From Nymphaea colorata (Eukaryota; Streptophyta; Magnoliopsida; Nymphaeales; Nymphaeaceae), in the NCBI RefSeq assembly GCF_008831285.2, contig NC_045138.2:39423115-39487114 (forward strand): a DNA stretch of 64,000 bases. Reading direction: 5' to 3'. Shown piece by piece: positions 1-64,000 of this stretch. Below the pieces are notes generated by a model. It ran no database searches. It was not told where the DNA came from and was given only the letters and a program-made list of their open reading frames with translations. Both the position numbers and the translations under genes were made by a program. Each line of letters starts with the position of its first letter. Positions within the stretch are counted from its first letter, which is position 1.

Positions 1-3000
1 CCATTTCATCCATGACTAATATAGGTTCATAGCAGTTCCATCCGTCCCCACCTTACTGCTATTCAGAATCCAATCTTACCGTGTTCCTTTGCTGGTTCAA
101 ATTCAATGAAATGACACAAGTGTTCTTTAAGAAAGAACGGGGTGGAACTATGAAAACAGCACACACATGTATTGTAAAATGAATGATGTAATTGATTTAT
201 TTCCATTGTTACGAATGTCACAAACGTAGGCTGCTAACCATGGTTAAACTTAACAATAAAGATGGATTTGCCTTAAACTGTTAATGTTCTGCATGGGATC
301 ATGATAAGGCAGAGGTAGAGATGTGATCTGTTGAATATAAACAGAAAATGAAATTAAAAGAACCTGTAATTTAATGAAAAATCTGCAACCTAGCAAAAGC
401 GACATCCATGTGCTAACGGTTGAAAACATCCGTTTCCCTCACCCAGTAAAATAAAAAAGAACAGAAAGGAAAGAAAACTAAGCAAAAGAAAAGATACATA
501 GATCTGTTGTTGCATCCTGAAACTATGTTTAACAAAAAAGTGGTGAAGTCTTAGAACTTTATAAACGCACACAAGATGATGGTCACAAGGCCTTACAACT
601 GAAAACAATTTTTTCTATTTCTCTCATTCGTTTATGTGTTTTAGCATTCGGAGGGGAGAGATAAAGAGTCTTCATGGTCACAAATGAACTTTTTCATTCT
701 ATTCACATCAAAAGCTTATATATATTATACATATGGGCACACAGACACACACATATAATATAATATAAGATATATATATATATATACACACAGACACATG
801 GAAGCTAGTGCGAGCCACTAGCTACACTAGCGTAGCAAAAAATTTTGTTGGAAAAATGAAACATGACATTTTGATGACCTAAAAATGATATAGAGTGCCC
901 ACATCAGGTCTGTGCTGGTGACTGAGTGCTTTTTGGCCAAAATAACCTCGCTCTGCCACTGATATATTCTATATTATAATATATTGTCTCAAAGTATTTT
1001 TGTTTTAAATAGACTTCTTATAAAAAAATAAACAGTTTAAGACCAGCTCATTACTGTACACACACTAGAAAAATGTCTATTCACGAAGACAGGAATAAAA
1101 GGCACAAGATCTACTTTATGGAACTACAATGCCGTTTTTAGTAGCAAAGATGAAAGGGAACTGGCGATAGATTATCAAAGCATAGTAAAAGTTAAATTAA
1201 ATTGAAAAAGCCATGTTTAATGTTCGCTGAAAAATAGACATGGGGCAATCTGAAACGTAAATACGTCATTTGATTTAATTAATCAATCATAATTGTGTAC
1301 ATTATTTCTGTATGGTGCTTCCACAGCGCTTACATTCTCCTTTAATCTAATCAGCAACTGCTACATCAACATCCTTAAATTTTCTTAAGAGTTAATTAAA
1401 TTATGATGGATGTTCTCAACTTTGTAGATGCCTATCCGAAATATACATAACTCAGACATTTCTTATCCACGACAATATTCCTGATAATTTTTGACAACGT
1501 CTATAACTTCTTTTCAATAAAATTAAAGAAACAAATGTAGTTGAGTCGAATTTTCCTATATATCGGAAATAGGTTGTTGCTATCTCTGCCAAATTTGATG
1601 AGAATAACTAAAACTATCGATTCTAAGGAGATCAAACCATGAAAATTATGTTATAAATACAAAAGTTAAGTTGGTCTTTTAAGTGATTGAAATACCCCTT
1701 TTAAGTTGAAACCAGCTACTTAAATGTGGCTAAATTTTTTAAAATTGTAAAAATTCAGAAAAGATGAAAGCTTGATGTCTAAATTGGATTTAGGATCCAA
1801 GATATGTCTGATACTTGAACCATTAACTCTTAAAAATTCAGTTCATGCATCAAAATTTGGTGATGTTTTTTTTCAATTTTATACGTTTGCAGAGTTTGAT
1901 GCATTATGTATGGATGCTTTCACAAAAAACGGGTTTTTGCTTATCAAAATAATTGGACTTAGCCTAACACTTAATTTTTTAACAAACACAAACACGCACT
2001 CTCTCCCCTCCCTCTCTCCCCTTTTATATAACAATATTTTGGCGAAGATTTATACCGTCGGTCTCCGTCTACAATATCGATATTTTTGTAAGAAAAATGA
2101 TACTTAGTTAGGTTGTCAAGATTGTCGGAAGTAGGGGCGGAGCTAAGGTGGGACCTGCAAGAGCCATGGCCGTCCTTCAAAATTTCAAAAACAAAATTTT
2201 TACATATAAATTTTAAAAGTTGTTGTTTAACCTATATGAAAATTTTGTAAAATTATAATTTGGTTTTTGCTAAAATTTTAAAACTATAATTCGATCCCAC
2301 CAGTAAAAAATTCTGGATTAAACCCCTAAAATCCTCCAAGTATAAATTCCTGTGTGCCGCGTGCTTGTATACCAAAAAGCTAAAAGATAATGGTTTAACT
2401 TGCTCTAGTGACGCCAATTTTTTATGGTGATGGCATGCCCAGTTTGTGCCACGCTTTTCTTTAAAATAAAATCACGAGTTTATGACCCATCAAAATCTGA
2501 TGGAATCTAAGTCTTTAACTTATTATTCTTTCTATACTTTCGAACATTGATATGTTTTTTTTTATCAATGCTCTTGTTGAACAAAAATGCTTTGCCACCA
2601 AATCACTTTTGGCAGCACTTTAATGTAACTGTTTTGGAAAAAACTCGTCCATCCGAGGAAGATCTCATCGATGCCGTCAAATTTAGTGCAATATTTACTC
2701 TTTAGATCTAGCAACGAAATGATAATCAGAGAGGCGGAGAGATTCCGATCACAATCTAATATATACGAGTTGTCGACGAATAAAATTCAATTCAGGCATC
2801 AGATTTTCGTGAGTTTTATTAACCTTCCATGTTCATCTATTTATTTCGCTCGATATGTAAAAAAAAAAAAAAAAAGAAAACAACCAAAAAGCATCTATAG
2901 GTGGTTCATGATCGGTCGCATTTTCCAAAACTTTTGATTGATTTAAATGATGCTATAAGTGGAACTGAACAGACGTTAGCGGAAGAAGGAAAGGAAAAGC

Positions 3001-3170
3001 AATTATGGTCGAACTGTCTCGTCACAACAATACAATACTGTTGAAAATGAAGATTCTCGTGACTCCCTAGAAAGGAAGAGACTTCATAAATCCTCCAGCT
3101 GCGTCGTCCTTTAAGGCAGCAGCAGCCGAGTGCGGGCACTCTGTCACCGCCATTAAATCGGACACGAAAG
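1..3170. other. AT-rich intergenic DNA, no gene seen
   Basis: No open frame here has recognisable protein character. The stretch is AT-rich with TA/CA-rich simple sequence around 715-795 and a poly-A run near 2860. The short frames present are low-complexity or have no plant-protein signature. A GC-richer patch near 2125-2180 looks like a worn transposon fragment, but I cannot assign it to a family. Confidence 0.5.
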
Positions 3171-3179
3171 GCGTATGAT

Positions 3180-3510
3180 TTCACCCTTGGCAGAACACTC
3201 TCCTCCTCCCTTCTTCCTCCGCCCTCCTCCTCCTCCTTCTCCTCCTCTTCCTCTCCACCATCGTGAGTTGAGGAGATGTCAGTGCTTCCCTTTTCGCCCA
3301 ATTCTCTTCCTCTCTCCTCTCCTTCTGCTTGAATGCCGGATTCTGATTCCCAGCAGTCGACCCCACTCATTAAATTCACGCAAAGATTTTGTGTGTGGGA
3401 GCGAATCCAACCAGACAGAGACCTTTCCTTCGCCACCATCTCCCTTGCCTCCTTTTTATGAATAATGTAACCGTTGGTGCTGCCGATCAGGTGCGCACTT
3501 CGCCTCTCTC
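3180..3510 (+). other. CT-rich possible 5' leader and first exon, unassigned
   Basis: A strongly CT-rich, CCTCCT-rich stretch (3185-3330) is followed by ATG-led short frames and then a GC-balanced segment. One short frame from 3333 runs about 45 codons and begins Met-Pro-Asp-Ser-Asp. Another ATG near 3460 opens about eleven codons ending at a GATCAG/GTGCGC sequence that could be a splice donor near 3490. CT-rich leaders followed by short first exons are common in plant genes. I found no downstream exon and no family match, so this is inference only. It may be the remnant of a promoter and exon 1. Confidence 0.2.
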
Positions 3511-4595
3511 ACCCTCCCCCTTCTTTAATGGCGATTCCTGATTTCTGCCACCAAGAGGAGCTTCACCTCCTGCGAGCGCAGGGCCACCAGTCCGCTCCTG
3601 CTCCTCTCTCCCTCTCTCCTTTAAAAGCGCTATATTGAATGTGGGCAGAGGGATGGTGGTTGGGGGTTTTTCAATTACTCAAGTTCATCCTTCACTGGGG
3701 GCGCGCCATGTTCTGCTGAAATTACACCAACCAGAAACGGCCACATATATCTGCACCTTAGATTGATCGACTTAAAAACTTTCCAGTTGAATCAGAACCA
3801 TTGTTCAATGCACGCAAGAAATGCAATATTCTGAGCGGAATCAAGAAAACTAAGAAATGGACGTCTGCATGTAAAATTTAACTTGTCTATAATAAAACTG
3901 AACCGATGTATTAAACCCGTAAGACGACGAACGCGACAATTGAACAAAGTAAGCAGTGTGAGGATCTATAAAACCTGTACCCATTTGAATTAGAGAACAG
4001 ATTAAAGGAGAGGAAGGAAAAAGACTTGGTACTGTCTGAATCGAATTAATTAGAGAAGCCAAGCACGACGTAAAGACACGGCTCTGCCTGAAAATGGCCG
4101 GACGAACACCGATGGTGCAGGTCATGCGGGCCACCTGGCCTGACGTCCGGGTTCACGACACCTGAGATAAGTAATATTTCCGTAGAGGTGGTGGCCATAG
4201 CGCTGTCTCTCTGTGTGGAGCGATCGCTTTCTTGTGGCTCCATTTCTCTCGACCGGTTGAGCCAGAAACCCCGCAAGTTGTTGGCATCCAAAGTGGACAG
4301 TGATCCCACAACCTCGTGATCTTAATGGGATATTTATGTCTGAAGTGTGAAATTTACGAGTGCCTGGCAAGAATTGGAACAGCATCACCCAAAGTGCAGC
4401 TTTTAGGTCCATGCATTTAAAAGCAAATCTCTAACTCTGCTATGTTCCGGTTGTCTACAAGGCAAGCAAGCAAGAAAATTGCACTCTGTGGATGCTTCTG
4501 CATTAACTTCCCTTAAGTTGTAAGGTGGATGCTTTTGTGCTTTCCTGAGCAGTTCACTTCGACCGAAATTGCGCATGTACAGCACATCTTTTTTC

Positions 4596-4650
4596 CCTCT
4601 CTCTCTCTCTCTCTCTCTTTCTCCCTCTCAAAGAGAGAGAGATAGAATAT
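4596..4650. repeat. (CT)n/(GA)n microsatellite with hairpin potential
   Basis: A run of CT dinucleotides (about 4596-4618) continues into CTCCCTCTC and then AAAGAGAGAGAGA. The two arms are complementary and could fold back. Confidence 0.8.
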
Positions 4651-6030
4651 GCATCTGGAAGATCTTTTACAAAGGCAGATTGATTAAACAGTCGACTCGA
4701 CTCCATGGCATTGAGCCTAAAGATTGAAATGTTTTTGATGAATACTAAAGATCGAGGGCGGGCACCAGGCTGGTCCCAAGTCATGACATTGTTTATTTAG
4801 TAGGAAAGCACATGAACGAAAGTGATTTTGAGGCATTTTAACCATTTAAAAAATGGATATATTTTTTGGAATTTTATTTTTCCCAATTTTCATCAAGTGT
4901 TACTGAGGCATTTTTGCAAAAGGAATGGATATTTAGCAATTTTCATCTTTTTTTTTAATCTTTATAGAGGGCTTTTTCTTTGACAAAAGGGTATTGTGGA
5001 TTTTTTGCATCCCACTATACCAAAACTTAAACCTAAGAAATTGATCCTAAGGGCTGTGGCTTATGCACCACTCAGTCTACAAAAATTGTGCACTTAATGA
5101 CTATAATACCTTTGATCAGTGAAAAAAGCAAACCTTCTTATAAAACAAAAAAAAAAAAGTTGATGAAAAGATTTAACATTAAAGGAAAATATAAGAAAAA
5201 TATCCAAAATACTCCAAATCCCGTGTTTTCTTTCCTGTTGTTTTCTCAATTTCGAGGGGCTTTTTTTTCATGAAGGCGTTTTCTCATTTACTACACCCAA
5301 ATATAAGTTAACATGATCCAATACAACAATCCATCCGGTTGAACTTAATAAAGAAGACGAAAGAAGCCCCCTATGAAGACAAAATGGGAAAAATTTCAAA
5401 AATTACCTTTTCTTTTTTAAGAAGATCAAATTACCTTTGACAAAAGGAAAAAAATAAAACCAATTGAAAAATGTCCCCATCGCAGTCGTATTCACCTTGC
5501 ACTAACAATAACATGCAGGTGTCTATTTCTCTCTTCATCCTTATTAAATGACATGATTAATGTGAAAGAGGGAGAGATAAATTGCAAACTCCTGCAACAA
5601 GATTGTTTTGATGTGACAAATTAAACTGAAAAACTCATGCAAGAGATATAAACCAATGAGAACTGATTGCTAAAGTGGGAGAAATAAGCTGAGAGGTTTC
5701 GCTGTGATCAATATTTGTTAACCTAAGAATTCTAAGTAAATTAGAAACACATTCTCACACACACACACCCGAACATTCTTAGGTATCTACCAACCTCTGC
5801 CTATTTCTCTCTTCTCTCTCTTATTAATCACACAATTAATGAAAATTCAACTGCATAAATTGGTAAAACTCCTGCTATCAAGATTATTTGATGTAAGAAT
5901 TCAACTCAAATTAGCAAGACACACATTCTCTGATATCCACCGACCTGTCACTCTCTCTTCTCTTTGATCCATCAAGCAATTACTGAGAAATTGGGAAGTC
6001 ATGTTATCACGATTATCTGAGGTAAGAATA

Positions 6031-6050
6031 GAAAGAGAGAGAGAGAGAGG
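6031..6050. repeat. (GA)n microsatellite
   Basis: GAAAGAGAGAGAGAGAGAGG is read directly in the sequence. Confidence 0.8.
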
Positions 6051-9000
6051 CATGATTGAGGCTTGGGGTTGTGACCACACCTCCATCAATATGCATCAAG
6101 CGAGATGCTCGTTGATGATTTGATTGAACAAAATATGAGAGAACTCAATAAGTCACGTACAGTGTGAATCGATCCATGCCACCTTTGTGTCCCCATTTCC
6201 GGGTGCAATTCTCAGAATGCACCACCTTCAAATCCCAACACAAACCGTCGATTGCCATCGCAGCCTGTTCCAGGCTCAAAACGTCCTGCCTCCCCCTCCC
6301 CCTTGGTCCGCCATGATTGCTCCTGCACCGGCAGCCACATGAAATTTCACGTCGCGTCCTTGTAGCATATTACTACTCATTGAGCAGCCTCTGTACTGTT
6401 CTTCCCCTCCCTTCGTGGTCCATGCGAAACATGGCGCCAGTGACCGGCCGACGGTCCTTTGCCCCTGCACGCTGATCATCAGATCCTTAACATGGTTAAA
6501 TGCATGGCGGGTTCGAGTTTCCGTGTTTTTGGACCAAGGGGGTGCATTGAAGCGGCAGCCATGGAGGGGTCTTGTCAAGCTTGACATTCCACGAGAATTG
6601 TTAGTGTGTCCTTCTCAGCAGCCATTCAATTGCTTTTCGCTTATTTATACGCCCTATTCATTGCAACGGCCTGCACAACCTGTTAACAGTTTAATAATCA
6701 GAACGAAGGTGCTTAAGAAATTCTCTTATGGGCAATATGCACTCATAAATCTTTGCAGTGACCAAAACTCGTGGGATTATAAATAGTACCATGAATTGCG
6801 GCTAACCTGGCGCTGCATAAATGGTACCACGGGCCGGACCATACACAAGTCTTTGAGACTCAAAATATTTTAGTTCAGAGACACGAATCGAACTCTTCTG
6901 ACCTAATTTTAAAAGAGATTAAATGGACACGATACAGCATGATGTTTCCCATCGCTGAAAATCTTATAATTAGACCTAGTGATTAAAACTGCAAACGAAA
7001 ACTAAAGAAACGACCGATCAGGTTCCGACTTTTATTCTGGAAAAGTAAAGCATGCAGAATTCAAACCAATAGCATGACGAAATACTTACTCCCAGTTGAT
7101 GCCAAATTTTCAATTTTGAGGACCCCAAAAACAAAAAACACAAGAAAATGTTCCGGACATGAATTCCAGGGCCATCAAACGCTCGCCATCAGGTATACAA
7201 CTTGCTTCATCATTGAACTTTCAACATTCTCCGCACCACGTTTATCTGGGGCGTGCCAATTTGCGACTAATAAAATATTTGGGTTCTGCCGCACTTTTTG
7301 ATGTATGAATTTCCAGATTCATAATCATCATTGCAACAAATGAAATAATACACCACGAGCTGATTCATCAGGCCCCTGAGTCAATATTAGGAACTTAGAA
7401 TAGTGCCATGCATTAAAAAGTGAAGCTAAAAACAGAGAAATACAGTCATTATAGATAGGTTTGACACAAGTTGTTTAGTTGATGCATTTAATAAGGACAT
7501 GATTAGTTTTAGACCCGACCCTCAAGTTTTGATGCATTTAATAAGGACATGATTAATATACTGCCATAACCAGCTTATTTGATGACTGAAATGTTGCTAG
7601 ATCAAAGACTATTTTTTCAACGTCAATAATTCGCTTTGTTAAAACATTTGTAATCTTGTTCTCGCACTTTAAAATGATCATCATGTTAATCGGATGCCTC
7701 ACATTCTATTTTTCAAATACCAATCTGGCGACCATGTAAAGGTTTCCTCAATCTTCAACATGAAACAATAGTCAAAAGCAGGAGCCAGGAGTTGGCTCCA
7801 TCAGAGAGCCTTTTCATAGTCTCAAATTTCAAAGACCACTTTCGAGAAGGTGGCCGCATTGTTCGTAGCATGGTGACAAAACCGGGCTTTGTGATGAAAA
7901 TATAAAATGAATACTGAAGATGTAAGATGATTAACTATGAATTCATCTTGGGTATGCAACTTTCAATCTACATCCAAACTTCAACCCAGTCGAATTCAAA
8001 TTTAACAGCATATACAAGCCGATCAGATGCTGGCCGAGTTTGAGCTTGGGTTTCAAATTTAATCCTTCGTCCACTTCGAACTGAGTATTCAAAACTCAAT
8101 TAAGTCAGACGTGGTAATGCATGCCTCGACCAGACCCGGATCAGATTGAAACCAAAACCCTGCTGTTCCTGGGCCAAAATAGAGTGCTGATTAAGGAGGA
8201 AAATATTGGTCATCTGATTCAGACCTCCTAGGGGGAAAAGAAATCCAAAGAGATTCCTGTAGGCAAGTATCCACTGCGATTCCGCGTGTATGATCAGATT
8301 TGGGCCGTGTGAGGAATTAATTGAAAGCCTTACTGACCAACAATCCACATTTTAACATGTCTTTTTTATACATACATTCATTTTGAGTGAGAGAAATGAG
8401 TATTTTATCCTACGACCAAAATCATACCACTTGGAAGAGAGTGGAAGCTCTCCCTCAACCCCTTGTCTTTTTAGGGCATGAGCGAAGACATATGAGGGAG
8501 CCAAATTATAGTTTCAAAACTTTAACCAAGATCAACAAAATTTTTCTATAGATAAACAAACATTTTTAAAGTTTACATGTTTTTTTTTTTTAAATTTCGA
8601 AAGAGGGGCGGGGTGATGACCATGGCTGCTGCAGGTTCCATTGGTTCCATCCTTGCTCTATGGCAGAGAGTGTTTTTTGTGCCTCGAGATGCTGACATGC
8701 TTTAAGTTGCGTGTCTGCCTAAACATTATCCCAGTTTCCCATCCACTTGTAATTTCAGATCGAGTCTTTCACACTGAATCCGCGATCTTGGTCGGTAGCT
8801 GAATCTTAGTGACCCATCTTTACCCGATTTCAATTTCATCAAAATTTAGAATGAATGTAATGAACGGCCCATATCTTTATATTAAAACTCTCCGCGGTTT
8901 CACATATGCAATAGTTGCATCCCAGTTGAGCCAGATCCGATTTAGAATTCAAGTTTTTATCGTCTTAAAAATGGTTGAAGCTTGGGTTAGATCTGGTGGG

Positions 9001-9619
9001 TAGTCGTGGGGATTCAGCCACATCTTTCAGACAAGAAGCTATGAATTTTGATCTTCACACGGGATTTTCACTCTTGATGCAATCTAGCATTGTGCTTTCT
9101 AAAACCGAAGAAGTTGAGTCAAGATCAGTTCCATTGCTGCTCGCCAAATTAAAGAAACATCTGGAAACGAAAGAAGAAGAGAAAGGAAATGCTCTAAATT
9201 CTAGTGGATTTCTACAACTACTGGTCGCAAATCGGATACTTGCTTAAATATAGAGATTAGAAGAGCTGGTCACCTCTCGGATAGTAAGAGTTCTCAAATA
9301 TTATAAGAAAGGAGCAACGTATACTAGTTAATGAAACAAAGCAAAAAAGAAAACAAAATGAAACTAAAACATGCGCATAATATTTAATAAAAAAGAAACA
9401 TACCTATAACCTTCCGATATACTGTTAAAACACATCTACGTTTTGCATTATTAATAACAAAAAAAAAAAAATCTGTCAGTTAAACTTGGGTGTTATTAGC
9501 TTAAGTTGAAGGATATAGAGATAAAATGATTAAAATACCTCTAATAAACAAGATTCCATGTTCATTATAAATGATCACTTTTGTTAATGTTGATAGAAAG
9601 CTGTGTGAAACAAAGAAGA

Positions 9620-9640
9620 TATCTCTCTCTCTCTCCACCT
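9620..9640. repeat. (CT)n microsatellite in copy A
   Basis: ATCTCTCTCTCTCTC is present here. Its counterpart in copy B is at about 26022-26038 and differs in length, as expected for a microsatellite that has drifted since the duplication. Confidence 0.6.
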
Positions 9641-12206
9641 TTTTCCCCCTTCTTCTCATGATGGATGAAGTTTGGCACATAAATTAAGAACGATCCAATT
9701 GAAAGCTGACGATTATAAAGAAAAAAGTCGTCTCCTTCGTTTGAATGTTTGTGAAATTGAACGGATGAAGACATAAACCTTTACAGCTTCGGATATAATT
9801 ACTGTAGATGCATCACATATCTCAACGGGAAAACGCATGCAAGGCAAAAAGCGTACGCACGATTGGTTGCTGCCTATTTCTTGATCTGAAATCCTTGCAC
9901 TTTGGAACCCGCCGTTTATGAACGCAGTGTTGAGATGCCAACTTTCTGCTTCAGATCTTTGATCTGCGAATTGAGATCCACAGATCTCAGGTCCGAAGGG
10001 CTCCCTTACTTTTCATATCTTTTAAGAGGAACAATCATACAAAAACCATACCCTCTCAGTGGCCCTGCCTTGTGAATTCATACTTCTGCTTAGTTAAGAA
10101 TTTAAAATGCAATCTTTTTGAATCAGATTTCCAACCAAACTGTCAAAAAAAAAAAATCGAATATGAAAAATAATTTAACATACGATTAAGAAATGAGGTT
10201 GATGAATTTAGATTTTAAAATTACATGCGTGATCAGATCCAGATTTAATTAAACATCCCGTCAGCTTCAGATTTAACTTTTTTTTAAATAGATAACTTAT
10301 ATTTGGTATCCCATTTGGAAGTTGTTCGGTTTTTAAAATATCATAATGTGGTTTGGATCCAGTTTAAAAGTTAGAGATTGTCATAAATCTAAAAATCGGA
10401 TTCGGATTCAAATTGTGAATTTACATTTAGATTGTTAACCTATATAGGTGAACATCTAATAAACGAGCATGTATATCCGATTTGAATCGAATCTATCGAA
10501 TCCCTTTGCTTACTGAGCCTCACACAAGATGCCATTGTCAAACCAGAAGATAAAACAACAAAGACGAGGAAAAGGACGATCAATTTGGATCTACGTGCCT
10601 CCTTCTGCATCTTCACCAACTGTTTTAACCGAGGTGAACAGTACAACGCTTTGTCATTGTGGGGGCAGTTTGCCAGATCATTTTTTGCTGGTCGGATGGT
10701 TAATAATTTTTAATCTGTCGTACTTACTGTGCTCTCACAGGGCTACGAATTACTGGAAAGAATAGAGAAGGCGAAACTGAAAGCCAACAAATACCAGAAG
10801 ACTGTTGAGATTCAACAAGGTCCAATGAAAGGGAACAACTAGAAATCTGTGAAGACGGAGAAATTAAGATCGACAGAAGATTAACCAAGAGAAGATGCAG
10901 TACGCAACCTCCACATAGCCTGAACTTTGGGGATGTCAACCGGTCATTGATGTCTATTACCGACTTGAAATCAGAACTATTTAGTCAGATCCGGTGATCA
11001 AAATAGGATATAAATCCAAATTGGATTTGAAATCTATATATCATTTGGGTTGGAATGTGAACGGATTGGATTTGGAATCACATGTATTCTTAACCAATGG
11101 GTGTTTGCATATTGAGATTCAAATGCAAATGAAAAAAGTTATATCCCAATCCAAATACGAAATATGATTCCACACTCTGAATGTGATCCAAAACATATAC
11201 TTGAATTCAAGTCTGAATCCGAAACCGAATTTTAAATTGCATCCAACTGACTTTCAAAATCTAAGGGTATTGGGTATAGAATATTTATTTAAAACTAAAT
11301 CCAATCGAAATTTGAATCTGAATCCAACCGATGTTTATGTATATTACAAAATCTGAACCCTAATTCGATTGGATGTCATTTCTTTCATCTGAGTCTGAAT
11401 TATTTCTTAATACGTTGTTAAATTTTAGTCCATACCATTTTTTTTTTTTTCACAATGGTATAACCGGATGTCTGATCCAAATCAGATAACCGATATCCCT
11501 AGCTTGGGTCATCAAACTTTAAAACCGAGTTGAGGTACATTTAGTCGAATCTCATAGTTGTGGTACATCTGGAAGTGAGTTTTAGAAATTCAGGTTTGAG
11601 TTCAATTCAGGATCTGAATAGATCTAAGTGAACCCTATTGTATAAGTTGAAGCACAAAAAAATCTCATTGATTGTCCCGTATAGAGGGAGCTCTAGACTC
11701 TAAAAGGCGAAAGTGGATGATGAAAGCTTTTTGCTCCTTCTCGAAGCCAAATGAAAGGCCAAAAAGTGAAAGCCTTCCAACAACTATAAAAACGGGGAAA
11801 GTAAAAAAGGAACCATTTCATTTGTTGATAGGGATTGTGAGTGGTGCACCACTGCCACTGCCACTAGAGACTCGGTGCTCGTTCCCTCATGCCTGCCAAA
11901 AACTAGAGGCGCACACGCTATAGCCAATAACAGCTACGTGGTTGCTCTCGTGTGAAGACAGAGAAGAAGTTAAAGATCGACAGAAGAAGACCAACAACAA
12001 GCCAACAACCAATACGCCATTCACCACCATACAACAACCAAACGATGCTCGAGTCAGATCAATGTGATCGACCAACAATATCTCCAAATCATCGGCAGAA
12101 AGATATAAAAGAAAAAACGAACTCTGCTTCTCGATTTCTCTTATCCACTGTTCTATTTTTTTTTTTTCAATTTTTGCTTTGCTGAACCTAGTCTAAGCTC
12201 CAAGCT

Positions 12207-12712
12207 CTAGGATCGATCAAGCCGGGCGGAGGGCTTGGTGTTGGCCCACTGGTCGGCGAGCAGAGCCAGGCGCCGAGAAGAGGAGCCCTCCTCAGCGAGC
12301 GCTTGGCTGGCAGCCTCTTTCAGCTCGCCCACTCTCTTCCTCAGCTTCTTCCCGACCTCGCTTTCCATCAGCAGCCTCACCACCCGCTCGACCTCCCCTC
12401 TGTGCACCAGCCCCTTCTCGTAGTCCACGCTCACGCTTATGCCGATCTCATCCGCCAGCATCCGGGCGTTCATTCTCTGCTCCGGGTACAGCGGCCACCC
12501 GATCATGGGCACGCCGTAGACCACGCTCTCCAGGCTCGATTTCCAGCGGCAGTGCGACAGGAACCCGCCGACGGCCTCGTGGCTCAGCACCTTCACCTGC
12601 GGTGGCAGACCAAGAGTTTGGCAAATTCCATGATGGGGATGAGATGGCCCATGCTGGTGCTGGGCATGATGTCGACATGAGGCTTCTCGCTGTTGTGATT
12701 CACCACTTCCAT
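12207..12712 (-). pseudogene. UDP-glycosyltransferase pseudogene (UGT72-like), internal deletion
   Basis: This is the copy-A counterpart of the intact UGT at 29121-30563. The start codon (12712), first ~38 codons and last ~130 codons are recognisable, but the middle is gone. The length is 506 nt against 1443, a net loss of 937 nt. That loss is not a multiple of three, so the frame is also broken, and reading from the original start meets a stop right at the junction. The junction joins the codons after Cys-His-Arg to the second half of the PSPG box, with CCG shared at both ends. The remaining PSPG half has CRWKS where functional copies have CGWNS. Most of the acceptor domain, the catalytic Asp and half of the donor site are absent, so no enzyme is expected. 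The longer minus frame reaching 12761 starts out of register with the true UGT start. Confidence 0.93.
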
Positions 12713-12867
12713 GGCTCCTCTGAAATCCTCGGTAGCCTGCGCAGGCAGATTCAGGAAACAAGAAAAAAAGAGATACAGCTGCAGACTGTACAGATGAAAA
12801 ACAAAAGGAAAGAGAAGGTCGACGTTTGGTGGTGAATGATGGTGGAAAGAGAAAGTCGAGAGGGACT

Positions 12868-12878
12868 ATTTATAGACT
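12868..12878 (-). promoter_or_regulatory. TATA box retained upstream of UGT pseudogene
   Basis: The minus strand reads TCTATAAATAG about 155 nt upstream of the pseudogene start. The position matches the TATA box of the intact copy, so the pseudogene may still be transcribed. Confidence 0.5.
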
Positions 12879-12949
12879 GCATTTCTTATCAGGCAGCCAC
12901 TATAGTGGACAACTCTTCGTCAAACCACCGCAATTCCAACTGCTGGTCG

Positions 12950-13225
12950 TGTTAGTTATAAAGAGATGGGCGGAAATCTTGTACGTGTTCCTTATCAAAT
13001 CGTCCACACCAAAAGATTCTTGTTAATCCCTCAAAATTTGTTTCTATTTCAATCTTATAAGTGAAACCTATATAATAGCTGTAAAGAAAGAATGGAAAAT
13101 AGAATGAAGAAGAATTTTCCCTTTCTCTCGTGGATGTAGGCTTCAAGCCTAACCACGTAATTACTGTCTTTCTTGTTTTTTCCTCTTCTTGCAATCTCTG
13201 TTTTTCCATTACATACTTCTAAACA
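12950..13225 (+). repeat. Copia-type 5' LTR (276 bp)
   Basis: It begins TGTTAG and ends CTTCTAAACA. It contains the CTCTCGTGGATGTAGGCTTC phrase also seen near the end of other LTRs in this window. Compared with the inverted LTR at 13643-13969 it lacks an internal segment of about 45 bp. Confidence 0.8.
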
Positions 13226-13239
13226 TGGTATCAGAGCTC
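13226..13239 (+). other. Primer-binding site for initiator tRNA-Met
   Basis: TGGTATCAGAGCTC directly follows the LTR. This is the usual minus-strand primer site of plant copia elements. Confidence 0.85.
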
Positions 13240-13642
13240 AGTTGTCGGACTAAGCAGAAAATCCATTGTCGGTCCTCTATTCATTCCAACGAGTGTCTGA
13301 CTCTGTTCTCAACAGATCACAACGAAAAAGGAGTTTCTTCAAAAAAAAATTTTCCGTGATGGGAAACGGGATCGGCAAGAGAAGATGGCGGCGAAGAAGG
13401 GTGAGACTGGCATCAATAGTACAGAATCGACATCTCTTAGTGGACACGATGATCTTTTTGGCGTTGCAGAGCGCCTCTGCTCAAAAAAGGCGAGTCTTGC
13501 GCGCAGAAGGAAAAGCAACAAGCAGAAGGGAACAACATTAAGGGTTGAGAGCAAACTTGATTGGGCCGCCCGATTGTTGGAAAACTCAGAATTCCTTTTG
13601 CAGCAGATCCTCACGAAGCATCTCCAAGAGCTCTGATACCAT

Positions 13643-13969
13643 TGTTAAGAAGTATGTAATGGAAAAACAAAGATTGCAAGAGGAGAAAAAAACATGGAAG
13701 ACAGTAATTACATGGTTTGGCTTGAAGCCTACATCCACGAGAGAAAGGGGAAATTCTTCTTCATTCTATTTTCCACACTCTTTACAGCATGGGTACACCC
13801 CATTATATAGGTTTCACTTATAAGATTGAGATAGAAACAAATTTTAAAGGATTAACAAGAATCTTCAGTTGCTGCCGTTAGAGATGCTCCTTGATCCCGA
13901 TGATCTTGGTGTAGACGATTTGATAAGGAACACGTAGAAGATTTCCGCCCCATCTCTTTGTAACTAACA
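13643..13969 (-). repeat. Inverted LTR of the same family (327 bp)
   Basis: This is the reverse complement of the 12950-13225 LTR, but more complete. On its left it is preceded by the complementary primer-binding site (GAGCTCTGATACCA, 13628-13641), so a second 5' end points at the first one. The arms flank a 417-bp centre. No matching target-site duplication is visible at the outer ends (GGTCG on the left, GTAGA on the right). Confidence 0.8.
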
Positions 13970-14288
13970 GTAGATCTAATCAAAATTAAATTCTTTCTCC
14001 ATGTGATGCAGTTAAATGATTTTTTTGGTAAGAATTAGTCGCTGCTTGCATTTGTGAAACTCTGTTTTTCTTCTCTTCTCATGGGACTGCTATCGGTGGG
14101 AGAAAACCAACAAACCTATGGTGTTTCAATCTTGTGGTGTTAGTTTTTTTTCATAATTTTCAGCTGTCGAACAAAAGATCAATAGCTTTCCAGAGGTGTC
14201 TGACGATAATTCCTGTTCATCTTAGATTTTTTTGAGAATCCGGAAAGGAGTAGTCCATTGTTTTTAAATATCGCCTATCATCAAGAGA

Positions 14289-14984
14289 TTGCCTGCCATG
14301 GCAGATACGTCTAGTAACCAATCTAGCGGAAATTCCTGCAGTATGAAAGGAGGACACGATCAGAGCCATGGGACGCTCAAGATCACTTCTATTCTCCTCA
14401 ACGACACCAATTATCTTAGCTGGGCTAAAGCTGCCCGTCTCTTCTTAAACGGGCGATCCAAAGTAGGATATATCAGTGGACGAATCACACCTCCAGCAAA
14501 GAACGATCCCAACTATGAAGATTGGGAATCTGAGAATGATACGGTAATGGCTTGGCTTATGAATTCTATGGAACCTCACATCTCTAATTTATTCCTATAC
14601 AAGGAAACAGCGAAGGAAATATGGGATACATTGAGAGAGATGTACAACGAGCAAAACAATTTTGCCCGCATTTATCAGCTACAACTTGACATTGCCAATC
14701 TCACCAAAGATGGTAAGCAAACCAGACTCTACTTAAACAAACTTCGTAGCATGTATGATGAACTCGCCCAATACAAACCAGCCACTGTCGATGCTGAGAT
14801 CTATCAAAAGCGATTCGAGGAAGACAAAATATTTAAAGTGCTTGCTGGTCTTGGACCTGGCTATGAGAAACTTCTTAGCCAGATTCTCATGGCCACTCCC
14901 TTGCCAAACTATAATCAAGTTTGCCAAGCAATTCAAAAAGAAGACGCCAGAAGGAAAGTTATGAATCCCACATCTAAAACATAA
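14289..14984 (+). pseudogene. Copia Gag fragment (231 aa frame)
   Basis: The frame begins in a Met-Ala-Asp-Thr region and carries the copia capsid-type motif TNYLSWAKAARLFLNGRSK at about residues 38-56, then the QNNFARIYQLQL and FEEDKIFKVLAGLG segments. It ends at an early stop where related Gag proteins continue into a zinc knuckle. The zinc knuckle itself follows in the DNA near 15120-15165 (CSHC...GHLRQRC), and its next codon is a TGA where the relative has Trp. The Gag is therefore truncated and the polyprotein dead. Confidence 0.85.
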
Positions 14985-15339
14985 ATATATGAAGAAAATC
15001 CAAAGAAGATGGCATGTCTAGCTCGATCTGAATCCAAGACATGGAAAGGCGAGACATGGAAAGGCGATTCAAAAAATCAAAGTGGTGGTGGGAATTTCCA
15101 ACGAAACCACAGCAAACTAAAATGTTCTCATTGCAGAAAAACGGGTCATCTTCGACAAAGATGCTGAGAACTCGTCGGCAAACCTGCACAAGACAAGGCG
15201 ACAACCACTCCTCAAGTTGATCTTGCTCATTTTGTTACAAAAGAGGACTTAGAGAAATTTTTCCAAAAATTCTCAAAAATGAACCTCGTCACTTCTCAAC
15301 CGGTTTGAAGGTAACAACCTTGCCCTCCTCACATATTCT

Positions 15340-16046
15340 AGTAAATCTATGTGGGTTGTTGATACTGGTGCCACCGATCATATGACAAATGATCTGACAA
15401 GACTGACCACTATTGATCATATGAACAAAAACCTGTCTTCTCAACCAACGGATCACATATTGCAGTTGATGGAACTGGAAAATTTTCTTTTTTTGAAAAC
15501 AAATCATCCTCAGTTCTTTATGTACCAAATCTCTCCACTAGTTTGATGTCAGTTAGCAAGTTGACAAAGACTTACAATTGTATAGTTGTTTTCTCTCCCA
15601 AGAATGTGATATTTCAGGATCTGGAAACAAAGAGGGAGATTGGTAGAGGACGGGAACAAAATAAGCTTTATGTGGTGGAGACTCCAGAGTCAAGCTTCTT
15701 AGTACACACCAATAATGAAAAGAAGAGGCACGAATACCAGATGTGGCTCGCAAGACTTGGGCATATTTCAGACAGAAGCTTGAAAATACGTGTTCCTAAT
15801 GTCACCATTAACAAACACTCTTGTGATGCTTGTGAATATTCGAAGTTAAGTAGGCTGTCGTTTCAAACATCCACTGAACGATCTACGGATTTTTTTGATT
15901 TGGTACATTCAGACGTGTGGGGACCAGCTCCTGTGGAATCCAATACGGGATATAGGTATTATGTGTCTTTCATCGAAGATAAAAGTAAAGTGATGCATAT
16001 AAACGTAAAGTTAGAAATAAAAGTAAAGTTGTTAAGGTTTTCATAA
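15340..16046 (+). pseudogene. Copia protease and integrase fragments
   Basis: The protease active-site segment WVVDTGATDHMTND is at about 15349-15390. A frame at 15543-16046 carries the GAG-pre-integrase region (ARLGHISD, then CDACEYSK) and the first integrase catalytic Asp in VHSDVWGP. It also has GYRYYVSF, after which the sequence ends in repeated AT-rich material at about 15985. The protease and integrase are in different frames, and at least one frame change lies between them. The second and third integrase acidic residues are absent. Confidence 0.85.
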
Positions 16047-16092
16047 GAAATAAAAGTAAAGTTGTTAAGGTTTTCATTAGAAATAAAAGTAT
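16009..16092 (+). repeat. Short tandem repeat, about 35-bp unit
   Basis: The phrase AGAAATAAAAGTAAAGTTGT followed by TAAGGTTTTCAT occurs about two and a half times in tandem, right where the copia coding sequence ends. Confidence 0.75.
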
Positions 16093-16231
16093 ATACACAT
16101 GTATGTGCATCTTATCTATATTCCTCTCTTTCTATTCAAACCAATAAAGTTTTTACAATCTTTCATATATGTATATATGTGATAGTATATACACATGTAT
16201 GTGCATCTTATCTATATTCCTCTCTTTCTCT
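16089..16231 (+). repeat. Direct repeat of about 42 bp
   Basis: The phrase beginning GTATATACACATGTATGTGC and ending ATTCCTCTCTTTCT is found at about 16089-16133 and again at 16185-16229. Confidence 0.75.
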
Positions 16232-17350
16232 TTTTCTTTTGAAAGTTTCATTTTCCTTCTTTACTTAAATTCAAATCTCATTTTCGTAAACTTACATATA
16301 TGTATGTATACGTATATAGATATAGTTGTATATGTATATGTGTATATTTATACGAACGCATATTTTTTTTTCTTTTAAATATTTGATTTTGTGATTTTCA
16401 ATATTTGTTTCTCTCTCTCCTTCTTTATATTTTTATTATAATCAAGTATCTAATCCTTTGCATCCTTTTGGACATTTTTCTTCTCCAAGATTATTTTCAT
16501 TTACTGACTTCACTAAAACCATAACTCAAGCAATGACCCAATAATGATTCATGCTTGATGGTCTATAACCCCAATCCAATTTCAAAAACTTTTCTGTCTT
16601 TGTAAAAATATTTATGATAACTATAACAGAAATGTATGTTGTAGTAAGAATGCCTTTTAGATGAATATTGTGATAAGAATGCTTAATCATATAAGATCAA
16701 TGCATTCATGCATTATACTCACTTAACATCACTTGTGATAACAAGCACCACTCCAAAGAATTTTAGCAAGATTAGATGAAACTCAAACTACGTGGTAACC
16801 GAATTAGAGCAATATCTCAAACCAACTTAAAGTCTGAAGAGAACACTAAAATGACTTCAAAATGATTTCCCAAGCTTTTCAAATGATATTTACAAAGATT
16901 TTCCAAACCTACTTTTTCTCAAAATGTTTCACATTGTCAAGCAATTTTTCAAGATCCTTTTCAAAAGTTTAAATCATCAAATCTTCAATATTCTTATACA
17001 CCAGATATGAAAAGGATGTTTAAGCCAAAATGAAATGCATCAATAGTAAACATAACCCTTGGATTGATTACCCTCGATAAAGGTGTCGGGAACGGTCAAT
17101 CCTTGTACCAACGAGTGAGTCCTTTAGTTGCTCATTTTCAAAACAAAACTCATTTTTCTGCAACAATTCAAATACTAATATTTTAGGATTGCGAACACTT
17201 AGCTTTTCTCCAAATCCTAGTGGCGGTTAGAGTGAGAGATTTTTTAGGAAAAGGTTTAGATAAAGATGAACTTTATCTCATGAGAAGTTTTTGAGTTAAT
17301 CCCGTAACAACAAGGCAGTTACAAGAATTACGAATAGGGCTCAATGGCCA
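16232..17350. other. AT-rich spacer, origin unknown
   Basis: This lies between the decayed copia element and the start of copy B. It has no coding frame. The segment 17040-17340 is less AT-rich (for example AAAGGTGTCGGGAACGGTCA) and may be part of an unrecognised repeat element, but I cannot place it. Confidence 0.35.
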
Positions 17351-19607
17351 CCTTTGCCCCTGCACACTGATCACCAGATCCTTAACATGTTTAAATGCAT
17401 GACGGTTTGAGTTTCTGTGTTTTTGGACCAAGGGCGTGCGTTGAAGCAGCAGCCATGGAGGGGTCTAGTCAAGCTTGACATTCCACGCGAATTGTTAGTG
17501 TGTCCTTCTCAAAGGCCATTCAATTGTTTTTCGCTTATTTATGTGCCCCATTCACTGCAATGGCCTGCACAACCTGTTTAACAGTTTAGTCATTAGAACG
17601 AAGGTGCTTAAGGAATTCTCTTATAGGCAATATTACACTCGTAAACCTTTGGAGTGACCAAAACTCGTGGGATTATAAATAGTACCATTAATTGCGGCTA
17701 ACCTGGCATAAATAGTACCACCGGCCGGACAATACACGAGTCTTTGAGACTGAAAATATTTTAGTTCAGAGACACGAATCGAACTCTTCTGACCTAATTT
17801 TAAAAGAGATTAGATGGACATGATACAGCATGATGTTTCCCATCGCTGAAATTCTTATAATTAGATCTAGTGATTAAAAATGCAAACGAAAACTAAAGAA
17901 ACGATCGATACCAATAGCATGACGGAAATACTTACTCCCAGTTGATGCTAAATTTTCACTTTTGGGGGCACAAAAAATGTTCCGGACATGAATTCCAGGT
18001 CCATCAAACGCTCACCCTCGAGTATACAACTTGCTTCATCATTGAACTTGCAACATTCTCCGCACCATGTTTATCTGGTGGGGCGTGCCAATTCATGACT
18101 AATAAAATATTTGGGTTCTGCCGCACTTTTTGATGTATGAATTTCCAGATTCATAATCATCATTGAAACAAATGAAATAATACACCACGAGCTGATTCAT
18201 GAAGCCCCTGAGTCAATATTAGGAACTTAGAATAGTGCCATGCATTAAAAAGTGAAGCTAAAAACAGAGAAATACAGTCATTATAGATAGGTTTGACACA
18301 AGTTATTTAGTTGATGCATTTATTAAGGACATGATTAGTTTTAGACCCGGCCCTCAAGTTTTTATGTATTTAATAAGGACATGTTAATTTACTGTCATAA
18401 CCAGTTTATTTGATAACTGAAGTGTTGCAAGATCAACTATTTTTTCAACGTCAATAATTCACTTTGTTAAAACTATTGTCATCTTGTTCAAGCACTTTAG
18501 AACGATCATCAAGTTAATCGGATGATTCACATTCTTTTTTTCAAATGCCAATCTGGCGACCCATGTAAAAGTTTCCGATCTTCAATATGAAACAATAGTC
18601 GAAAGCAGGATCCATGAATTGGCTCCATCAGAGAACCTTTTCATAATCTCAAATTTCAGAGACCACATTCGAGAAGGTGGCCGCTTTGTTCGTAGCATGG
18701 TGACAAACCCGGGTTTTGTGATGAAGATGTAAAATGATTAACTATGAACTCAACTTGGGTACGCAACTTTCAATCTACACCCAAACTTCAACCCGGTCGA
18801 ACTTAAATTTAACAGCATGGACAAGACAATTAGATGCTGGTCGAGTTTCAGTTTGAGTTTGAGGTTGGGTTTCAAATTTAATCCTTCGTCCACTTTGACC
18901 TGAATATTCAAAACTCAATTAAGTCAGACTTGGTAATGCATGCCTCGACCAGACCCGGATCAGATTGGAACCAAAACCCTGCTGCTCTTAGGCTAAAATA
19001 GAGCGCTGAAGAAGGAGAAAAATATTGGTATACTGGTCATATGATTCAGACCTTCGAGAGGGGAAAAAAATCCCAAGCGACTCCTGTAGGCAAGTATCCA
19101 TTGCGATTCCGCGTGCAGTTCATATCTGGGCAGTGTAAGGAAGGTCTTACTAAATTGAAGCTGACCACAATCCACATTTTAACATGTCTTTTTTTTACGA
19201 GTGAGCGAAAGGAAAGAAGTATTTCATCCTACTGCCTATAATCCTACCACCCAAATGAAGCACTGGTGGACATAGGATTTTTCTATGAGGGTATCAAATT
19301 ATAGTTTCAAAAGTTCAACTGAGACCAAAATATAATTTTTTAAAGATTTTATATAAGATAAATAAAAACTTTTAAAATTTACATGCAATTTTTCTTTTTT
19401 AATTTTGAAAGAGAAGGCGACCATGGCCATGGCCCATGCATGTCTCCTTGGCTCCATCCTTGCTCCAAGGTATAAAGTATTTTTTTGGTGCTTCGGAGTG
19501 CTGACATGCTTTAACTTGCATGTTGGTGACCTCTGGTTTGCGGCATATGTAGTGTCAGTGTCGTCAATTTTAAAAGCAATCCACATTTATATAGTTATAG
19601 TTCAGTG

Positions 19608-19612
19608 GGGCT
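19608..19612 (+). other. Left target-site duplication of copia element
   Basis: GGGCT immediately precedes the 5' LTR, and GTGCT follows the 3' LTR at 25061-25065. They match at 4 of 5 positions, fitting a 5-bp duplication with one later change. Confidence 0.65.
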
Positions 19613-19952
19613 TGTTGGATCTTCCTATCAAGGAGAAGAGGAGATCACGTTAATCAATTACGACATTCTTGGAAAGAGATGAGGAGATTGCGTCGATCCT
19701 GGACAGAGATTTTTGGAGATATCTCTTTCAAGCTTTTCTGGTTTATCCCTAACGTTTCTCTCCCTCTCATCTTTAGCCGATTGTAAATTGCTGCTATAAA
19801 TATCTCCCTTGTATCTCTGATTGTTTAAAGTTCTGAATAAACAAGAGCTCCTCTCTTCTCTCGTGGATGTAGGCTAACATGCCGAACCACGTATTTTTCT
19901 GTGTGCTGTGATTGATTATGAATGTGGTGTAACAATCACAAAGTTTTCATCA
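19613..19952 (+). repeat. Copia 5' LTR (340 bp)
   Basis: TG...CA ends. A TATA-like CTATAAATATC lies about 180-190 bp in, and CTGAATAAACAAGAG may act as the polyadenylation region. CTCTCGTGGATGTAGGC follows near the end. Confidence 0.93.
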
Positions 19953-19966
19953 TGGTATCAGAGCTC
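19953..19966 (+). other. Primer-binding site (initiator tRNA-Met)
   Basis: TGGTATCAGAGCTC starts immediately after the LTR's terminal CA. Confidence 0.9.
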
Positions 19967-20518
19967 ATCTGAAAAGGGGATTCCGGTGATTTCCTGCAAT
20001 TCTGGCCACCTGAGTTCTTTCCAGTGACCGAACGTGATCTTATCAGAATCACCCATCCCTGTAATGCTCATATGAGCAATTGGAGTTGAATCTGAGCATA
20101 ATCGTGCAAAAATTGAGGACGATTGTGTTGCTGCCAGAAAACAGGGGAAGATCCGGCGCGAGTCTGCCGCTGCAGCGTTGTTCAAAGTGGGAATTATTGC
20201 GCAACGTCTGTTCACGAAGTTGAGAAGCTATCTGTAAGGAGCGTCTGATTATCCAAGTTCTGCTGGTCTTCAGGAAGCTGTCCTGTGACTCTGTTCACAG
20301 GGACTGAATCTTCTAGTTTCCTTTCCTGGTGATTAGAAGGATCTTGACGACCTTCCTGCTCCTCACAACGCTCGCCAGATCGACTAGTCAATTCCTCAGT
20401 GAAAGGCGTCGTATAGGCAAGCTTCAGATTAAAAATCTGATTTTGTGGCAGCCAGCGATAGTTCAGACTTGAATCACATCATACGCATTACATTTCTTCT
20501 CAAATTGTTTTTCCTACC

Positions 20519-22522
20519 ATGGCGACAACTCACTCTGTCGGAGATTCGCCAAACAGCTTTAAGAGTGGGAACCATGACCAAGGTACGATAAAGATTACTA
20601 CTGTTTTCTTGAATGAAACAAATTATCTGAGTTGGGCAAAAGCAGTTCGTTTATTCTTGAGCGGACGTTCAAAGATAGGCTATATTAATGGAAAAATCAT
20701 GGCTCCTCTTCCATCTGATCCCAAATTCGATGAATGGCAATCAGAGAATGACATGGTTATGTCATGGATGATAAATTCCATGGAACCATCAATTGCAAAT
20801 CTGTTTCTATATCAGGAAACAGCCAAAGGCGTATGGGATACTTTGAAAGAAATGTATGGCCAGCAGAACAATTTAGCTCGGGTGTATCAAATACAACTTG
20901 AAATTGCGAATCTGCAGAAAGAAGGTAAACAAACTCATCTCTACTTAAATCAATTGCGTTGTCTCTATGATGAACTACTACAATATCGACCAGCCGCTTC
21001 TGATCCGGAGGTTTACAAGCAGAGATTTGAGGAAGATAAAGTGTTTAAAGTACTCGCAGGACTCGGAACTGACTATGAAAGCCTTAGAAGTCAGATTCTC
21101 ATGACTAAGCCACTGCTGAAGTTTAATGAAGTATGTCAAGCGATCCAGAGGGAGGACGCACGCAGGAAAGTTATGAATGTCACGTCCAAAGATGAGATTA
21201 ATGAAGGGACTCAAGAACGAATGGTGTGTCTTGCTAACGAAGGTAAACATGAAGGAATGGCATACTTCACTCGACCTGAAAAACCCACGTATAAGGTGGA
21301 GCATAGAAACCAGACAAATACAAATACTAAAAATCGCAGCAAGTTGCGGTGTTCGTATTGCAAGAAAGTTGGTCATGCTCGTGAGAAGTGTTGGGAACTT
21401 GTCGGCAAGCCCACCAAGGAGAAAACAATCTCTTCAAATCAGGCAGATCTTGCACACTTTGTTACCAAGGATGACTTAGAAATTTTTTTTCAGCATTTCT
21501 CCAAATCCAACCTCGTCTCAAGTCAACCAGTTGGATCATCTACGGAAGGTAATAACCATGCTTTATTTACTCAAGCAAAGTCTCCTTTATGGGTTATCGA
21601 TTCTGGGGCAACTGATCATATGACCAATGATCCTCTTAAGTTAGTCGATCTTGATAGAGGAAATAAAAAACCAGTGTTTACTGCTGATGGTACCACTATA
21701 GCTGTCACTGGGATTGGAAAAACCAATTTTTTTACAAATCATAAGACATCTAATGTTCTCTATGTGCCAAGAATCTCTACCAATTTAATGTCTGTTAGCA
21801 AAATCACTAATGATTATAACTGTGTGGCGATTTTCTCTCCAAAGGATGTGATTTTTCAGGACTTCCAAACGAAGAAAGTGATTGGTAGGGGTCGAGAGCA
21901 AGATGGTCTATATGTGATGGAGAACTTTGGAGTGAGTTGTTTTACTCGTACAAGCATGAAGAATAAAGAGTACCTCACATGGCACGCTAGACTTGGTCAT
22001 ATTGCTAATCAAAGCTTGAAGACCTTGGTCCCTCATCTCACTCTAGAAGAACATTCTTGTGACGCATGTGAATTCTCTAAGTCTACCAGGCTACCATTTC
22101 ATACCTCTACTGAAAGGTCCACCAAGATATTCGAGTTGGTTCACTCAGACGTATGGGGACCTACTCCTATGGAATCGTATAATGGTTACAGGTACTATGT
22201 GTCATTTGATGATAAAACTCGTATGTCATGGATTTTCTTTCTTAGAAATAAGAGTGAAGTGATTGTTGTATTTGAAGAGTTCTATTATATGGTATTGACT
22301 CAGTATGGGACCAAAATTAAAAATCTTAGGTCTGACAATGGGGGGGAATATGTGAATGATTCCTTTTGCAATTTCATGAGAAAAAATGGTATACAACCTC
22401 AATACACGTGTGCAGGCACTCCACAACAAAATGGAGTTGCAGAGAGAAAAAATCGTCAGCTACTAAATATTGCTAGATCTATCATGATGCATATGCATGT
22501 TCCCCAAAATTTTTTGGTCTGA
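20519..22522 (+). CDS. Copia polyprotein part 1: Gag, protease, integrase
   Basis: This 667-codon frame starts at the ATG in CCATGGCGACA after a ~565-nt leader. The Gag region spans about residues 20-225 (ETNYLSWAKAVRLFLSGRSK at 33-52). The CCHC zinc knuckle is at 278-291 (CSYC...GHAREKC). The aspartic protease motif DSGATDHM is at 361-368. The integrase zinc-binding HHCC residues lie at about H489, H494, C514 and C517. The integrase catalytic triad is D544, D606 and E642, with the D-to-E spacing of 35 residues typical of DD35E. The frame ends shortly after the triad because of a one-base gain in the CCCC/AAAA stretch near 22501-22508; the rest of the polyprotein continues in the next frame. 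One residue also appears to be missing in VSF-DDKTRMSW compared with the usual copia pattern. Confidence 0.93.
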   Translation: MATTHSVGDSPNSFKSGNHDQGTIKITTVFLNETNYLSWAKAVRLFLSGRSKIGYINGKIMAPLPSDPKFDEWQSENDMVMSWMINSMEPSIANLFLYQETAKGVWDTLKEMYGQQNNLARVYQIQLEIANLQKEGKQTHLYLNQLRCLYDELLQYRPAASDPEVYKQRFEEDKVFKVLAGLGTDYESLRSQILMTKPLLKFNEVCQAIQREDARRKVMNVTSKDEINEGTQERMVCLANEGKHEGMAYFTRPEKPTYKVEHRNQTNTNTKNRSKLRCSYCKKVGHAREKCWELVGKPTKEKTISSNQADLAHFVTKDDLEIFFQHFSKSNLVSSQPVGSSTEGNNHALFTQAKSPLWVIDSGATDHMTNDPLKLVDLDRGNKKPVFTADGTTIAVTGIGKTNFFTNHKTSNVLYVPRISTNLMSVSKITNDYNCVAIFSPKDVIFQDFQTKKVIGRGREQDGLYVMENFGVSCFTRTSMKNKEYLTWHARLGHIANQSLKTLVPHLTLEEHSCDACEFSKSTRLPFHTSTERSTKIFELVHSDVWGPTPMESYNGYRYYVSFDDKTRMSWIFFLRNKSEVIVVFEEFYYMVLTQYGTKIKNLRSDNGGEYVNDSFCNFMRKNGIQPQYTCAGTPQQNGVAERKNRQLLNIARSIMMHMHVPQNFLV

Positions 22523-23963
22523 TGCTATTGGTACAGCATGTTATCTTGCCAACCGAATACCAAACTCAAGTGTTGAAAATCAAATTCCTTTGGAACTCCT
22601 ACTGCAGAGGCCTATTTCTATACGACATCTTAAAGTGTTTGGGTGTAAATGCTTCGTTCATATTCAGGAAAAATTTCGAAATAAACTTGAGAAGCGAGCA
22701 ATGAAGTGTATTTTTTTGGGGTATTCCAGCAAGAAAAAGGGCTACAAATGTTATGAGCCAGTTTTGAAAAAATTGTTTGTGACCAGAGATGTCAAATTCT
22801 TTGAACATGAGTCATTCTATGAGAAAGCAAATCAGGGGGAGGCACACGCCCATGGAGATGGAATCATGGCATACAATGATAATATTGTTCTTCCTTTAGT
22901 GGATGTTTTTACCTCGACTTCCAAATCTATTATGGAAAACCAGCCTTCACCCACCAATTCTATCCTTGAACCTATCCAAACTAGTGAAGCTAACCAAGAA
23001 AATCAACTTCTTCGCCGTTCCACTCGTCCTACTAGACCTCCATCTAGACTTAGTGATTTTTATACATACCTATCAACCAACCATGATCATTCTATAGATA
23101 AGTACCTAACATTCGAGACCATGTCTAAACCTTATCGATCCTATATCTTAAACACTTATACTCACCAAGAACCCAAAACCTATGAAGAGGCTAACAAACA
23201 TCCACAATGGAAACAAGCCATGATGGAAGAACTTTCAGCATTAGATAAAAATCAGACTTGGGATTTGGTTCCTCTGCCGAAGGAGAAGAAAACTGTGGGA
23301 TGCAAGTGGGTTTACAAAATAAAATATCACAGTGATGGCACCATAGAACGGTATAAGGCTCGTTTGGTTGCAAAAGGTTTTACTCAAACTGAAGGGATTG
23401 ATTACAATGAAACGTTTGCTCCTGTTGCTAAGATGAACACAGTTAGAACTCTTATATCTGTGGCTTCAAACAAAAGATGGAACCTAACTCAACTAGATGT
23501 TAAGAATGCTTTTTTACATGGAAAACTTGATGAAGAGGTCTACATGGAAGCACCGCAGGGAATATCCAATGAAAAAGGGTACGTATGCAAATTGAAAAAA
23601 GCACTTTATGGTCTGAAACAATCTCCAAGAGCATGGTTTTCTCGACTAAGTGATGCTCTTGTTAGTATTGGTTTTAAGAGAAGTGTTGCAGATTATACTA
23701 TGTTTACATGTATTCGAGATTCAAAAATAACTATTCTACTTGTGTATGTAGATGACATCATTATGACAGGTGATAATGAGGAGTTTATGATTCATGTAAA
23801 AAAATACCTCAACAAACAATTTGAGATCAAGGATCTTGGAAAGTTGAGGTACTTCTTGGGGATAGAAGAAGATAGAAGTTGCTCATTCAGACAAAGGTGT
23901 GTTTCTATGTCAAAGAAAGTACACTTTAGATCTTCTAAAAGAGACAAAGCACTTGGGTGTTAA
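22497..23963 (+). CDS. Copia polyprotein part 2: integrase C-end and reverse transcriptase
   Basis: This open frame (no own start expected; the upstream Met is incidental) continues the polyprotein after the first frame break. It has the integrase C-terminal region (VFGCKCFVHI, KCIFLGYSSKKKGYKCY) and then the copia RT: KWVYKIKYHSDGTIERYKAR, LVAKGFTQTEGIDYNETFAP, LDVKNAFLHGKLDEEVYM and the YVDD active site at residue 417. The frame is lost around 23861-23880, where a 10-bp segment (GATAGAAGAA/GATAGAAGTT) is tandemly duplicated. The last ~30 codons of this frame are therefore out of register. Confidence 0.92.
   Translation: MFPKIFWSDAIGTACYLANRIPNSSVENQIPLELLLQRPISIRHLKVFGCKCFVHIQEKFRNKLEKRAMKCIFLGYSSKKKGYKCYEPVLKKLFVTRDVKFFEHESFYEKANQGEAHAHGDGIMAYNDNIVLPLVDVFTSTSKSIMENQPSPTNSILEPIQTSEANQENQLLRRSTRPTRPPSRLSDFYTYLSTNHDHSIDKYLTFETMSKPYRSYILNTYTHQEPKTYEEANKHPQWKQAMMEELSALDKNQTWDLVPLPKEKKTVGCKWVYKIKYHSDGTIERYKARLVAKGFTQTEGIDYNETFAPVAKMNTVRTLISVASNKRWNLTQLDVKNAFLHGKLDEEVYMEAPQGISNEKGYVCKLKKALYGLKQSPRAWFSRLSDALVSIGFKRSVADYTMFTCIRDSKITILLVYVDDIIMTGDNEEFMIHVKKYLNKQFEIKDLGKLRYFLGIEEDRSCSFRQRCVSMSKKVHFRSSKRDKALGC
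23861..23880 (+). repeat. 10-bp tandem duplication that breaks the RT frame
   Basis: GATAGAAGAA is followed directly by GATAGAAGTT. The shift from the RT frame to the RNase H frame is +1 modulo 3, which a 10-bp gain explains. Confidence 0.75.
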
Positions 23964-24687
23964 AACTGCGGACACACCTCTTGAACAAAATTGCAAGTTA
24001 AGAAAGGACGAAGGAACAGAAGTAAAGAACATCCAAAGCTTTCAGAAACTTGTTGGCAAACTTATATATTTGACAGTAACCAGGCCAGACATTACTCATG
24101 CTGTTAGTACTATAAGCCAGTATATGCATAAGCCAAGATCCACACATGTTGATGCTGCAAATAGAATACTAAAATACTTAAAGGGCTCCCCAGGAAAGGG
24201 CATTCTGATGAAACGTGATCAGCCTATTGATGTGGTAGGCTACTCTGATGCTGATTGGGCTGGCGACCCAAATGATAGAAGGTCTACTTCCGGATTTTGC
24301 ACATTTGTTGGTGGCAACTTAGTTACATGGAAGAGCAAGAAACAATCTGTTGTAGCCCGATCAAGTGCCGAAGCAGAGTATAGAGCTATGGCGGCATGTA
24401 CTTGTGAATTGGTATGGATGAAAGCTATTCTAAAAGACATGAATATTGAAGTAAAAGAGCCAATGAAACTTATGTGCGATAATATGGCAGCTATATACAT
24501 TGGAGCAAATCCTGTCTATCATGAACGCACAAAGCATATTGAAGTTGATTGTCACTTCATTAAAGAAAAAATTCAAGATGGAACAATTCAGACGCCACAT
24601 GTGAAGAGCGAATACCAATTGGCAGATATTTTTACTAAGTCTCTTGGGAAGGAACGACATAGATATATTGTTAACAAGTTGGGGTAG
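23899..24687 (+). CDS. Copia polyprotein part 3: RT thumb and RNase H
   Basis: This frame continues after the 10-bp duplication. It begins inside the RT connection (RKYTLDLLKET, KLVGKLIYLTVTRPDI) and carries the copia RNase H: VGYSDADWAGDPNDRRSTSG, then ARSSAEAEYRAM, then MCDNMAAIYI and HIEVDCHFIKEKI, with the usual acidic residues present. It ends at TAG 24685-24687, 33 nt before the 3' LTR. The codons before about 23880 are not polyprotein sequence. Confidence 0.92.
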   Translation: MFLCQRKYTLDLLKETKHLGVKTADTPLEQNCKLRKDEGTEVKNIQSFQKLVGKLIYLTVTRPDITHAVSTISQYMHKPRSTHVDAANRILKYLKGSPGKGILMKRDQPIDVVGYSDADWAGDPNDRRSTSGFCTFVGGNLVTWKSKKQSVVARSSAEAEYRAMAACTCELVWMKAILKDMNIEVKEPMKLMCDNMAAIYIGANPVYHERTKHIEVDCHFIKEKIQDGTIQTPHVKSEYQLADIFTKSLGKERHRYIVNKLG

Positions 24688-24707
24688 ATTGATATCTGCG
24701 CACCAAC

Positions 24708-24720
24708 TTGAGGGGGAGAT
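24708..24720 (+). other. Polypurine tract
   Basis: TTGAGGGGGAGAT directly precedes the 3' LTR, matching the plus-strand primer site typical of plant copia elements. Confidence 0.9.
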
Positions 24721-25060
24721 TGTTGGATCTTCCTATCAAGGAGAAGAGGAGATCACGTTAATCAATTACGACATTCTTGGAAAGAGATGAGGAGATTGTG
24801 TCGATCATAGACAGAGATTTTTGGAGATATCTCTTTCAAGCTTTTCTGGTTTATCCCTAACGTTTCTCTCCCTCTCATCTTTAGCCGATTGTAAATTGCT
24901 GCTATAAATATCTCCCTTGTATCTCTGATTGTTTAAAGTTCTGAATAAACAAGAGCTCCTCTCTTCTCTCGTGGATGTAGGCTAACATGCCGAACCACGT
25001 ATTTTTCTGTGTGCTGTGATTGATTATGAATGTGGTGTAACAATCACAAAGTTTTCATCA
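24721..25060 (+). repeat. Copia 3' LTR (340 bp)
   Basis: It has the same length as the 5' LTR and differs at about three positions. It is followed by GTGCT, the right target-site copy. Confidence 0.93.
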
Positions 25061-27959
25061 GTGCTATCCAATTGGGTCGAGAAATTAGAAGCCACTGTGA
25101 TTGGGTCTGGACCTCATTGGATATTTCAGATTCAAATTACATTGGACTTGTGTGCCTAAACGTTATCCCAGTTTCCCATCCGCTAGTAATTTCAGATCCA
25201 CTCTTTCACACTGAATCTTACCGAACCATCTTTACCCGATTTCAAATTCATCACAATTTAGAATGGATGTAATGAACGGCCCATATCTTTATATTAAAAC
25301 TCTCCGCGGTTCACATATGCAACAACTGCATCCCAGTTGAGCCAGATCCGATTTAGGGTTCAAGTTTTTGTCGTCTTAAAAATGGTTGAAGCTTGGGTTA
25401 GATCTGGTGGGTAGTAGCGGGGGTTCAGCCTCATCTTTCAGATAAGAAGCCATGGGTTTTGATCTTCACACGCGCTTGTCACTCTTGATGCAAATTGTGC
25501 TTTCTGAAACCGAAGAAGTTGAGTCAAGAGCAGTTCCATTGCTGCTCGTCAAATTAAAGAAACATCTGGAAATGAAAGAAAAAGAGAAAGGAAATGCTCT
25601 AAATTTTAGTGGATTTCTACAACTACTGGTCGCAAATCGGATACTAAATATAGAGATTAGAAGAGCTGGTGACCTCTCGGATAGTAAGAGTTCTCAAATA
25701 TTATAAGGAGCAACGTATACTAGTTAATGAAACAAAGCAAAAAAGAAAACAAAATGAAACTAAAACATGCGCATAATATTTAATAAAAAAGAAACATACC
25801 TACAACCTTCCGATACACTGTTAAAACGCATCTACGTTTTGCATTATTAATAACAAAAAAAAAAAAAGAAAATCTGTCAGTTAAACTTGGGTGTTACTAG
25901 CTTAAGTTGAAGGATATAGAGATAAAATGATTAAAATGCCTTTAATAAACAAAATTCCATGTTCATTATAAATTATCACTTTTGTTAATGTTGATAGAAA
26001 GCTGTGTGAAACAAAGAAGATACCTCTCTCTCTCTCTCCACCTTTTTCCCCCTTCTTCTCATGATGGATGAAGTTTGGCACATAAATTAAGAAGGATCCA
26101 ATTGGAAGCTGACGATTATAAAGAAAGAAGTCGTCTCCTTCGTTTGAATTTTTGTGAAATTGAACGCATGAAGACATAAACTTTACAGCTTCGGATATAA
26201 TTACTACTGTAGATGCATCACATATCTCAACGGGAAAACGCATGCAAGGCAAAAAGCGTACGCACGATTGGTTGCTGCCTATTTCCTGATCTGAAATCCT
26301 TGCACTTTGGAAACCGCCGTTTATGAAAGCAGTGTTGAGATGCCAACTTTCTGCTTCAGATCTTAGATCTGCGAATTGAGATCCACAGATATCAGGTCCG
26401 AAGGGTTCCCCTACTTTTCATATCTTTTAAGAGGAACAATCACACAAAAACCATACCCTCTAAGACCTCAGTGGCCCTGCCTTGTGAATTCATACTTCTG
26501 CTTAGTTAAGAATTTAAATGAAATCTTTTTGAATCAGATATCCAACCAAACTGTAAAAAAAAAAAAAAAAAAATCGGAATGGAATGTATTGAATCCGTTC
26601 GCTTACTGAGCCTCACACAAGATGCCATTGTCAAACCAGAAGAAAAAACAACAAAGACAGGGACAAGGACGATCAATTTGGATCTACGTGCCTCCTTCTG
26701 CCTCTTCACGAACTGTTTTAACCGAGGTGAACCGTGCAACGCTTTGTCATTGTGGGGGCAGTTTGCCAGATCATTTTTGCTGGTCGGATGGTTAATAATT
26801 TTTCATCTGTCGTACTTACTGTGCTCTCACAGGGCTACGAATTACTGGAAAGAATAGAGAAGCGGAAACTAAAAGCCAACAAATACCAGAAGAATGTTGA
26901 GATTCTACAAGGTCCAATGAAAGGGAACAACTAGAAATCTGTGAAGACAGAGAAGAAATTAAGATGGGCAGAAGATTAACCAAGAGAAGAAGCAGTACGC
27001 AACCTCCACATAGCCTGAAACTTTGGGGATGTCAACCGGTCGTTGAAGTCTATTGCCGACTTGAAATCAGAACTATTTAGTCAGATCCGGTGATCAAAAT
27101 AGGACATAAATCCAAATTGGATTTGAAGTCTATATATATCATTTGGGTTGGAATGTCAACGGATCGGATTTTGAATCGCATGTGTTCTTAACCAACGGAT
27201 GCTTACATATTGAGATTCACACGCAAATGAAAAAAGTCAAATCTCAATCCAAATATGAAATATGATTCCACAATCTGAACGTGGTCCGAAACTGATGCTT
27301 GAAGCCGAATTTTAAATTGAATCCAACTGACTTTGAAAATCTAGGGACATTGTGTATAGAATATTTATTTAAAAATAAATCCAATCTGAATCCAATGGAT
27401 GTTCATGTATATTACAAAATCCGAACCCAAATTCATTGGGCGTCATTTCTTTCATCTGATTCTGACTTATTTCTCAATCCGATGTTAAAATTTTGTCCAT
27501 ATCACTTTTTTTTTTTTTATGATAACCGATATCCCTAGATTTGGGCGACCAAACTTTAAAAGCGAGTCTCATATACTCGAAAAATCGGAAAAGAAAGCCT
27601 GATCTGGTACATTGAGTCGAATCTCATAGTTGTGGTACATCTGGAAGTGAGTTTTAGAAATTCGGGTTTGAGTTGAATTCGGGATCTGAATAGATGTAGG
27701 TGTAAGTTGAATCACATGAAAATCTCATTGCCTGATATAGACGAGCTCTATGTACAAGTAGACGAAGGCATTTGCCAAATGAAAGGCAGAAAAGTGAAAG
27801 CCTTCCAACAACTATAAAAACGGGGAAAGTAAAAAAGGAACCATTTCGTTTGTTGATTGGGCTTGTGAGTGGTGCACCACTGCCACTGCCACTAGACTCA
27901 GTGCTCGTTCCCTCATGCCTGCCAAAAACTAGTGGCGCACACGGTATAGCCAATAACTG

Positions 27960-28373
27960 GATGCTCTGGTTCGAATTAGGGTTCGAGTTCCATGAGTGTC
28001 AGCTCTCTGCATAACAACTGTTTAGATTTCAGAACTCGGGCTGCATAACACATATCGTCTCAACCAGTGGCAGACCAAAGAGAAAATGATTAGAGGGTAA
28101 AACCAATAAGTTTTTTTTTTTAAACAAACTTTATAAGTGTCCAGTTCACATTGTCATAGCCATTTTTTGGAATCGAGAAAAGTGCTAGCGTCGACGACAG
28201 CAAGACAAAGTTTTTTTTTTTTTAGAAAAAGACCTTTCAAGCCATCAAACATGGCCTCGATTTGAAAAAAACAAAATTTTACCCTCTATAAACTTTTCCT
28301 GAAAAGTTTACCAGTCAAATATATACACTGCCATCAAAACCTACCTACCTAAATGAAGAAAAAATGTTTGAAA

Positions 28374-28416
<43 letters not shown>

Positions 28417-28910
28417 TTAGATATGCTGTCAAAAGAATATCCAAAAACAGGTGCCATCCTCAAATCAAATCAGCCACTGAGTTAAAATCAATTTGACACA
28501 CACAGAACGGGCAAGCTCTCCAATCGGGTCAGACCTCATGTTGAAGCTGCGGCGGAGATTCTGCCGCTGCATCGCGCGGGGACCACGCCCCATATCTTGA
28601 ATATCATGCTCGAGCACCAAAAACCGGTCATTCTGATCAACACGTGGCGACCCAGTACTGAAGGAATTCATAGATTTCGCGTGCATGTTCCTTTTAGTTT
28701 ATGCCAGCTTATATCTGTAAGGAAAAGAAAGAAAGATACCGCATTTAAGAAGAAAGGGTGGTTAACGCTGTGGACGCTTCTGGTTGCATTGAGAAACGCA
28801 TCTTATTAATTGTTGTCTCTGCATTTACGCTTGGAAAGCAACTACAAAAATTTAGTCACATGTGGGACGAATTTCATATATCAGAGACAGCCAGGGATTC
28901 TAGATTCTCA
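27960..28910. other. Copy-B-specific segment, unassigned
   Basis: This stretch is absent at the matching place in copy A (near 11940). It includes poly-T runs, an (AT)n microsatellite, and a GC-richer patch at 28510-28700 with open frames on both strands. The minus frame there (73 codons, residues such as DRFLVLEHDIQDMGRG) has no family I recognise. It could be an insertion in B or a deletion in A. Confidence 0.45.
28383..28415. repeat. (AT)n microsatellite
   Basis: About 16 uninterrupted AT units, inside the segment absent from copy A. Confidence 0.95.
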
Positions 28911-29120
28911 TTACCATCCAACAACAAGAAGACAACAACCGATAGGCCATACAACAACCAAACGATGCTCGAGTCAGATCAATGTGATCGACAAACAATA
29001 TCTCCAAAAGAAAGATATAAAAGAAAAAACGAAATCCGCCTCTCTATTGCTCTTATCCACTGTTGTTCCTTTTTTTTTTTTCAATTTTTGCTTTACTGAA
29101 CCTAGTCTAAGCTCCAAGCT

Positions 29121-30563
29121 CTAGGATCGATCAAGCCGGGCGGAGGGCTTGGTGTTGGCCCACTGGTCGGCGAGCAGGGCCAGGCGACGAGAAGAGGATC
29201 CCTCCTCAGCGAGCGCTTGGCTGGCGGCCTCTTTCAGCTCGCCCACTCTCTTCCTCAGCTTCTTCCCGACCTCGCTTTCCATCAGCAACCTCACCACCCG
29301 CTCGACCTCTCCTCTGGGCACCAGCCCCTTCTCGTAGTCCACGCTCACGCTTATGCCGATCTCATCCGCCAGCATCCGGGCGTTCATTCTCTGCTCCGCG
29401 TACAGCGGCCACCCGATCATGGGCACGCCGTAGACCACGCTCTCCAGGCTCGAGTTCCAGCCGCAGTGCGACAGGAACCCGCCGACGGCCTCGTGGCTCA
29501 GCACCTTCACCTGCGGCGCCCATTCCGGCACCACCAACCCCACCTCCGCCGTTCTCTCCACGAACCCCTCGGGCAGGAACCTCGCGGGGCTGTTGTCCTC
29601 TCCGGCTCCCGTCCCGAAATAGGCACCCGCGGCGAAGCTCTGCGGCTTCCTCACCACCCACAGGAACCTCTGCCCACTCTTCTCGAGACCCAGAGCTAGC
29701 TCCGCCAGTTGCCCCTCCGTCATTGTCCCTCCGCTCCCGAAGGAAACGAACAGCACCGAACCGCGCGGCTGCCCGTCGAGCCACCTCAAGCACTCCTCCC
29801 GGCTTTCGCCGGCATCGGAGCTCGCCTTCTTGACCAGCGGGCCGATAGGGTACACCGGCGGGATGTCACCGTTATAATCCCGACCCCCCAACAGGGACTT
29901 GATCGCCCTGGTCTCGAGCTCGTCGAAGCTGTTGACCATGATTCCGGTTGCCTCCCTGTAGCGGCAGGAATGGTGAAGGAACCACCTGTAGGCGTCGTCC
30001 TGCCGGTTTTGCAGCGGATCGATCAACTCGGTCCCCTTGAAAGGTGGGCAACCGGGGGCCTGCACCGGCTCCTTGAGATCCCTGTACTCCCCTGGGATCC
30101 TCTCATGGAGGGTGCGCAGGTAAAGCATGAAGGAGAGGACGGTGGCCGTCGAGGGGAAGAAGACGTAGGTCGGCAACGCGAGCTCCTTGGCGACGTCAAG
30201 GGTGTCAGTGGAAAAGAGGTCGGCGACGAAGGCGGTGATGGGGCGTATCTCGGATAGGACTTTCCTCAGGGGCTCGAGGGAGCGCTTGATGACGACGGAC
30301 ATGATGGTCTCTATCATGGTGGTCGGAGGGTAGTCGGAGGTGTCCACCGGAGGGAGAGTGATGGAGTCGATGCTCGGGTGGTCGGAGAACTTGGCAAGGG
30401 CGGAAGCGGGGAACTGGCCGGAGACGGTGACGAGGGTGATGGAGATGTCCCGGTGGCAGAGCAGGAGTTTGGCAAATTCCATGATGGGGATGAGATGGCC
30501 CATGCCGGTGCTGGGCATGATGAGGACATGAGGCTTCTCGCTGTTGTGATTCACCACTTCCAT
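29121..30563 (-). CDS. UDP-glycosyltransferase, UGT72-like (intact, 480 aa)
   Basis: This is a predicted cytosolic family-1 glycosyltransferase that transfers glucose from UDP-glucose to a small phenolic acceptor. The motif pattern is closest to the UGT72 group (hydroquinone, monolignol and chlorophenol glucosyltransferases), but the acceptor is inferred. The catalytic His is H23 in STGMGHL and its partner Asp is D115 in FVADLFSTD. PPVYPIGPLV (235-244) and FGSGGT precede the donor half. The 44-residue PSPG box spans 348-391 with WAPQ, HCGWNS and a terminal Gln, the glucose-type residue. I chose the Met at 30563, not the upstream Met at 30656, because it puts the catalytic His at the usual distance and gives the normal family length. 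The upstream 31 residues would be an odd hydrophobic extension on a cytosolic enzyme. There is no intron. It is the live partner of the pseudogene at 12207-12712. Confidence 0.95.
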   Translation of the reverse strand: MEVVNHNSEKPHVLIMPSTGMGHLIPIMEFAKLLLCHRDISITLVTVSGQFPASALAKFSDHPSIDSITLPPVDTSDYPPTTMIETIMSVVIKRSLEPLRKVLSEIRPITAFVADLFSTDTLDVAKELALPTYVFFPSTATVLSFMLYLRTLHERIPGEYRDLKEPVQAPGCPPFKGTELIDPLQNRQDDAYRWFLHHSCRYREATGIMVNSFDELETRAIKSLLGGRDYNGDIPPVYPIGPLVKKASSDAGESREECLRWLDGQPRGSVLFVSFGSGGTMTEGQLAELALGLEKSGQRFLWVVRKPQSFAAGAYFGTGAGEDNSPARFLPEGFVERTAEVGLVVPEWAPQVKVLSHEAVGGFLSHCGWNSSLESVVYGVPMIGWPLYAEQRMNARMLADEIGISVSVDYEKGLVPRGEVERVVRLLMESEVGKKLRKRVGELKEAASQALAEEGSSSRRLALLADQWANTKPSARLDRS

Positions 30564-30716
30564 GGCTCCTCTGGAATCCTCGGTAGCCTGCGCAGGCAGA
30601 TTCAGGAAGCAAGAAAGAAAAAAGGTACTGCTGCAGACTGTACAGATGGAAAACAAACGGAAGAGAACAAGCTCTCGCAGTTTTCTTTTGTCGTGAAAGA
30701 GAAGGTCGAGAGGGAC

Positions 30717-30726
30717 TTTTTATAGA
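30717..30726 (-). promoter_or_regulatory. TATA box of the 480-aa UGT
   Basis: The minus strand reads TCTATAAAAA about 155 nt upstream of the start codon. The position and flanks are conserved in the pseudogene copy. Confidence 0.6.
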
Positions 30727-30890
30727 CAGCATTTCTTATCAGGCAGTGGACAACTCTTCGTCAAACCACCAGCTCCACGTGCTTTTCCTCTGCGTGCAAT
30801 CTGCACCCACCCCACATATCCTAAACGTGTCGCTTTCTGATCCCTTCATCTTCCAGATGGACGGCGCCCGCTATTCCAACGGATGGTCGA

Positions 30891-33800
30891 AGGTTGGAGC
30901 CACCCAGAAATACAACTTTTAACTGACTAGTCTGCCCACCATTTGACCAAAATTGGACGAACTGTGAACGCCTTGTGCATGAGTCCCATCGTCATGTGCC
31001 GTTTCTTGCGTCAAACGAGCTTAAAAACTTTTCTGCGCCCTTGCTAAGACGGAAAAGGAATTGAGTTGCGTGCTTGGACGAACCCAAGTAATTCACCCTT
31101 TGAATTGGCAAGTCATTCCATAAAGAAAAAAATAAAAATAAAAATAAAAATAGCCCGTGATTTTTGCTTTTGGCTGGTGTTTAGAAAGACCAAGGTCTTC
31201 ATGTATAACATTGCAAAAACAAAAAACTAAATGGGGATCAGCTCGGCAATCCTCCAACAGCAGGGACATGAGAAATTAGTACGTCCATTTGAGTTGAGCT
31301 CATTGGTGCGACCAAGAGAGTCTTCCTCCGTGGAGGACGTACCTGTTCTGCCGCTCATGGCGCATACCAAACGGCCTGGTCATCCCGTTGACTAAGGAAA
31401 AGTGGGTGCCATCGTGGGGCCAGACGATCTTTCTTCGAGATGAACCGTGCTTGTGTTTGCGTGTCTAGATCCTGAATGAACGTGTATGGGTCGGGCTTGG
31501 CAACAATCGACGTTCCATCTATAATTCTAGAAACGGAGTGGAAACACAACTGGCTTTATTTGAACCAGCTTGATGATGCCGGGAATCTTCTCCTAGTCAT
31601 CGTCTCCGGAACAAACACGAACTTGCTCCTTCTCCTCATCATCGTTCTTCCCGTTTCTATATGCAAGCGTTTGCTGCCAACTCGGCTCTACTCGTTCTAC
31701 ACCGTCTCGCTTCTTTTACATCCAATTATTTTATAGAAACAAGTTGAGATAGAGATGTCCATGATTATTGATTCGTCCTGTCTTTTTTTTCTTAGTCCAA
31801 AATTCTCTTGTTTCTACGGAGCAAATTAGTTAAACCTGCCTTCACTGTAGTTGGTTGGGTTGGTACTAAATGGAATCATATCGTTTTCATTATTAACCCA
31901 AATGTATTGGGTCAGTAACCAACGCAAAATACAACTCTACACCTTATTATTTGTAATTATTAAAAAAAAAATTGCAATTGATAAAGTGAAGCTCGGCTTG
32001 AAGGTTAGGTGACGAAAATGCTGACCGAAGCCGTGGTCAAAGGGCATAACGGGAATTTCAAAAAGTGGAGCCCTTCTGGCCCAAGATTGTCGGGCAAACA
32101 CCGCCGTATATCGTCCAAGAAGAAAATAATAAATAAGAGTATTTTTAATAAATAATTTTAGGTGTCCGGTCGTGCGTCACCCTTCGTTCATCAGCTTTTG
32201 TGGCGTGGGAACGGGGAGCTCCAATCAATCCACATTCCAGAAGGAGGAGGCGGGCCCCACCCCCCCCCACGTCATCCTCACGCAATGCTGATTATATGCT
32301 CGGACTTTCGGATACCGGATCTCGTCCTTACTATCCAGCGCTCTGGAAATTGGACACTGAACCGAGACGGCCTGGTTCCCGATTCACTGAATCCGATGAG
32401 TTGTGAATCGGTAAAAAAAAATATTACTTTGTTGATTTTTTCTTAAAGTTGAGATGAGAAAATATGTAAGAAATACATCAAATTTTAAACTAAGTTTCTC
32501 CTTGTATCTTACAAGCTATGCGTTTTTGCATGGGGTGTTTGATGGCTTGATTCTAGAATCAGAATTCTAGAATCGAATTTCCATCTCAACCTGAAATTGG
32601 AATGAAAATTCCAGTTTCAATCTATCTTCGTGTTTGGTGGTTACAACCTTAAACTCAAGTCCCTGCATCTGAGATCGAGGGTCATCTAGCGTTGATGAGT
32701 ATGTGAGGAAGTAATTACATGCTACCATATTAAACATCTTCAAAATGCTTGAAATACTCGTGTGCTATCTACCATTTGAGTCCTCTTGAGATATAATTGT
32801 TAGTAAAACTAAGCATATCAGGTACTTGGGGCTGAAGGACTTCAAAATAATTGCTAAGAAGACAAGCATATAGAAATATAGCGGGGAAGTGATTTCAAAG
32901 TACTGAAAGTAAAGTAAGCCTGGCATCCTGTGAGACAAAGAGAAATCTTCTTACGCAGTAAGGTGAAATACTCTTCTGGCTCAACCAAAATCGCCTCTCT
33001 CAATTGACACAAGGGTCTCAGAATGGATCCTTTGCGCACAAGTGGACAAGCTTTCAATCACATTTTTCGTATGGATGGAGATGGGTATAACCTTCCCCGC
33101 TGTCTCTGTTCGTAGTCAACCAAAGCAAGATAGGAGATTTCCAAATGAAATTTGAAGTTAGAAGAACAAGAATGGTCTGGTTGTTTTTGAGAAGATTAGG
33201 TGGGAAAGCGTAGTTTGAATGGCAAAAAACAATGACTAGCGAAAAGTTTCCTCGTTCAACTTGACAAAAAAGCAAAGCATTCGAAAGCAGAGAGTAGACA
33301 ACCATTACTTACAGCTCCAGCTCTAACAACCATAAGGACAGCTCAAATATGGTGTCGAAAATGATGACAGAAATATGTTACAAAATTAGGAAAAGAGAGC
33401 AATTCCAATCCCAAGAATCTCTCGCCTAAACGCATGAAATATCTGGCTGTATATCTGTCTTGCATTGTTATTTTGTTTTAACATCAAATTTCATGAAAAA
33501 ATCATAAAAAAAAGGGAAAACTGCCCCCCCTGAAAAAACCGCTAGTTATATAAGAATGTACAAATGATCAACGTAAAAACGCTTATAACAAAAGCAGACT
33601 AAGCAAAGATTGACATTTCACTGAAGCAAAGTACAGCTCCGCCATGAAGGCTCTTACAAAGAAGATTTCTCCCGCCAGCAAGTTTTCTCCTTCGATGTTT
33701 TCTGCAACAACGACTGTTACCGACCCGTGCAAATGATAATTCGCACGGTTATTATTGTTCTCACCACTAACAGTGATTGTCGAAGCACTACATTTGCTGT

Positions 33801-33891
33801 TAGACAAGTGATTTAATATAAAGAAAAATGTCTGCCCATCTGCCGCACGAAGCGATATTGTCATAAATTTTCAAATATTCATCTGCATAGT
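30891..33891. other. Intergenic, no supported gene
   Basis: Short frames at 31476, 32162 and 33583 lack recognisable domains. A GC-richer patch at 32160-32400 contains a run of C (CACCCCCCCCCAC) and gives competing frames, so it is not called. Confidence 0.45.
33315..33480. repeat. Diverged dispersed repeat, copy 1 (possible LTR relic)
   Basis: This resembles 35441-35670 over phrases such as ATCCCAAGAATCTCTCG and AAATATCTGGCTGT. The second copy continues into a CTCCATGGATGTAAG phrase like that near the end of the copia LTRs in this window, so both may be LTR remnants. Confidence 0.35.
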
Positions 33892-33975
33892 TGGCCAAAT
33901 GCTCAGCTCACTTGGGTTGAGATGTCCAACGCCAAGGTCCGGCATCATTACCGAATGAGGATTCTCGTCGCTAGT
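33892..33975 (-). pseudogene. UGT N-terminal relic
   Basis: On the minus strand about 23 codons read as a UGT N-terminus: NPHSVMMPDLGVGHLNPSEL, which matches KPHVVMIPSAGTGHLNPMIEL of the intact neighbours and includes the catalytic-His position. No continuation of the gene is found to the left, where it should lie. Confidence 0.8.
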
Positions 33976-33999
33976 GATTGAACATCGACCATCCATTGA

Positions 34000-34185
34000 C
34001 CCTCACCTCGAGAAGTCAAGTTGAGTGCCCAACCCTTGGTGGGCAGCGAGGGCATCGAGGGCGGGGTTGCTCGACCGCGCTTGCTGGAAAGCAAAGGTGG
34101 AAAATGCTGTCCTGTAACGTTAATGGAGTTCGGAACCTGACCCTTGCCGGGCAGTGAGGGCATCGAGGGTGGGGTGGCCGAGTTA
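34000..34185. repeat. GC-rich repeat shared with the UGT intergenic region
   Basis: GGCAGCGAGGGCATCGAGGG and GGCAGTGAGGGCATCGAGGG lie about 110 bp apart. The part between them (GGTTGCTCGACCGCGC...GAAAGCAAAGGT...AATGGAG) recurs at 40730-40805. Confidence 0.6.
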
Positions 34186-35440
34186 ATATGGTTTTAAAAT
34201 CACCTGAAAAACGCATGAAATATGGTTCTAAAATGCAGGAGATCATATTTAACAAACCAACCGAGAATCGACCGACTTAATGCTAGAAATTTCAAGTTTT
34301 CCCCTGGATTTGGACAACAATCCACTGGTTCAGTTTTGCGTCAAAATCTAGTCAAATGTTGTTGTTTTTTCATCAATTATCGATTAAAATCATTCCAAAA
34401 TATCTATAAAAAAAAAGCACCATTTTAATCAAGTTGGAAACCCATGTTTGCATCAAAACTCATGAATTGCCAAGAGAATAGATCAAGAAGAACATATCCA
34501 GCACAGATAACAACGATTAATTGATCTCTCGACGTTTTTTTTTTTTTTTCTAAATCTTGTTTCAGAATCTTCTAAACCAGTCTTGAGACTCATTGAGTAC
34601 AAAATGAATCAAAACAGACAGAAAATTTTGAGACTTCGCTTTAGAATCACCGTTGCACAATTTTCATGCAGGTTTCTGATATTTCAGGTTTTCGAATAAA
34701 CTTTTGAGGCAAACAAAACAAAAATTAAACATCTTGATTGCCAACTGCTTAAGAAACTATCACAGATTATAAATCGAGTCAAACTATCTTACTTTTCACC
34801 CTTGCAGATAGGGGCGACGCCCCAGCCACATAGGTCTCTTTTTTATTTTTTAAAAGTTTCACTTGAATTTAACGGGTCAGATTTGTAAACTAATCTCATA
34901 TTTTAATGTTTCTTTATACAAAAGGGCTGTTTGTGAGCTTCCGGAAAAAATTAAGTGCTTACTTGAGTTGATTCAAAGGTTGAAGGCCTACTTGTTATTG
35001 GGGTTGTCCTTTGTAACTTTTTCGTTTGATTATTTACATATTGTGTGCCCCGTAATTACTTGCCTAATGTTTCTTAATCATTTTATTATGTCTAATATTT
35101 TTTGAATGAATGTCCTTCGATAAAAAAAAAGAAAAAAAAAAAAGAATTCCTGGCTATGCCCTTGCCCCTAAGGCACAAGGTAATCCCATAGTAATTGATT
35201 CAAATCCATAAGCATGAGTTTCAGTGCAAGAGATCTTGTAGGACTTACCAATACCAATTAGTAGTATTACACAACAAAAGATCAATTATTGGAAACAATT
35301 AGATCGGATCTTTCGCTCGTGCGCCTGTTCTGGATTTCGTTTTCTAGACCCACAATTTCCAAACGATGCACAGGCGAACTCATCGTCCTCAATGTATCTT
35401 TAAACATGTTCGAAGTTATCAATCAAACAAAGATTAGTTA
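34186..35440. other. AT-rich intergenic, nothing coding seen
   Basis: It contains poly-T and poly-A runs (near 34535 and 35120) and no recognisable protein frame. Confidence 0.45.
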
Positions 35441-35800
35441 CAGCTCCATTTCTCCCAACTTCACATTGACGTTAGCGTGTCCAACTCTAAGGAAGATATC
35501 GACAGCTCAAGTAAGGTGACGATGATCATAAGAACAAGGTTGGCAAGATTTGTAATATAAATATGTAACAAAATATATTAGAAAAGGAGGGGAATTCCGA
35601 TCCCAAGAGTCTCTCGTGTAAACGTATAAAATAGCTGGCTGTGTAACAATCATATCTGTTTTGTACTTTTATTGTCCTTAGATTTGTGAATGGAATGATC
35701 GAGCGTGAGTGAGCTCGTCCTCCATGGATGTAAGTTCAGTTCCCACGTTAATCAATAGCCTTCATTTCCTTCTATGTTTTCTTTACTCTGATTTTCTTTG
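35441..35800. repeat. Diverged dispersed repeat, copy 2 (possible solo-LTR relic)
   Basis: Similar to 33315-33480. It contains TATAAAATAGC, then a T-rich segment, then CTCCATGGATGTAAG, an order resembling the TATA, polyadenylation and end regions of a copia LTR. Termini were not identified. Confidence 0.35.
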
Positions 35801-35908
35801 ATCTAAACAGGAAATACTGTACATTTATGCTTGGATACACTTCTTTGAACTTAGCAAATATTCCAAACCACTGGACTCGAACAACAACAAATCTTATTGT
35901 TCAAATCC

Positions 35909-35973
35909 ATTAGCTACTTTTGGCTCGGCCCGATTGTCGACAAGTTGAGAGATCCGCTGGTGAGAGAACCCCT
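35909..35973 (-). pseudogene. UGT C-terminal relic
   Basis: About 21 codons read GFSHQRISQLVDNRAEPKVA, clearly the end of a UGT like the one ending at 49583 (GLSHQRIAQLVDSWSKGKVA). The adjacent DNA (AATATTCCAAACCA near 35860) also matches the 3' flanks of the intact UGTs. Nothing of the rest of the gene is found to the right. Confidence 0.8.
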
Positions 35974-36569
35974 TCTATGCATAATCAGTGTGAACTTTCT
36001 TATTGCTCAACTACTTTTCTTGGAATAAAACCAAGTATAATATTATATATCGCCAAGCCATAAATAATATCCACATCAATGAATAATTCACTTAAGCTGA
36101 GGGGCCACGAGATGAGCTACGCAACGGAAACAACATTGTTTGGGTGAATTGGAGGAGTATTTCATTGGTCGGGTAAGAATCTTGATCTTCATATTAAAAA
36201 ATTACATACCGCCCACTCAATGAGGTATAATGAATAAAATAGTTATCAAAGCTTGCATGAACTAAACTGATTGGAGGCTATACATTCCCTTCTAATTAAT
36301 GATGGGTCCGTGATATGAAGGGTTTGTTTGATACAAGTAACATTGGTCACTATTTCATGAATCTGTCATCGAACACTTATTTAAATAAGTGGACCATGAA
36401 TATACACTAATATTTAGGAAAATTTCATTACACATTCATGCCAAACAACCCCAAAGGGGTCTGACTCTAAACATACAACCTTGTACATTTAATTAAATGC
36501 AGTGTACCGCCCAAAATCTGAACAATATAAACGTCTCATTAATGCAATGCCGGCAGATGCATTTTCCAT
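35974..36569. other. AT-rich intergenic, nothing coding seen
   Basis: No frames of interest and no repeat I can assign. Confidence 0.45.
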
Positions 36570-38828
36570 GGAGATTGAGTTACAGAGTTGGGGTCTTTTA
36601 GAAATTTTTTATAAAGGTATATACTTTTTAAACTTTTGAACATTTTCATCATTTCATTTTTGTTCTTTTAAAAGTCTCCTTTTTTTTTTTTACTTTTTGG
36701 AGAACATTTTTACCATTTCAAGGTATGCAAGTAGCCAATTTCTTATTAATTGTAAAACAGACAATAAATTTACCTACGGAAAGGTGGGCAGAAAGCCATA
36801 CAGGCCATAAAAGCGTATAGGCCCCTTGCCTTTAATACCGAAACTGGATATTTACAGGAAAAGAAAAATAAAATAATAGAAGGAGACATACACATTGAAG
36901 AAATATTAGTTCTAACAATCAGATTGATCTTCTCCCATTTGTTGATTTAACTTGCCAAGGACGGGCGGGTCACCACTGTCTTTGTCAAATGGAACCATGC
37001 AGTTTCATGCAATGGTATGTAGCCGTAACATTAAGAGTTATTTGGCAGCAAAAAAACACTTTGGAAGTATTTCACGAAATTGAGGGATATTCAAGAAGCA
37101 AATTAGTTTCGAGGAATCAAATTTGCCCTAAAGATTGAGGTAGGTTTATGAAATATTCACATAGCATTCCCGACATCATCAAATGAGCTCTTACAACCTG
37201 TTTGGGTGGAGAGAAACGAGTGGAAAGAAATGAAAATGGAAGAAAATGAAAGGGGACAAGATGTTTGGATGATGGAGAGGGAAAGAAAAGGTTAATAAAA
37301 GATTAAGCGTGTTTAGTTTGGAGAGAATGAAAATGAAAGCTCCCTTTTGTTTTCAAGCCCTCAAAAAACGGAGAGATTTGGATGGAAAGTTGAGGATTCT
37401 CTCCAAAATTCTCACGAGCCCAACCAACTGCCCATCGTCCTTTCCTTCTGCTTCGTCTAGTTAGAGCAGCCATTGCTGCTATCTCTGAGTGTCTCAGTGG
37501 CCATCGATAGAATATGGCCCCAATGGAGGATTCCTGAACGGCATCAAGACAAGAGGGGCTCTTAACAGCCAGATGCAGGCCCCATGACAAGGACATCACT
37601 GCTGCCTCGATGGGGCTTGGTTTACAACTTATTGCTAATGACGTAGGGCTTATTTTGTGAATTTAATGAGAAAGTTTTATTGACCTTCGATCTTGGTTAA
37701 ATTTTCCTTGCACATTATTTGTTGAGCATGAGCATGTATTTTTTTAGAACGATAAGTGCAACGACCAACATGATCTTACTTGACAATTGTCATAAGTAGT
37801 TAGGTGCAGACCATGCAACAGAGATCTCTGTATTATGTCTCACACCTGGTAAATTTATGATGCAAGACTCTTGCAACAATTTTTTAATAGTTTTAAGATT
37901 TTATGCAAATTTATATCATTTTTTTATTTTGTTAATTATTTTATACTTCTAAATGATTTTTCTAAAAAAATGCATTTTTAATCAAATTTACTATTATAGA
38001 TTGAAATGTCAAGTGTATTTTGCTGAATTGAGTGAAGCAATTGAGTAAAAATATTTTTATTTAGAGAATAAGTTGTTGAACGTTAGGTGTATTGTTGCAA
38101 AGCAATATCTTTTTCTTTTCTATATCTAATCTAAACAAACATGATATTAACAATTCATTTCTTTTTTTTTCTTTACTATTCGAACAAGCTTTACAAGAGT
38201 CTTTTTTTTTTCTCTTTCTTTTCTTTTCGTTTTCCACCTTTTCCTTCTCTTTCCTTTATAATCATCACACACACTGAAAAAGAAAAAAAAAAAAAAAGGC
38301 CAAACATCATGTCAGCAAGAGTGTCAAAATTTAAATGGCACCATTTTTGCACGGGTAAATGGAACAAACTTGATCAGCAAAAAATCAATGTTTCCTAATG
38401 TAGTGGAAAAACGTCGGGAAAAATATTAACCACACAACTTTTACTGACGTTCGCAGAGTAAAAGTTTTGCTAACATTTTAGTTATTTTTAGTGGTCAATT
38501 TCTTGCGTAAGAAAAGGCCCCCCTCTTTTTTTGGTAGTGAAAATAGTTGGTGGGGAAAAACTCGGGTCAGAAAACATTTATACTCGGTTTGCAATTCGAA
38601 CTTAACCGTTAAGCCTAGATTTTGTGAGCCAATAAGATGTGTGTGTTTTAAAACTTGGTCCTCTTCAGGAAGAGCACAGACGCATAAGATTGCTACTTTG
38701 AAACTCGTTCCACCGTAGCCATAATCAACTTAATTTCGAATTTGCTGATCCCAACAATGCAGTTCTTCAACAACAACTCTTCGAGACAACAAAAGGGTTC
38801 TTGACTAATGAACTAGGAAAGAGGCTTA

Positions 38829-38956
38829 CAAACCAAATTAGACTCAAGCAACAACACAACACAACCAGCCAACAATTTTCCAGCCACACACTATAGCATC
38901 ACTTAGTGCTTACTTAATATTCCAAACCAAATTAGACTCAAGCAACAACACAAACT
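38829..38956. repeat. Direct repeat of about 33 bp next to UGT 3' end
   Basis: AAACCAAATTAGACTCAAGC followed by AACAACACAA occurs near 38830-38860 and again near 38935-38952, flanking about 75 bp. The second copy is just downstream of the UGT stop codon. Confidence 0.7.
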
Positions 38957-38994
38957 GAAACTATGATATCGAAATCGAGATGCAAATAATTGAG

Positions 38995-40425
38995 TCACAA
39001 ACCATTCGCTAACTTTCCCTTGGACCAGTTGTTCACAAGCTGCGCGATCTGCTGGTGAGACGAGCCCTTGTCCGCAAGTGCCTTGGTCACTACCTTGCTC
39101 AGCTCCCTTGCTCTCTTCCTTAGCTTCTCCCCCACCTCCCCATCCATCAGCACACTCACCCACTGAGCCACCTCCTCTCTCAGAACCAGCCCCTTCTCAT
39201 AACTCACACCCACTGCTACTCCCATCTCCTCCACCAACACCCGTGAGTTCATTCTCTGCTCCGCACACAGCGGCCACGCGATCATGGGCACCCCGCGTGC
39301 GATGCTCTCCAGTGTCGAGTTCCAGCCACAGTGTGAGAGGAACCCTCCAATGGCTTCATGGCTCAACACCTTCACCTGCGGCACCCACTGCGGCACCACC
39401 ATCCCCACATCGGCCGTCCTCTTCACGAACCCTTCTGGAAGAAAGCTCGTCACGTCGTCCGCTTGGGTTCCCCCTCCGCCGAAGTATGCCGCATCGGTGA
39501 CGTTGTTCGGCTTCCTCACCACCCAGAGGAATCGATGTCCGCTCGTTTCTAAACCCCATGCGAGCTCTACTAATTGATCCTGCGTCAACGTACACACACT
39601 CCCGAAGCACACGAACAACACGGAGTTTCGTGGCTGCATGTCCAACCACTTCAAGCAATCCTCTCCATCTATCTCCTCATTATTATTCTCATCCTGTTTC
39701 TTGACAAGCGGACCAACAGGGTAGACTGGTGGAATGTTGCCACCATTGTCGCGACCCTGCATCAGTGCTCTGATTGCGTTGGGTTCAAGCTCGTGGACGG
39801 TGTTGATGATGATCCCGGTTGCCTCCTTGTATCGACGGCAATGGTGAAGGTACCACCAGTAGTCAATACCCTGACGGTCTAGCATCGGGTCAACCAGCTC
39901 CGTGCCTCGGAACGGCAGACAGCCGGGGAGCTTGACCTTGTCCTGCAGGTCCTTGTACTCTCCAACAACCTCCTCATGAAGGATGGGCGTGTATAGAAAG
40001 AGAGACAACACTGTGGCGTTGGTGGTGAAGAGGATGTAGGCGGGGAGCTCCAGCTCTGTGGTGACATCTAGTAGGTCTGTGCTTAAGATGTCGAGTATGA
40101 CGGCTGCAATTGGCTGGATCTTGGGGAGGAGGTTTCGCACGGGTTCAACAGAGCGCTTCGTCAAGACAGAGATTCCGGTGACGACCCCAGTGTTGGGCGA
40201 GATGTCGGAATTGTCGACGGGAGGGAGGGAGATGCAATTGATATTGTTGGAATATTCGGACAAGATGGTCATAGCAGAGACGGGGAAGCGACCAGAGGCA
40301 GTGAGGAAGGACACGGTGAGAGAGTGAAGAGAGAGAAGGGTCTTAGCCAGCTCGATCATGGGGTTGAGATGACCGGTGCCGGCACTCGGGATCATGACGA
40401 CATGAGGCTTCTGGTTGTTCTCCAT
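38995..40425 (-). CDS. UDP-glycosyltransferase, UGT72-like (intact, 476 aa)
   Basis: This is an intronless family-1 glucosyltransferase, predicted to use UDP-glucose and a phenolic acceptor in the cytosol. The catalytic His is H19 in SAGTGHL and the partner Asp is D112 in ILDILSTD. PPVYPVGPLV is at 232-241 and the PSPG box at 347-390, with HCGWNS and the final Gln intact. Two departures from its sister at 43537-44967 stand out. The glycine-rich loop before the donor half reads FGSVCTL in place of GSGGTL, and the PSPG box begins WVPQ in place of WAPQ and ends PLCAEQ. The first change lies at a loop that normally faces the sugar donor in this family, so activity or donor binding could be altered. 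It shares its N-terminal pattern and flanks with the next UGT, from which it arose by tandem duplication. Confidence 0.94.
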   Translation of the reverse strand: MENNQKPHVVMIPSAGTGHLNPMIELAKTLLSLHSLTVSFLTASGRFPVSAMTILSEYSNNINCISLPPVDNSDISPNTGVVTGISVLTKRSVEPVRNLLPKIQPIAAVILDILSTDLLDVTTELELPAYILFTTNATVLSLFLYTPILHEEVVGEYKDLQDKVKLPGCLPFRGTELVDPMLDRQGIDYWWYLHHCRRYKEATGIIINTVHELEPNAIRALMQGRDNGGNIPPVYPVGPLVKKQDENNNEEIDGEDCLKWLDMQPRNSVLFVCFGSVCTLTQDQLVELAWGLETSGHRFLWVVRKPNNVTDAAYFGGGGTQADDVTSFLPEGFVKRTADVGMVVPQWVPQVKVLSHEAIGGFLSHCGWNSTLESIARGVPMIAWPLCAEQRMNSRVLVEEMGVAVGVSYEKGLVLREEVAQWVSVLMDGEVGEKLRKRARELSKVVTKALADKGSSHQQIAQLVNNWSKGKLANGL

Positions 40426-40535
40426 CCTACAGGAGGCAAAGAACTTGTGTGCGGAGTTGAATATACAGAATCCTTTCCTCTCTTGAACTCTATTTGATGG
40501 TAGTGCGTTTTGTCCATAGAGATGGGTGAGAGAAA

Positions 40536-40545
40536 GGATTTATAG
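40536..40545 (-). promoter_or_regulatory. TATA box of the 38995-40425 UGT
   Basis: The minus strand reads CTATAAATCC, 111 nt upstream of the start codon. The same sequence and a similar spacing are kept in the sister gene. Confidence 0.65.
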
Positions 40546-41921
40546 GCGGGTTGAGGTGTAAGAAAACCCGAACTTGTTCATGAAAATGTATAACATGTAA
40601 TGTCCCGCTTTACAAAGAACTTATGTAAGGTTTTTTTACGTAGTTGGTTGTTCTTATTCGTTCATTTGAGATAAAAAGAAAAGCTCAGGAAGGGTGAGTT
40701 AGGATACGTCAAAAAGGGCATTGAGTTAGGGTTGGCTCGACCGCCATTGCTAGAAAGCAAAGGTTGAGAATGGTGTCTGGGAACGATAATGGAGGTCGGG
40801 ACCTGCCGGATATTGGAGATTGAGTTGTAAAGTTGAGGTATTTTAGAAACTTTTTATAAAGGTATATACATTTTAAACTTTTTAGACTTTTAAACATTTT
40901 CATCATTTCATTTTTATTCTTTTACATTTTAAACTTTTTAGACTTTTAAACATTTTCATCATTTCATTTTTGTTCTTTTAAAAGTCTCCCTTTTTCTACT
41001 TTTCCCATAACATTTTTATCAATATACATTCATGCACATGGGTATGGAAGCATACTATTTCTTATTAATTGTAGACCAGACAATAATTGTCCTTATGGAA
41101 AGGTGGGCGGAAAGCCATGGAGGCCATAAACGCGTGTAGACCCCTTGCCTTTGGATAGTTACAGGAAAAAAAAAAAAAGAAAAAACCTTGACCAGAGATA
41201 AAGAGTAAAACCCATGCAAGCGCGCTAATGGATCGGTCTTGTGAGTGGAAACAATGAAAGAGGTTTTTGTGGCAAACAAATACTGAACGCAGCACTAACT
41301 TAAGAAGGATGACTATTGACATATACATTGAAGAAATATTTGTTCTAACGATCAAAATGATCTGCTTCCATCTCTTGATTTAACTTGCAAAGGACTGGCG
41401 GGTCACCGGTGTTTTTGTCAAATGGAACCATGCAGTTCATGCAATGGCATGCAGCCGTTCCATTAAGAGTTGTTTTGCAGCAAGAATATTTTTTAGAGTA
41501 TTTCATGAAATTGAAGCATATTCAAGAAGCAAATATATTTTTTATGAATTTAATTTGTTTGAGATTGAGATAGATTCATGAAATACTTATATAATGTTCT
41601 TGTCATCAAATGCCTCTTACAATCTGTTTGGTTGAAGAGAAACAAATGGAAAAGAAATGAAAGAAAAGGAAGAAGTATGTTTGGATGGTGGGAAATGGAA
41701 AGTTTAACAAAAGGTTAAGTGTGTTTAGTTTGGAGGGAATGGAAAGGAGAAAAGAGAATGAAAATGAAAACTCGCTTTTGTTTTCAAGCCCTCCAAAAAT
41801 AAAGAGATTTGGACGGACAGTTGAGGATTCTCTCCAAAAGTCTCACATGCCCAACTACCCATCGTCTTTTCCTTCTAGACCTTCTCTTTGTCGTCTAGTT
41901 AGAGCAATCATTGCTGCTATC

Positions 41922-42262
41922 TCTGAGTATCTTAGTTGCCACCGACATAATATGGCCCCAGTGGGGACCCTTGATGGTCATCATGACAACAGAAGTTCAG
42001 GCCCTTCTGAGTGTCTCAGTTGCCATCGATATAATATAGCCCCAATGAGAACCCTTGATGGTCATCATGACAACAGGAGTTCAGGTCCCTCTAAGTGTCT
42101 CAGTTGCCATCGATATAATATGGCCCCAATGGGGACCCTTGATGGTCATCATGACAACAGGGGTTCAGGCCCCTCTGAGTGTCTCAATTGCCATCGATAT
42201 AATATGGCCCCAAAAAGGACCATTGATGGTCATCATGACAACAGGGGTTCAAGCCCCATGAC
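41922..42262 (+). repeat. 84-bp minisatellite, four units
   Basis: The unit carries TCTCAGTTGCCATCGATA, ATGGCCCCAATGGGGACC and TTGATGGTCATCATGACAAC and recurs every 84 bp. As 84 is a multiple of 3, the array stays open (28 residues per unit, with CHRYNMAP and GHHDNR) inside a 195-codon plus-strand frame at 41685-42272. Unit 1 of the duplication has one diverged copy at 37480-37600, so amplification happened after the duplication. I do not call it a protein gene. Confidence 0.88.
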
Positions 42263-42320
42263 AAGGACCTAACTGCTGCCTCGATGGGATATAATTCGCA
42301 AATTATTGTTAATAAAGGTA

Positions 42321-42628
42321 TGTAACAACATAAGGACTAAATTTTATGGGGTGTTACAATCCACTCTTCTTAAGGCACACTTATCCGTCGTATAGGACTA
42401 CAAGTTCGAGTGTTGAACCGGCTCTGATACCATTATAACGACTCAACCCATTCTCGAACTCGGGCCCCTGGTTCGGTGGATCCCGACACACCTCTCTAGC
42501 AGTTTTAGTTACAATATCAAAAAGATTAAAAACCAAAACAATCATCTCATTAATTACATTCATTTATAAGCCTTTGAAGATTTCTATCAATCTTAAATAT
42601 GAAAATAAACCTGAGATGTGGTGTTACA
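42321..42628 (-). mobile_element. TRIM-like non-autonomous LTR element
   Basis: This 308-bp block interrupts the alignment between duplication units: unit 1 reads directly across at about 37640 (AATGACGTAGGG). It begins TGTAACA and ends TGTTACA. Inside, CCGGCTCTGATACCA (42418-42432) is the complement of a tRNA-Met primer site. It is followed by about 195 bp that would be one terminal repeat, while 42321-42358 looks like the other, mostly deleted. No coding capacity. Target duplication is unclear (GGTA versus AGTA). Confidence 0.6.
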
Positions 42629-43536
42629 AGTAGGGTTTATTTTATCAATTAAATGAAAAGGTATTTTTAAACCTTCGATCTTGGTTAAATTTTCCTTGCA
42701 CATTATTTGTTAAGCATGAGCATGTTTTGTTAGTATGATATGTGAAATGAGCAACAAAGATCTTGCTTGACAATTGTCATGAGTAGTTAGGTGCGGACCC
42801 TGCATAGGATCATTGCATTATGTCTTACACAAATCACACCATGTTAGCTGCAAATATCATGTCAGCAAGAGTGACAAAATTTTAGTGACACTTTGTTTGC
42901 AGCGGTAAAAGGAACAAACATCATAACTCTTTTTTAGTAACAGTTTTTTTTTTTTTTGTCAGGAAAAATTAATGTTTGTTAATGCAGTGGAAAAACGTGA
43001 AAAAATATTAGCCACACAACTTTTACCAACGTTCCTAGAGTAAAAGTTTTTCCAAAATTTTAGTTATTTTTAGTGGCCAATTTCTTGCTTAAGTAAAAGT
43101 CCTTTTCTTTTGTAGTGAAAACAGTTAAGGGGAAAAACTCGGATGAGAAAACATTTATACTCAGTTTGCATTCGAACTTAACCGTTAAGCTTAGATTTTG
43201 TGAGACAATAAGATGCTAAAGCTTTAAAACTTGGTCCACTTCACAAAGAGCTCAAACGCGAAAGATTGCTATTTAGAAACTCATGCTACCATGCCATTAT
43301 CAACTTATTTTCGAAATTGCTTGGTCCCAACAAATCAACTCTTATAAACAAGAAAAGGGTACTGAATTGAAATAGGAAAAGTGGCCTACAACTCCACCAC
43401 CAGCCAGAGGATTCAACGTAGCATTCCAACACATACTATAGCTTCACTTTGAGATCACTTAATGTTCCAAACGAAAGTAGATTCAGGTTACAACGCAAAC
43501 TCAAACTATTCTCTGGAAATCGACATGCAAATTCAG

Positions 43537-44967
43537 TCATAAATCATTTGCTATGTTTCCCTTGGTCCAGATGTCCACAAGCTGTGCGATCCGCTGGTGA
43601 GACAAGCCCTTCCCCACAAGTGCCTTAGTCACCACCTTGCTCAGCTCACTTGCTCTCTTCCTTAACTTCTCCCCCACCTCCCCATCCATCAGCACCCTCA
43701 CCGCCTGAGCCACCTCCTCCCTCCGCACCAGCCCCTTCTCATAACTCACACCCACTGCTACACCCATCTCCTCCACCAACATCCGCGAGTTCATTTTCTG
43801 CTCCGCAAACAGCGGCCACGCGATCATGGGCACCCCGCGAGCGATGCTCTCCAGTGTTGAGTTCCAGCCGCAGTGTGAGAGGAACCCTCCAATGGCTTCA
43901 TGGCTCAACACCTTAACCTGCGGCGCCCATTCCGGCACCACCATCCCCACATCTGCCATACTCTTCACGAACCCTTCTGGAAGAAACCTTGTCACATCGT
44001 CCGCCTGGGTTCCCCCTTGGCCGAAGTAGCCAGCATGGACGACATTGTGCGGCTTCTTCACCACCCAGAGGAATCGATGTCCGCTCGTTTCTAGCCCCCA
44101 AGCGAGCTCTACTAATTGCTCCTGCGTCAATGTACCCCCACTCCCCATGCACACGAACAACACGGAGTTTCGTGGCTGCATGTCCAACCACTTCAAGCAA
44201 TCCTCTACATTGATCTCCTTATTATTATCTTCATCCTGTATCTTGACAAGCGGACCAACAGGGTAGACTGGGGGAAAGTTGCCACCATTGTCGCGACCTT
44301 GCATCAATGCGCTGATTGCGTTGGGTTCAAGCTCGTCGACGGTGTTGATGATGATCCCGGTTGCCTCCTTGTATCGACGGCAATGGTGAAGGTACCACTC
44401 GTATTCAATATCCTGACGGTCTTGCATCGGGTGTACGAGCTCTGTGCCCCGGAAGGGCAGACAGCCCGGGATTTTGACCGTGTCCTGCAGGTCCTTGTAC
44501 TCTCCAACAAGCTCCTCGTGGAGGATGGGCGTGTATAGAAAGAGAGACAACGCTGTGGCGTTCGAGGTGAAGAGGATGTAGACGGGGAGCTCAAGCTCTG
44601 TGGCGACATCTAGTAGGTCTGTGCAGAACATGTCGAGTATGAAGGCTGCAATTGGCTGGATCTTGGGTAGGAAGTTTCGCAAGGGTTCAACGGAGCGCTT
44701 CGTCAAGACAGAGATTCCGGTGACGACCCCAGTGTTCGGCGAGATGTCGGAATTGTTGACGGGAGGGAGGGAGATGCAATTGACATTGTTGGAATACTCG
44801 GACAATATGGTGATTGCAGAGGCGGGGAAGTGACCAGAGACCGTGAGGAAGGACACGGTGAGAGAGTGAAGAGAGAGAAGGGTCTTAGCCAGCTCGATCA
44901 TGGGGTTGAGATGGCCGGTGCCGGCACTCGGGATCATGACGACATGAGGCTTCTGGTTGTTCTCCAT
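43537..44967 (-). CDS. UDP-glycosyltransferase, UGT72-like (intact, 476 aa)
   Basis: This is the sister of the 38995-40425 gene, of the same length and without introns. The catalytic His is H19 (SAGTGHL), the partner Asp D112 (ILDMFCTD), and PPVYPVGPLV is kept. The PSPG box spans 347-390 with WAPQ, HCGWNS and terminal Gln, all in the form expected of a working UDP-glucose enzyme. The glycine-rich loop reads MGSGGTL, so the Gly-Gly pair that the sister has lost is present here. Differences from the sister are spread through the N-terminal half, which forms the acceptor pocket, so the two may have different acceptors. The acceptor is unknown; phenolic compounds are inferred from the UGT72-like pattern. 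Confidence 0.95.
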   Translation of the reverse strand: MENNQKPHVVMIPSAGTGHLNPMIELAKTLLSLHSLTVSFLTVSGHFPASAITILSEYSNNVNCISLPPVNNSDISPNTGVVTGISVLTKRSVEPLRNFLPKIQPIAAFILDMFCTDLLDVATELELPVYILFTSNATALSLFLYTPILHEELVGEYKDLQDTVKIPGCLPFRGTELVHPMQDRQDIEYEWYLHHCRRYKEATGIIINTVDELEPNAISALMQGRDNGGNFPPVYPVGPLVKIQDEDNNKEINVEDCLKWLDMQPRNSVLFVCMGSGGTLTQEQLVELAWGLETSGHRFLWVVKKPHNVVHAGYFGQGGTQADDVTRFLPEGFVKSMADVGMVVPEWAPQVKVLSHEAIGGFLSHCGWNSTLESIARGVPMIAWPLFAEQKMNSRMLVEEMGVAVGVSYEKGLVRREEVAQAVRVLMDGEVGEKLRKRASELSKVVTKALVGKGLSHQRIAQLVDIWTKGNIANDL

Positions 44968-45088
44968 CCCACAGGAGACAAAGAACTTACGTCGCGGAGA
45001 TGAATATACAGCAAGTAAAACAGTATCCTTTCCTCTTGAGCTCTATTTGATGGTAGTGCGTTTTGTTCGTATACATAGTTGAGAGAAG

Positions 45089-45098
45089 GGATTTATAG
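45089..45098 (-). promoter_or_regulatory. TATA box of the 43537-44967 UGT
   Basis: The minus strand reads CTATAAATCC, 122 nt upstream of the start codon. It is identical to the sister gene's TATA sequence and sits in the conserved GGGATTTATAGGCGGGTTGA context. Confidence 0.65.
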
Positions 45099-45245
45099 GC
45101 GGGTTGAGGTTGTACATGATATCGAAGAGAACCCGAACATGTTCATGGAAATGTATAACTGGTACTATCCAGATAGATTTAAAAAATTTAGTCTCAAATT
45201 TAATTGGGGACTTATGAAAGGTTTTTTTAACTGGTTGGTTGTTTT

Positions 45246-45764
45246 GAATCCGGTATGAGAGAGAATAGGGTCGTTTCATAATATGCTCAACTACTTTAAT
45301 TGGATTTAAAATATTCGAACAACGAGTTGAATTCGAACAAAAAAAGATTCTAGATTCTTTTATGCATAATTGTTGTCTCACCCTGCAGAGCTAATCGGTA
45401 CATGATTCTTTTTCGTTAAAGTAAGTCCAAAAGCGGTACGTGATTCTTGTTCTTTATGAATGGGTTCCTGGTAGAAGACCAAAACAAATATATCTCTTAG
45501 TTTGCAGGCACACTGTTTCTCTAACGAAGTGGGATGGGACCACAATTTCCCGGCAGTGCAGCATCGGAAGTTATAATCAATATCCATGTATATAATCATA
45601 TTTACGCCACGGATCCACATATATAAAAGCACTAATATTATTCCTGGACAGAACAAAGTGTCCAACTTACCTTTTATTCTTCATATAATGAAAAGTAGCA
45701 ATTATGAATGTCAAAGCGAATCTTGTTATGTGCTTTTTTGGTGGTGCCCTTATTGATTATAAGT
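45246..45764. other. Intergenic, no gene seen
   Basis: Short frames only. The phrase GGTACGTGATTCTTGTTCTT recurs in diverged form near 48225, where TGGATTCCTGGT also follows, so these spacers share an old repeat. Confidence 0.45.
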
Positions 45765-46080
45765 AAATGAGGGATCATGTATTATATGCTGAAAATGAGG
45801 GATCATGTATTATATGCTGAAAATGAGGGATCATGTATTATATTCTGAAAATGAGGGATCATGTATTATATGCTGAAAATGAGGGATCATGTATTATATT
45901 CTGAAAATGAGGGATCATGTATTATATTCTGAAAATGAGGGATCATGTATTATATGCTGAAAATGAGGGATCATGTATTATATGCTGAAAATGAGGGATC
46001 ATGTATTTTGGTGGTGCCCTTTTTTGGTGGTGCCCTTATTGATTATAAGTAAATGAGGGATCATGTATTATATGCTGAAA
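45765..46080 (+). repeat. 28-bp minisatellite, nine tandem units plus one
   Basis: The unit AAATGAGGGATCATGTATTA followed by TATGCTGA recurs every 28 bp nine times. A tenth copy follows a second copy of the leading phrase TTGGTGGTGCCCTTATTGAT, so a larger segment was also duplicated. Units vary between TATGCTG and TATTCTG. Confidence 0.93.
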
Positions 46081-46726
46081 ATAACTAAAATGCCCTTATT
46101 GATTAAACCCAAAACCCTCCTGGAGTCCAAAAAAACCTTCTCCAAATTTAATTAGGTTACCAAAACTGCCCCTTTAATAAAACATGGGAACATGTCTTCC
46201 CAGGTTGACAGCATAACATGAAATTTGTCCTCGCAATTGTCAACGTTCACCGGCATATTTTTGCGGCTTCATTTCTTACTTTGCCGGGATCAACCAGTTC
46301 CAGGGAACAGTTGGCACGCATAGTGAGGAAGCAACATATGAATATCACTAGAAATTGGCCCCAAAAAAAAAAAAAAATTGATTAAAAGCAAAAGTGTAAA
46401 AAATTAACTTGGAGTTTCATAGTCAAATTCAATGGTGGCATAGACAGCCAGAAGTTCGACTCTAGGATACGTAAAACTATACTTGATGGGGAAGTTTTTA
46501 TTAATATGTATTGGAATTTTGACAAGTAAATCGAAGGGAAGATATGTGATAAATGTATAGAACTCAAGCCTCTCCTGCAGTTGTTGCCAACGGATGACAT
46601 CCTATAATTTTGTCATCAGGTTACTTGTGATCTATTTATTTATCGTCAACTGGGTGAGAACAGAAAGCAGCTCATGCAGATAATGCAAGATAAAGCACCA
46701 GGTCTCAAATGTTTCATGTGTGTACT
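46081..46726. other. AT-rich intergenic, no gene seen
   Basis: A poly-A run lies near 46365. Short frames have no recognisable domain. Confidence 0.45.
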
Positions 46727-46868
46727 CGACCGATCTCCTCATTATTATTTTCATCCTGTATCTTGACAAGGGGACCAACAGGGTAGACTGGTGGAATGTT
46801 GCCGCCATTGTCCCGACCCTGCATTATTACGTTGGGCTCAAGCTCGTCGACGGCGTTGATCATGATCC
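46727..46868 (-). pseudogene. UGT internal fragment
   Basis: The minus strand encodes about 45 residues matching positions ~207-252 of the 476-aa UGTs: VDELEPN, then MQGRDNGGNIPPVYPVGPLV, then QDENNNEEI, with three codons missing after ELEPN. The fragment stops abruptly at GATCCC, where truncated LTR sequence begins. Confidence 0.88.
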
Positions 46869-47675
46869 CACACAAATTGACAGTTCTTTATTTCAAGGAA
46901 AAGTTACAAGACACTTTTTGTCTTTACTAACAGCACATTAATTCCCTGATTTGTGCATTGTTTTTAACCCTTCGCTAATTACATCATTACATCCACCATA
47001 TTGACTAGAGATGCACTTCCAACATGACGAGATTCTTATCATGTTTGATCTCATAATTATAAATACCTGCCATATTAATCATCATATGTACCCTTCACAT
47101 TCCCCCTCAAACTGGATGGCGGAACGGAAATTCCAGTTTGTTGTAGATTTTTGCAAAAGCAAATCATCCTATCACATAGGCGGTGATTTGGCGAGCCAAA
47201 TTTTCCTTCATAAAAATTTTCTTCAACAGGATGAAGTCCTCGCTTTGGTGAAGAAAGCAACAATCTCTTTGCTAGTCTGCATGCCATCTTTGGTCTTCCA
47301 TCTTCCTGAACGAGCATTTTCTCTGATACCATGTTCAGAAAAAGTAAAAAAAGGAAAGATAAAAGAAGACGAGGGAAAGACTACTTTCATTCATCCTTCA
47401 TGGTTTTACACCATGAAAAGCTATTATTGGCTTTAGTTTCACATCGTGCGATCTCTTTCATTTATAAACCCACACAAATAGATAGCTTCACTAACAGCAC
47501 ATTAATTCTCTGATTTGTGCGCTGTCTTTAATCGTTCTCTATGTGCATCACTATCATGCTCTTTGCTACCATGTTGGCTGCTGATATATTATGTCCACGA
47601 TAATTAAATTTTTAGCATATGTGATCTCATGATTTTTGTTGTCTTCCATATTAATCATGATATTTATACTTTACA
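46869..47675 (-). mobile_element. Internally deleted copia-type LTR element
   Basis: Read on the minus strand it has a 5' LTR (47675-47332, 344 bp), a tRNA-Met primer site (complement of CTCTGATACCA, 47321-47331), only about 232 bp of internal DNA, a polypurine tract (complement of TTCCCCCTCAAAC, 47100-47112), and a 3' LTR (47099-46869). The 3' LTR is truncated at its outer end. The two LTRs align over CTAACAGCACATTAATTC and CATATTAATCAT but have clearly diverged, so the element is not young. There is no coding capacity. Confidence 0.8.
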
Positions 47676-47813
47676 GGATCGTCCTTTCCAGCTACGGCCG
47701 TTTGAGACGCCCATTCGTCGTCTTCCTCTGTCGTTTACCAAAGCACTCTGAGCTCATGATCTATAAATATTGATTACTCCATCGTCATACACTGTCTCGA
47801 AACGTCACTCCTA

Positions 47814-48010
47814 ATGCACCCACGTATACGCCCCCACTGGCTCCAAGAGGCCAGGGAAGAAGAACCTGATCAAGCCGCCGGTAGGTGGAGCCGTTCTTCC
47901 CCCTTGCCACGACGGCCGATGGTTTTCAATCTCCTCCTCACCTCCTTCCCCTCCTCTTCTTCCGTCAGCAGCGTCGCCGCCTCCTCCACCTCCCCAATCC
48001 GCACCACCTT
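47814..48010 (-). pseudogene. Possible UGT C-terminal remnant (GC-rich)
   Basis: A GC-rich island in AT-rich DNA. One minus-strand frame reads VVRIGEVEEAATLLTEEEEG followed by KEVRRRLKTI. That resembles the UGT C-terminal helix pattern (an EEV...LM..EEG.E.R.R motif), but with no PSPG box attached. It is not from the same subgroup as the neighbouring UGTs if real. Low-complexity acidic sequence could mimic this. Confidence 0.35.
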
Positions 48011-49255
48011 TCCCCTACTTTTTGACATTTATTTTATTAACTAAGCTTTAAACTTTTAATTTAGTCGTCGTTAATGACTAAAATGCTTTTAATTCACACT
48101 GAAAAAAACTTTTTGTAAAAATAAAAATAAAAAACAAAAAAAGTAAAAAGACCACAAAGAACATTTTTTTAAATTATAAAAATACCCATTGCTCTTTTAC
48201 TGCTCAAAACGAATTCAAATATAGTTGTACGTGATTCTTAATTGTTTATGAATGGATTCCTGGTTCTGTCCTTTGGAAAGACCAAGAGAACAATATCTCC
48301 TAATATGCAGGTCCACTTTTTCTCTCTGGCGAGTAGAAAGCAGCATATTCTTTCCGCACGTAGAAAACAGGTTATTCTCTCGCTATTAACATAACAAGTT
48401 TAATTTATATTTTAATATGGCAAATACTTTCTCATCTCATTTCATGGGGCTTGGATCAAGAGAATGTGAAATGATGCAGACTGAAAACTCCAACAATTAA
48501 TTGTAGAAAACCACTTGATCGTAATTGGTTTCTTACGCGTGGGCTGATAATAAATTAACGAAAGCTTGAAATAAAAGGTGATGTATGCCTAATTAATTTC
48601 TGTTCTTATCGTGATGGTTGGCTTCTAAATTCTTCATTTAATAGGATGTGTGATTTTTAGGCATAGCGACAAGGGCAGGGAAGTGTTTTAAGCAATAGAA
48701 CATTTTTTCAAAAAAAAAAAGACAAATAAAAAAGGTGTATTTCGTACTACTTAATGAAAAAAAAATGAGAAATTAAAAAAAAAGTGTATTTCGTATTAGT
48801 AATGTTTAAAATCATCCCAGTATAAGGGGCTAATGAGTTCAATGTACGGGGTATATTTGACAAGCATTTGGCACCAAGTTTTAGAATTTCGAGTGTTTGG
48901 GTGTCAACAAAACCGAGAACGATGAAAACTTAATCTTGTCAAAACCTGGCTTTATAAAAGGATTTATGTCATTAGTGGGTGCAACCGTCAACGGCTTCTA
49001 GGTCTCGAGTTCGAATTGCCAGGACGTTCGTTTGAGCAATCACATTTGTAGACAGGCTTATTCTTATTGTTCTTTTTACTTTATACTATTAAATGTCCTA
49101 GGCATTACCGAGGGCCTCCGAACCTTTCAAGAATGAAGGGCCGATTTGGGCACTAATATATAAATAAATAAATGGTTAACCAGAAGGCTAATATGTCAAC
49201 GCGCGTATTAATAATTTTTGTTTTCCATTGTGCACTTCGGTGAGTTTTTGTGAGG
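48011..49255. other. AT-rich intergenic, no gene seen
   Basis: A-rich runs near 48110-48180 and 48705-48785. Near-identical phrases AAAAGTGTATTTCGTA recur at about 48735 and 48781. Confidence 0.45.
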
Positions 49256-49582
49256 AAAATTAAAACTTGGTCGACTACACGAAGAGCTCAAACGCGGAAG
49301 ATTGCTATTTAGAAACTCATCCTACCATACCATTATCAACTTATTCTTTTGCTATGCTCCCAACATTGCGATTCTTCATGCAACTCTTATGAACAACAAA
49401 AGGGTACTGAATTGAACTAGGAAAAGAGGCCTACAACTCCACCACAAGCCAGATGATTCGACGTAGCCTTCCAACACATAGTTTAGCTTCACTTTGAACT
49501 TACTTAATATTCCAAACCAAAGTAGATTCAGGTTGAAACGCAAACTCAAACCATTATGTGGAAATCGACATGCAAATTGAGT
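49256..49582. repeat. 3' flank shared with the 43537-44967 UGT
   Basis: Matches 43220-43536 over most of its length (for example AGAGCTCAAACGCG, AAGATTGCTATTTAGAAACTC). This shows that the frameshifted gene arose from the same duplication series. Confidence 0.8.
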
Positions 49583-51023
49583 CTAAACATTCGCTACTTT
49601 TCCTTTGGACCAACTGTCCACAAGCTGGGCGATGCGCTGGTGAGACAAGCCCTTTCCCGCAAGTGCCTTAGCCACCACCTTGCTCAGCTCACTTGCTCTC
49701 TTCCTTAGCTTCTCCCCCACCTCCCCATCCATCAGCACCCTCACCGCCTGACCCACCTCCTCTCTCAGCACCAGCCCCTTCTCATAACTCACACCCACTG
49801 CTACTCCCATCTCCTCCACCAACATCCGTGAGTTCATTCTCTGCTCTGCATACAGCGGCCACGCGATCATGGGCACCCCGCGTGCGATGCTCTCCAGTGT
49901 CGAGTTCCAGCCACAGTGTGAGAGGAACCCTCCAATGGCTTCATGGCTCAACACCTTCACCTGCGGCGCCCATTCCGGCAGCACCATCCCCACGTCCGCC
50001 GTCCTCTTCACGAACCCTTCTGGAAGAAAGCTCGTTACGTCGTCCTCTTTGTTTCTCGCCGTGCCGAAGAAGGCAGCATCGGCGACGCTGTACGGCTTCC
50101 TCGCCACCCAGAGGAATCGATGCCCGCTCCGTTCTAGCCCCCAAGCGAGCTCTGTTAACTGCTTCTGCATCAATGTTCCCCCACTCCCCAAGCACACGAA
50201 CAAAACAGAGCCTCGTGGCTGCTGGTCCAACCATTTCAAGCAATTATCTTGACCGATCTCCTCTTTCTCGCTTTCATCGACCATCTTCACGAGGGGGCCA
50301 ACAGGGTAGAGGGGTGGAATGTTGTCACCATTTTCGCGACCCTGCATTGGTGCCCTGATTGCATTGGGCTCAAGCTCGGCGACGGTGTTGATCATGATAC
50401 CGGTTGCCTCCCTGTATCTACGGCAATGGTGAAGGTACCACCAGTAGTCAACATCCTGACGGACGGTCTAGCATCGGGTCTACCAGCTCTGTGCCTCGGA
50501 AGGGCAGACAGCCGGGGAGCTTCACCTCGTCCTTCAGGTGCTTGTACTCTCCTACGATATCCTCGTGAAGGATGGGCGTGTGTAGAAAGAGAGACAGCGC
50601 CGTGGCGTTCGAGGTGAAGAGGATGTAGGCGGGGATCTCAAGCTCTGCGGCGACATCGAGTAGGTCTGTGCAGAAGACGTCGAGTATGAAGGCTGTAATT
50701 GGCTGGATCTTGGGGAGGAGGTCCCGCAGGCGTTGGACGGAGCGCCTCATGATGGTTGAGATGGCGGTGAGCACCTTTCCGTTGGTGGGGAGGTCGGAAG
50801 TGTCGACGGCAGGGAGGGAGATACAGTTGATATTGTTGGAAAGCTCGGACAGGTTGGTGATGGAAGAAGCGGGGAACTGGCCGGAGACCGTGAAGAAGGA
50901 AACGGTGAGAGAGTGGCAAGAGAGAAGGGTTTTAGCGAGCTCTATCATGGGGTTGAGATGACCGATGCCGGCGCTCGGGACCATGACGACGTGGGGCTCC
51001 TCCCTGTTGTGTAGGATCTTCAT
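49583..51023 (-). pseudogene. UGT72-like gene broken by one 4-nt frameshift
   Basis: Apart from one lesion this is a complete UGT. The N-terminal part (start 51023, chosen because the Met precedes EEPHVVMVPSAGIGHL with catalytic His at H22) runs about 187 codons. The C-terminal part (from ~50460 to 49583) carries PPLYPVGPLV, GSGGTL and a full PSPG box with WAPQ, HCGWNS and terminal Gln. At 50457-50467 the sequence has GACGGACGG where the sisters have GACGG, a 4-nt tandem gain that shifts the frame and stops it at 50448. The total length less 4 nt fits a 478-residue family member. No other lesion is visible, so the loss is very recent, is one allele, or is an assembly error. An upstream Met at 51143 would add a 40-residue extension and is not favoured. 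Confidence 0.88.
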
Positions 51024-52346
51024 GCTTTGGGTGGGTGGAGACGAAACCTGACTGTCTCGAAGTGCGCAACTTTGGCAGAAGAAAGGGTCGCGAACTCTCT
51101 CCTTTATTAGGTGCTTGGGGCAGCAAGATTTCGAATTCGGCATGACATGCTATCGTTTTGTAGTGTGGCGCCAAGTAATCGGCGCTGTTCTTTATTTGGC
51201 GACGGGTGGATGTGTGATCCTGCTGAGTGTTGAAAAGCCAACCCCCTTCATGGTTGTGAAACATCTGGAAGGGTCGTCCACCACATATTGCATTCTCCTC
51301 CTTTTGCTTCTCATACTTTTAGACGTAAAAAAAAAAAATCACATTATAAAGTTCTAAGATAGAATTGCCAATTATATTATATTGAACAATTCCATCCATG
51401 TTGCGCTAATCTCTCAGTTGAACAAGTTTAAAGTTAGAACCTTCTACTGTATTAATAAGATTATTTAAAGTTCGAAGGTCCAACCCTTCGGGGTCTATAC
51501 ATTTCTAGTAGTTGATAGAGAAGTTTTTGCCGATTAATTTTTAGATCACAGGTATGACTGTCGTGTTCCTTTTGTTTTTTTAACCGATTAATTTGACTGT
51601 GACAAGGGGTTTGACCTTAAAGAGATGAATTTCGATCTCCCAAGTGCCACGCATATGAAGAAATTCTCGATCTTAAAAGTATTCTTGCCGATGGTGACAT
51701 CCGAACCATTTTTGAGGAAGCGGCACTAACTTTTTTGTTAAATCACAACATGCGCGTCACCTCTCATGAAATATATATGATTTTTTTTAGTTGTTTGTGT
51801 TTGTCCTTGTAAGGACTTTTTTTTTCTCTTCCGTTATCTCCGTCTTCTTTGTTTTCAATAGGAGCAATTTTTTTTCTTGGCAGACGAAAATAGTGAAAGA
51901 CCATACGAACAATTTCTTTATTTTGGGTTTTGGCTTCACGGTCAGTTATAATGCTATAATAAGAACTAAGGCTTTCATTCCAACGAAAAGTCAGCTTTCT
52001 TGAGGAAGCAACTCGACCGCTTGATCTGAATCTGATCGGACCAACACTAATAACCATCTTCCTTTAACACGTAGTAAACGCCAACTCTTTCCGATGGCCA
52101 TGGAAATCCATCAACGATGCTGCTGACTCTGTTCAGTAGCCGATTACCCGCAGGCGTAATCACCATCCTCCATTCTGATCACGTTGATAGAGTGAAAAGA
52201 GAGAATGAGTTGCATGCACGCAATCAATATAAACCAAAAGAAGAACAAGGGTATTTTGGTCATTATGTTAAAATGTTGTTTTTAATCTTTTTATCAACTG
52301 ATGTCAATAAAAAATAAATATCAACTTGTTATCGGCCAATTGTATT

Positions 52347-52394
<48 letters not shown>

Positions 52395-53973
52395 TTGATT
52401 ACTCCCTCCAAACCGCTGTCGCTCAGAAGTTCTTTAGTTGTTGGTGATGCTCATGGTTTAATTAAAGCTTATAAATCATTGATTACTTGATAAATTTTTA
52501 ACGAATAAACTTTTAACATTTATTTTTTGAACTATGCATTGAACTTTTAAATTTTCAAAATTTTAAACTTTTTCAATTCGAAAACAATTCAATTTGATCG
52601 ATCTTTTGAATTTTTTGAAAATTCTTGGTTGAAAACCAGCTAGCGGTTCCCATAACGTTAAAAATATTAGCTGATATACTTTCTTCTGACACAGATGCTC
52701 CAGGTGAATCTTGGAGGGCAAGGGAATGAGAAGGGCTTCGAGTTTTGAATCCATTTTGTCAAATCTGGTTAAGAAATGAACTAAATCCTATTACCAATCA
52801 GATTCAGATTGATTGGCAATTTTATAGTTAGATCCAAATTTCACTGCCAATCGGACTGAGACAAGATAAAAGCCCAATCTAATCACATATAGACTTTTGG
52901 GTTTATGTTAATTGGTCAAAACTTAATTGAAAAAGAAAAAAAGATCTGAATTTTGGTTTTAAGTTCAATTTCGTAGAATTTTGCTTCAAGTAGATTCAAT
53001 ATAGACTGAATCTGACCTTTTTCATCGCCTTTCATATTCGCCCTGTATGTCCAAAATGTAATTTCCTTTTTCTTATGGAATGATGCAATCTTCCTTCTTT
53101 TCTTTCCTAAATATTTTCGACAAAACGACTATCAACGGATCATATTCAAATTATATATACTCTTAACCATATCTACTTTTTAGATATTCACATCTTTGAA
53201 TTCGAATATGAATGAAGAAAGATCATATTCGGATCTGAAATCCAATTTCACAAACCACATATGATCCAAATCTGATGTTTACAAATCTGAATTTTGAACT
53301 GATCCCGACCGATTCTCAAAATGTAAGGATATGATATTTGTTTAAAACTAAATCCGATCGAATCTGAATCTAATCACATATTTATCTATGTCCGAATTTA
53401 ATCGGATGGTGTTTCTTGAATTTGAAGTCGATATTTTTTTTAATTGGATATTAACTTTTTTTCTATCAGATTTTTTTTCAGAATGATCAGACACCATAAT
53501 GCTTCGATGTAAAGGTTGCATTTAGAAAGTAGGTTGTAAAGAAAAAAAATGAAAATATTAAATGGTAGTCAGCATCTCTGAATTGTAGTTGTAGCCAAGG
53601 CAAGTTGGATTTCGAATTTTCGAGCTGCTAGTTTGAGATCCAGTATCCACACCTAATTTTCGCGATACCAACAACTACGGGAAGGACCAAACCTGGTTAG
53701 ATCCGGCCGACCATTCATTTGTTGGCTCGATCTTTAGCTTTCGAAAACCTGCAAATGAAAAAGTGGTGAAATTCGGAAAACGGTTGCGGAAAATTCCAGA
53801 GAAGGAGAAGAAATCACTGCAAATTACTTTGTCTAATGGCAGTGTTCATATTCATCAAATCGTCTCATCTATTCCTAAAATCTGTCCGTCTTGAAATCTG
53901 TTGGTCCCCAGAGAGTTCATATTTTACAGCAATAAAGAAGATGAAAGAGATTCTTCGGGATGGTGGAAAATTT
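51024..53973. other. AT-rich intergenic, no supported gene
   Basis: Contains many worn AATCTGAATCC/GATTCAGATT-type phrases (52790-53420), similar to those in the segmental duplication near 10900-11400, so they probably derive from one old repeat family. A short frame at 52117-52317 has no recognisable domain. Confidence 0.45.
52352..52392. repeat. (AT)n microsatellite
   Basis: About 20 uninterrupted TA/AT units. Confidence 0.95.
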
Positions 53974-54477
53974 TCAGGCGTAGGAAACGCCAAGAGAAGC
54001 GTTGAAGCAGAATCTCTCTGACACCGTCTTCCTCACTCTGGAGTCGTTCTCCTCCGGTATGGATAGAAGAGTTCCGTTTTGGGGACGTGGCTGCTCCCGG
54101 CGCATCGGGAGCGCCCGCCTAACGTCACCGCCGGCGTCTCTTCTCTCCGCGGTGGGTCTTGTCCTGAAGATCAGTTGGAGCAGCTTGCTGAAGTGCCGAA
54201 GGACCGTCTGCCGCCGCTGGCCCTTCCTGAGCGGTGCTGGTGCCGAAGTTGGTGGCAGAGACGTCGACGCGAAGTGGGGCATGGAGTTTGACCTGCAGGA
54301 AACGGAGGAGGTAATGGCGGAGTCGAGATGACGTTTGAAAGATCTGAGCTCGAAGGAGTCGTAGAGGCAACTGTCGCAGTCCCAGACCAGCTTGCTCCTT
54401 CCCAAATGCTCTTCCTCCTTCTCCTTGCCTTTCATGGCGGTGGCATCTTCCAAGAAAGAAACTTTCCTTACCCCCAT
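53974..54477 (-). CDS. Small uncharacterised plant protein (167 aa)
   Basis: A minus-strand frame with plant-gene composition in an AT-rich surround. The start is taken at 54477 (MGVRKVSFLED); an in-frame Met at 54531 would add 18 charged residues. The recognisable part is VWDCDSCLYDSFELRSFKRH at about residues 31-50. It resembles the W-D-C/G-x-S-x-L-Y-D-S-x-E-L signature of a small plant-specific family without known function. Ser/Arg-rich sequence follows (RSNSMP, then RKGQRRQ). No signal peptide or membrane segment is seen. Frames on the opposite strand over the same bases are shadows. That it is a gene is fairly secure; its function is unknown. Confidence 0.65.
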   Translation of the reverse strand: MGVRKVSFLEDATAMKGKEKEEEHLGRSKLVWDCDSCLYDSFELRSFKRHLDSAITSSVSCRSNSMPHFASTSLPPTSAPAPLRKGQRRQTVLRHFSKLLQLIFRTRPTAERRDAGGDVRRALPMRREQPRPQNGTLLSIPEENDSRVRKTVSERFCFNASLGVSYA

Positions 54478-57400
54478 TTCTGCCTGCTCTTCCTCCAATC
54501 TCTCCCCCTCCCCTCCTTTTTTTATATGCATGAAATCCGTGTTCTCCGTCTCCCTTGCTTCTCACTGTCAACTACACACACGCAAAGTGCCTGAAGTCGA
54601 TGTAAAAGTCAGAATGGCACCCGAGAAAGGGAAGGAGATAGAAAAAGATACACGACAGAGAGAACCCCGTGCTGGGAAATGGCGCATTTATCTCTGGAAT
54701 CAGAATTCTCAAGTCTTGAACAGAAAGAAAGAAAAAATAAAAACTAAAACTCAACAGGAGCGCACATGGAGACCTCGTGCTTAGTTTGGCTTTCAATTCA
54801 AGTATAAAGAGTGAGTAGTTTTCCGTAGCTTCACGCTTAGATTGGTGGAATTGGAACAGGGCAGGATCGTTGACGAACAAGCAATTCCAAATCCCAAAGC
54901 CAAAAAAGTAGAACACTTTTAATATCTTTCTTTGTCTCTCCATTGCTGCATATATTGCTGTAGATGGTTGATCTGAGTTTTAAAACCGGCGACTTTCAAC
55001 CAAGAGACTTTGATAATTAGACGTCGATCTTGGCGGATATGATTTGGAAGTGGTCTAAAGAATCCCATTTTATCAATTAAAAAAAAACACGAACAAAAAG
55101 TAGTTGGGGTTAGACTTCAACAGTGGATTCGCCAAAGTGGACTCTATAATCGAGACCATTTTCTTGGACTCCCACATGTTCCTTCTTCATTTTTTATTTT
55201 CAAGAAGCTACCTTCGTTTTACTACTTGTTTGTTTCTGAGTAATTGTGCAATCTTTATGTAATCTTTCTCTCTCTCTCTCTCAATTTGTTGGAGGGGCAC
55301 CATCATATTACTAGTTCAATAGTAATACGCAATCGAGTTACAGATATAAGCAGGGTGGTTCAAAGATTAAGGCGGCTTTGAATTAGGTGGAGTTAACATG
55401 GCCCCTACTCAGGGGTGGATCAAATTCAAAATTAGAAGCTGCACAACTTCGTTAAATGAGGAAAACATAAATAAAATGGTTGCCTGCTGTCTTCTTTTCT
55501 GCATCGAGAAACTTGGTGTGATGAACCTGAACGAGATTATGTGGTAGTAACCGCTTCTGTCTCCAATTAAATCACTTTCATCTACAATCAATAAGGAAAA
55601 AAAAAAGAAGGAAAAGGTGAACAATAAGTCAAGGCCTAATCGGCTGGCCACCAAGTTGGCACCTTCCAGGAAGCATGTTATATTGAGAAAACCAGCAGGA
55701 AGCGGACAGATGAAAGGCTGCATCTCACCAACCTTCATTTAAATAACACTCCTTTCCCACGGGCATCACTTGATTTTCTGCAACTTTCCACTCCCCACTA
55801 CTCACGGCGTTATTATCGAACCTTCCTTACAATTTTGCATGTGACAGAGAGACATTCTCACTCAAGTGTGTGAGACCAAGTGGTCTCTTCACCCGAATCC
55901 CGAGCATGAGGAGAATTGCTCACCAGTCGAAGCATTACCATCGAATTCATGCTACCGCTGCAGAACAGGTGATGAGAAGCCAACGGTGATCAGTTGAAGA
56001 AGAAGAAGGCGACCCGTGAGCTTTCTCGTATAGTTGCTTGCTGAAAGCATGAGATTGGGAATTAATGCCTTTGATGCAATTTATTCTCAGCCAACAACCG
56101 GACATGACTAATTTGGTTCAAGAATCAAAGGAGACTAAGAGAACATAATCAACATGTTTGGATGTGATCTTCAAAGTCCCTGTAGTACTCTGGGTAGGGG
56201 TTTGACCTTTAACCAGGCGGTGGGTCTCCCTGAAAGGCCAAGAAAAGTGCAAAGTCAGTTTCAGTAACTCCATTCGTAGGTCAATTATCCCGGTTTGGAA
56301 TAATTTTATTTATGTACATATTAAAATATTTTGTTTGCCTATCTTTCACTGAAAACTCTGTTCTCGAGCTTTTGAAATGCTTTTAATGTTCGTCTGTACT
56401 ACTTAGATACTTACGTATCTAAACATATCCCAATGCATCCAATTATTGATTCGCCACAGCACCTGTTTGAAGTCTGAACCTGATCCGTTCCCACCAGAGT
56501 TACCGGGTGGACATCTGTATCTTTGCGTGCACGAAACATGCAATGTTCATATTCCAATCTCATTTCATTAGGGTCTCAACCATATTAGATCTGGAAAATA
56601 TACAGTTGTCACCATGTTCAACTAATCAAAGATTGCTAAGTCCGACTCACTGTTTCCTCATAGTTCCGATGATGTTCACATTGATTGGATTTAGAAGCAG
56701 AACCAGATGGGATCTAAAATATTGGATAAGAAAATCGCACACAAAGTCGTAACTTCCATTCTTTTAATGTTCATCTCAAACCCAACTACATGAATCAAAG
56801 ATCAGATGATATGCAGATCATTAACATCCACAAGTGCCATGCTTTCGTCTGCGAGGTCGCCCATTTTCCTGTGGCCGATCCCATCTACCTGATCCGTTTT
56901 AAGATAAACGTGCTTCTGGTTATGTCTCCTTGGCGAGACAAGCGAACGTAGAACTATTCTAATATTTTTGACGTTTCTAGCTGGAACAGAACTTTCAATA
57001 TTTAACCTCATAAAATATTCTTATAACCGAAGAGTTATCCATCAATAATATGCAGGATTCGGCAATAAGATGGTTCGTAAACACAAAGCTCATCCTCCCT
57101 TAAGCAATAACGGAGAGAAACGGGCACCTGGAATCAGATTAAGATCGATCTTATATAGTATTTAAAGTGCACTACTAATCAAACATTGGTTGGTAAATAT
57201 AAAATCTCTAATTCTGATTTTTATTTGCAATACCTTGAATGTAGAGCCACCCGACAGAATTCAGAATAATAGACAATGAAGACATACATATACCAACACT
57301 TTATTTCACAAAGACTACTCTTGGCATTCACATATATTGAGACTCATATCAGAATGTATAGTTTCACACAAATGTGCAGTAGGAGAGATGACAGTAGTTC

Positions 57401-57600
57401 CGTTGGTTAACCTTTAAAAAAACAAAAAACAAAAGTCAGGCATAACATAATTCATACAACGTTCCGCACACTGTATACACATATCCAGTAATGCACATCA
57501 GAATAAGAATGAGATCATGCCCAAGCTCCCACAAGGAAAAAAGGGAAACAAGAGAAACTTACATCCAAAATACATTGATGGAAGTTGCACCAGAATTGAA
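54478..57600. other. Intergenic, no supported gene
   Basis: A (CT)n tract lies at about 55267-55283. A short ATG-led segment at 55906-55970 ending in CAGGTGATGAG could be an exon with a donor site, but nothing supports it. Otherwise no protein character. Confidence 0.4.
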
Positions 57601-57619
57601 TGAAAGGACAAATTAAAGT

Positions 57620-58535
57620 TGTGCGAGAAAACCAATAAAAAATTGCAAAAATACAACACAAGTATCAGATCATAAGCTCAAGAATTACCAACTCACAAGG
57701 TTTTAAATCCAACATTGTGGATACACAATGACAACTCACAGAAACCAAATCGAGAAGCATATAGTCACTATACACCATTCATCAGTCACCATAACCGAAG
57801 TTGCTAAAAAAGCATGATCAACATATAAAAGTCGTTCACTCCTGCATGGAACAAACACATAACTCCACTTAAGTAGAGGCCGGTTCGAGTCCAAATAGTA
57901 CTGACCTGGGACCAGATACCTTGAATCCATGAGATTTTATGGCTGACCCAGCTCAAATATGGATAAAATAATGAGATACAAGTCCGAGTTATGCTGACCT
58001 CTTAACAGGAGTTGTTCGATGCATGAGCTAACAATGCCTCTCCATCTTTCCAAGTCAAATTACAGCAAAAGAAACCCTTTTGAATCTTAAAGGAAAACCA
58101 ATAAAATATTTCCCAAAGACAACGCCAGTATGAGATCATAAGCTCAAGAATTACCAGCTCACAAGGTTTTAAATCCAGCATCGTGTACACTGAAGGACAA
58201 CTCACAGAAACGAATACAGTCACTATACACCATTCATCAGTCACCAGGACTGAAGGTTGCAAAAAAGCTGGATCAACATATAAAAGTCATTCACTCCTGC
58301 ATGGAACAAACACATAATTTCACATAAGTAGAGGCTGGTTCACGTCCAACAGGTACTGACCTGGGCCCGCTTACCTTCAAACCATGAGATTTTATAGCTG
58401 ACCCAGCTCAAATATGGATAACGTGCTCAGATAACCTCCCAACAGGAGTGTTTGGATGCATGAGCTAAAAATGCCTCTTCATGTTACCAAGTCAACTTAC
58501 AGGATAAAAGAGCCTTTTGAATCATAAATACCACA
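57620..58535. repeat. Diverged tandem duplication, about 455-466 bp unit
   Basis: Unit 1 (about 57620-58085) and unit 2 (about 58086-58535) share AGATCATAAGCTCAAGAATT, ATACACCATTCATCAGTCAC and CTGACCCAGCTCAAATATGG at constant offsets of 455-466 bp. Several small indels separate them. No coding capacity is evident. Confidence 0.88.
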
Positions 58536-60916
58536 TGTTTCACATTATCTACTTCAGTTCTCAAGGACTGCCCAAAAACACTTCTCGAAAGTCACATGAG
58601 GAAAATTGAAGGTGACTATAAGTTATCATTTATTACTGCCATACAACTGAAGCTAAGTTGTGGCTCGATTCTAACTCCTGAATATCATGAAGACCTCCAA
58701 AACACTAATTCAAATACTATCCATTGGTTGCTAAAGTTTCGTGATTCCTTCCATTAGTACCAGACCTTGGACAGCTAAAATCCTACAAATCAAACATCAA
58801 ACAATTAATTAAAATCATGACTCTCACTTAGTTTTAATATGATTAGTTTATACATTTCACAAAAACTTCTCATTATATTTGCTCATTGAGTGGTCAATAT
58901 AATCCTAAAGCATGTGTTTGGGATACAAAGGAAGTAAAATTCTGCACCAATTCCTGTAATTCAACCACTGGTTGCAACAGGAAGTTCTAAAAATCATGGG
59001 ACTTTCAAGTTCCAATCTTCTAATCACTCGCACCTTAATAATGATTGACACACTGTCCAGCTTTTGTTCTAAATCTTCCATATAAAAAATAATGTATCTA
59101 AAAAATTGGAAAAAGAAAAAGGTGATACAAACATCAGTACGAATTGAGTTATCTCATTAACAACAAGCATAATGCCTTTTCAGCCACAAGGATTCTGGAA
59201 CACTGGCCAAGGTAAAGAAGGAAACTAAAAATCAAGAAACAGGACTAAATTATTCAACCAAATAGGCGAAAGGAATTAGTACAGTCTCCTAATACCACCT
59301 ATTATGTGCAGAACACATGTAAAAACATCTTTACAGCCATATTAATTGTTTGACTAAAAAAGTTGAACCATCCATAGAAGCTAAAACATTCGCAATCAAC
59401 CTCATTGCTTTGATAACAGGATGTTTCTCAAGATACACAAACGAGATCTCCCATAATATCAATCTTTTTACCTAAACAATAATTCATGAAAGCAGAAATC
59501 TCTGTCTGTATATGGCAGGACACGTGGACAGGAAAAGAGGGAAGAGAAACCAAACTTATTTGTGATTGATATGGCTTTCTCTAATGACAAAACTGCTGGG
59601 TGAAACCCATCATCGAGTAAACTAATTAGTTGACACGAAAATTAGTTAGTTAATGTAGTTTTTTTTTTAAAAAAAAAAGAAATGTTGCAATCCTTTTTCA
59701 ATAATTTTGAATTTTTCATCAGTTCATTGCGAAAGCTCTTGCAAGTTACTTAACCACATTGTATTGGTTTATAATCTATATATGACTATACAAAATCCTG
59801 CATGGTATACAAATAAAACTCAAGTTACTCTTCAACGAACATGACCCAATTGGTAGGAACTATCGTGCACAGTATCCCCCTATGCCCTCTCATCCAAGAA
59901 CTAAATCTGCTGCAACCATTAAGATCTACCCACTACACTTTTCAGTTAATCTAAAATGTACAATTAGCTTCGTGCACATGAGGGCCATTAGCTTTTGTAC
60001 ACGCACACACACAAAATAGAATGTTGTACAGCCATGTTCCAAAGTTCCCAAGCTTCTATATGCTAAAAGCTCCACGCAAGATGTCCAAATGGAGCTTTTA
60101 GACCCTTCAGGATGAGCCACACACGCACGTCTTTCTCCATATCTCTTTTCCCCCTTTTTTCAGTCATTTTTTGACATGATATGAAAAGCAGTCATCTTTA
60201 TGTTTTTTGATTGCCAAACTGGTGCTTCGGTCTCCTTGTCCGTCTTTAAAAGCAAGTTTTCAGCATTTTTACAGCTTAGAACAAAGATCCATGAATTTCA
60301 ACATGATTCTTTGATTTTCTAACTCCACAGCAATTTGTGTTGTTCATCATCCCGTCTGATTTATTTTAGCGTTTGCACGTGAAAGGCTTCTTCTACTTAC
60401 TATTCAGCTTGATTGAGTGTCAGAATTTGCATGATGTATACCAAATGGAAAAAATCTGACAACTTCCGGTTATAATCTTCACAGTATGATATCTTATCTT
60501 CATCCGTAAAATCTTTATCGGTATAAGCTGTGGACAAATTTTCAGGAATTAAGTTCTTCTAACTTGTACGAATGTGTACTCAGGAATTTAATGAAAATAA
60601 AAAGGCCATATTTTTCACCTAGATGTAGGTTCTCTGAGCCACCTTCTCTACGTATCTGCTATCTCATCTTCATTTTCCCTTCAATCGTTTTATTTATTTT
60701 CCACGGACTCTTTGCAATTCTGCCGCTAACAAGAAAGGAACACTATTAACATTAACATCTTCTGGGAGTTTTTGTATGACCTCAACAATTGGAATCAGAA
60801 AGATGGTGTTAACAATTAAAGAGAAAATAAAAGAAATAAAGCAGCTACTTTTGCGAAGTATCTAAGGAAGATTGTTCAGATGGGTAGCGAAATCCACCCA
60901 CCTGGGAAGAAAGAAG
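58536..60916. other. AT-rich DNA, possibly 3' region or intron of the minus-strand gene
   Basis: No conserved frame. It lies downstream of the complex I-like gene and could hold its 3' UTR or further exons. I see no clear splice junctions. Confidence 0.35.
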
Positions 60917-61303
60917 TCAGGAGCTTTCAGCAGAAGAGTGAGGAGAAGGGACCTCCGGGTTCTTGCCAAGGGCGTGGGCCTCTTCTTCTCTTGGTAGTTC
61001 CTCACGCCTCGAGGGCAAAGGGTTGGAGCCCTTGATGATCCATCCCAGGGCGAAGAAGGAGATGCCGGCGAGGATGGCCGTGCCCCAAGCGTGGGAATAC
61101 CACTTGCTGTACTGTCGAATGGCAAACCTCCACTGGTCCCTGAGGGTTGCCGCGTCGGGATTCACGGCGTCGGGAGGGTTGGGATAACCGATTTTTCCGG
61201 GAAGGGCCTCTCCAACTGGAGCTGATGATGACGACGACGACGATGAAGCCCCAGAACTGCCGGCAACCTTGTCCGGTGGTAGGGTCTGCCGTTTCTCAGT
61301 CAT
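60917..61303 (-). CDS. Probable plant mitochondrial complex I accessory subunit (128 aa)
   Basis: The start is taken at 61303 (MTEKRQTLPPDKV). The longer frame from 61375 would add 24 residues encoded by the CT-rich leader. Residues ~10-40 are Ser-rich, then GKIGYPNPPDAVNPDAATLR, then the conserved core DQWRFAIRQYSKWYSHAWGT. One hydrophobic segment follows (AILAGISFFALGWIIKG) and then a charged tail. The QWR-Y-A-IRQYSKWYSHAWGTA core and single membrane span match, as I recall it, a small plant-specific subunit found in the membrane arm of mitochondrial NADH dehydrogenase. The match is from memory and was not searched. The C-terminal ~25 residues are not conserved in character. A TTCTTCCCAG sequence lies just past the stop, so a spliced alternative end is possible. 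Confidence 0.7.
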   Translation of the reverse strand: MTEKRQTLPPDKVAGSSGASSSSSSSSAPVGEALPGKIGYPNPPDAVNPDAATLRDQWRFAIRQYSKWYSHAWGTAILAGISFFALGWIIKGSNPLPSRREELPREEEAHALGKNPEVPSPHSSAESS

Positions 61304-61345
61304 GGCTCGCTCGCTCTCTCTCTCTCGAATCTGGAACAGTCGGCC
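61304..61345 (-). promoter_or_regulatory. CT-rich 5' leader of the complex I-like gene
   Basis: The plus strand shows GCTCGCTCTCTCTCTCTCGA just upstream of the start. On the transcribed strand this is a GA-rich leader. Confidence 0.4.
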
Positions 61346-63000
61346 CTCTATCGAACCATTTGAGAGTCCGGACATTCTGGCGGTTCGGATTCACCGTTCA
61401 CATCCAGTCTCATATCAAAAACTGAATCCAATATCCATTTCATCGGATTCGGCAAACAATATTTAGATATCCACTAGCATCAATAGTCAGATCCAAAACT
61501 TTTAGTTATTCGACATCTCTTTTTTAATATCTGAACTGAACCCGATTCTAACCATAAATAGAACAAATAAAAGATTATGAAAGCGTATGAGGAAGTAATT
61601 AGCTATTGGTATGCATTGGTGTGAGAACTTTCTAACATTAGTTAAAAAATATTGCACAATTATTTTAAATATCAATAACATAATAAGGTATTCATATATA
61701 AATTAATTAATCGTGTTTTAATATGATTAGATATATTAAAAAATACTACATAATTATGTCATAATTTGCTCATTAAGCCTAAGTTATTAAACTAACTTGA
61801 TCTTTGGTAGAGTAAATCGACTTCTTAGAATGCTGACTTTATGACTTCTAAACCTATCTCTCTCTTAATAAGCATTCAATACTAAAAGCATATATAGTTT
61901 TCCATTATCATAAAGAACTTGAAAATCAACCATCAACTACGCATATTTGATTAACTATATATACTAATTGCATATCTCATAAAATGCTTCATAACTCGAC
62001 ACTAACTTACATCCCCAAATCGTAACTCGTCAGGTGATCAACTTGGTGACTTGGGCTATGTTTTATTGAATATTGCTCTTTAAAGAAGTCGCTTTTGGTG
62101 TAAAATCTACAACATTGATATTTTAAAAGTTTTGGTTTACTTAAGTGTTTGAACGGACCTATAATACATTGTTCAACTCAAGTGTCGTGTTTGCTACATT
62201 TTACAGGCCACAGAAATAACACTTCAAAACGTGACAGCAGATTTAAATGTCCGATCCCTTAAATATATACTGTGTCAATTGCCACCCGGTTGTACGCTAG
62301 GAGTTCCATTTTTACCATTTACATTTCTCACTGTAACATTTGTACAACATTTGAAGGGAAATAAACGGACGGAGCTTTCAAGCGTCACTATTTTAGCATA
62401 TTCCAAAACAACCCCCACTTTTCAATCATTTTCATAAAGGAGCCTTCCGTTTTTTTCATTTAACCGTGACAAACCTATATCAGTCAACAAAATTTCAAAG
62501 ATCATCATGTCGATACTAAAGAGGGTCACGCGTCCTTCCAAGGTCGATTTCAAATAGAAAGGAAAACGTAATTGTGGTTTTGAAACGAAATAAGGAACAC
62601 ATTAAGTTGGATGTTCTCAAACGAAAAACCAACGATAAAACATTTATTTAGAAAAAAAAAAAGGAGGTTCTCGTTGCCGTTGTAGATTAAATATATGACT
62701 GCGATCTTTGTAACAAACTCATGTTAAAGCAAGTAGATTTGTTGATAACATATTCAGCGGTTCCTATGTTCGTGCTTCAGAAGAAATTGGATGTTCAGGA
62801 AAGAAGCTAAATCTGAAATCTCAATCGGGTCTTGCTTCTGCCATATCTTTTCTCTATAAGAGCTGATGTTCTTCATGGCGCCTTAAAAAAACAGACGGAA
62901 AGATATTTCCTATCTCATGCCAACACGCAATAAGATCATTTCTTCTGAAGCAAATCTCTTTATTTCATGTAACCGAACAAAAGGAAACGTCAGTGGGAAT
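61346..63000. other. AT-rich intergenic between divergent genes
   Basis: No frames with protein character. A poly-A run lies near 62650. It separates the minus-strand complex I-like gene from the plus-strand transporter-like gene, so both promoters must lie here or close by. Confidence 0.45.
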
Positions 63001-63362
63001 CCAATACGGAAGCTTTCACCATTTCCAATTTAATGGCGTTCTACATTGAGAGATCTCCTATGAGCACCACCACACTGCGTGGCGTCCCCATTTGGTAAGA
63101 CCCATTTTGCGACGGTATCTTTCGTCGTTTCGCTCCGCTTATCGGCTGCGGGGTCGCCTCGCTGACCGTCTCCCACGCGTTCCCACCCGATCAAAGAAGT
63201 AGCTCGTTCTCCGGCGCCCTTTCCGACGATTTTATCCTCATCTCTTCCCACTCGCGGCTGCTTCAAGTTCAAGGAGTCAACCACAAGTTTGAGGAATGTT
63301 GTAATGCATGCGTGAAGTGTGTAAAGTCTTTCTCTCTGTAGAATAACCCGCTCTCTCCAGCT

Positions 63363-63369
63363 ATATATG
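63363..63369 (+). promoter_or_regulatory. Possible TATA box of the transporter-like gene
   Basis: CTATATATGC lies about 40 nt before the chosen start codon. If used, the leader would be very short. An upstream ATG at 63367 overlaps it. Confidence 0.3.
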
Positions 63370-63405
63370 CTGTCAAAACCGTCCACTGGAACGACCACAA
63401 TCACC

Positions 63406-63487
63406 ATGGGAACGGTCGAACCTCACGGGTTCTCCCCCGGCCGCCGGGACGCAGATGCCGGAGCCATGTTCGTGCTCGAATCGAAAG
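63406..63487 (+). CDS. First exon of a GABA/amino-acid transporter-like gene (partial)
   Basis: Exon 1 begins at ATG in CACCATGGGAACG (good plant start context) and encodes 27 residues plus one base: MGTVEPHGFSPGRRDADAGA, then MFVLESK. The DAGA-(L/M)-FVL-x-SKG motif just before the first membrane span is characteristic of plant GABA transporter 1-like members of the amino acid/auxin permease family, which are plasma-membrane H+ symporters. The sequence then reads AAAG/GTGATTTTG, a good splice donor at 63488, and the open frame beyond it has no transporter character. The remaining exons must lie in the last 500 bp as intron or beyond the window. An in-frame ATG at 63367 would add 13 residues. 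Confidence 0.62.
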
Positions 63488-64000
63488 GTGATTTTGCTCT
63501 TTCCTGTTATCAGTTTCTTCCTTTGATTGGATGCTTTGGCTCTGTTTTGCGGTCAGAAAAACGGATCATGCTGTTATGCCAGTGGTCGTCTCTTCAAATG
63601 GAAGGTTTAGTCTTTTCGATTTTTTTGGCTGAAGTAGTGGGTATTCGCTTAATTTGCCATATTTTACGGGCAAATATGAAAACCAGTTTCATGGGCACCT
63701 TAATTCAACCAGTTCTTGCCAATTACAAACACGTCTATCCAATGTTAAGTAGCTGAAAATTTCTGCAAAACAGAAAAACAAAAACTTTTATAGATGTTTT
63801 CGTATGTTGTATTTTTCCAGTTTTCATAGAACAAGGAAATTCGAAACGTTGGAATAATCGGCCCCTCTCGTGACCGCCACATTCCGTCATCAAAATGGAA
63901 TTTTCTTCTTGTTTGCATCGATGGCCTCCAGATTCTCGCTTTCTTTCCTTCTTCTTTCTTTTAAAACGTCCAAGAAGTTGGGGATTCTTGTGCCATGTTA
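63488..64000 (+). other. Probable first intron of the transporter-like gene
   Basis: T-rich sequence starting GTGATTTTGCTC. The open frame running to 63756 does not resemble a membrane transporter. No acceptor with a recognisable second exon is seen before the window ends. Confidence 0.45.

Follow-up and report, generated by a model that had tools for sequence, protein, structure and literature searches.

Genes, pseudogenes and relics of the array

The window analysed here, a 64,000-nucleotide stretch of Nymphaea colorata chromosome 1 (39.42-39.49 Mb), holds nine UGT (family-1 glycosyltransferase) loci, all on the minus strand. In support of this assignment, two SSR primers published for N. 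colorata chromosomes 2 and 3 (PMC9601493) each had a single exact match in the genome, on C2 and C3 respectively, against none for the reversed control. Three are intact single-exon genes, two are broken genes and four are relics, and they follow one another as U1, U2, R1, R2, U3, U4, R3, R4 and U5, from the end of the U1 stop codon (12207) to the ATG of U5 (51023). The intact genes were found as ORFs, and U1, U5 and the relics by tblastn and a nucleotide profile; in the control for the profile, Markov-shuffled windows (n=10) gave zero matches at E<=10. The ORF list, tblastn and the profile search confirmed the nine loci and the coordinates proposed in a first-pass annotation of this DNA. An Rfam search gave zero matches, and Pfam searches of the neighbouring ORFs returned copia domains only.

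The three intact UGT72-type genes are U2 (29121..30563, ATG at 30563; 480 aa), U3 (38995..40425; 476 aa) and U4 (43537..44967; 476 aa), each identified by its ORF, by Pfam and in the tree, and U2 and U4 also by a structure match. The Pfam UDPGT domain (PF00201) scored 73-75 bits in all three against a gathering score of 19.5, which places them in GT1. They retain the catalytic His in GHL and the Asp in DxxxTD, and, as in plant UGTs, the 44-residue PSPG box is complete, with HCGWNS and the final Q. The genes form two subgroups, U2 and the 476-aa type, with 57% amino acid identity between them. dN/dS was 0.40 for U3/U4 and ~0.3 for U2 vs U3/U4; a value near 0.4 denotes moderate constraint, and decay may be under way in one of the "live" genes.

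U1 (12207..12712), found by tblastn and aligned to U2, is a U2-type pseudogene with a broken frame. Compared to U2, it has lost 937 bp internally (codons about 39-349), with a 3-bp microhomology at the deletion join (CCG common), and its PSPG motif has changed from HCGWNS to HCRWKS. Identity between U1 and U2 in their 3' part may stem from conversion but is no proof of it, since the 6 synonymous differences are not clearly below the number expected from the flanks. U5 (49583..51023), found by tblastn and alignment to its relatives, is a frameshifted pseudogene: it holds CCGTCCGT at the site where the relatives have CCGT, a 4-bp tandem duplication of CCGT that shifts the frame near codon 184, and is otherwise without a stop. 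A transposon as the breaker of U1 or U5 was rejected on the nature of these two lesions.

The four relics were all detected by the profile and by alignment, and R3 also by tblastn. R1 (~33889..33992), a relic of the first 98 nt and nearest to U2, is the weakest, with a profile match at 33912-33969 (E 0.001); 72 of 96 aligned bases agree with the first 98 nt of U2, and none of 100 shuffles did as well. R2 (~35902..36020) is a relic of a C-terminal end of the U3/U4/U5 type. R3 (~46701..46887) derives from the middle of a gene (codons ~198-252) and is 91% identical to U3 (132/145, gap-free), and R4 (~47841..48025) derives from a C-terminal part. Given their order on the minus strand, neither R1/R2 nor R3/R4 can be the two halves of one gene, and the relics thus derive from separate copies or rearrangements.

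Family placement

Among solved structures, both U2 (E 5e-146) and U4 (E 2e-129) matched UGT72B1, a hydroquinone glucosyltransferase, best. In the tree, the array comes out as a single clade (bootstrap 93) next to UGT72B1 and related eudicot enzymes, and the array together with the UGT72 references is split from 22 other N. colorata UGTs and the other group E references with a support of 100; these UGT72 references are UGT72B1 and its PDB relatives, not UGT72C/D/E. The IQ-TREE result agrees with FastTree, with gene C8:3346 left out as a long branch. The UGT72 affinity that had been proposed earlier is therefore upheld by both structure matches and tree, and a placement in unrelated UGT families, on which it would have fallen, was not found.

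Like the array, Arabidopsis UGT72B1 (PDB 2vce) and its eudicot relatives (5nlm, 8chd, 8yp7 and 6jel), which lie on the array's side of the split, are single-exon GT1 enzymes with the His/Asp pair and the PSPG box. Identity to UGT72B1 is 51% for U2 and 45% for U3 and U4, above the ~40% expected of family members, although identity alone is not decisive for UGT72, since C1:25808 also reaches 44%; at 51% at most, the array genes fall short of the ~60% usual within the UGT72B subfamily. A whole-genome search gave no other locus with more than 42% identity to U4 over its full length, and the array thus appears to be the sole UGT72B1-like locus found in the N. colorata genome.

UGT72 enzymes use UDP-glucose to glycosylate monolignols, flavonoids and small phenols (PMC8945231). 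From their sequences, U2, U3 and U4 are predicted to be expressed UDP-glucose-dependent phenol, flavonoid or monolignol O-glucosyltransferases; since phylogeny and substrate are uncorrelated in UGT72 (PMC8945231), the step to phenolic substrates, which the first-pass annotation had also taken, keeps its predictive status. A search of the open-access literature found no paper on Nymphaea UGT72 genes.

Segmental duplications, repeats and relative ages

Self-blastn revealed two segmental duplications. Duplication A consists of copy 1 (6456..12929), which holds U1, and copy 2 (17351..30770), which holds U2 and a copia insert; its divergence varies by segment from ~0.02 to 0.2. Within it, 9183-10092 differs by only 1-3% between the copies, while adjacent stretches reach 5-20%, and this segment is possibly an exchange tract or conserved non-coding DNA. 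Duplication B consists of unit 1 (about 36569..40605), with U3, and unit 2 (about 40814..45170), with U4. Synonymous divergence is 0.17 for U3/U4, 0.28-0.29 for U3 or U4 vs U5, and 0.83-1.03 for U2 vs the others. The latter range is close to the Ks peak of 0.9 for the water-lily whole-genome duplication (PMC7015852), yet the copies are local, and an old tandem duplication explains this divergence more simply. The claim of at least two separate tandem duplications, old and recent, was thus borne out by two real diverged duplications, with a dS of ~1.0 between the subgroups and 0.17 within the 476-aa pair.

The insert in duplication A copy 2 is an intergenic Ty1/copia LTR element (19613..25068, plus strand), recognized by Pfam domains (gag, integrase and reverse transcriptase) and LTR comparison. 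Its LTRs are 98.9% identical (K2P 0.012), and it is flanked by GGGCT/GTGCT, an imperfect target-site duplication. Since the LTRs are nearly identical and the element interrupts the intergenic DNA of copy 2, it was inserted after duplication A. A fragment of an older copia element occupies 14.3-16.0 kb of the window. The description of the array as cut by transposons accordingly holds for the intergenic DNA but not for the genes U1 and U5, which were broken by the deletion with CCG and the CCGT duplication.

Several other repeats were observed. A 297-bp dispersed repeat at 42333-42629, found at dozens of sites genome-wide and often in 2-3 copies ~267 bp apart, is inserted in duplication B unit 2 and absent from unit 1. 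Tandem arrays lie between U3 and U4 (41921-42257, 84-bp unit x 4) and upstream of U4 (45765-46007, 28-bp unit x 8.7). Between R1 and R2, a dispersed repeat of ~830 bp (34197-35025) has relatives on several chromosomes. The segment 35183-35312 shows ~77% identity to sequence on many small contigs and may be an old plastid insertion, as the contig sequence resembles plastid ycf2 by eye; Pfam on that contig sequence did not confirm the ycf2 reading. The segment 48376-48756 is 86% identical to a single other site, C8:3164282-3164669, where a long ORF was not found.

Mosaic sequence in U3, U4 and U5 and turnover of the array

Sites shared by two of the three copies U3, U4 and U5 were counted in the order U3+U4 / U3+U5 / U4+U5 (pairs 34/35/45). 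Positions 1-990 of the CDS gave 131/38/35, which groups U3 with U4, and positions 991-1431 gave 9/15/15. The 3' flank gave 36/9/57, which groups U4 with U5, and farther 3' (+1750) the U3+U4 grouping returned (14/0/1). The contrast of U3+U4 and U4+U5 sites between CDS 1-990 and the 3' flank was significant (Fisher p = 2e-10), as was that between the first and last parts of the CDS (Fisher p = 2e-6). At fourfold sites, the last third of the CDS shows low synonymous divergence from U2 as well, so the signal there may be partly regional, and the 3' flank is the stronger evidence. On the U4 side, the counts place the U4/U5 exchange tract at ~43224..43720 (minus strand), covering the 3' end of the CDS and the 3' flank. 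By these patterns U3, U4 and U5 are mosaics, which suggests ectopic gene conversion with the broken gene U5 taking part. The birth-and-death by tandem duplication described in the first-pass annotation stands, but the sequence exchange among these copies had been missed.

The mosaic could also stem from unequal crossing-over that produced chimeric copies at the time of duplication, so that later conversion is not needed. Tandem same-strand repeats favour unequal exchange, and the order of R1/R2 and R3/R4 does not fit single genes. However, the U3/U4 match resumes far 3', where duplication B extends to 36569/40814, and the U4/U5-like stretch is thereby bounded on both sides, which fits gene conversion; moreover, the 3'-flank K2P is lower for U4/U5 (0.13) than for U3/U4 (0.22). 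We consider the crossing-over origin unlikely and infer conversion as the process of exchange. That dead and live copies exchange sequence, and that the live UGT72 genes of this early-diverging angiosperm can draw on U5 as a reservoir of variants for their donor-binding third and 3' regulatory flank, is a tentative extension that we regard as quite improbable.

If the U5 frameshift were a sequencing error, U5 would be a fourth live gene; the CCGT duplication is its sole coding lesion, and its branch carries 12 N and 7 S substitutions, with no clear loss of constraint in the coding part. PacBio errors do not, however, typically take the form of a clean 4-bp tandem duplication outside homopolymers. 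In addition, ~200 bp of upstream DNA is common within U1/U2 and within U3/U4, where homology stops beyond, with a TATA-like box at -162/-161 (U1/U2) and -119/-130 (U3/U4), but the region upstream of U5 is not homologous to the one at U3/U4, and its 320 bp next to the gene contain nothing TATA-like. An error is thus very unlikely, and for a pseudogene U5 the coding constraint not clearly lost fits a recent death, while the missing upstream DNA and TATA-like match suggest that promoter loss may have come on top of frame loss. An artefactual origin of the copies in the assembly, as uncollapsed haplotypes, is extremely improbable: the source is a 2019 PacBio/Hi-C assembly and divergence within duplication A drops to 2-3% in short tracts, but most copy pairs are 5-20% apart, their lesions are distinct, one copy carries a copia element, the window is without N and the array lies at a single genomic place.

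With its observed gene structures, lesions, duplications, tree position and mosaic signal, and with intact genes, pseudogenes and relics in tandem on one strand after several duplications, the locus is read with high confidence as a birth-and-death array of UGT72-type UDP-sugar-dependent glycosyltransferases with probable ectopic conversion among U3, U4 and U5. One UGT72 ancestor would have given rise to the two subgroups (U2; U3/U4/U5) through an old local duplication, and later duplications would have added copies. Copies would then have died by the microhomology-flanked deletion (U1), by 4-bp slippage duplication (U5) or by older decay (R1-R4), and ectopic gene conversion would have altered U3, U4 and U5 in the 3' third and in the flank beyond it.

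The array is ordinary tandem birth-and-death turnover in a known enzyme family, a textbook case. It seems to contain every UGT72B1-like gene of this ANA-grade angiosperm, so that a single small region can be used to ask which phenol-glucosylating roles are older than the divergence from other flowering plants. U5, with its single lesion in the coding part, is a candidate for a copy-number or null polymorphism. Tandem runs of same-family UGT genes, some with internal stops, also exist elsewhere in N. colorata (C1:25.7 Mb, C11:6.0 Mb and C2:24 Mb), but the tree assigns them to other UGT lineages. Two UGT loci, C2:24122078-24123487 and C2:24138661-24140070, have identical scores and match ranges; they may reflect a very recent duplication or one introduced by the assembly.
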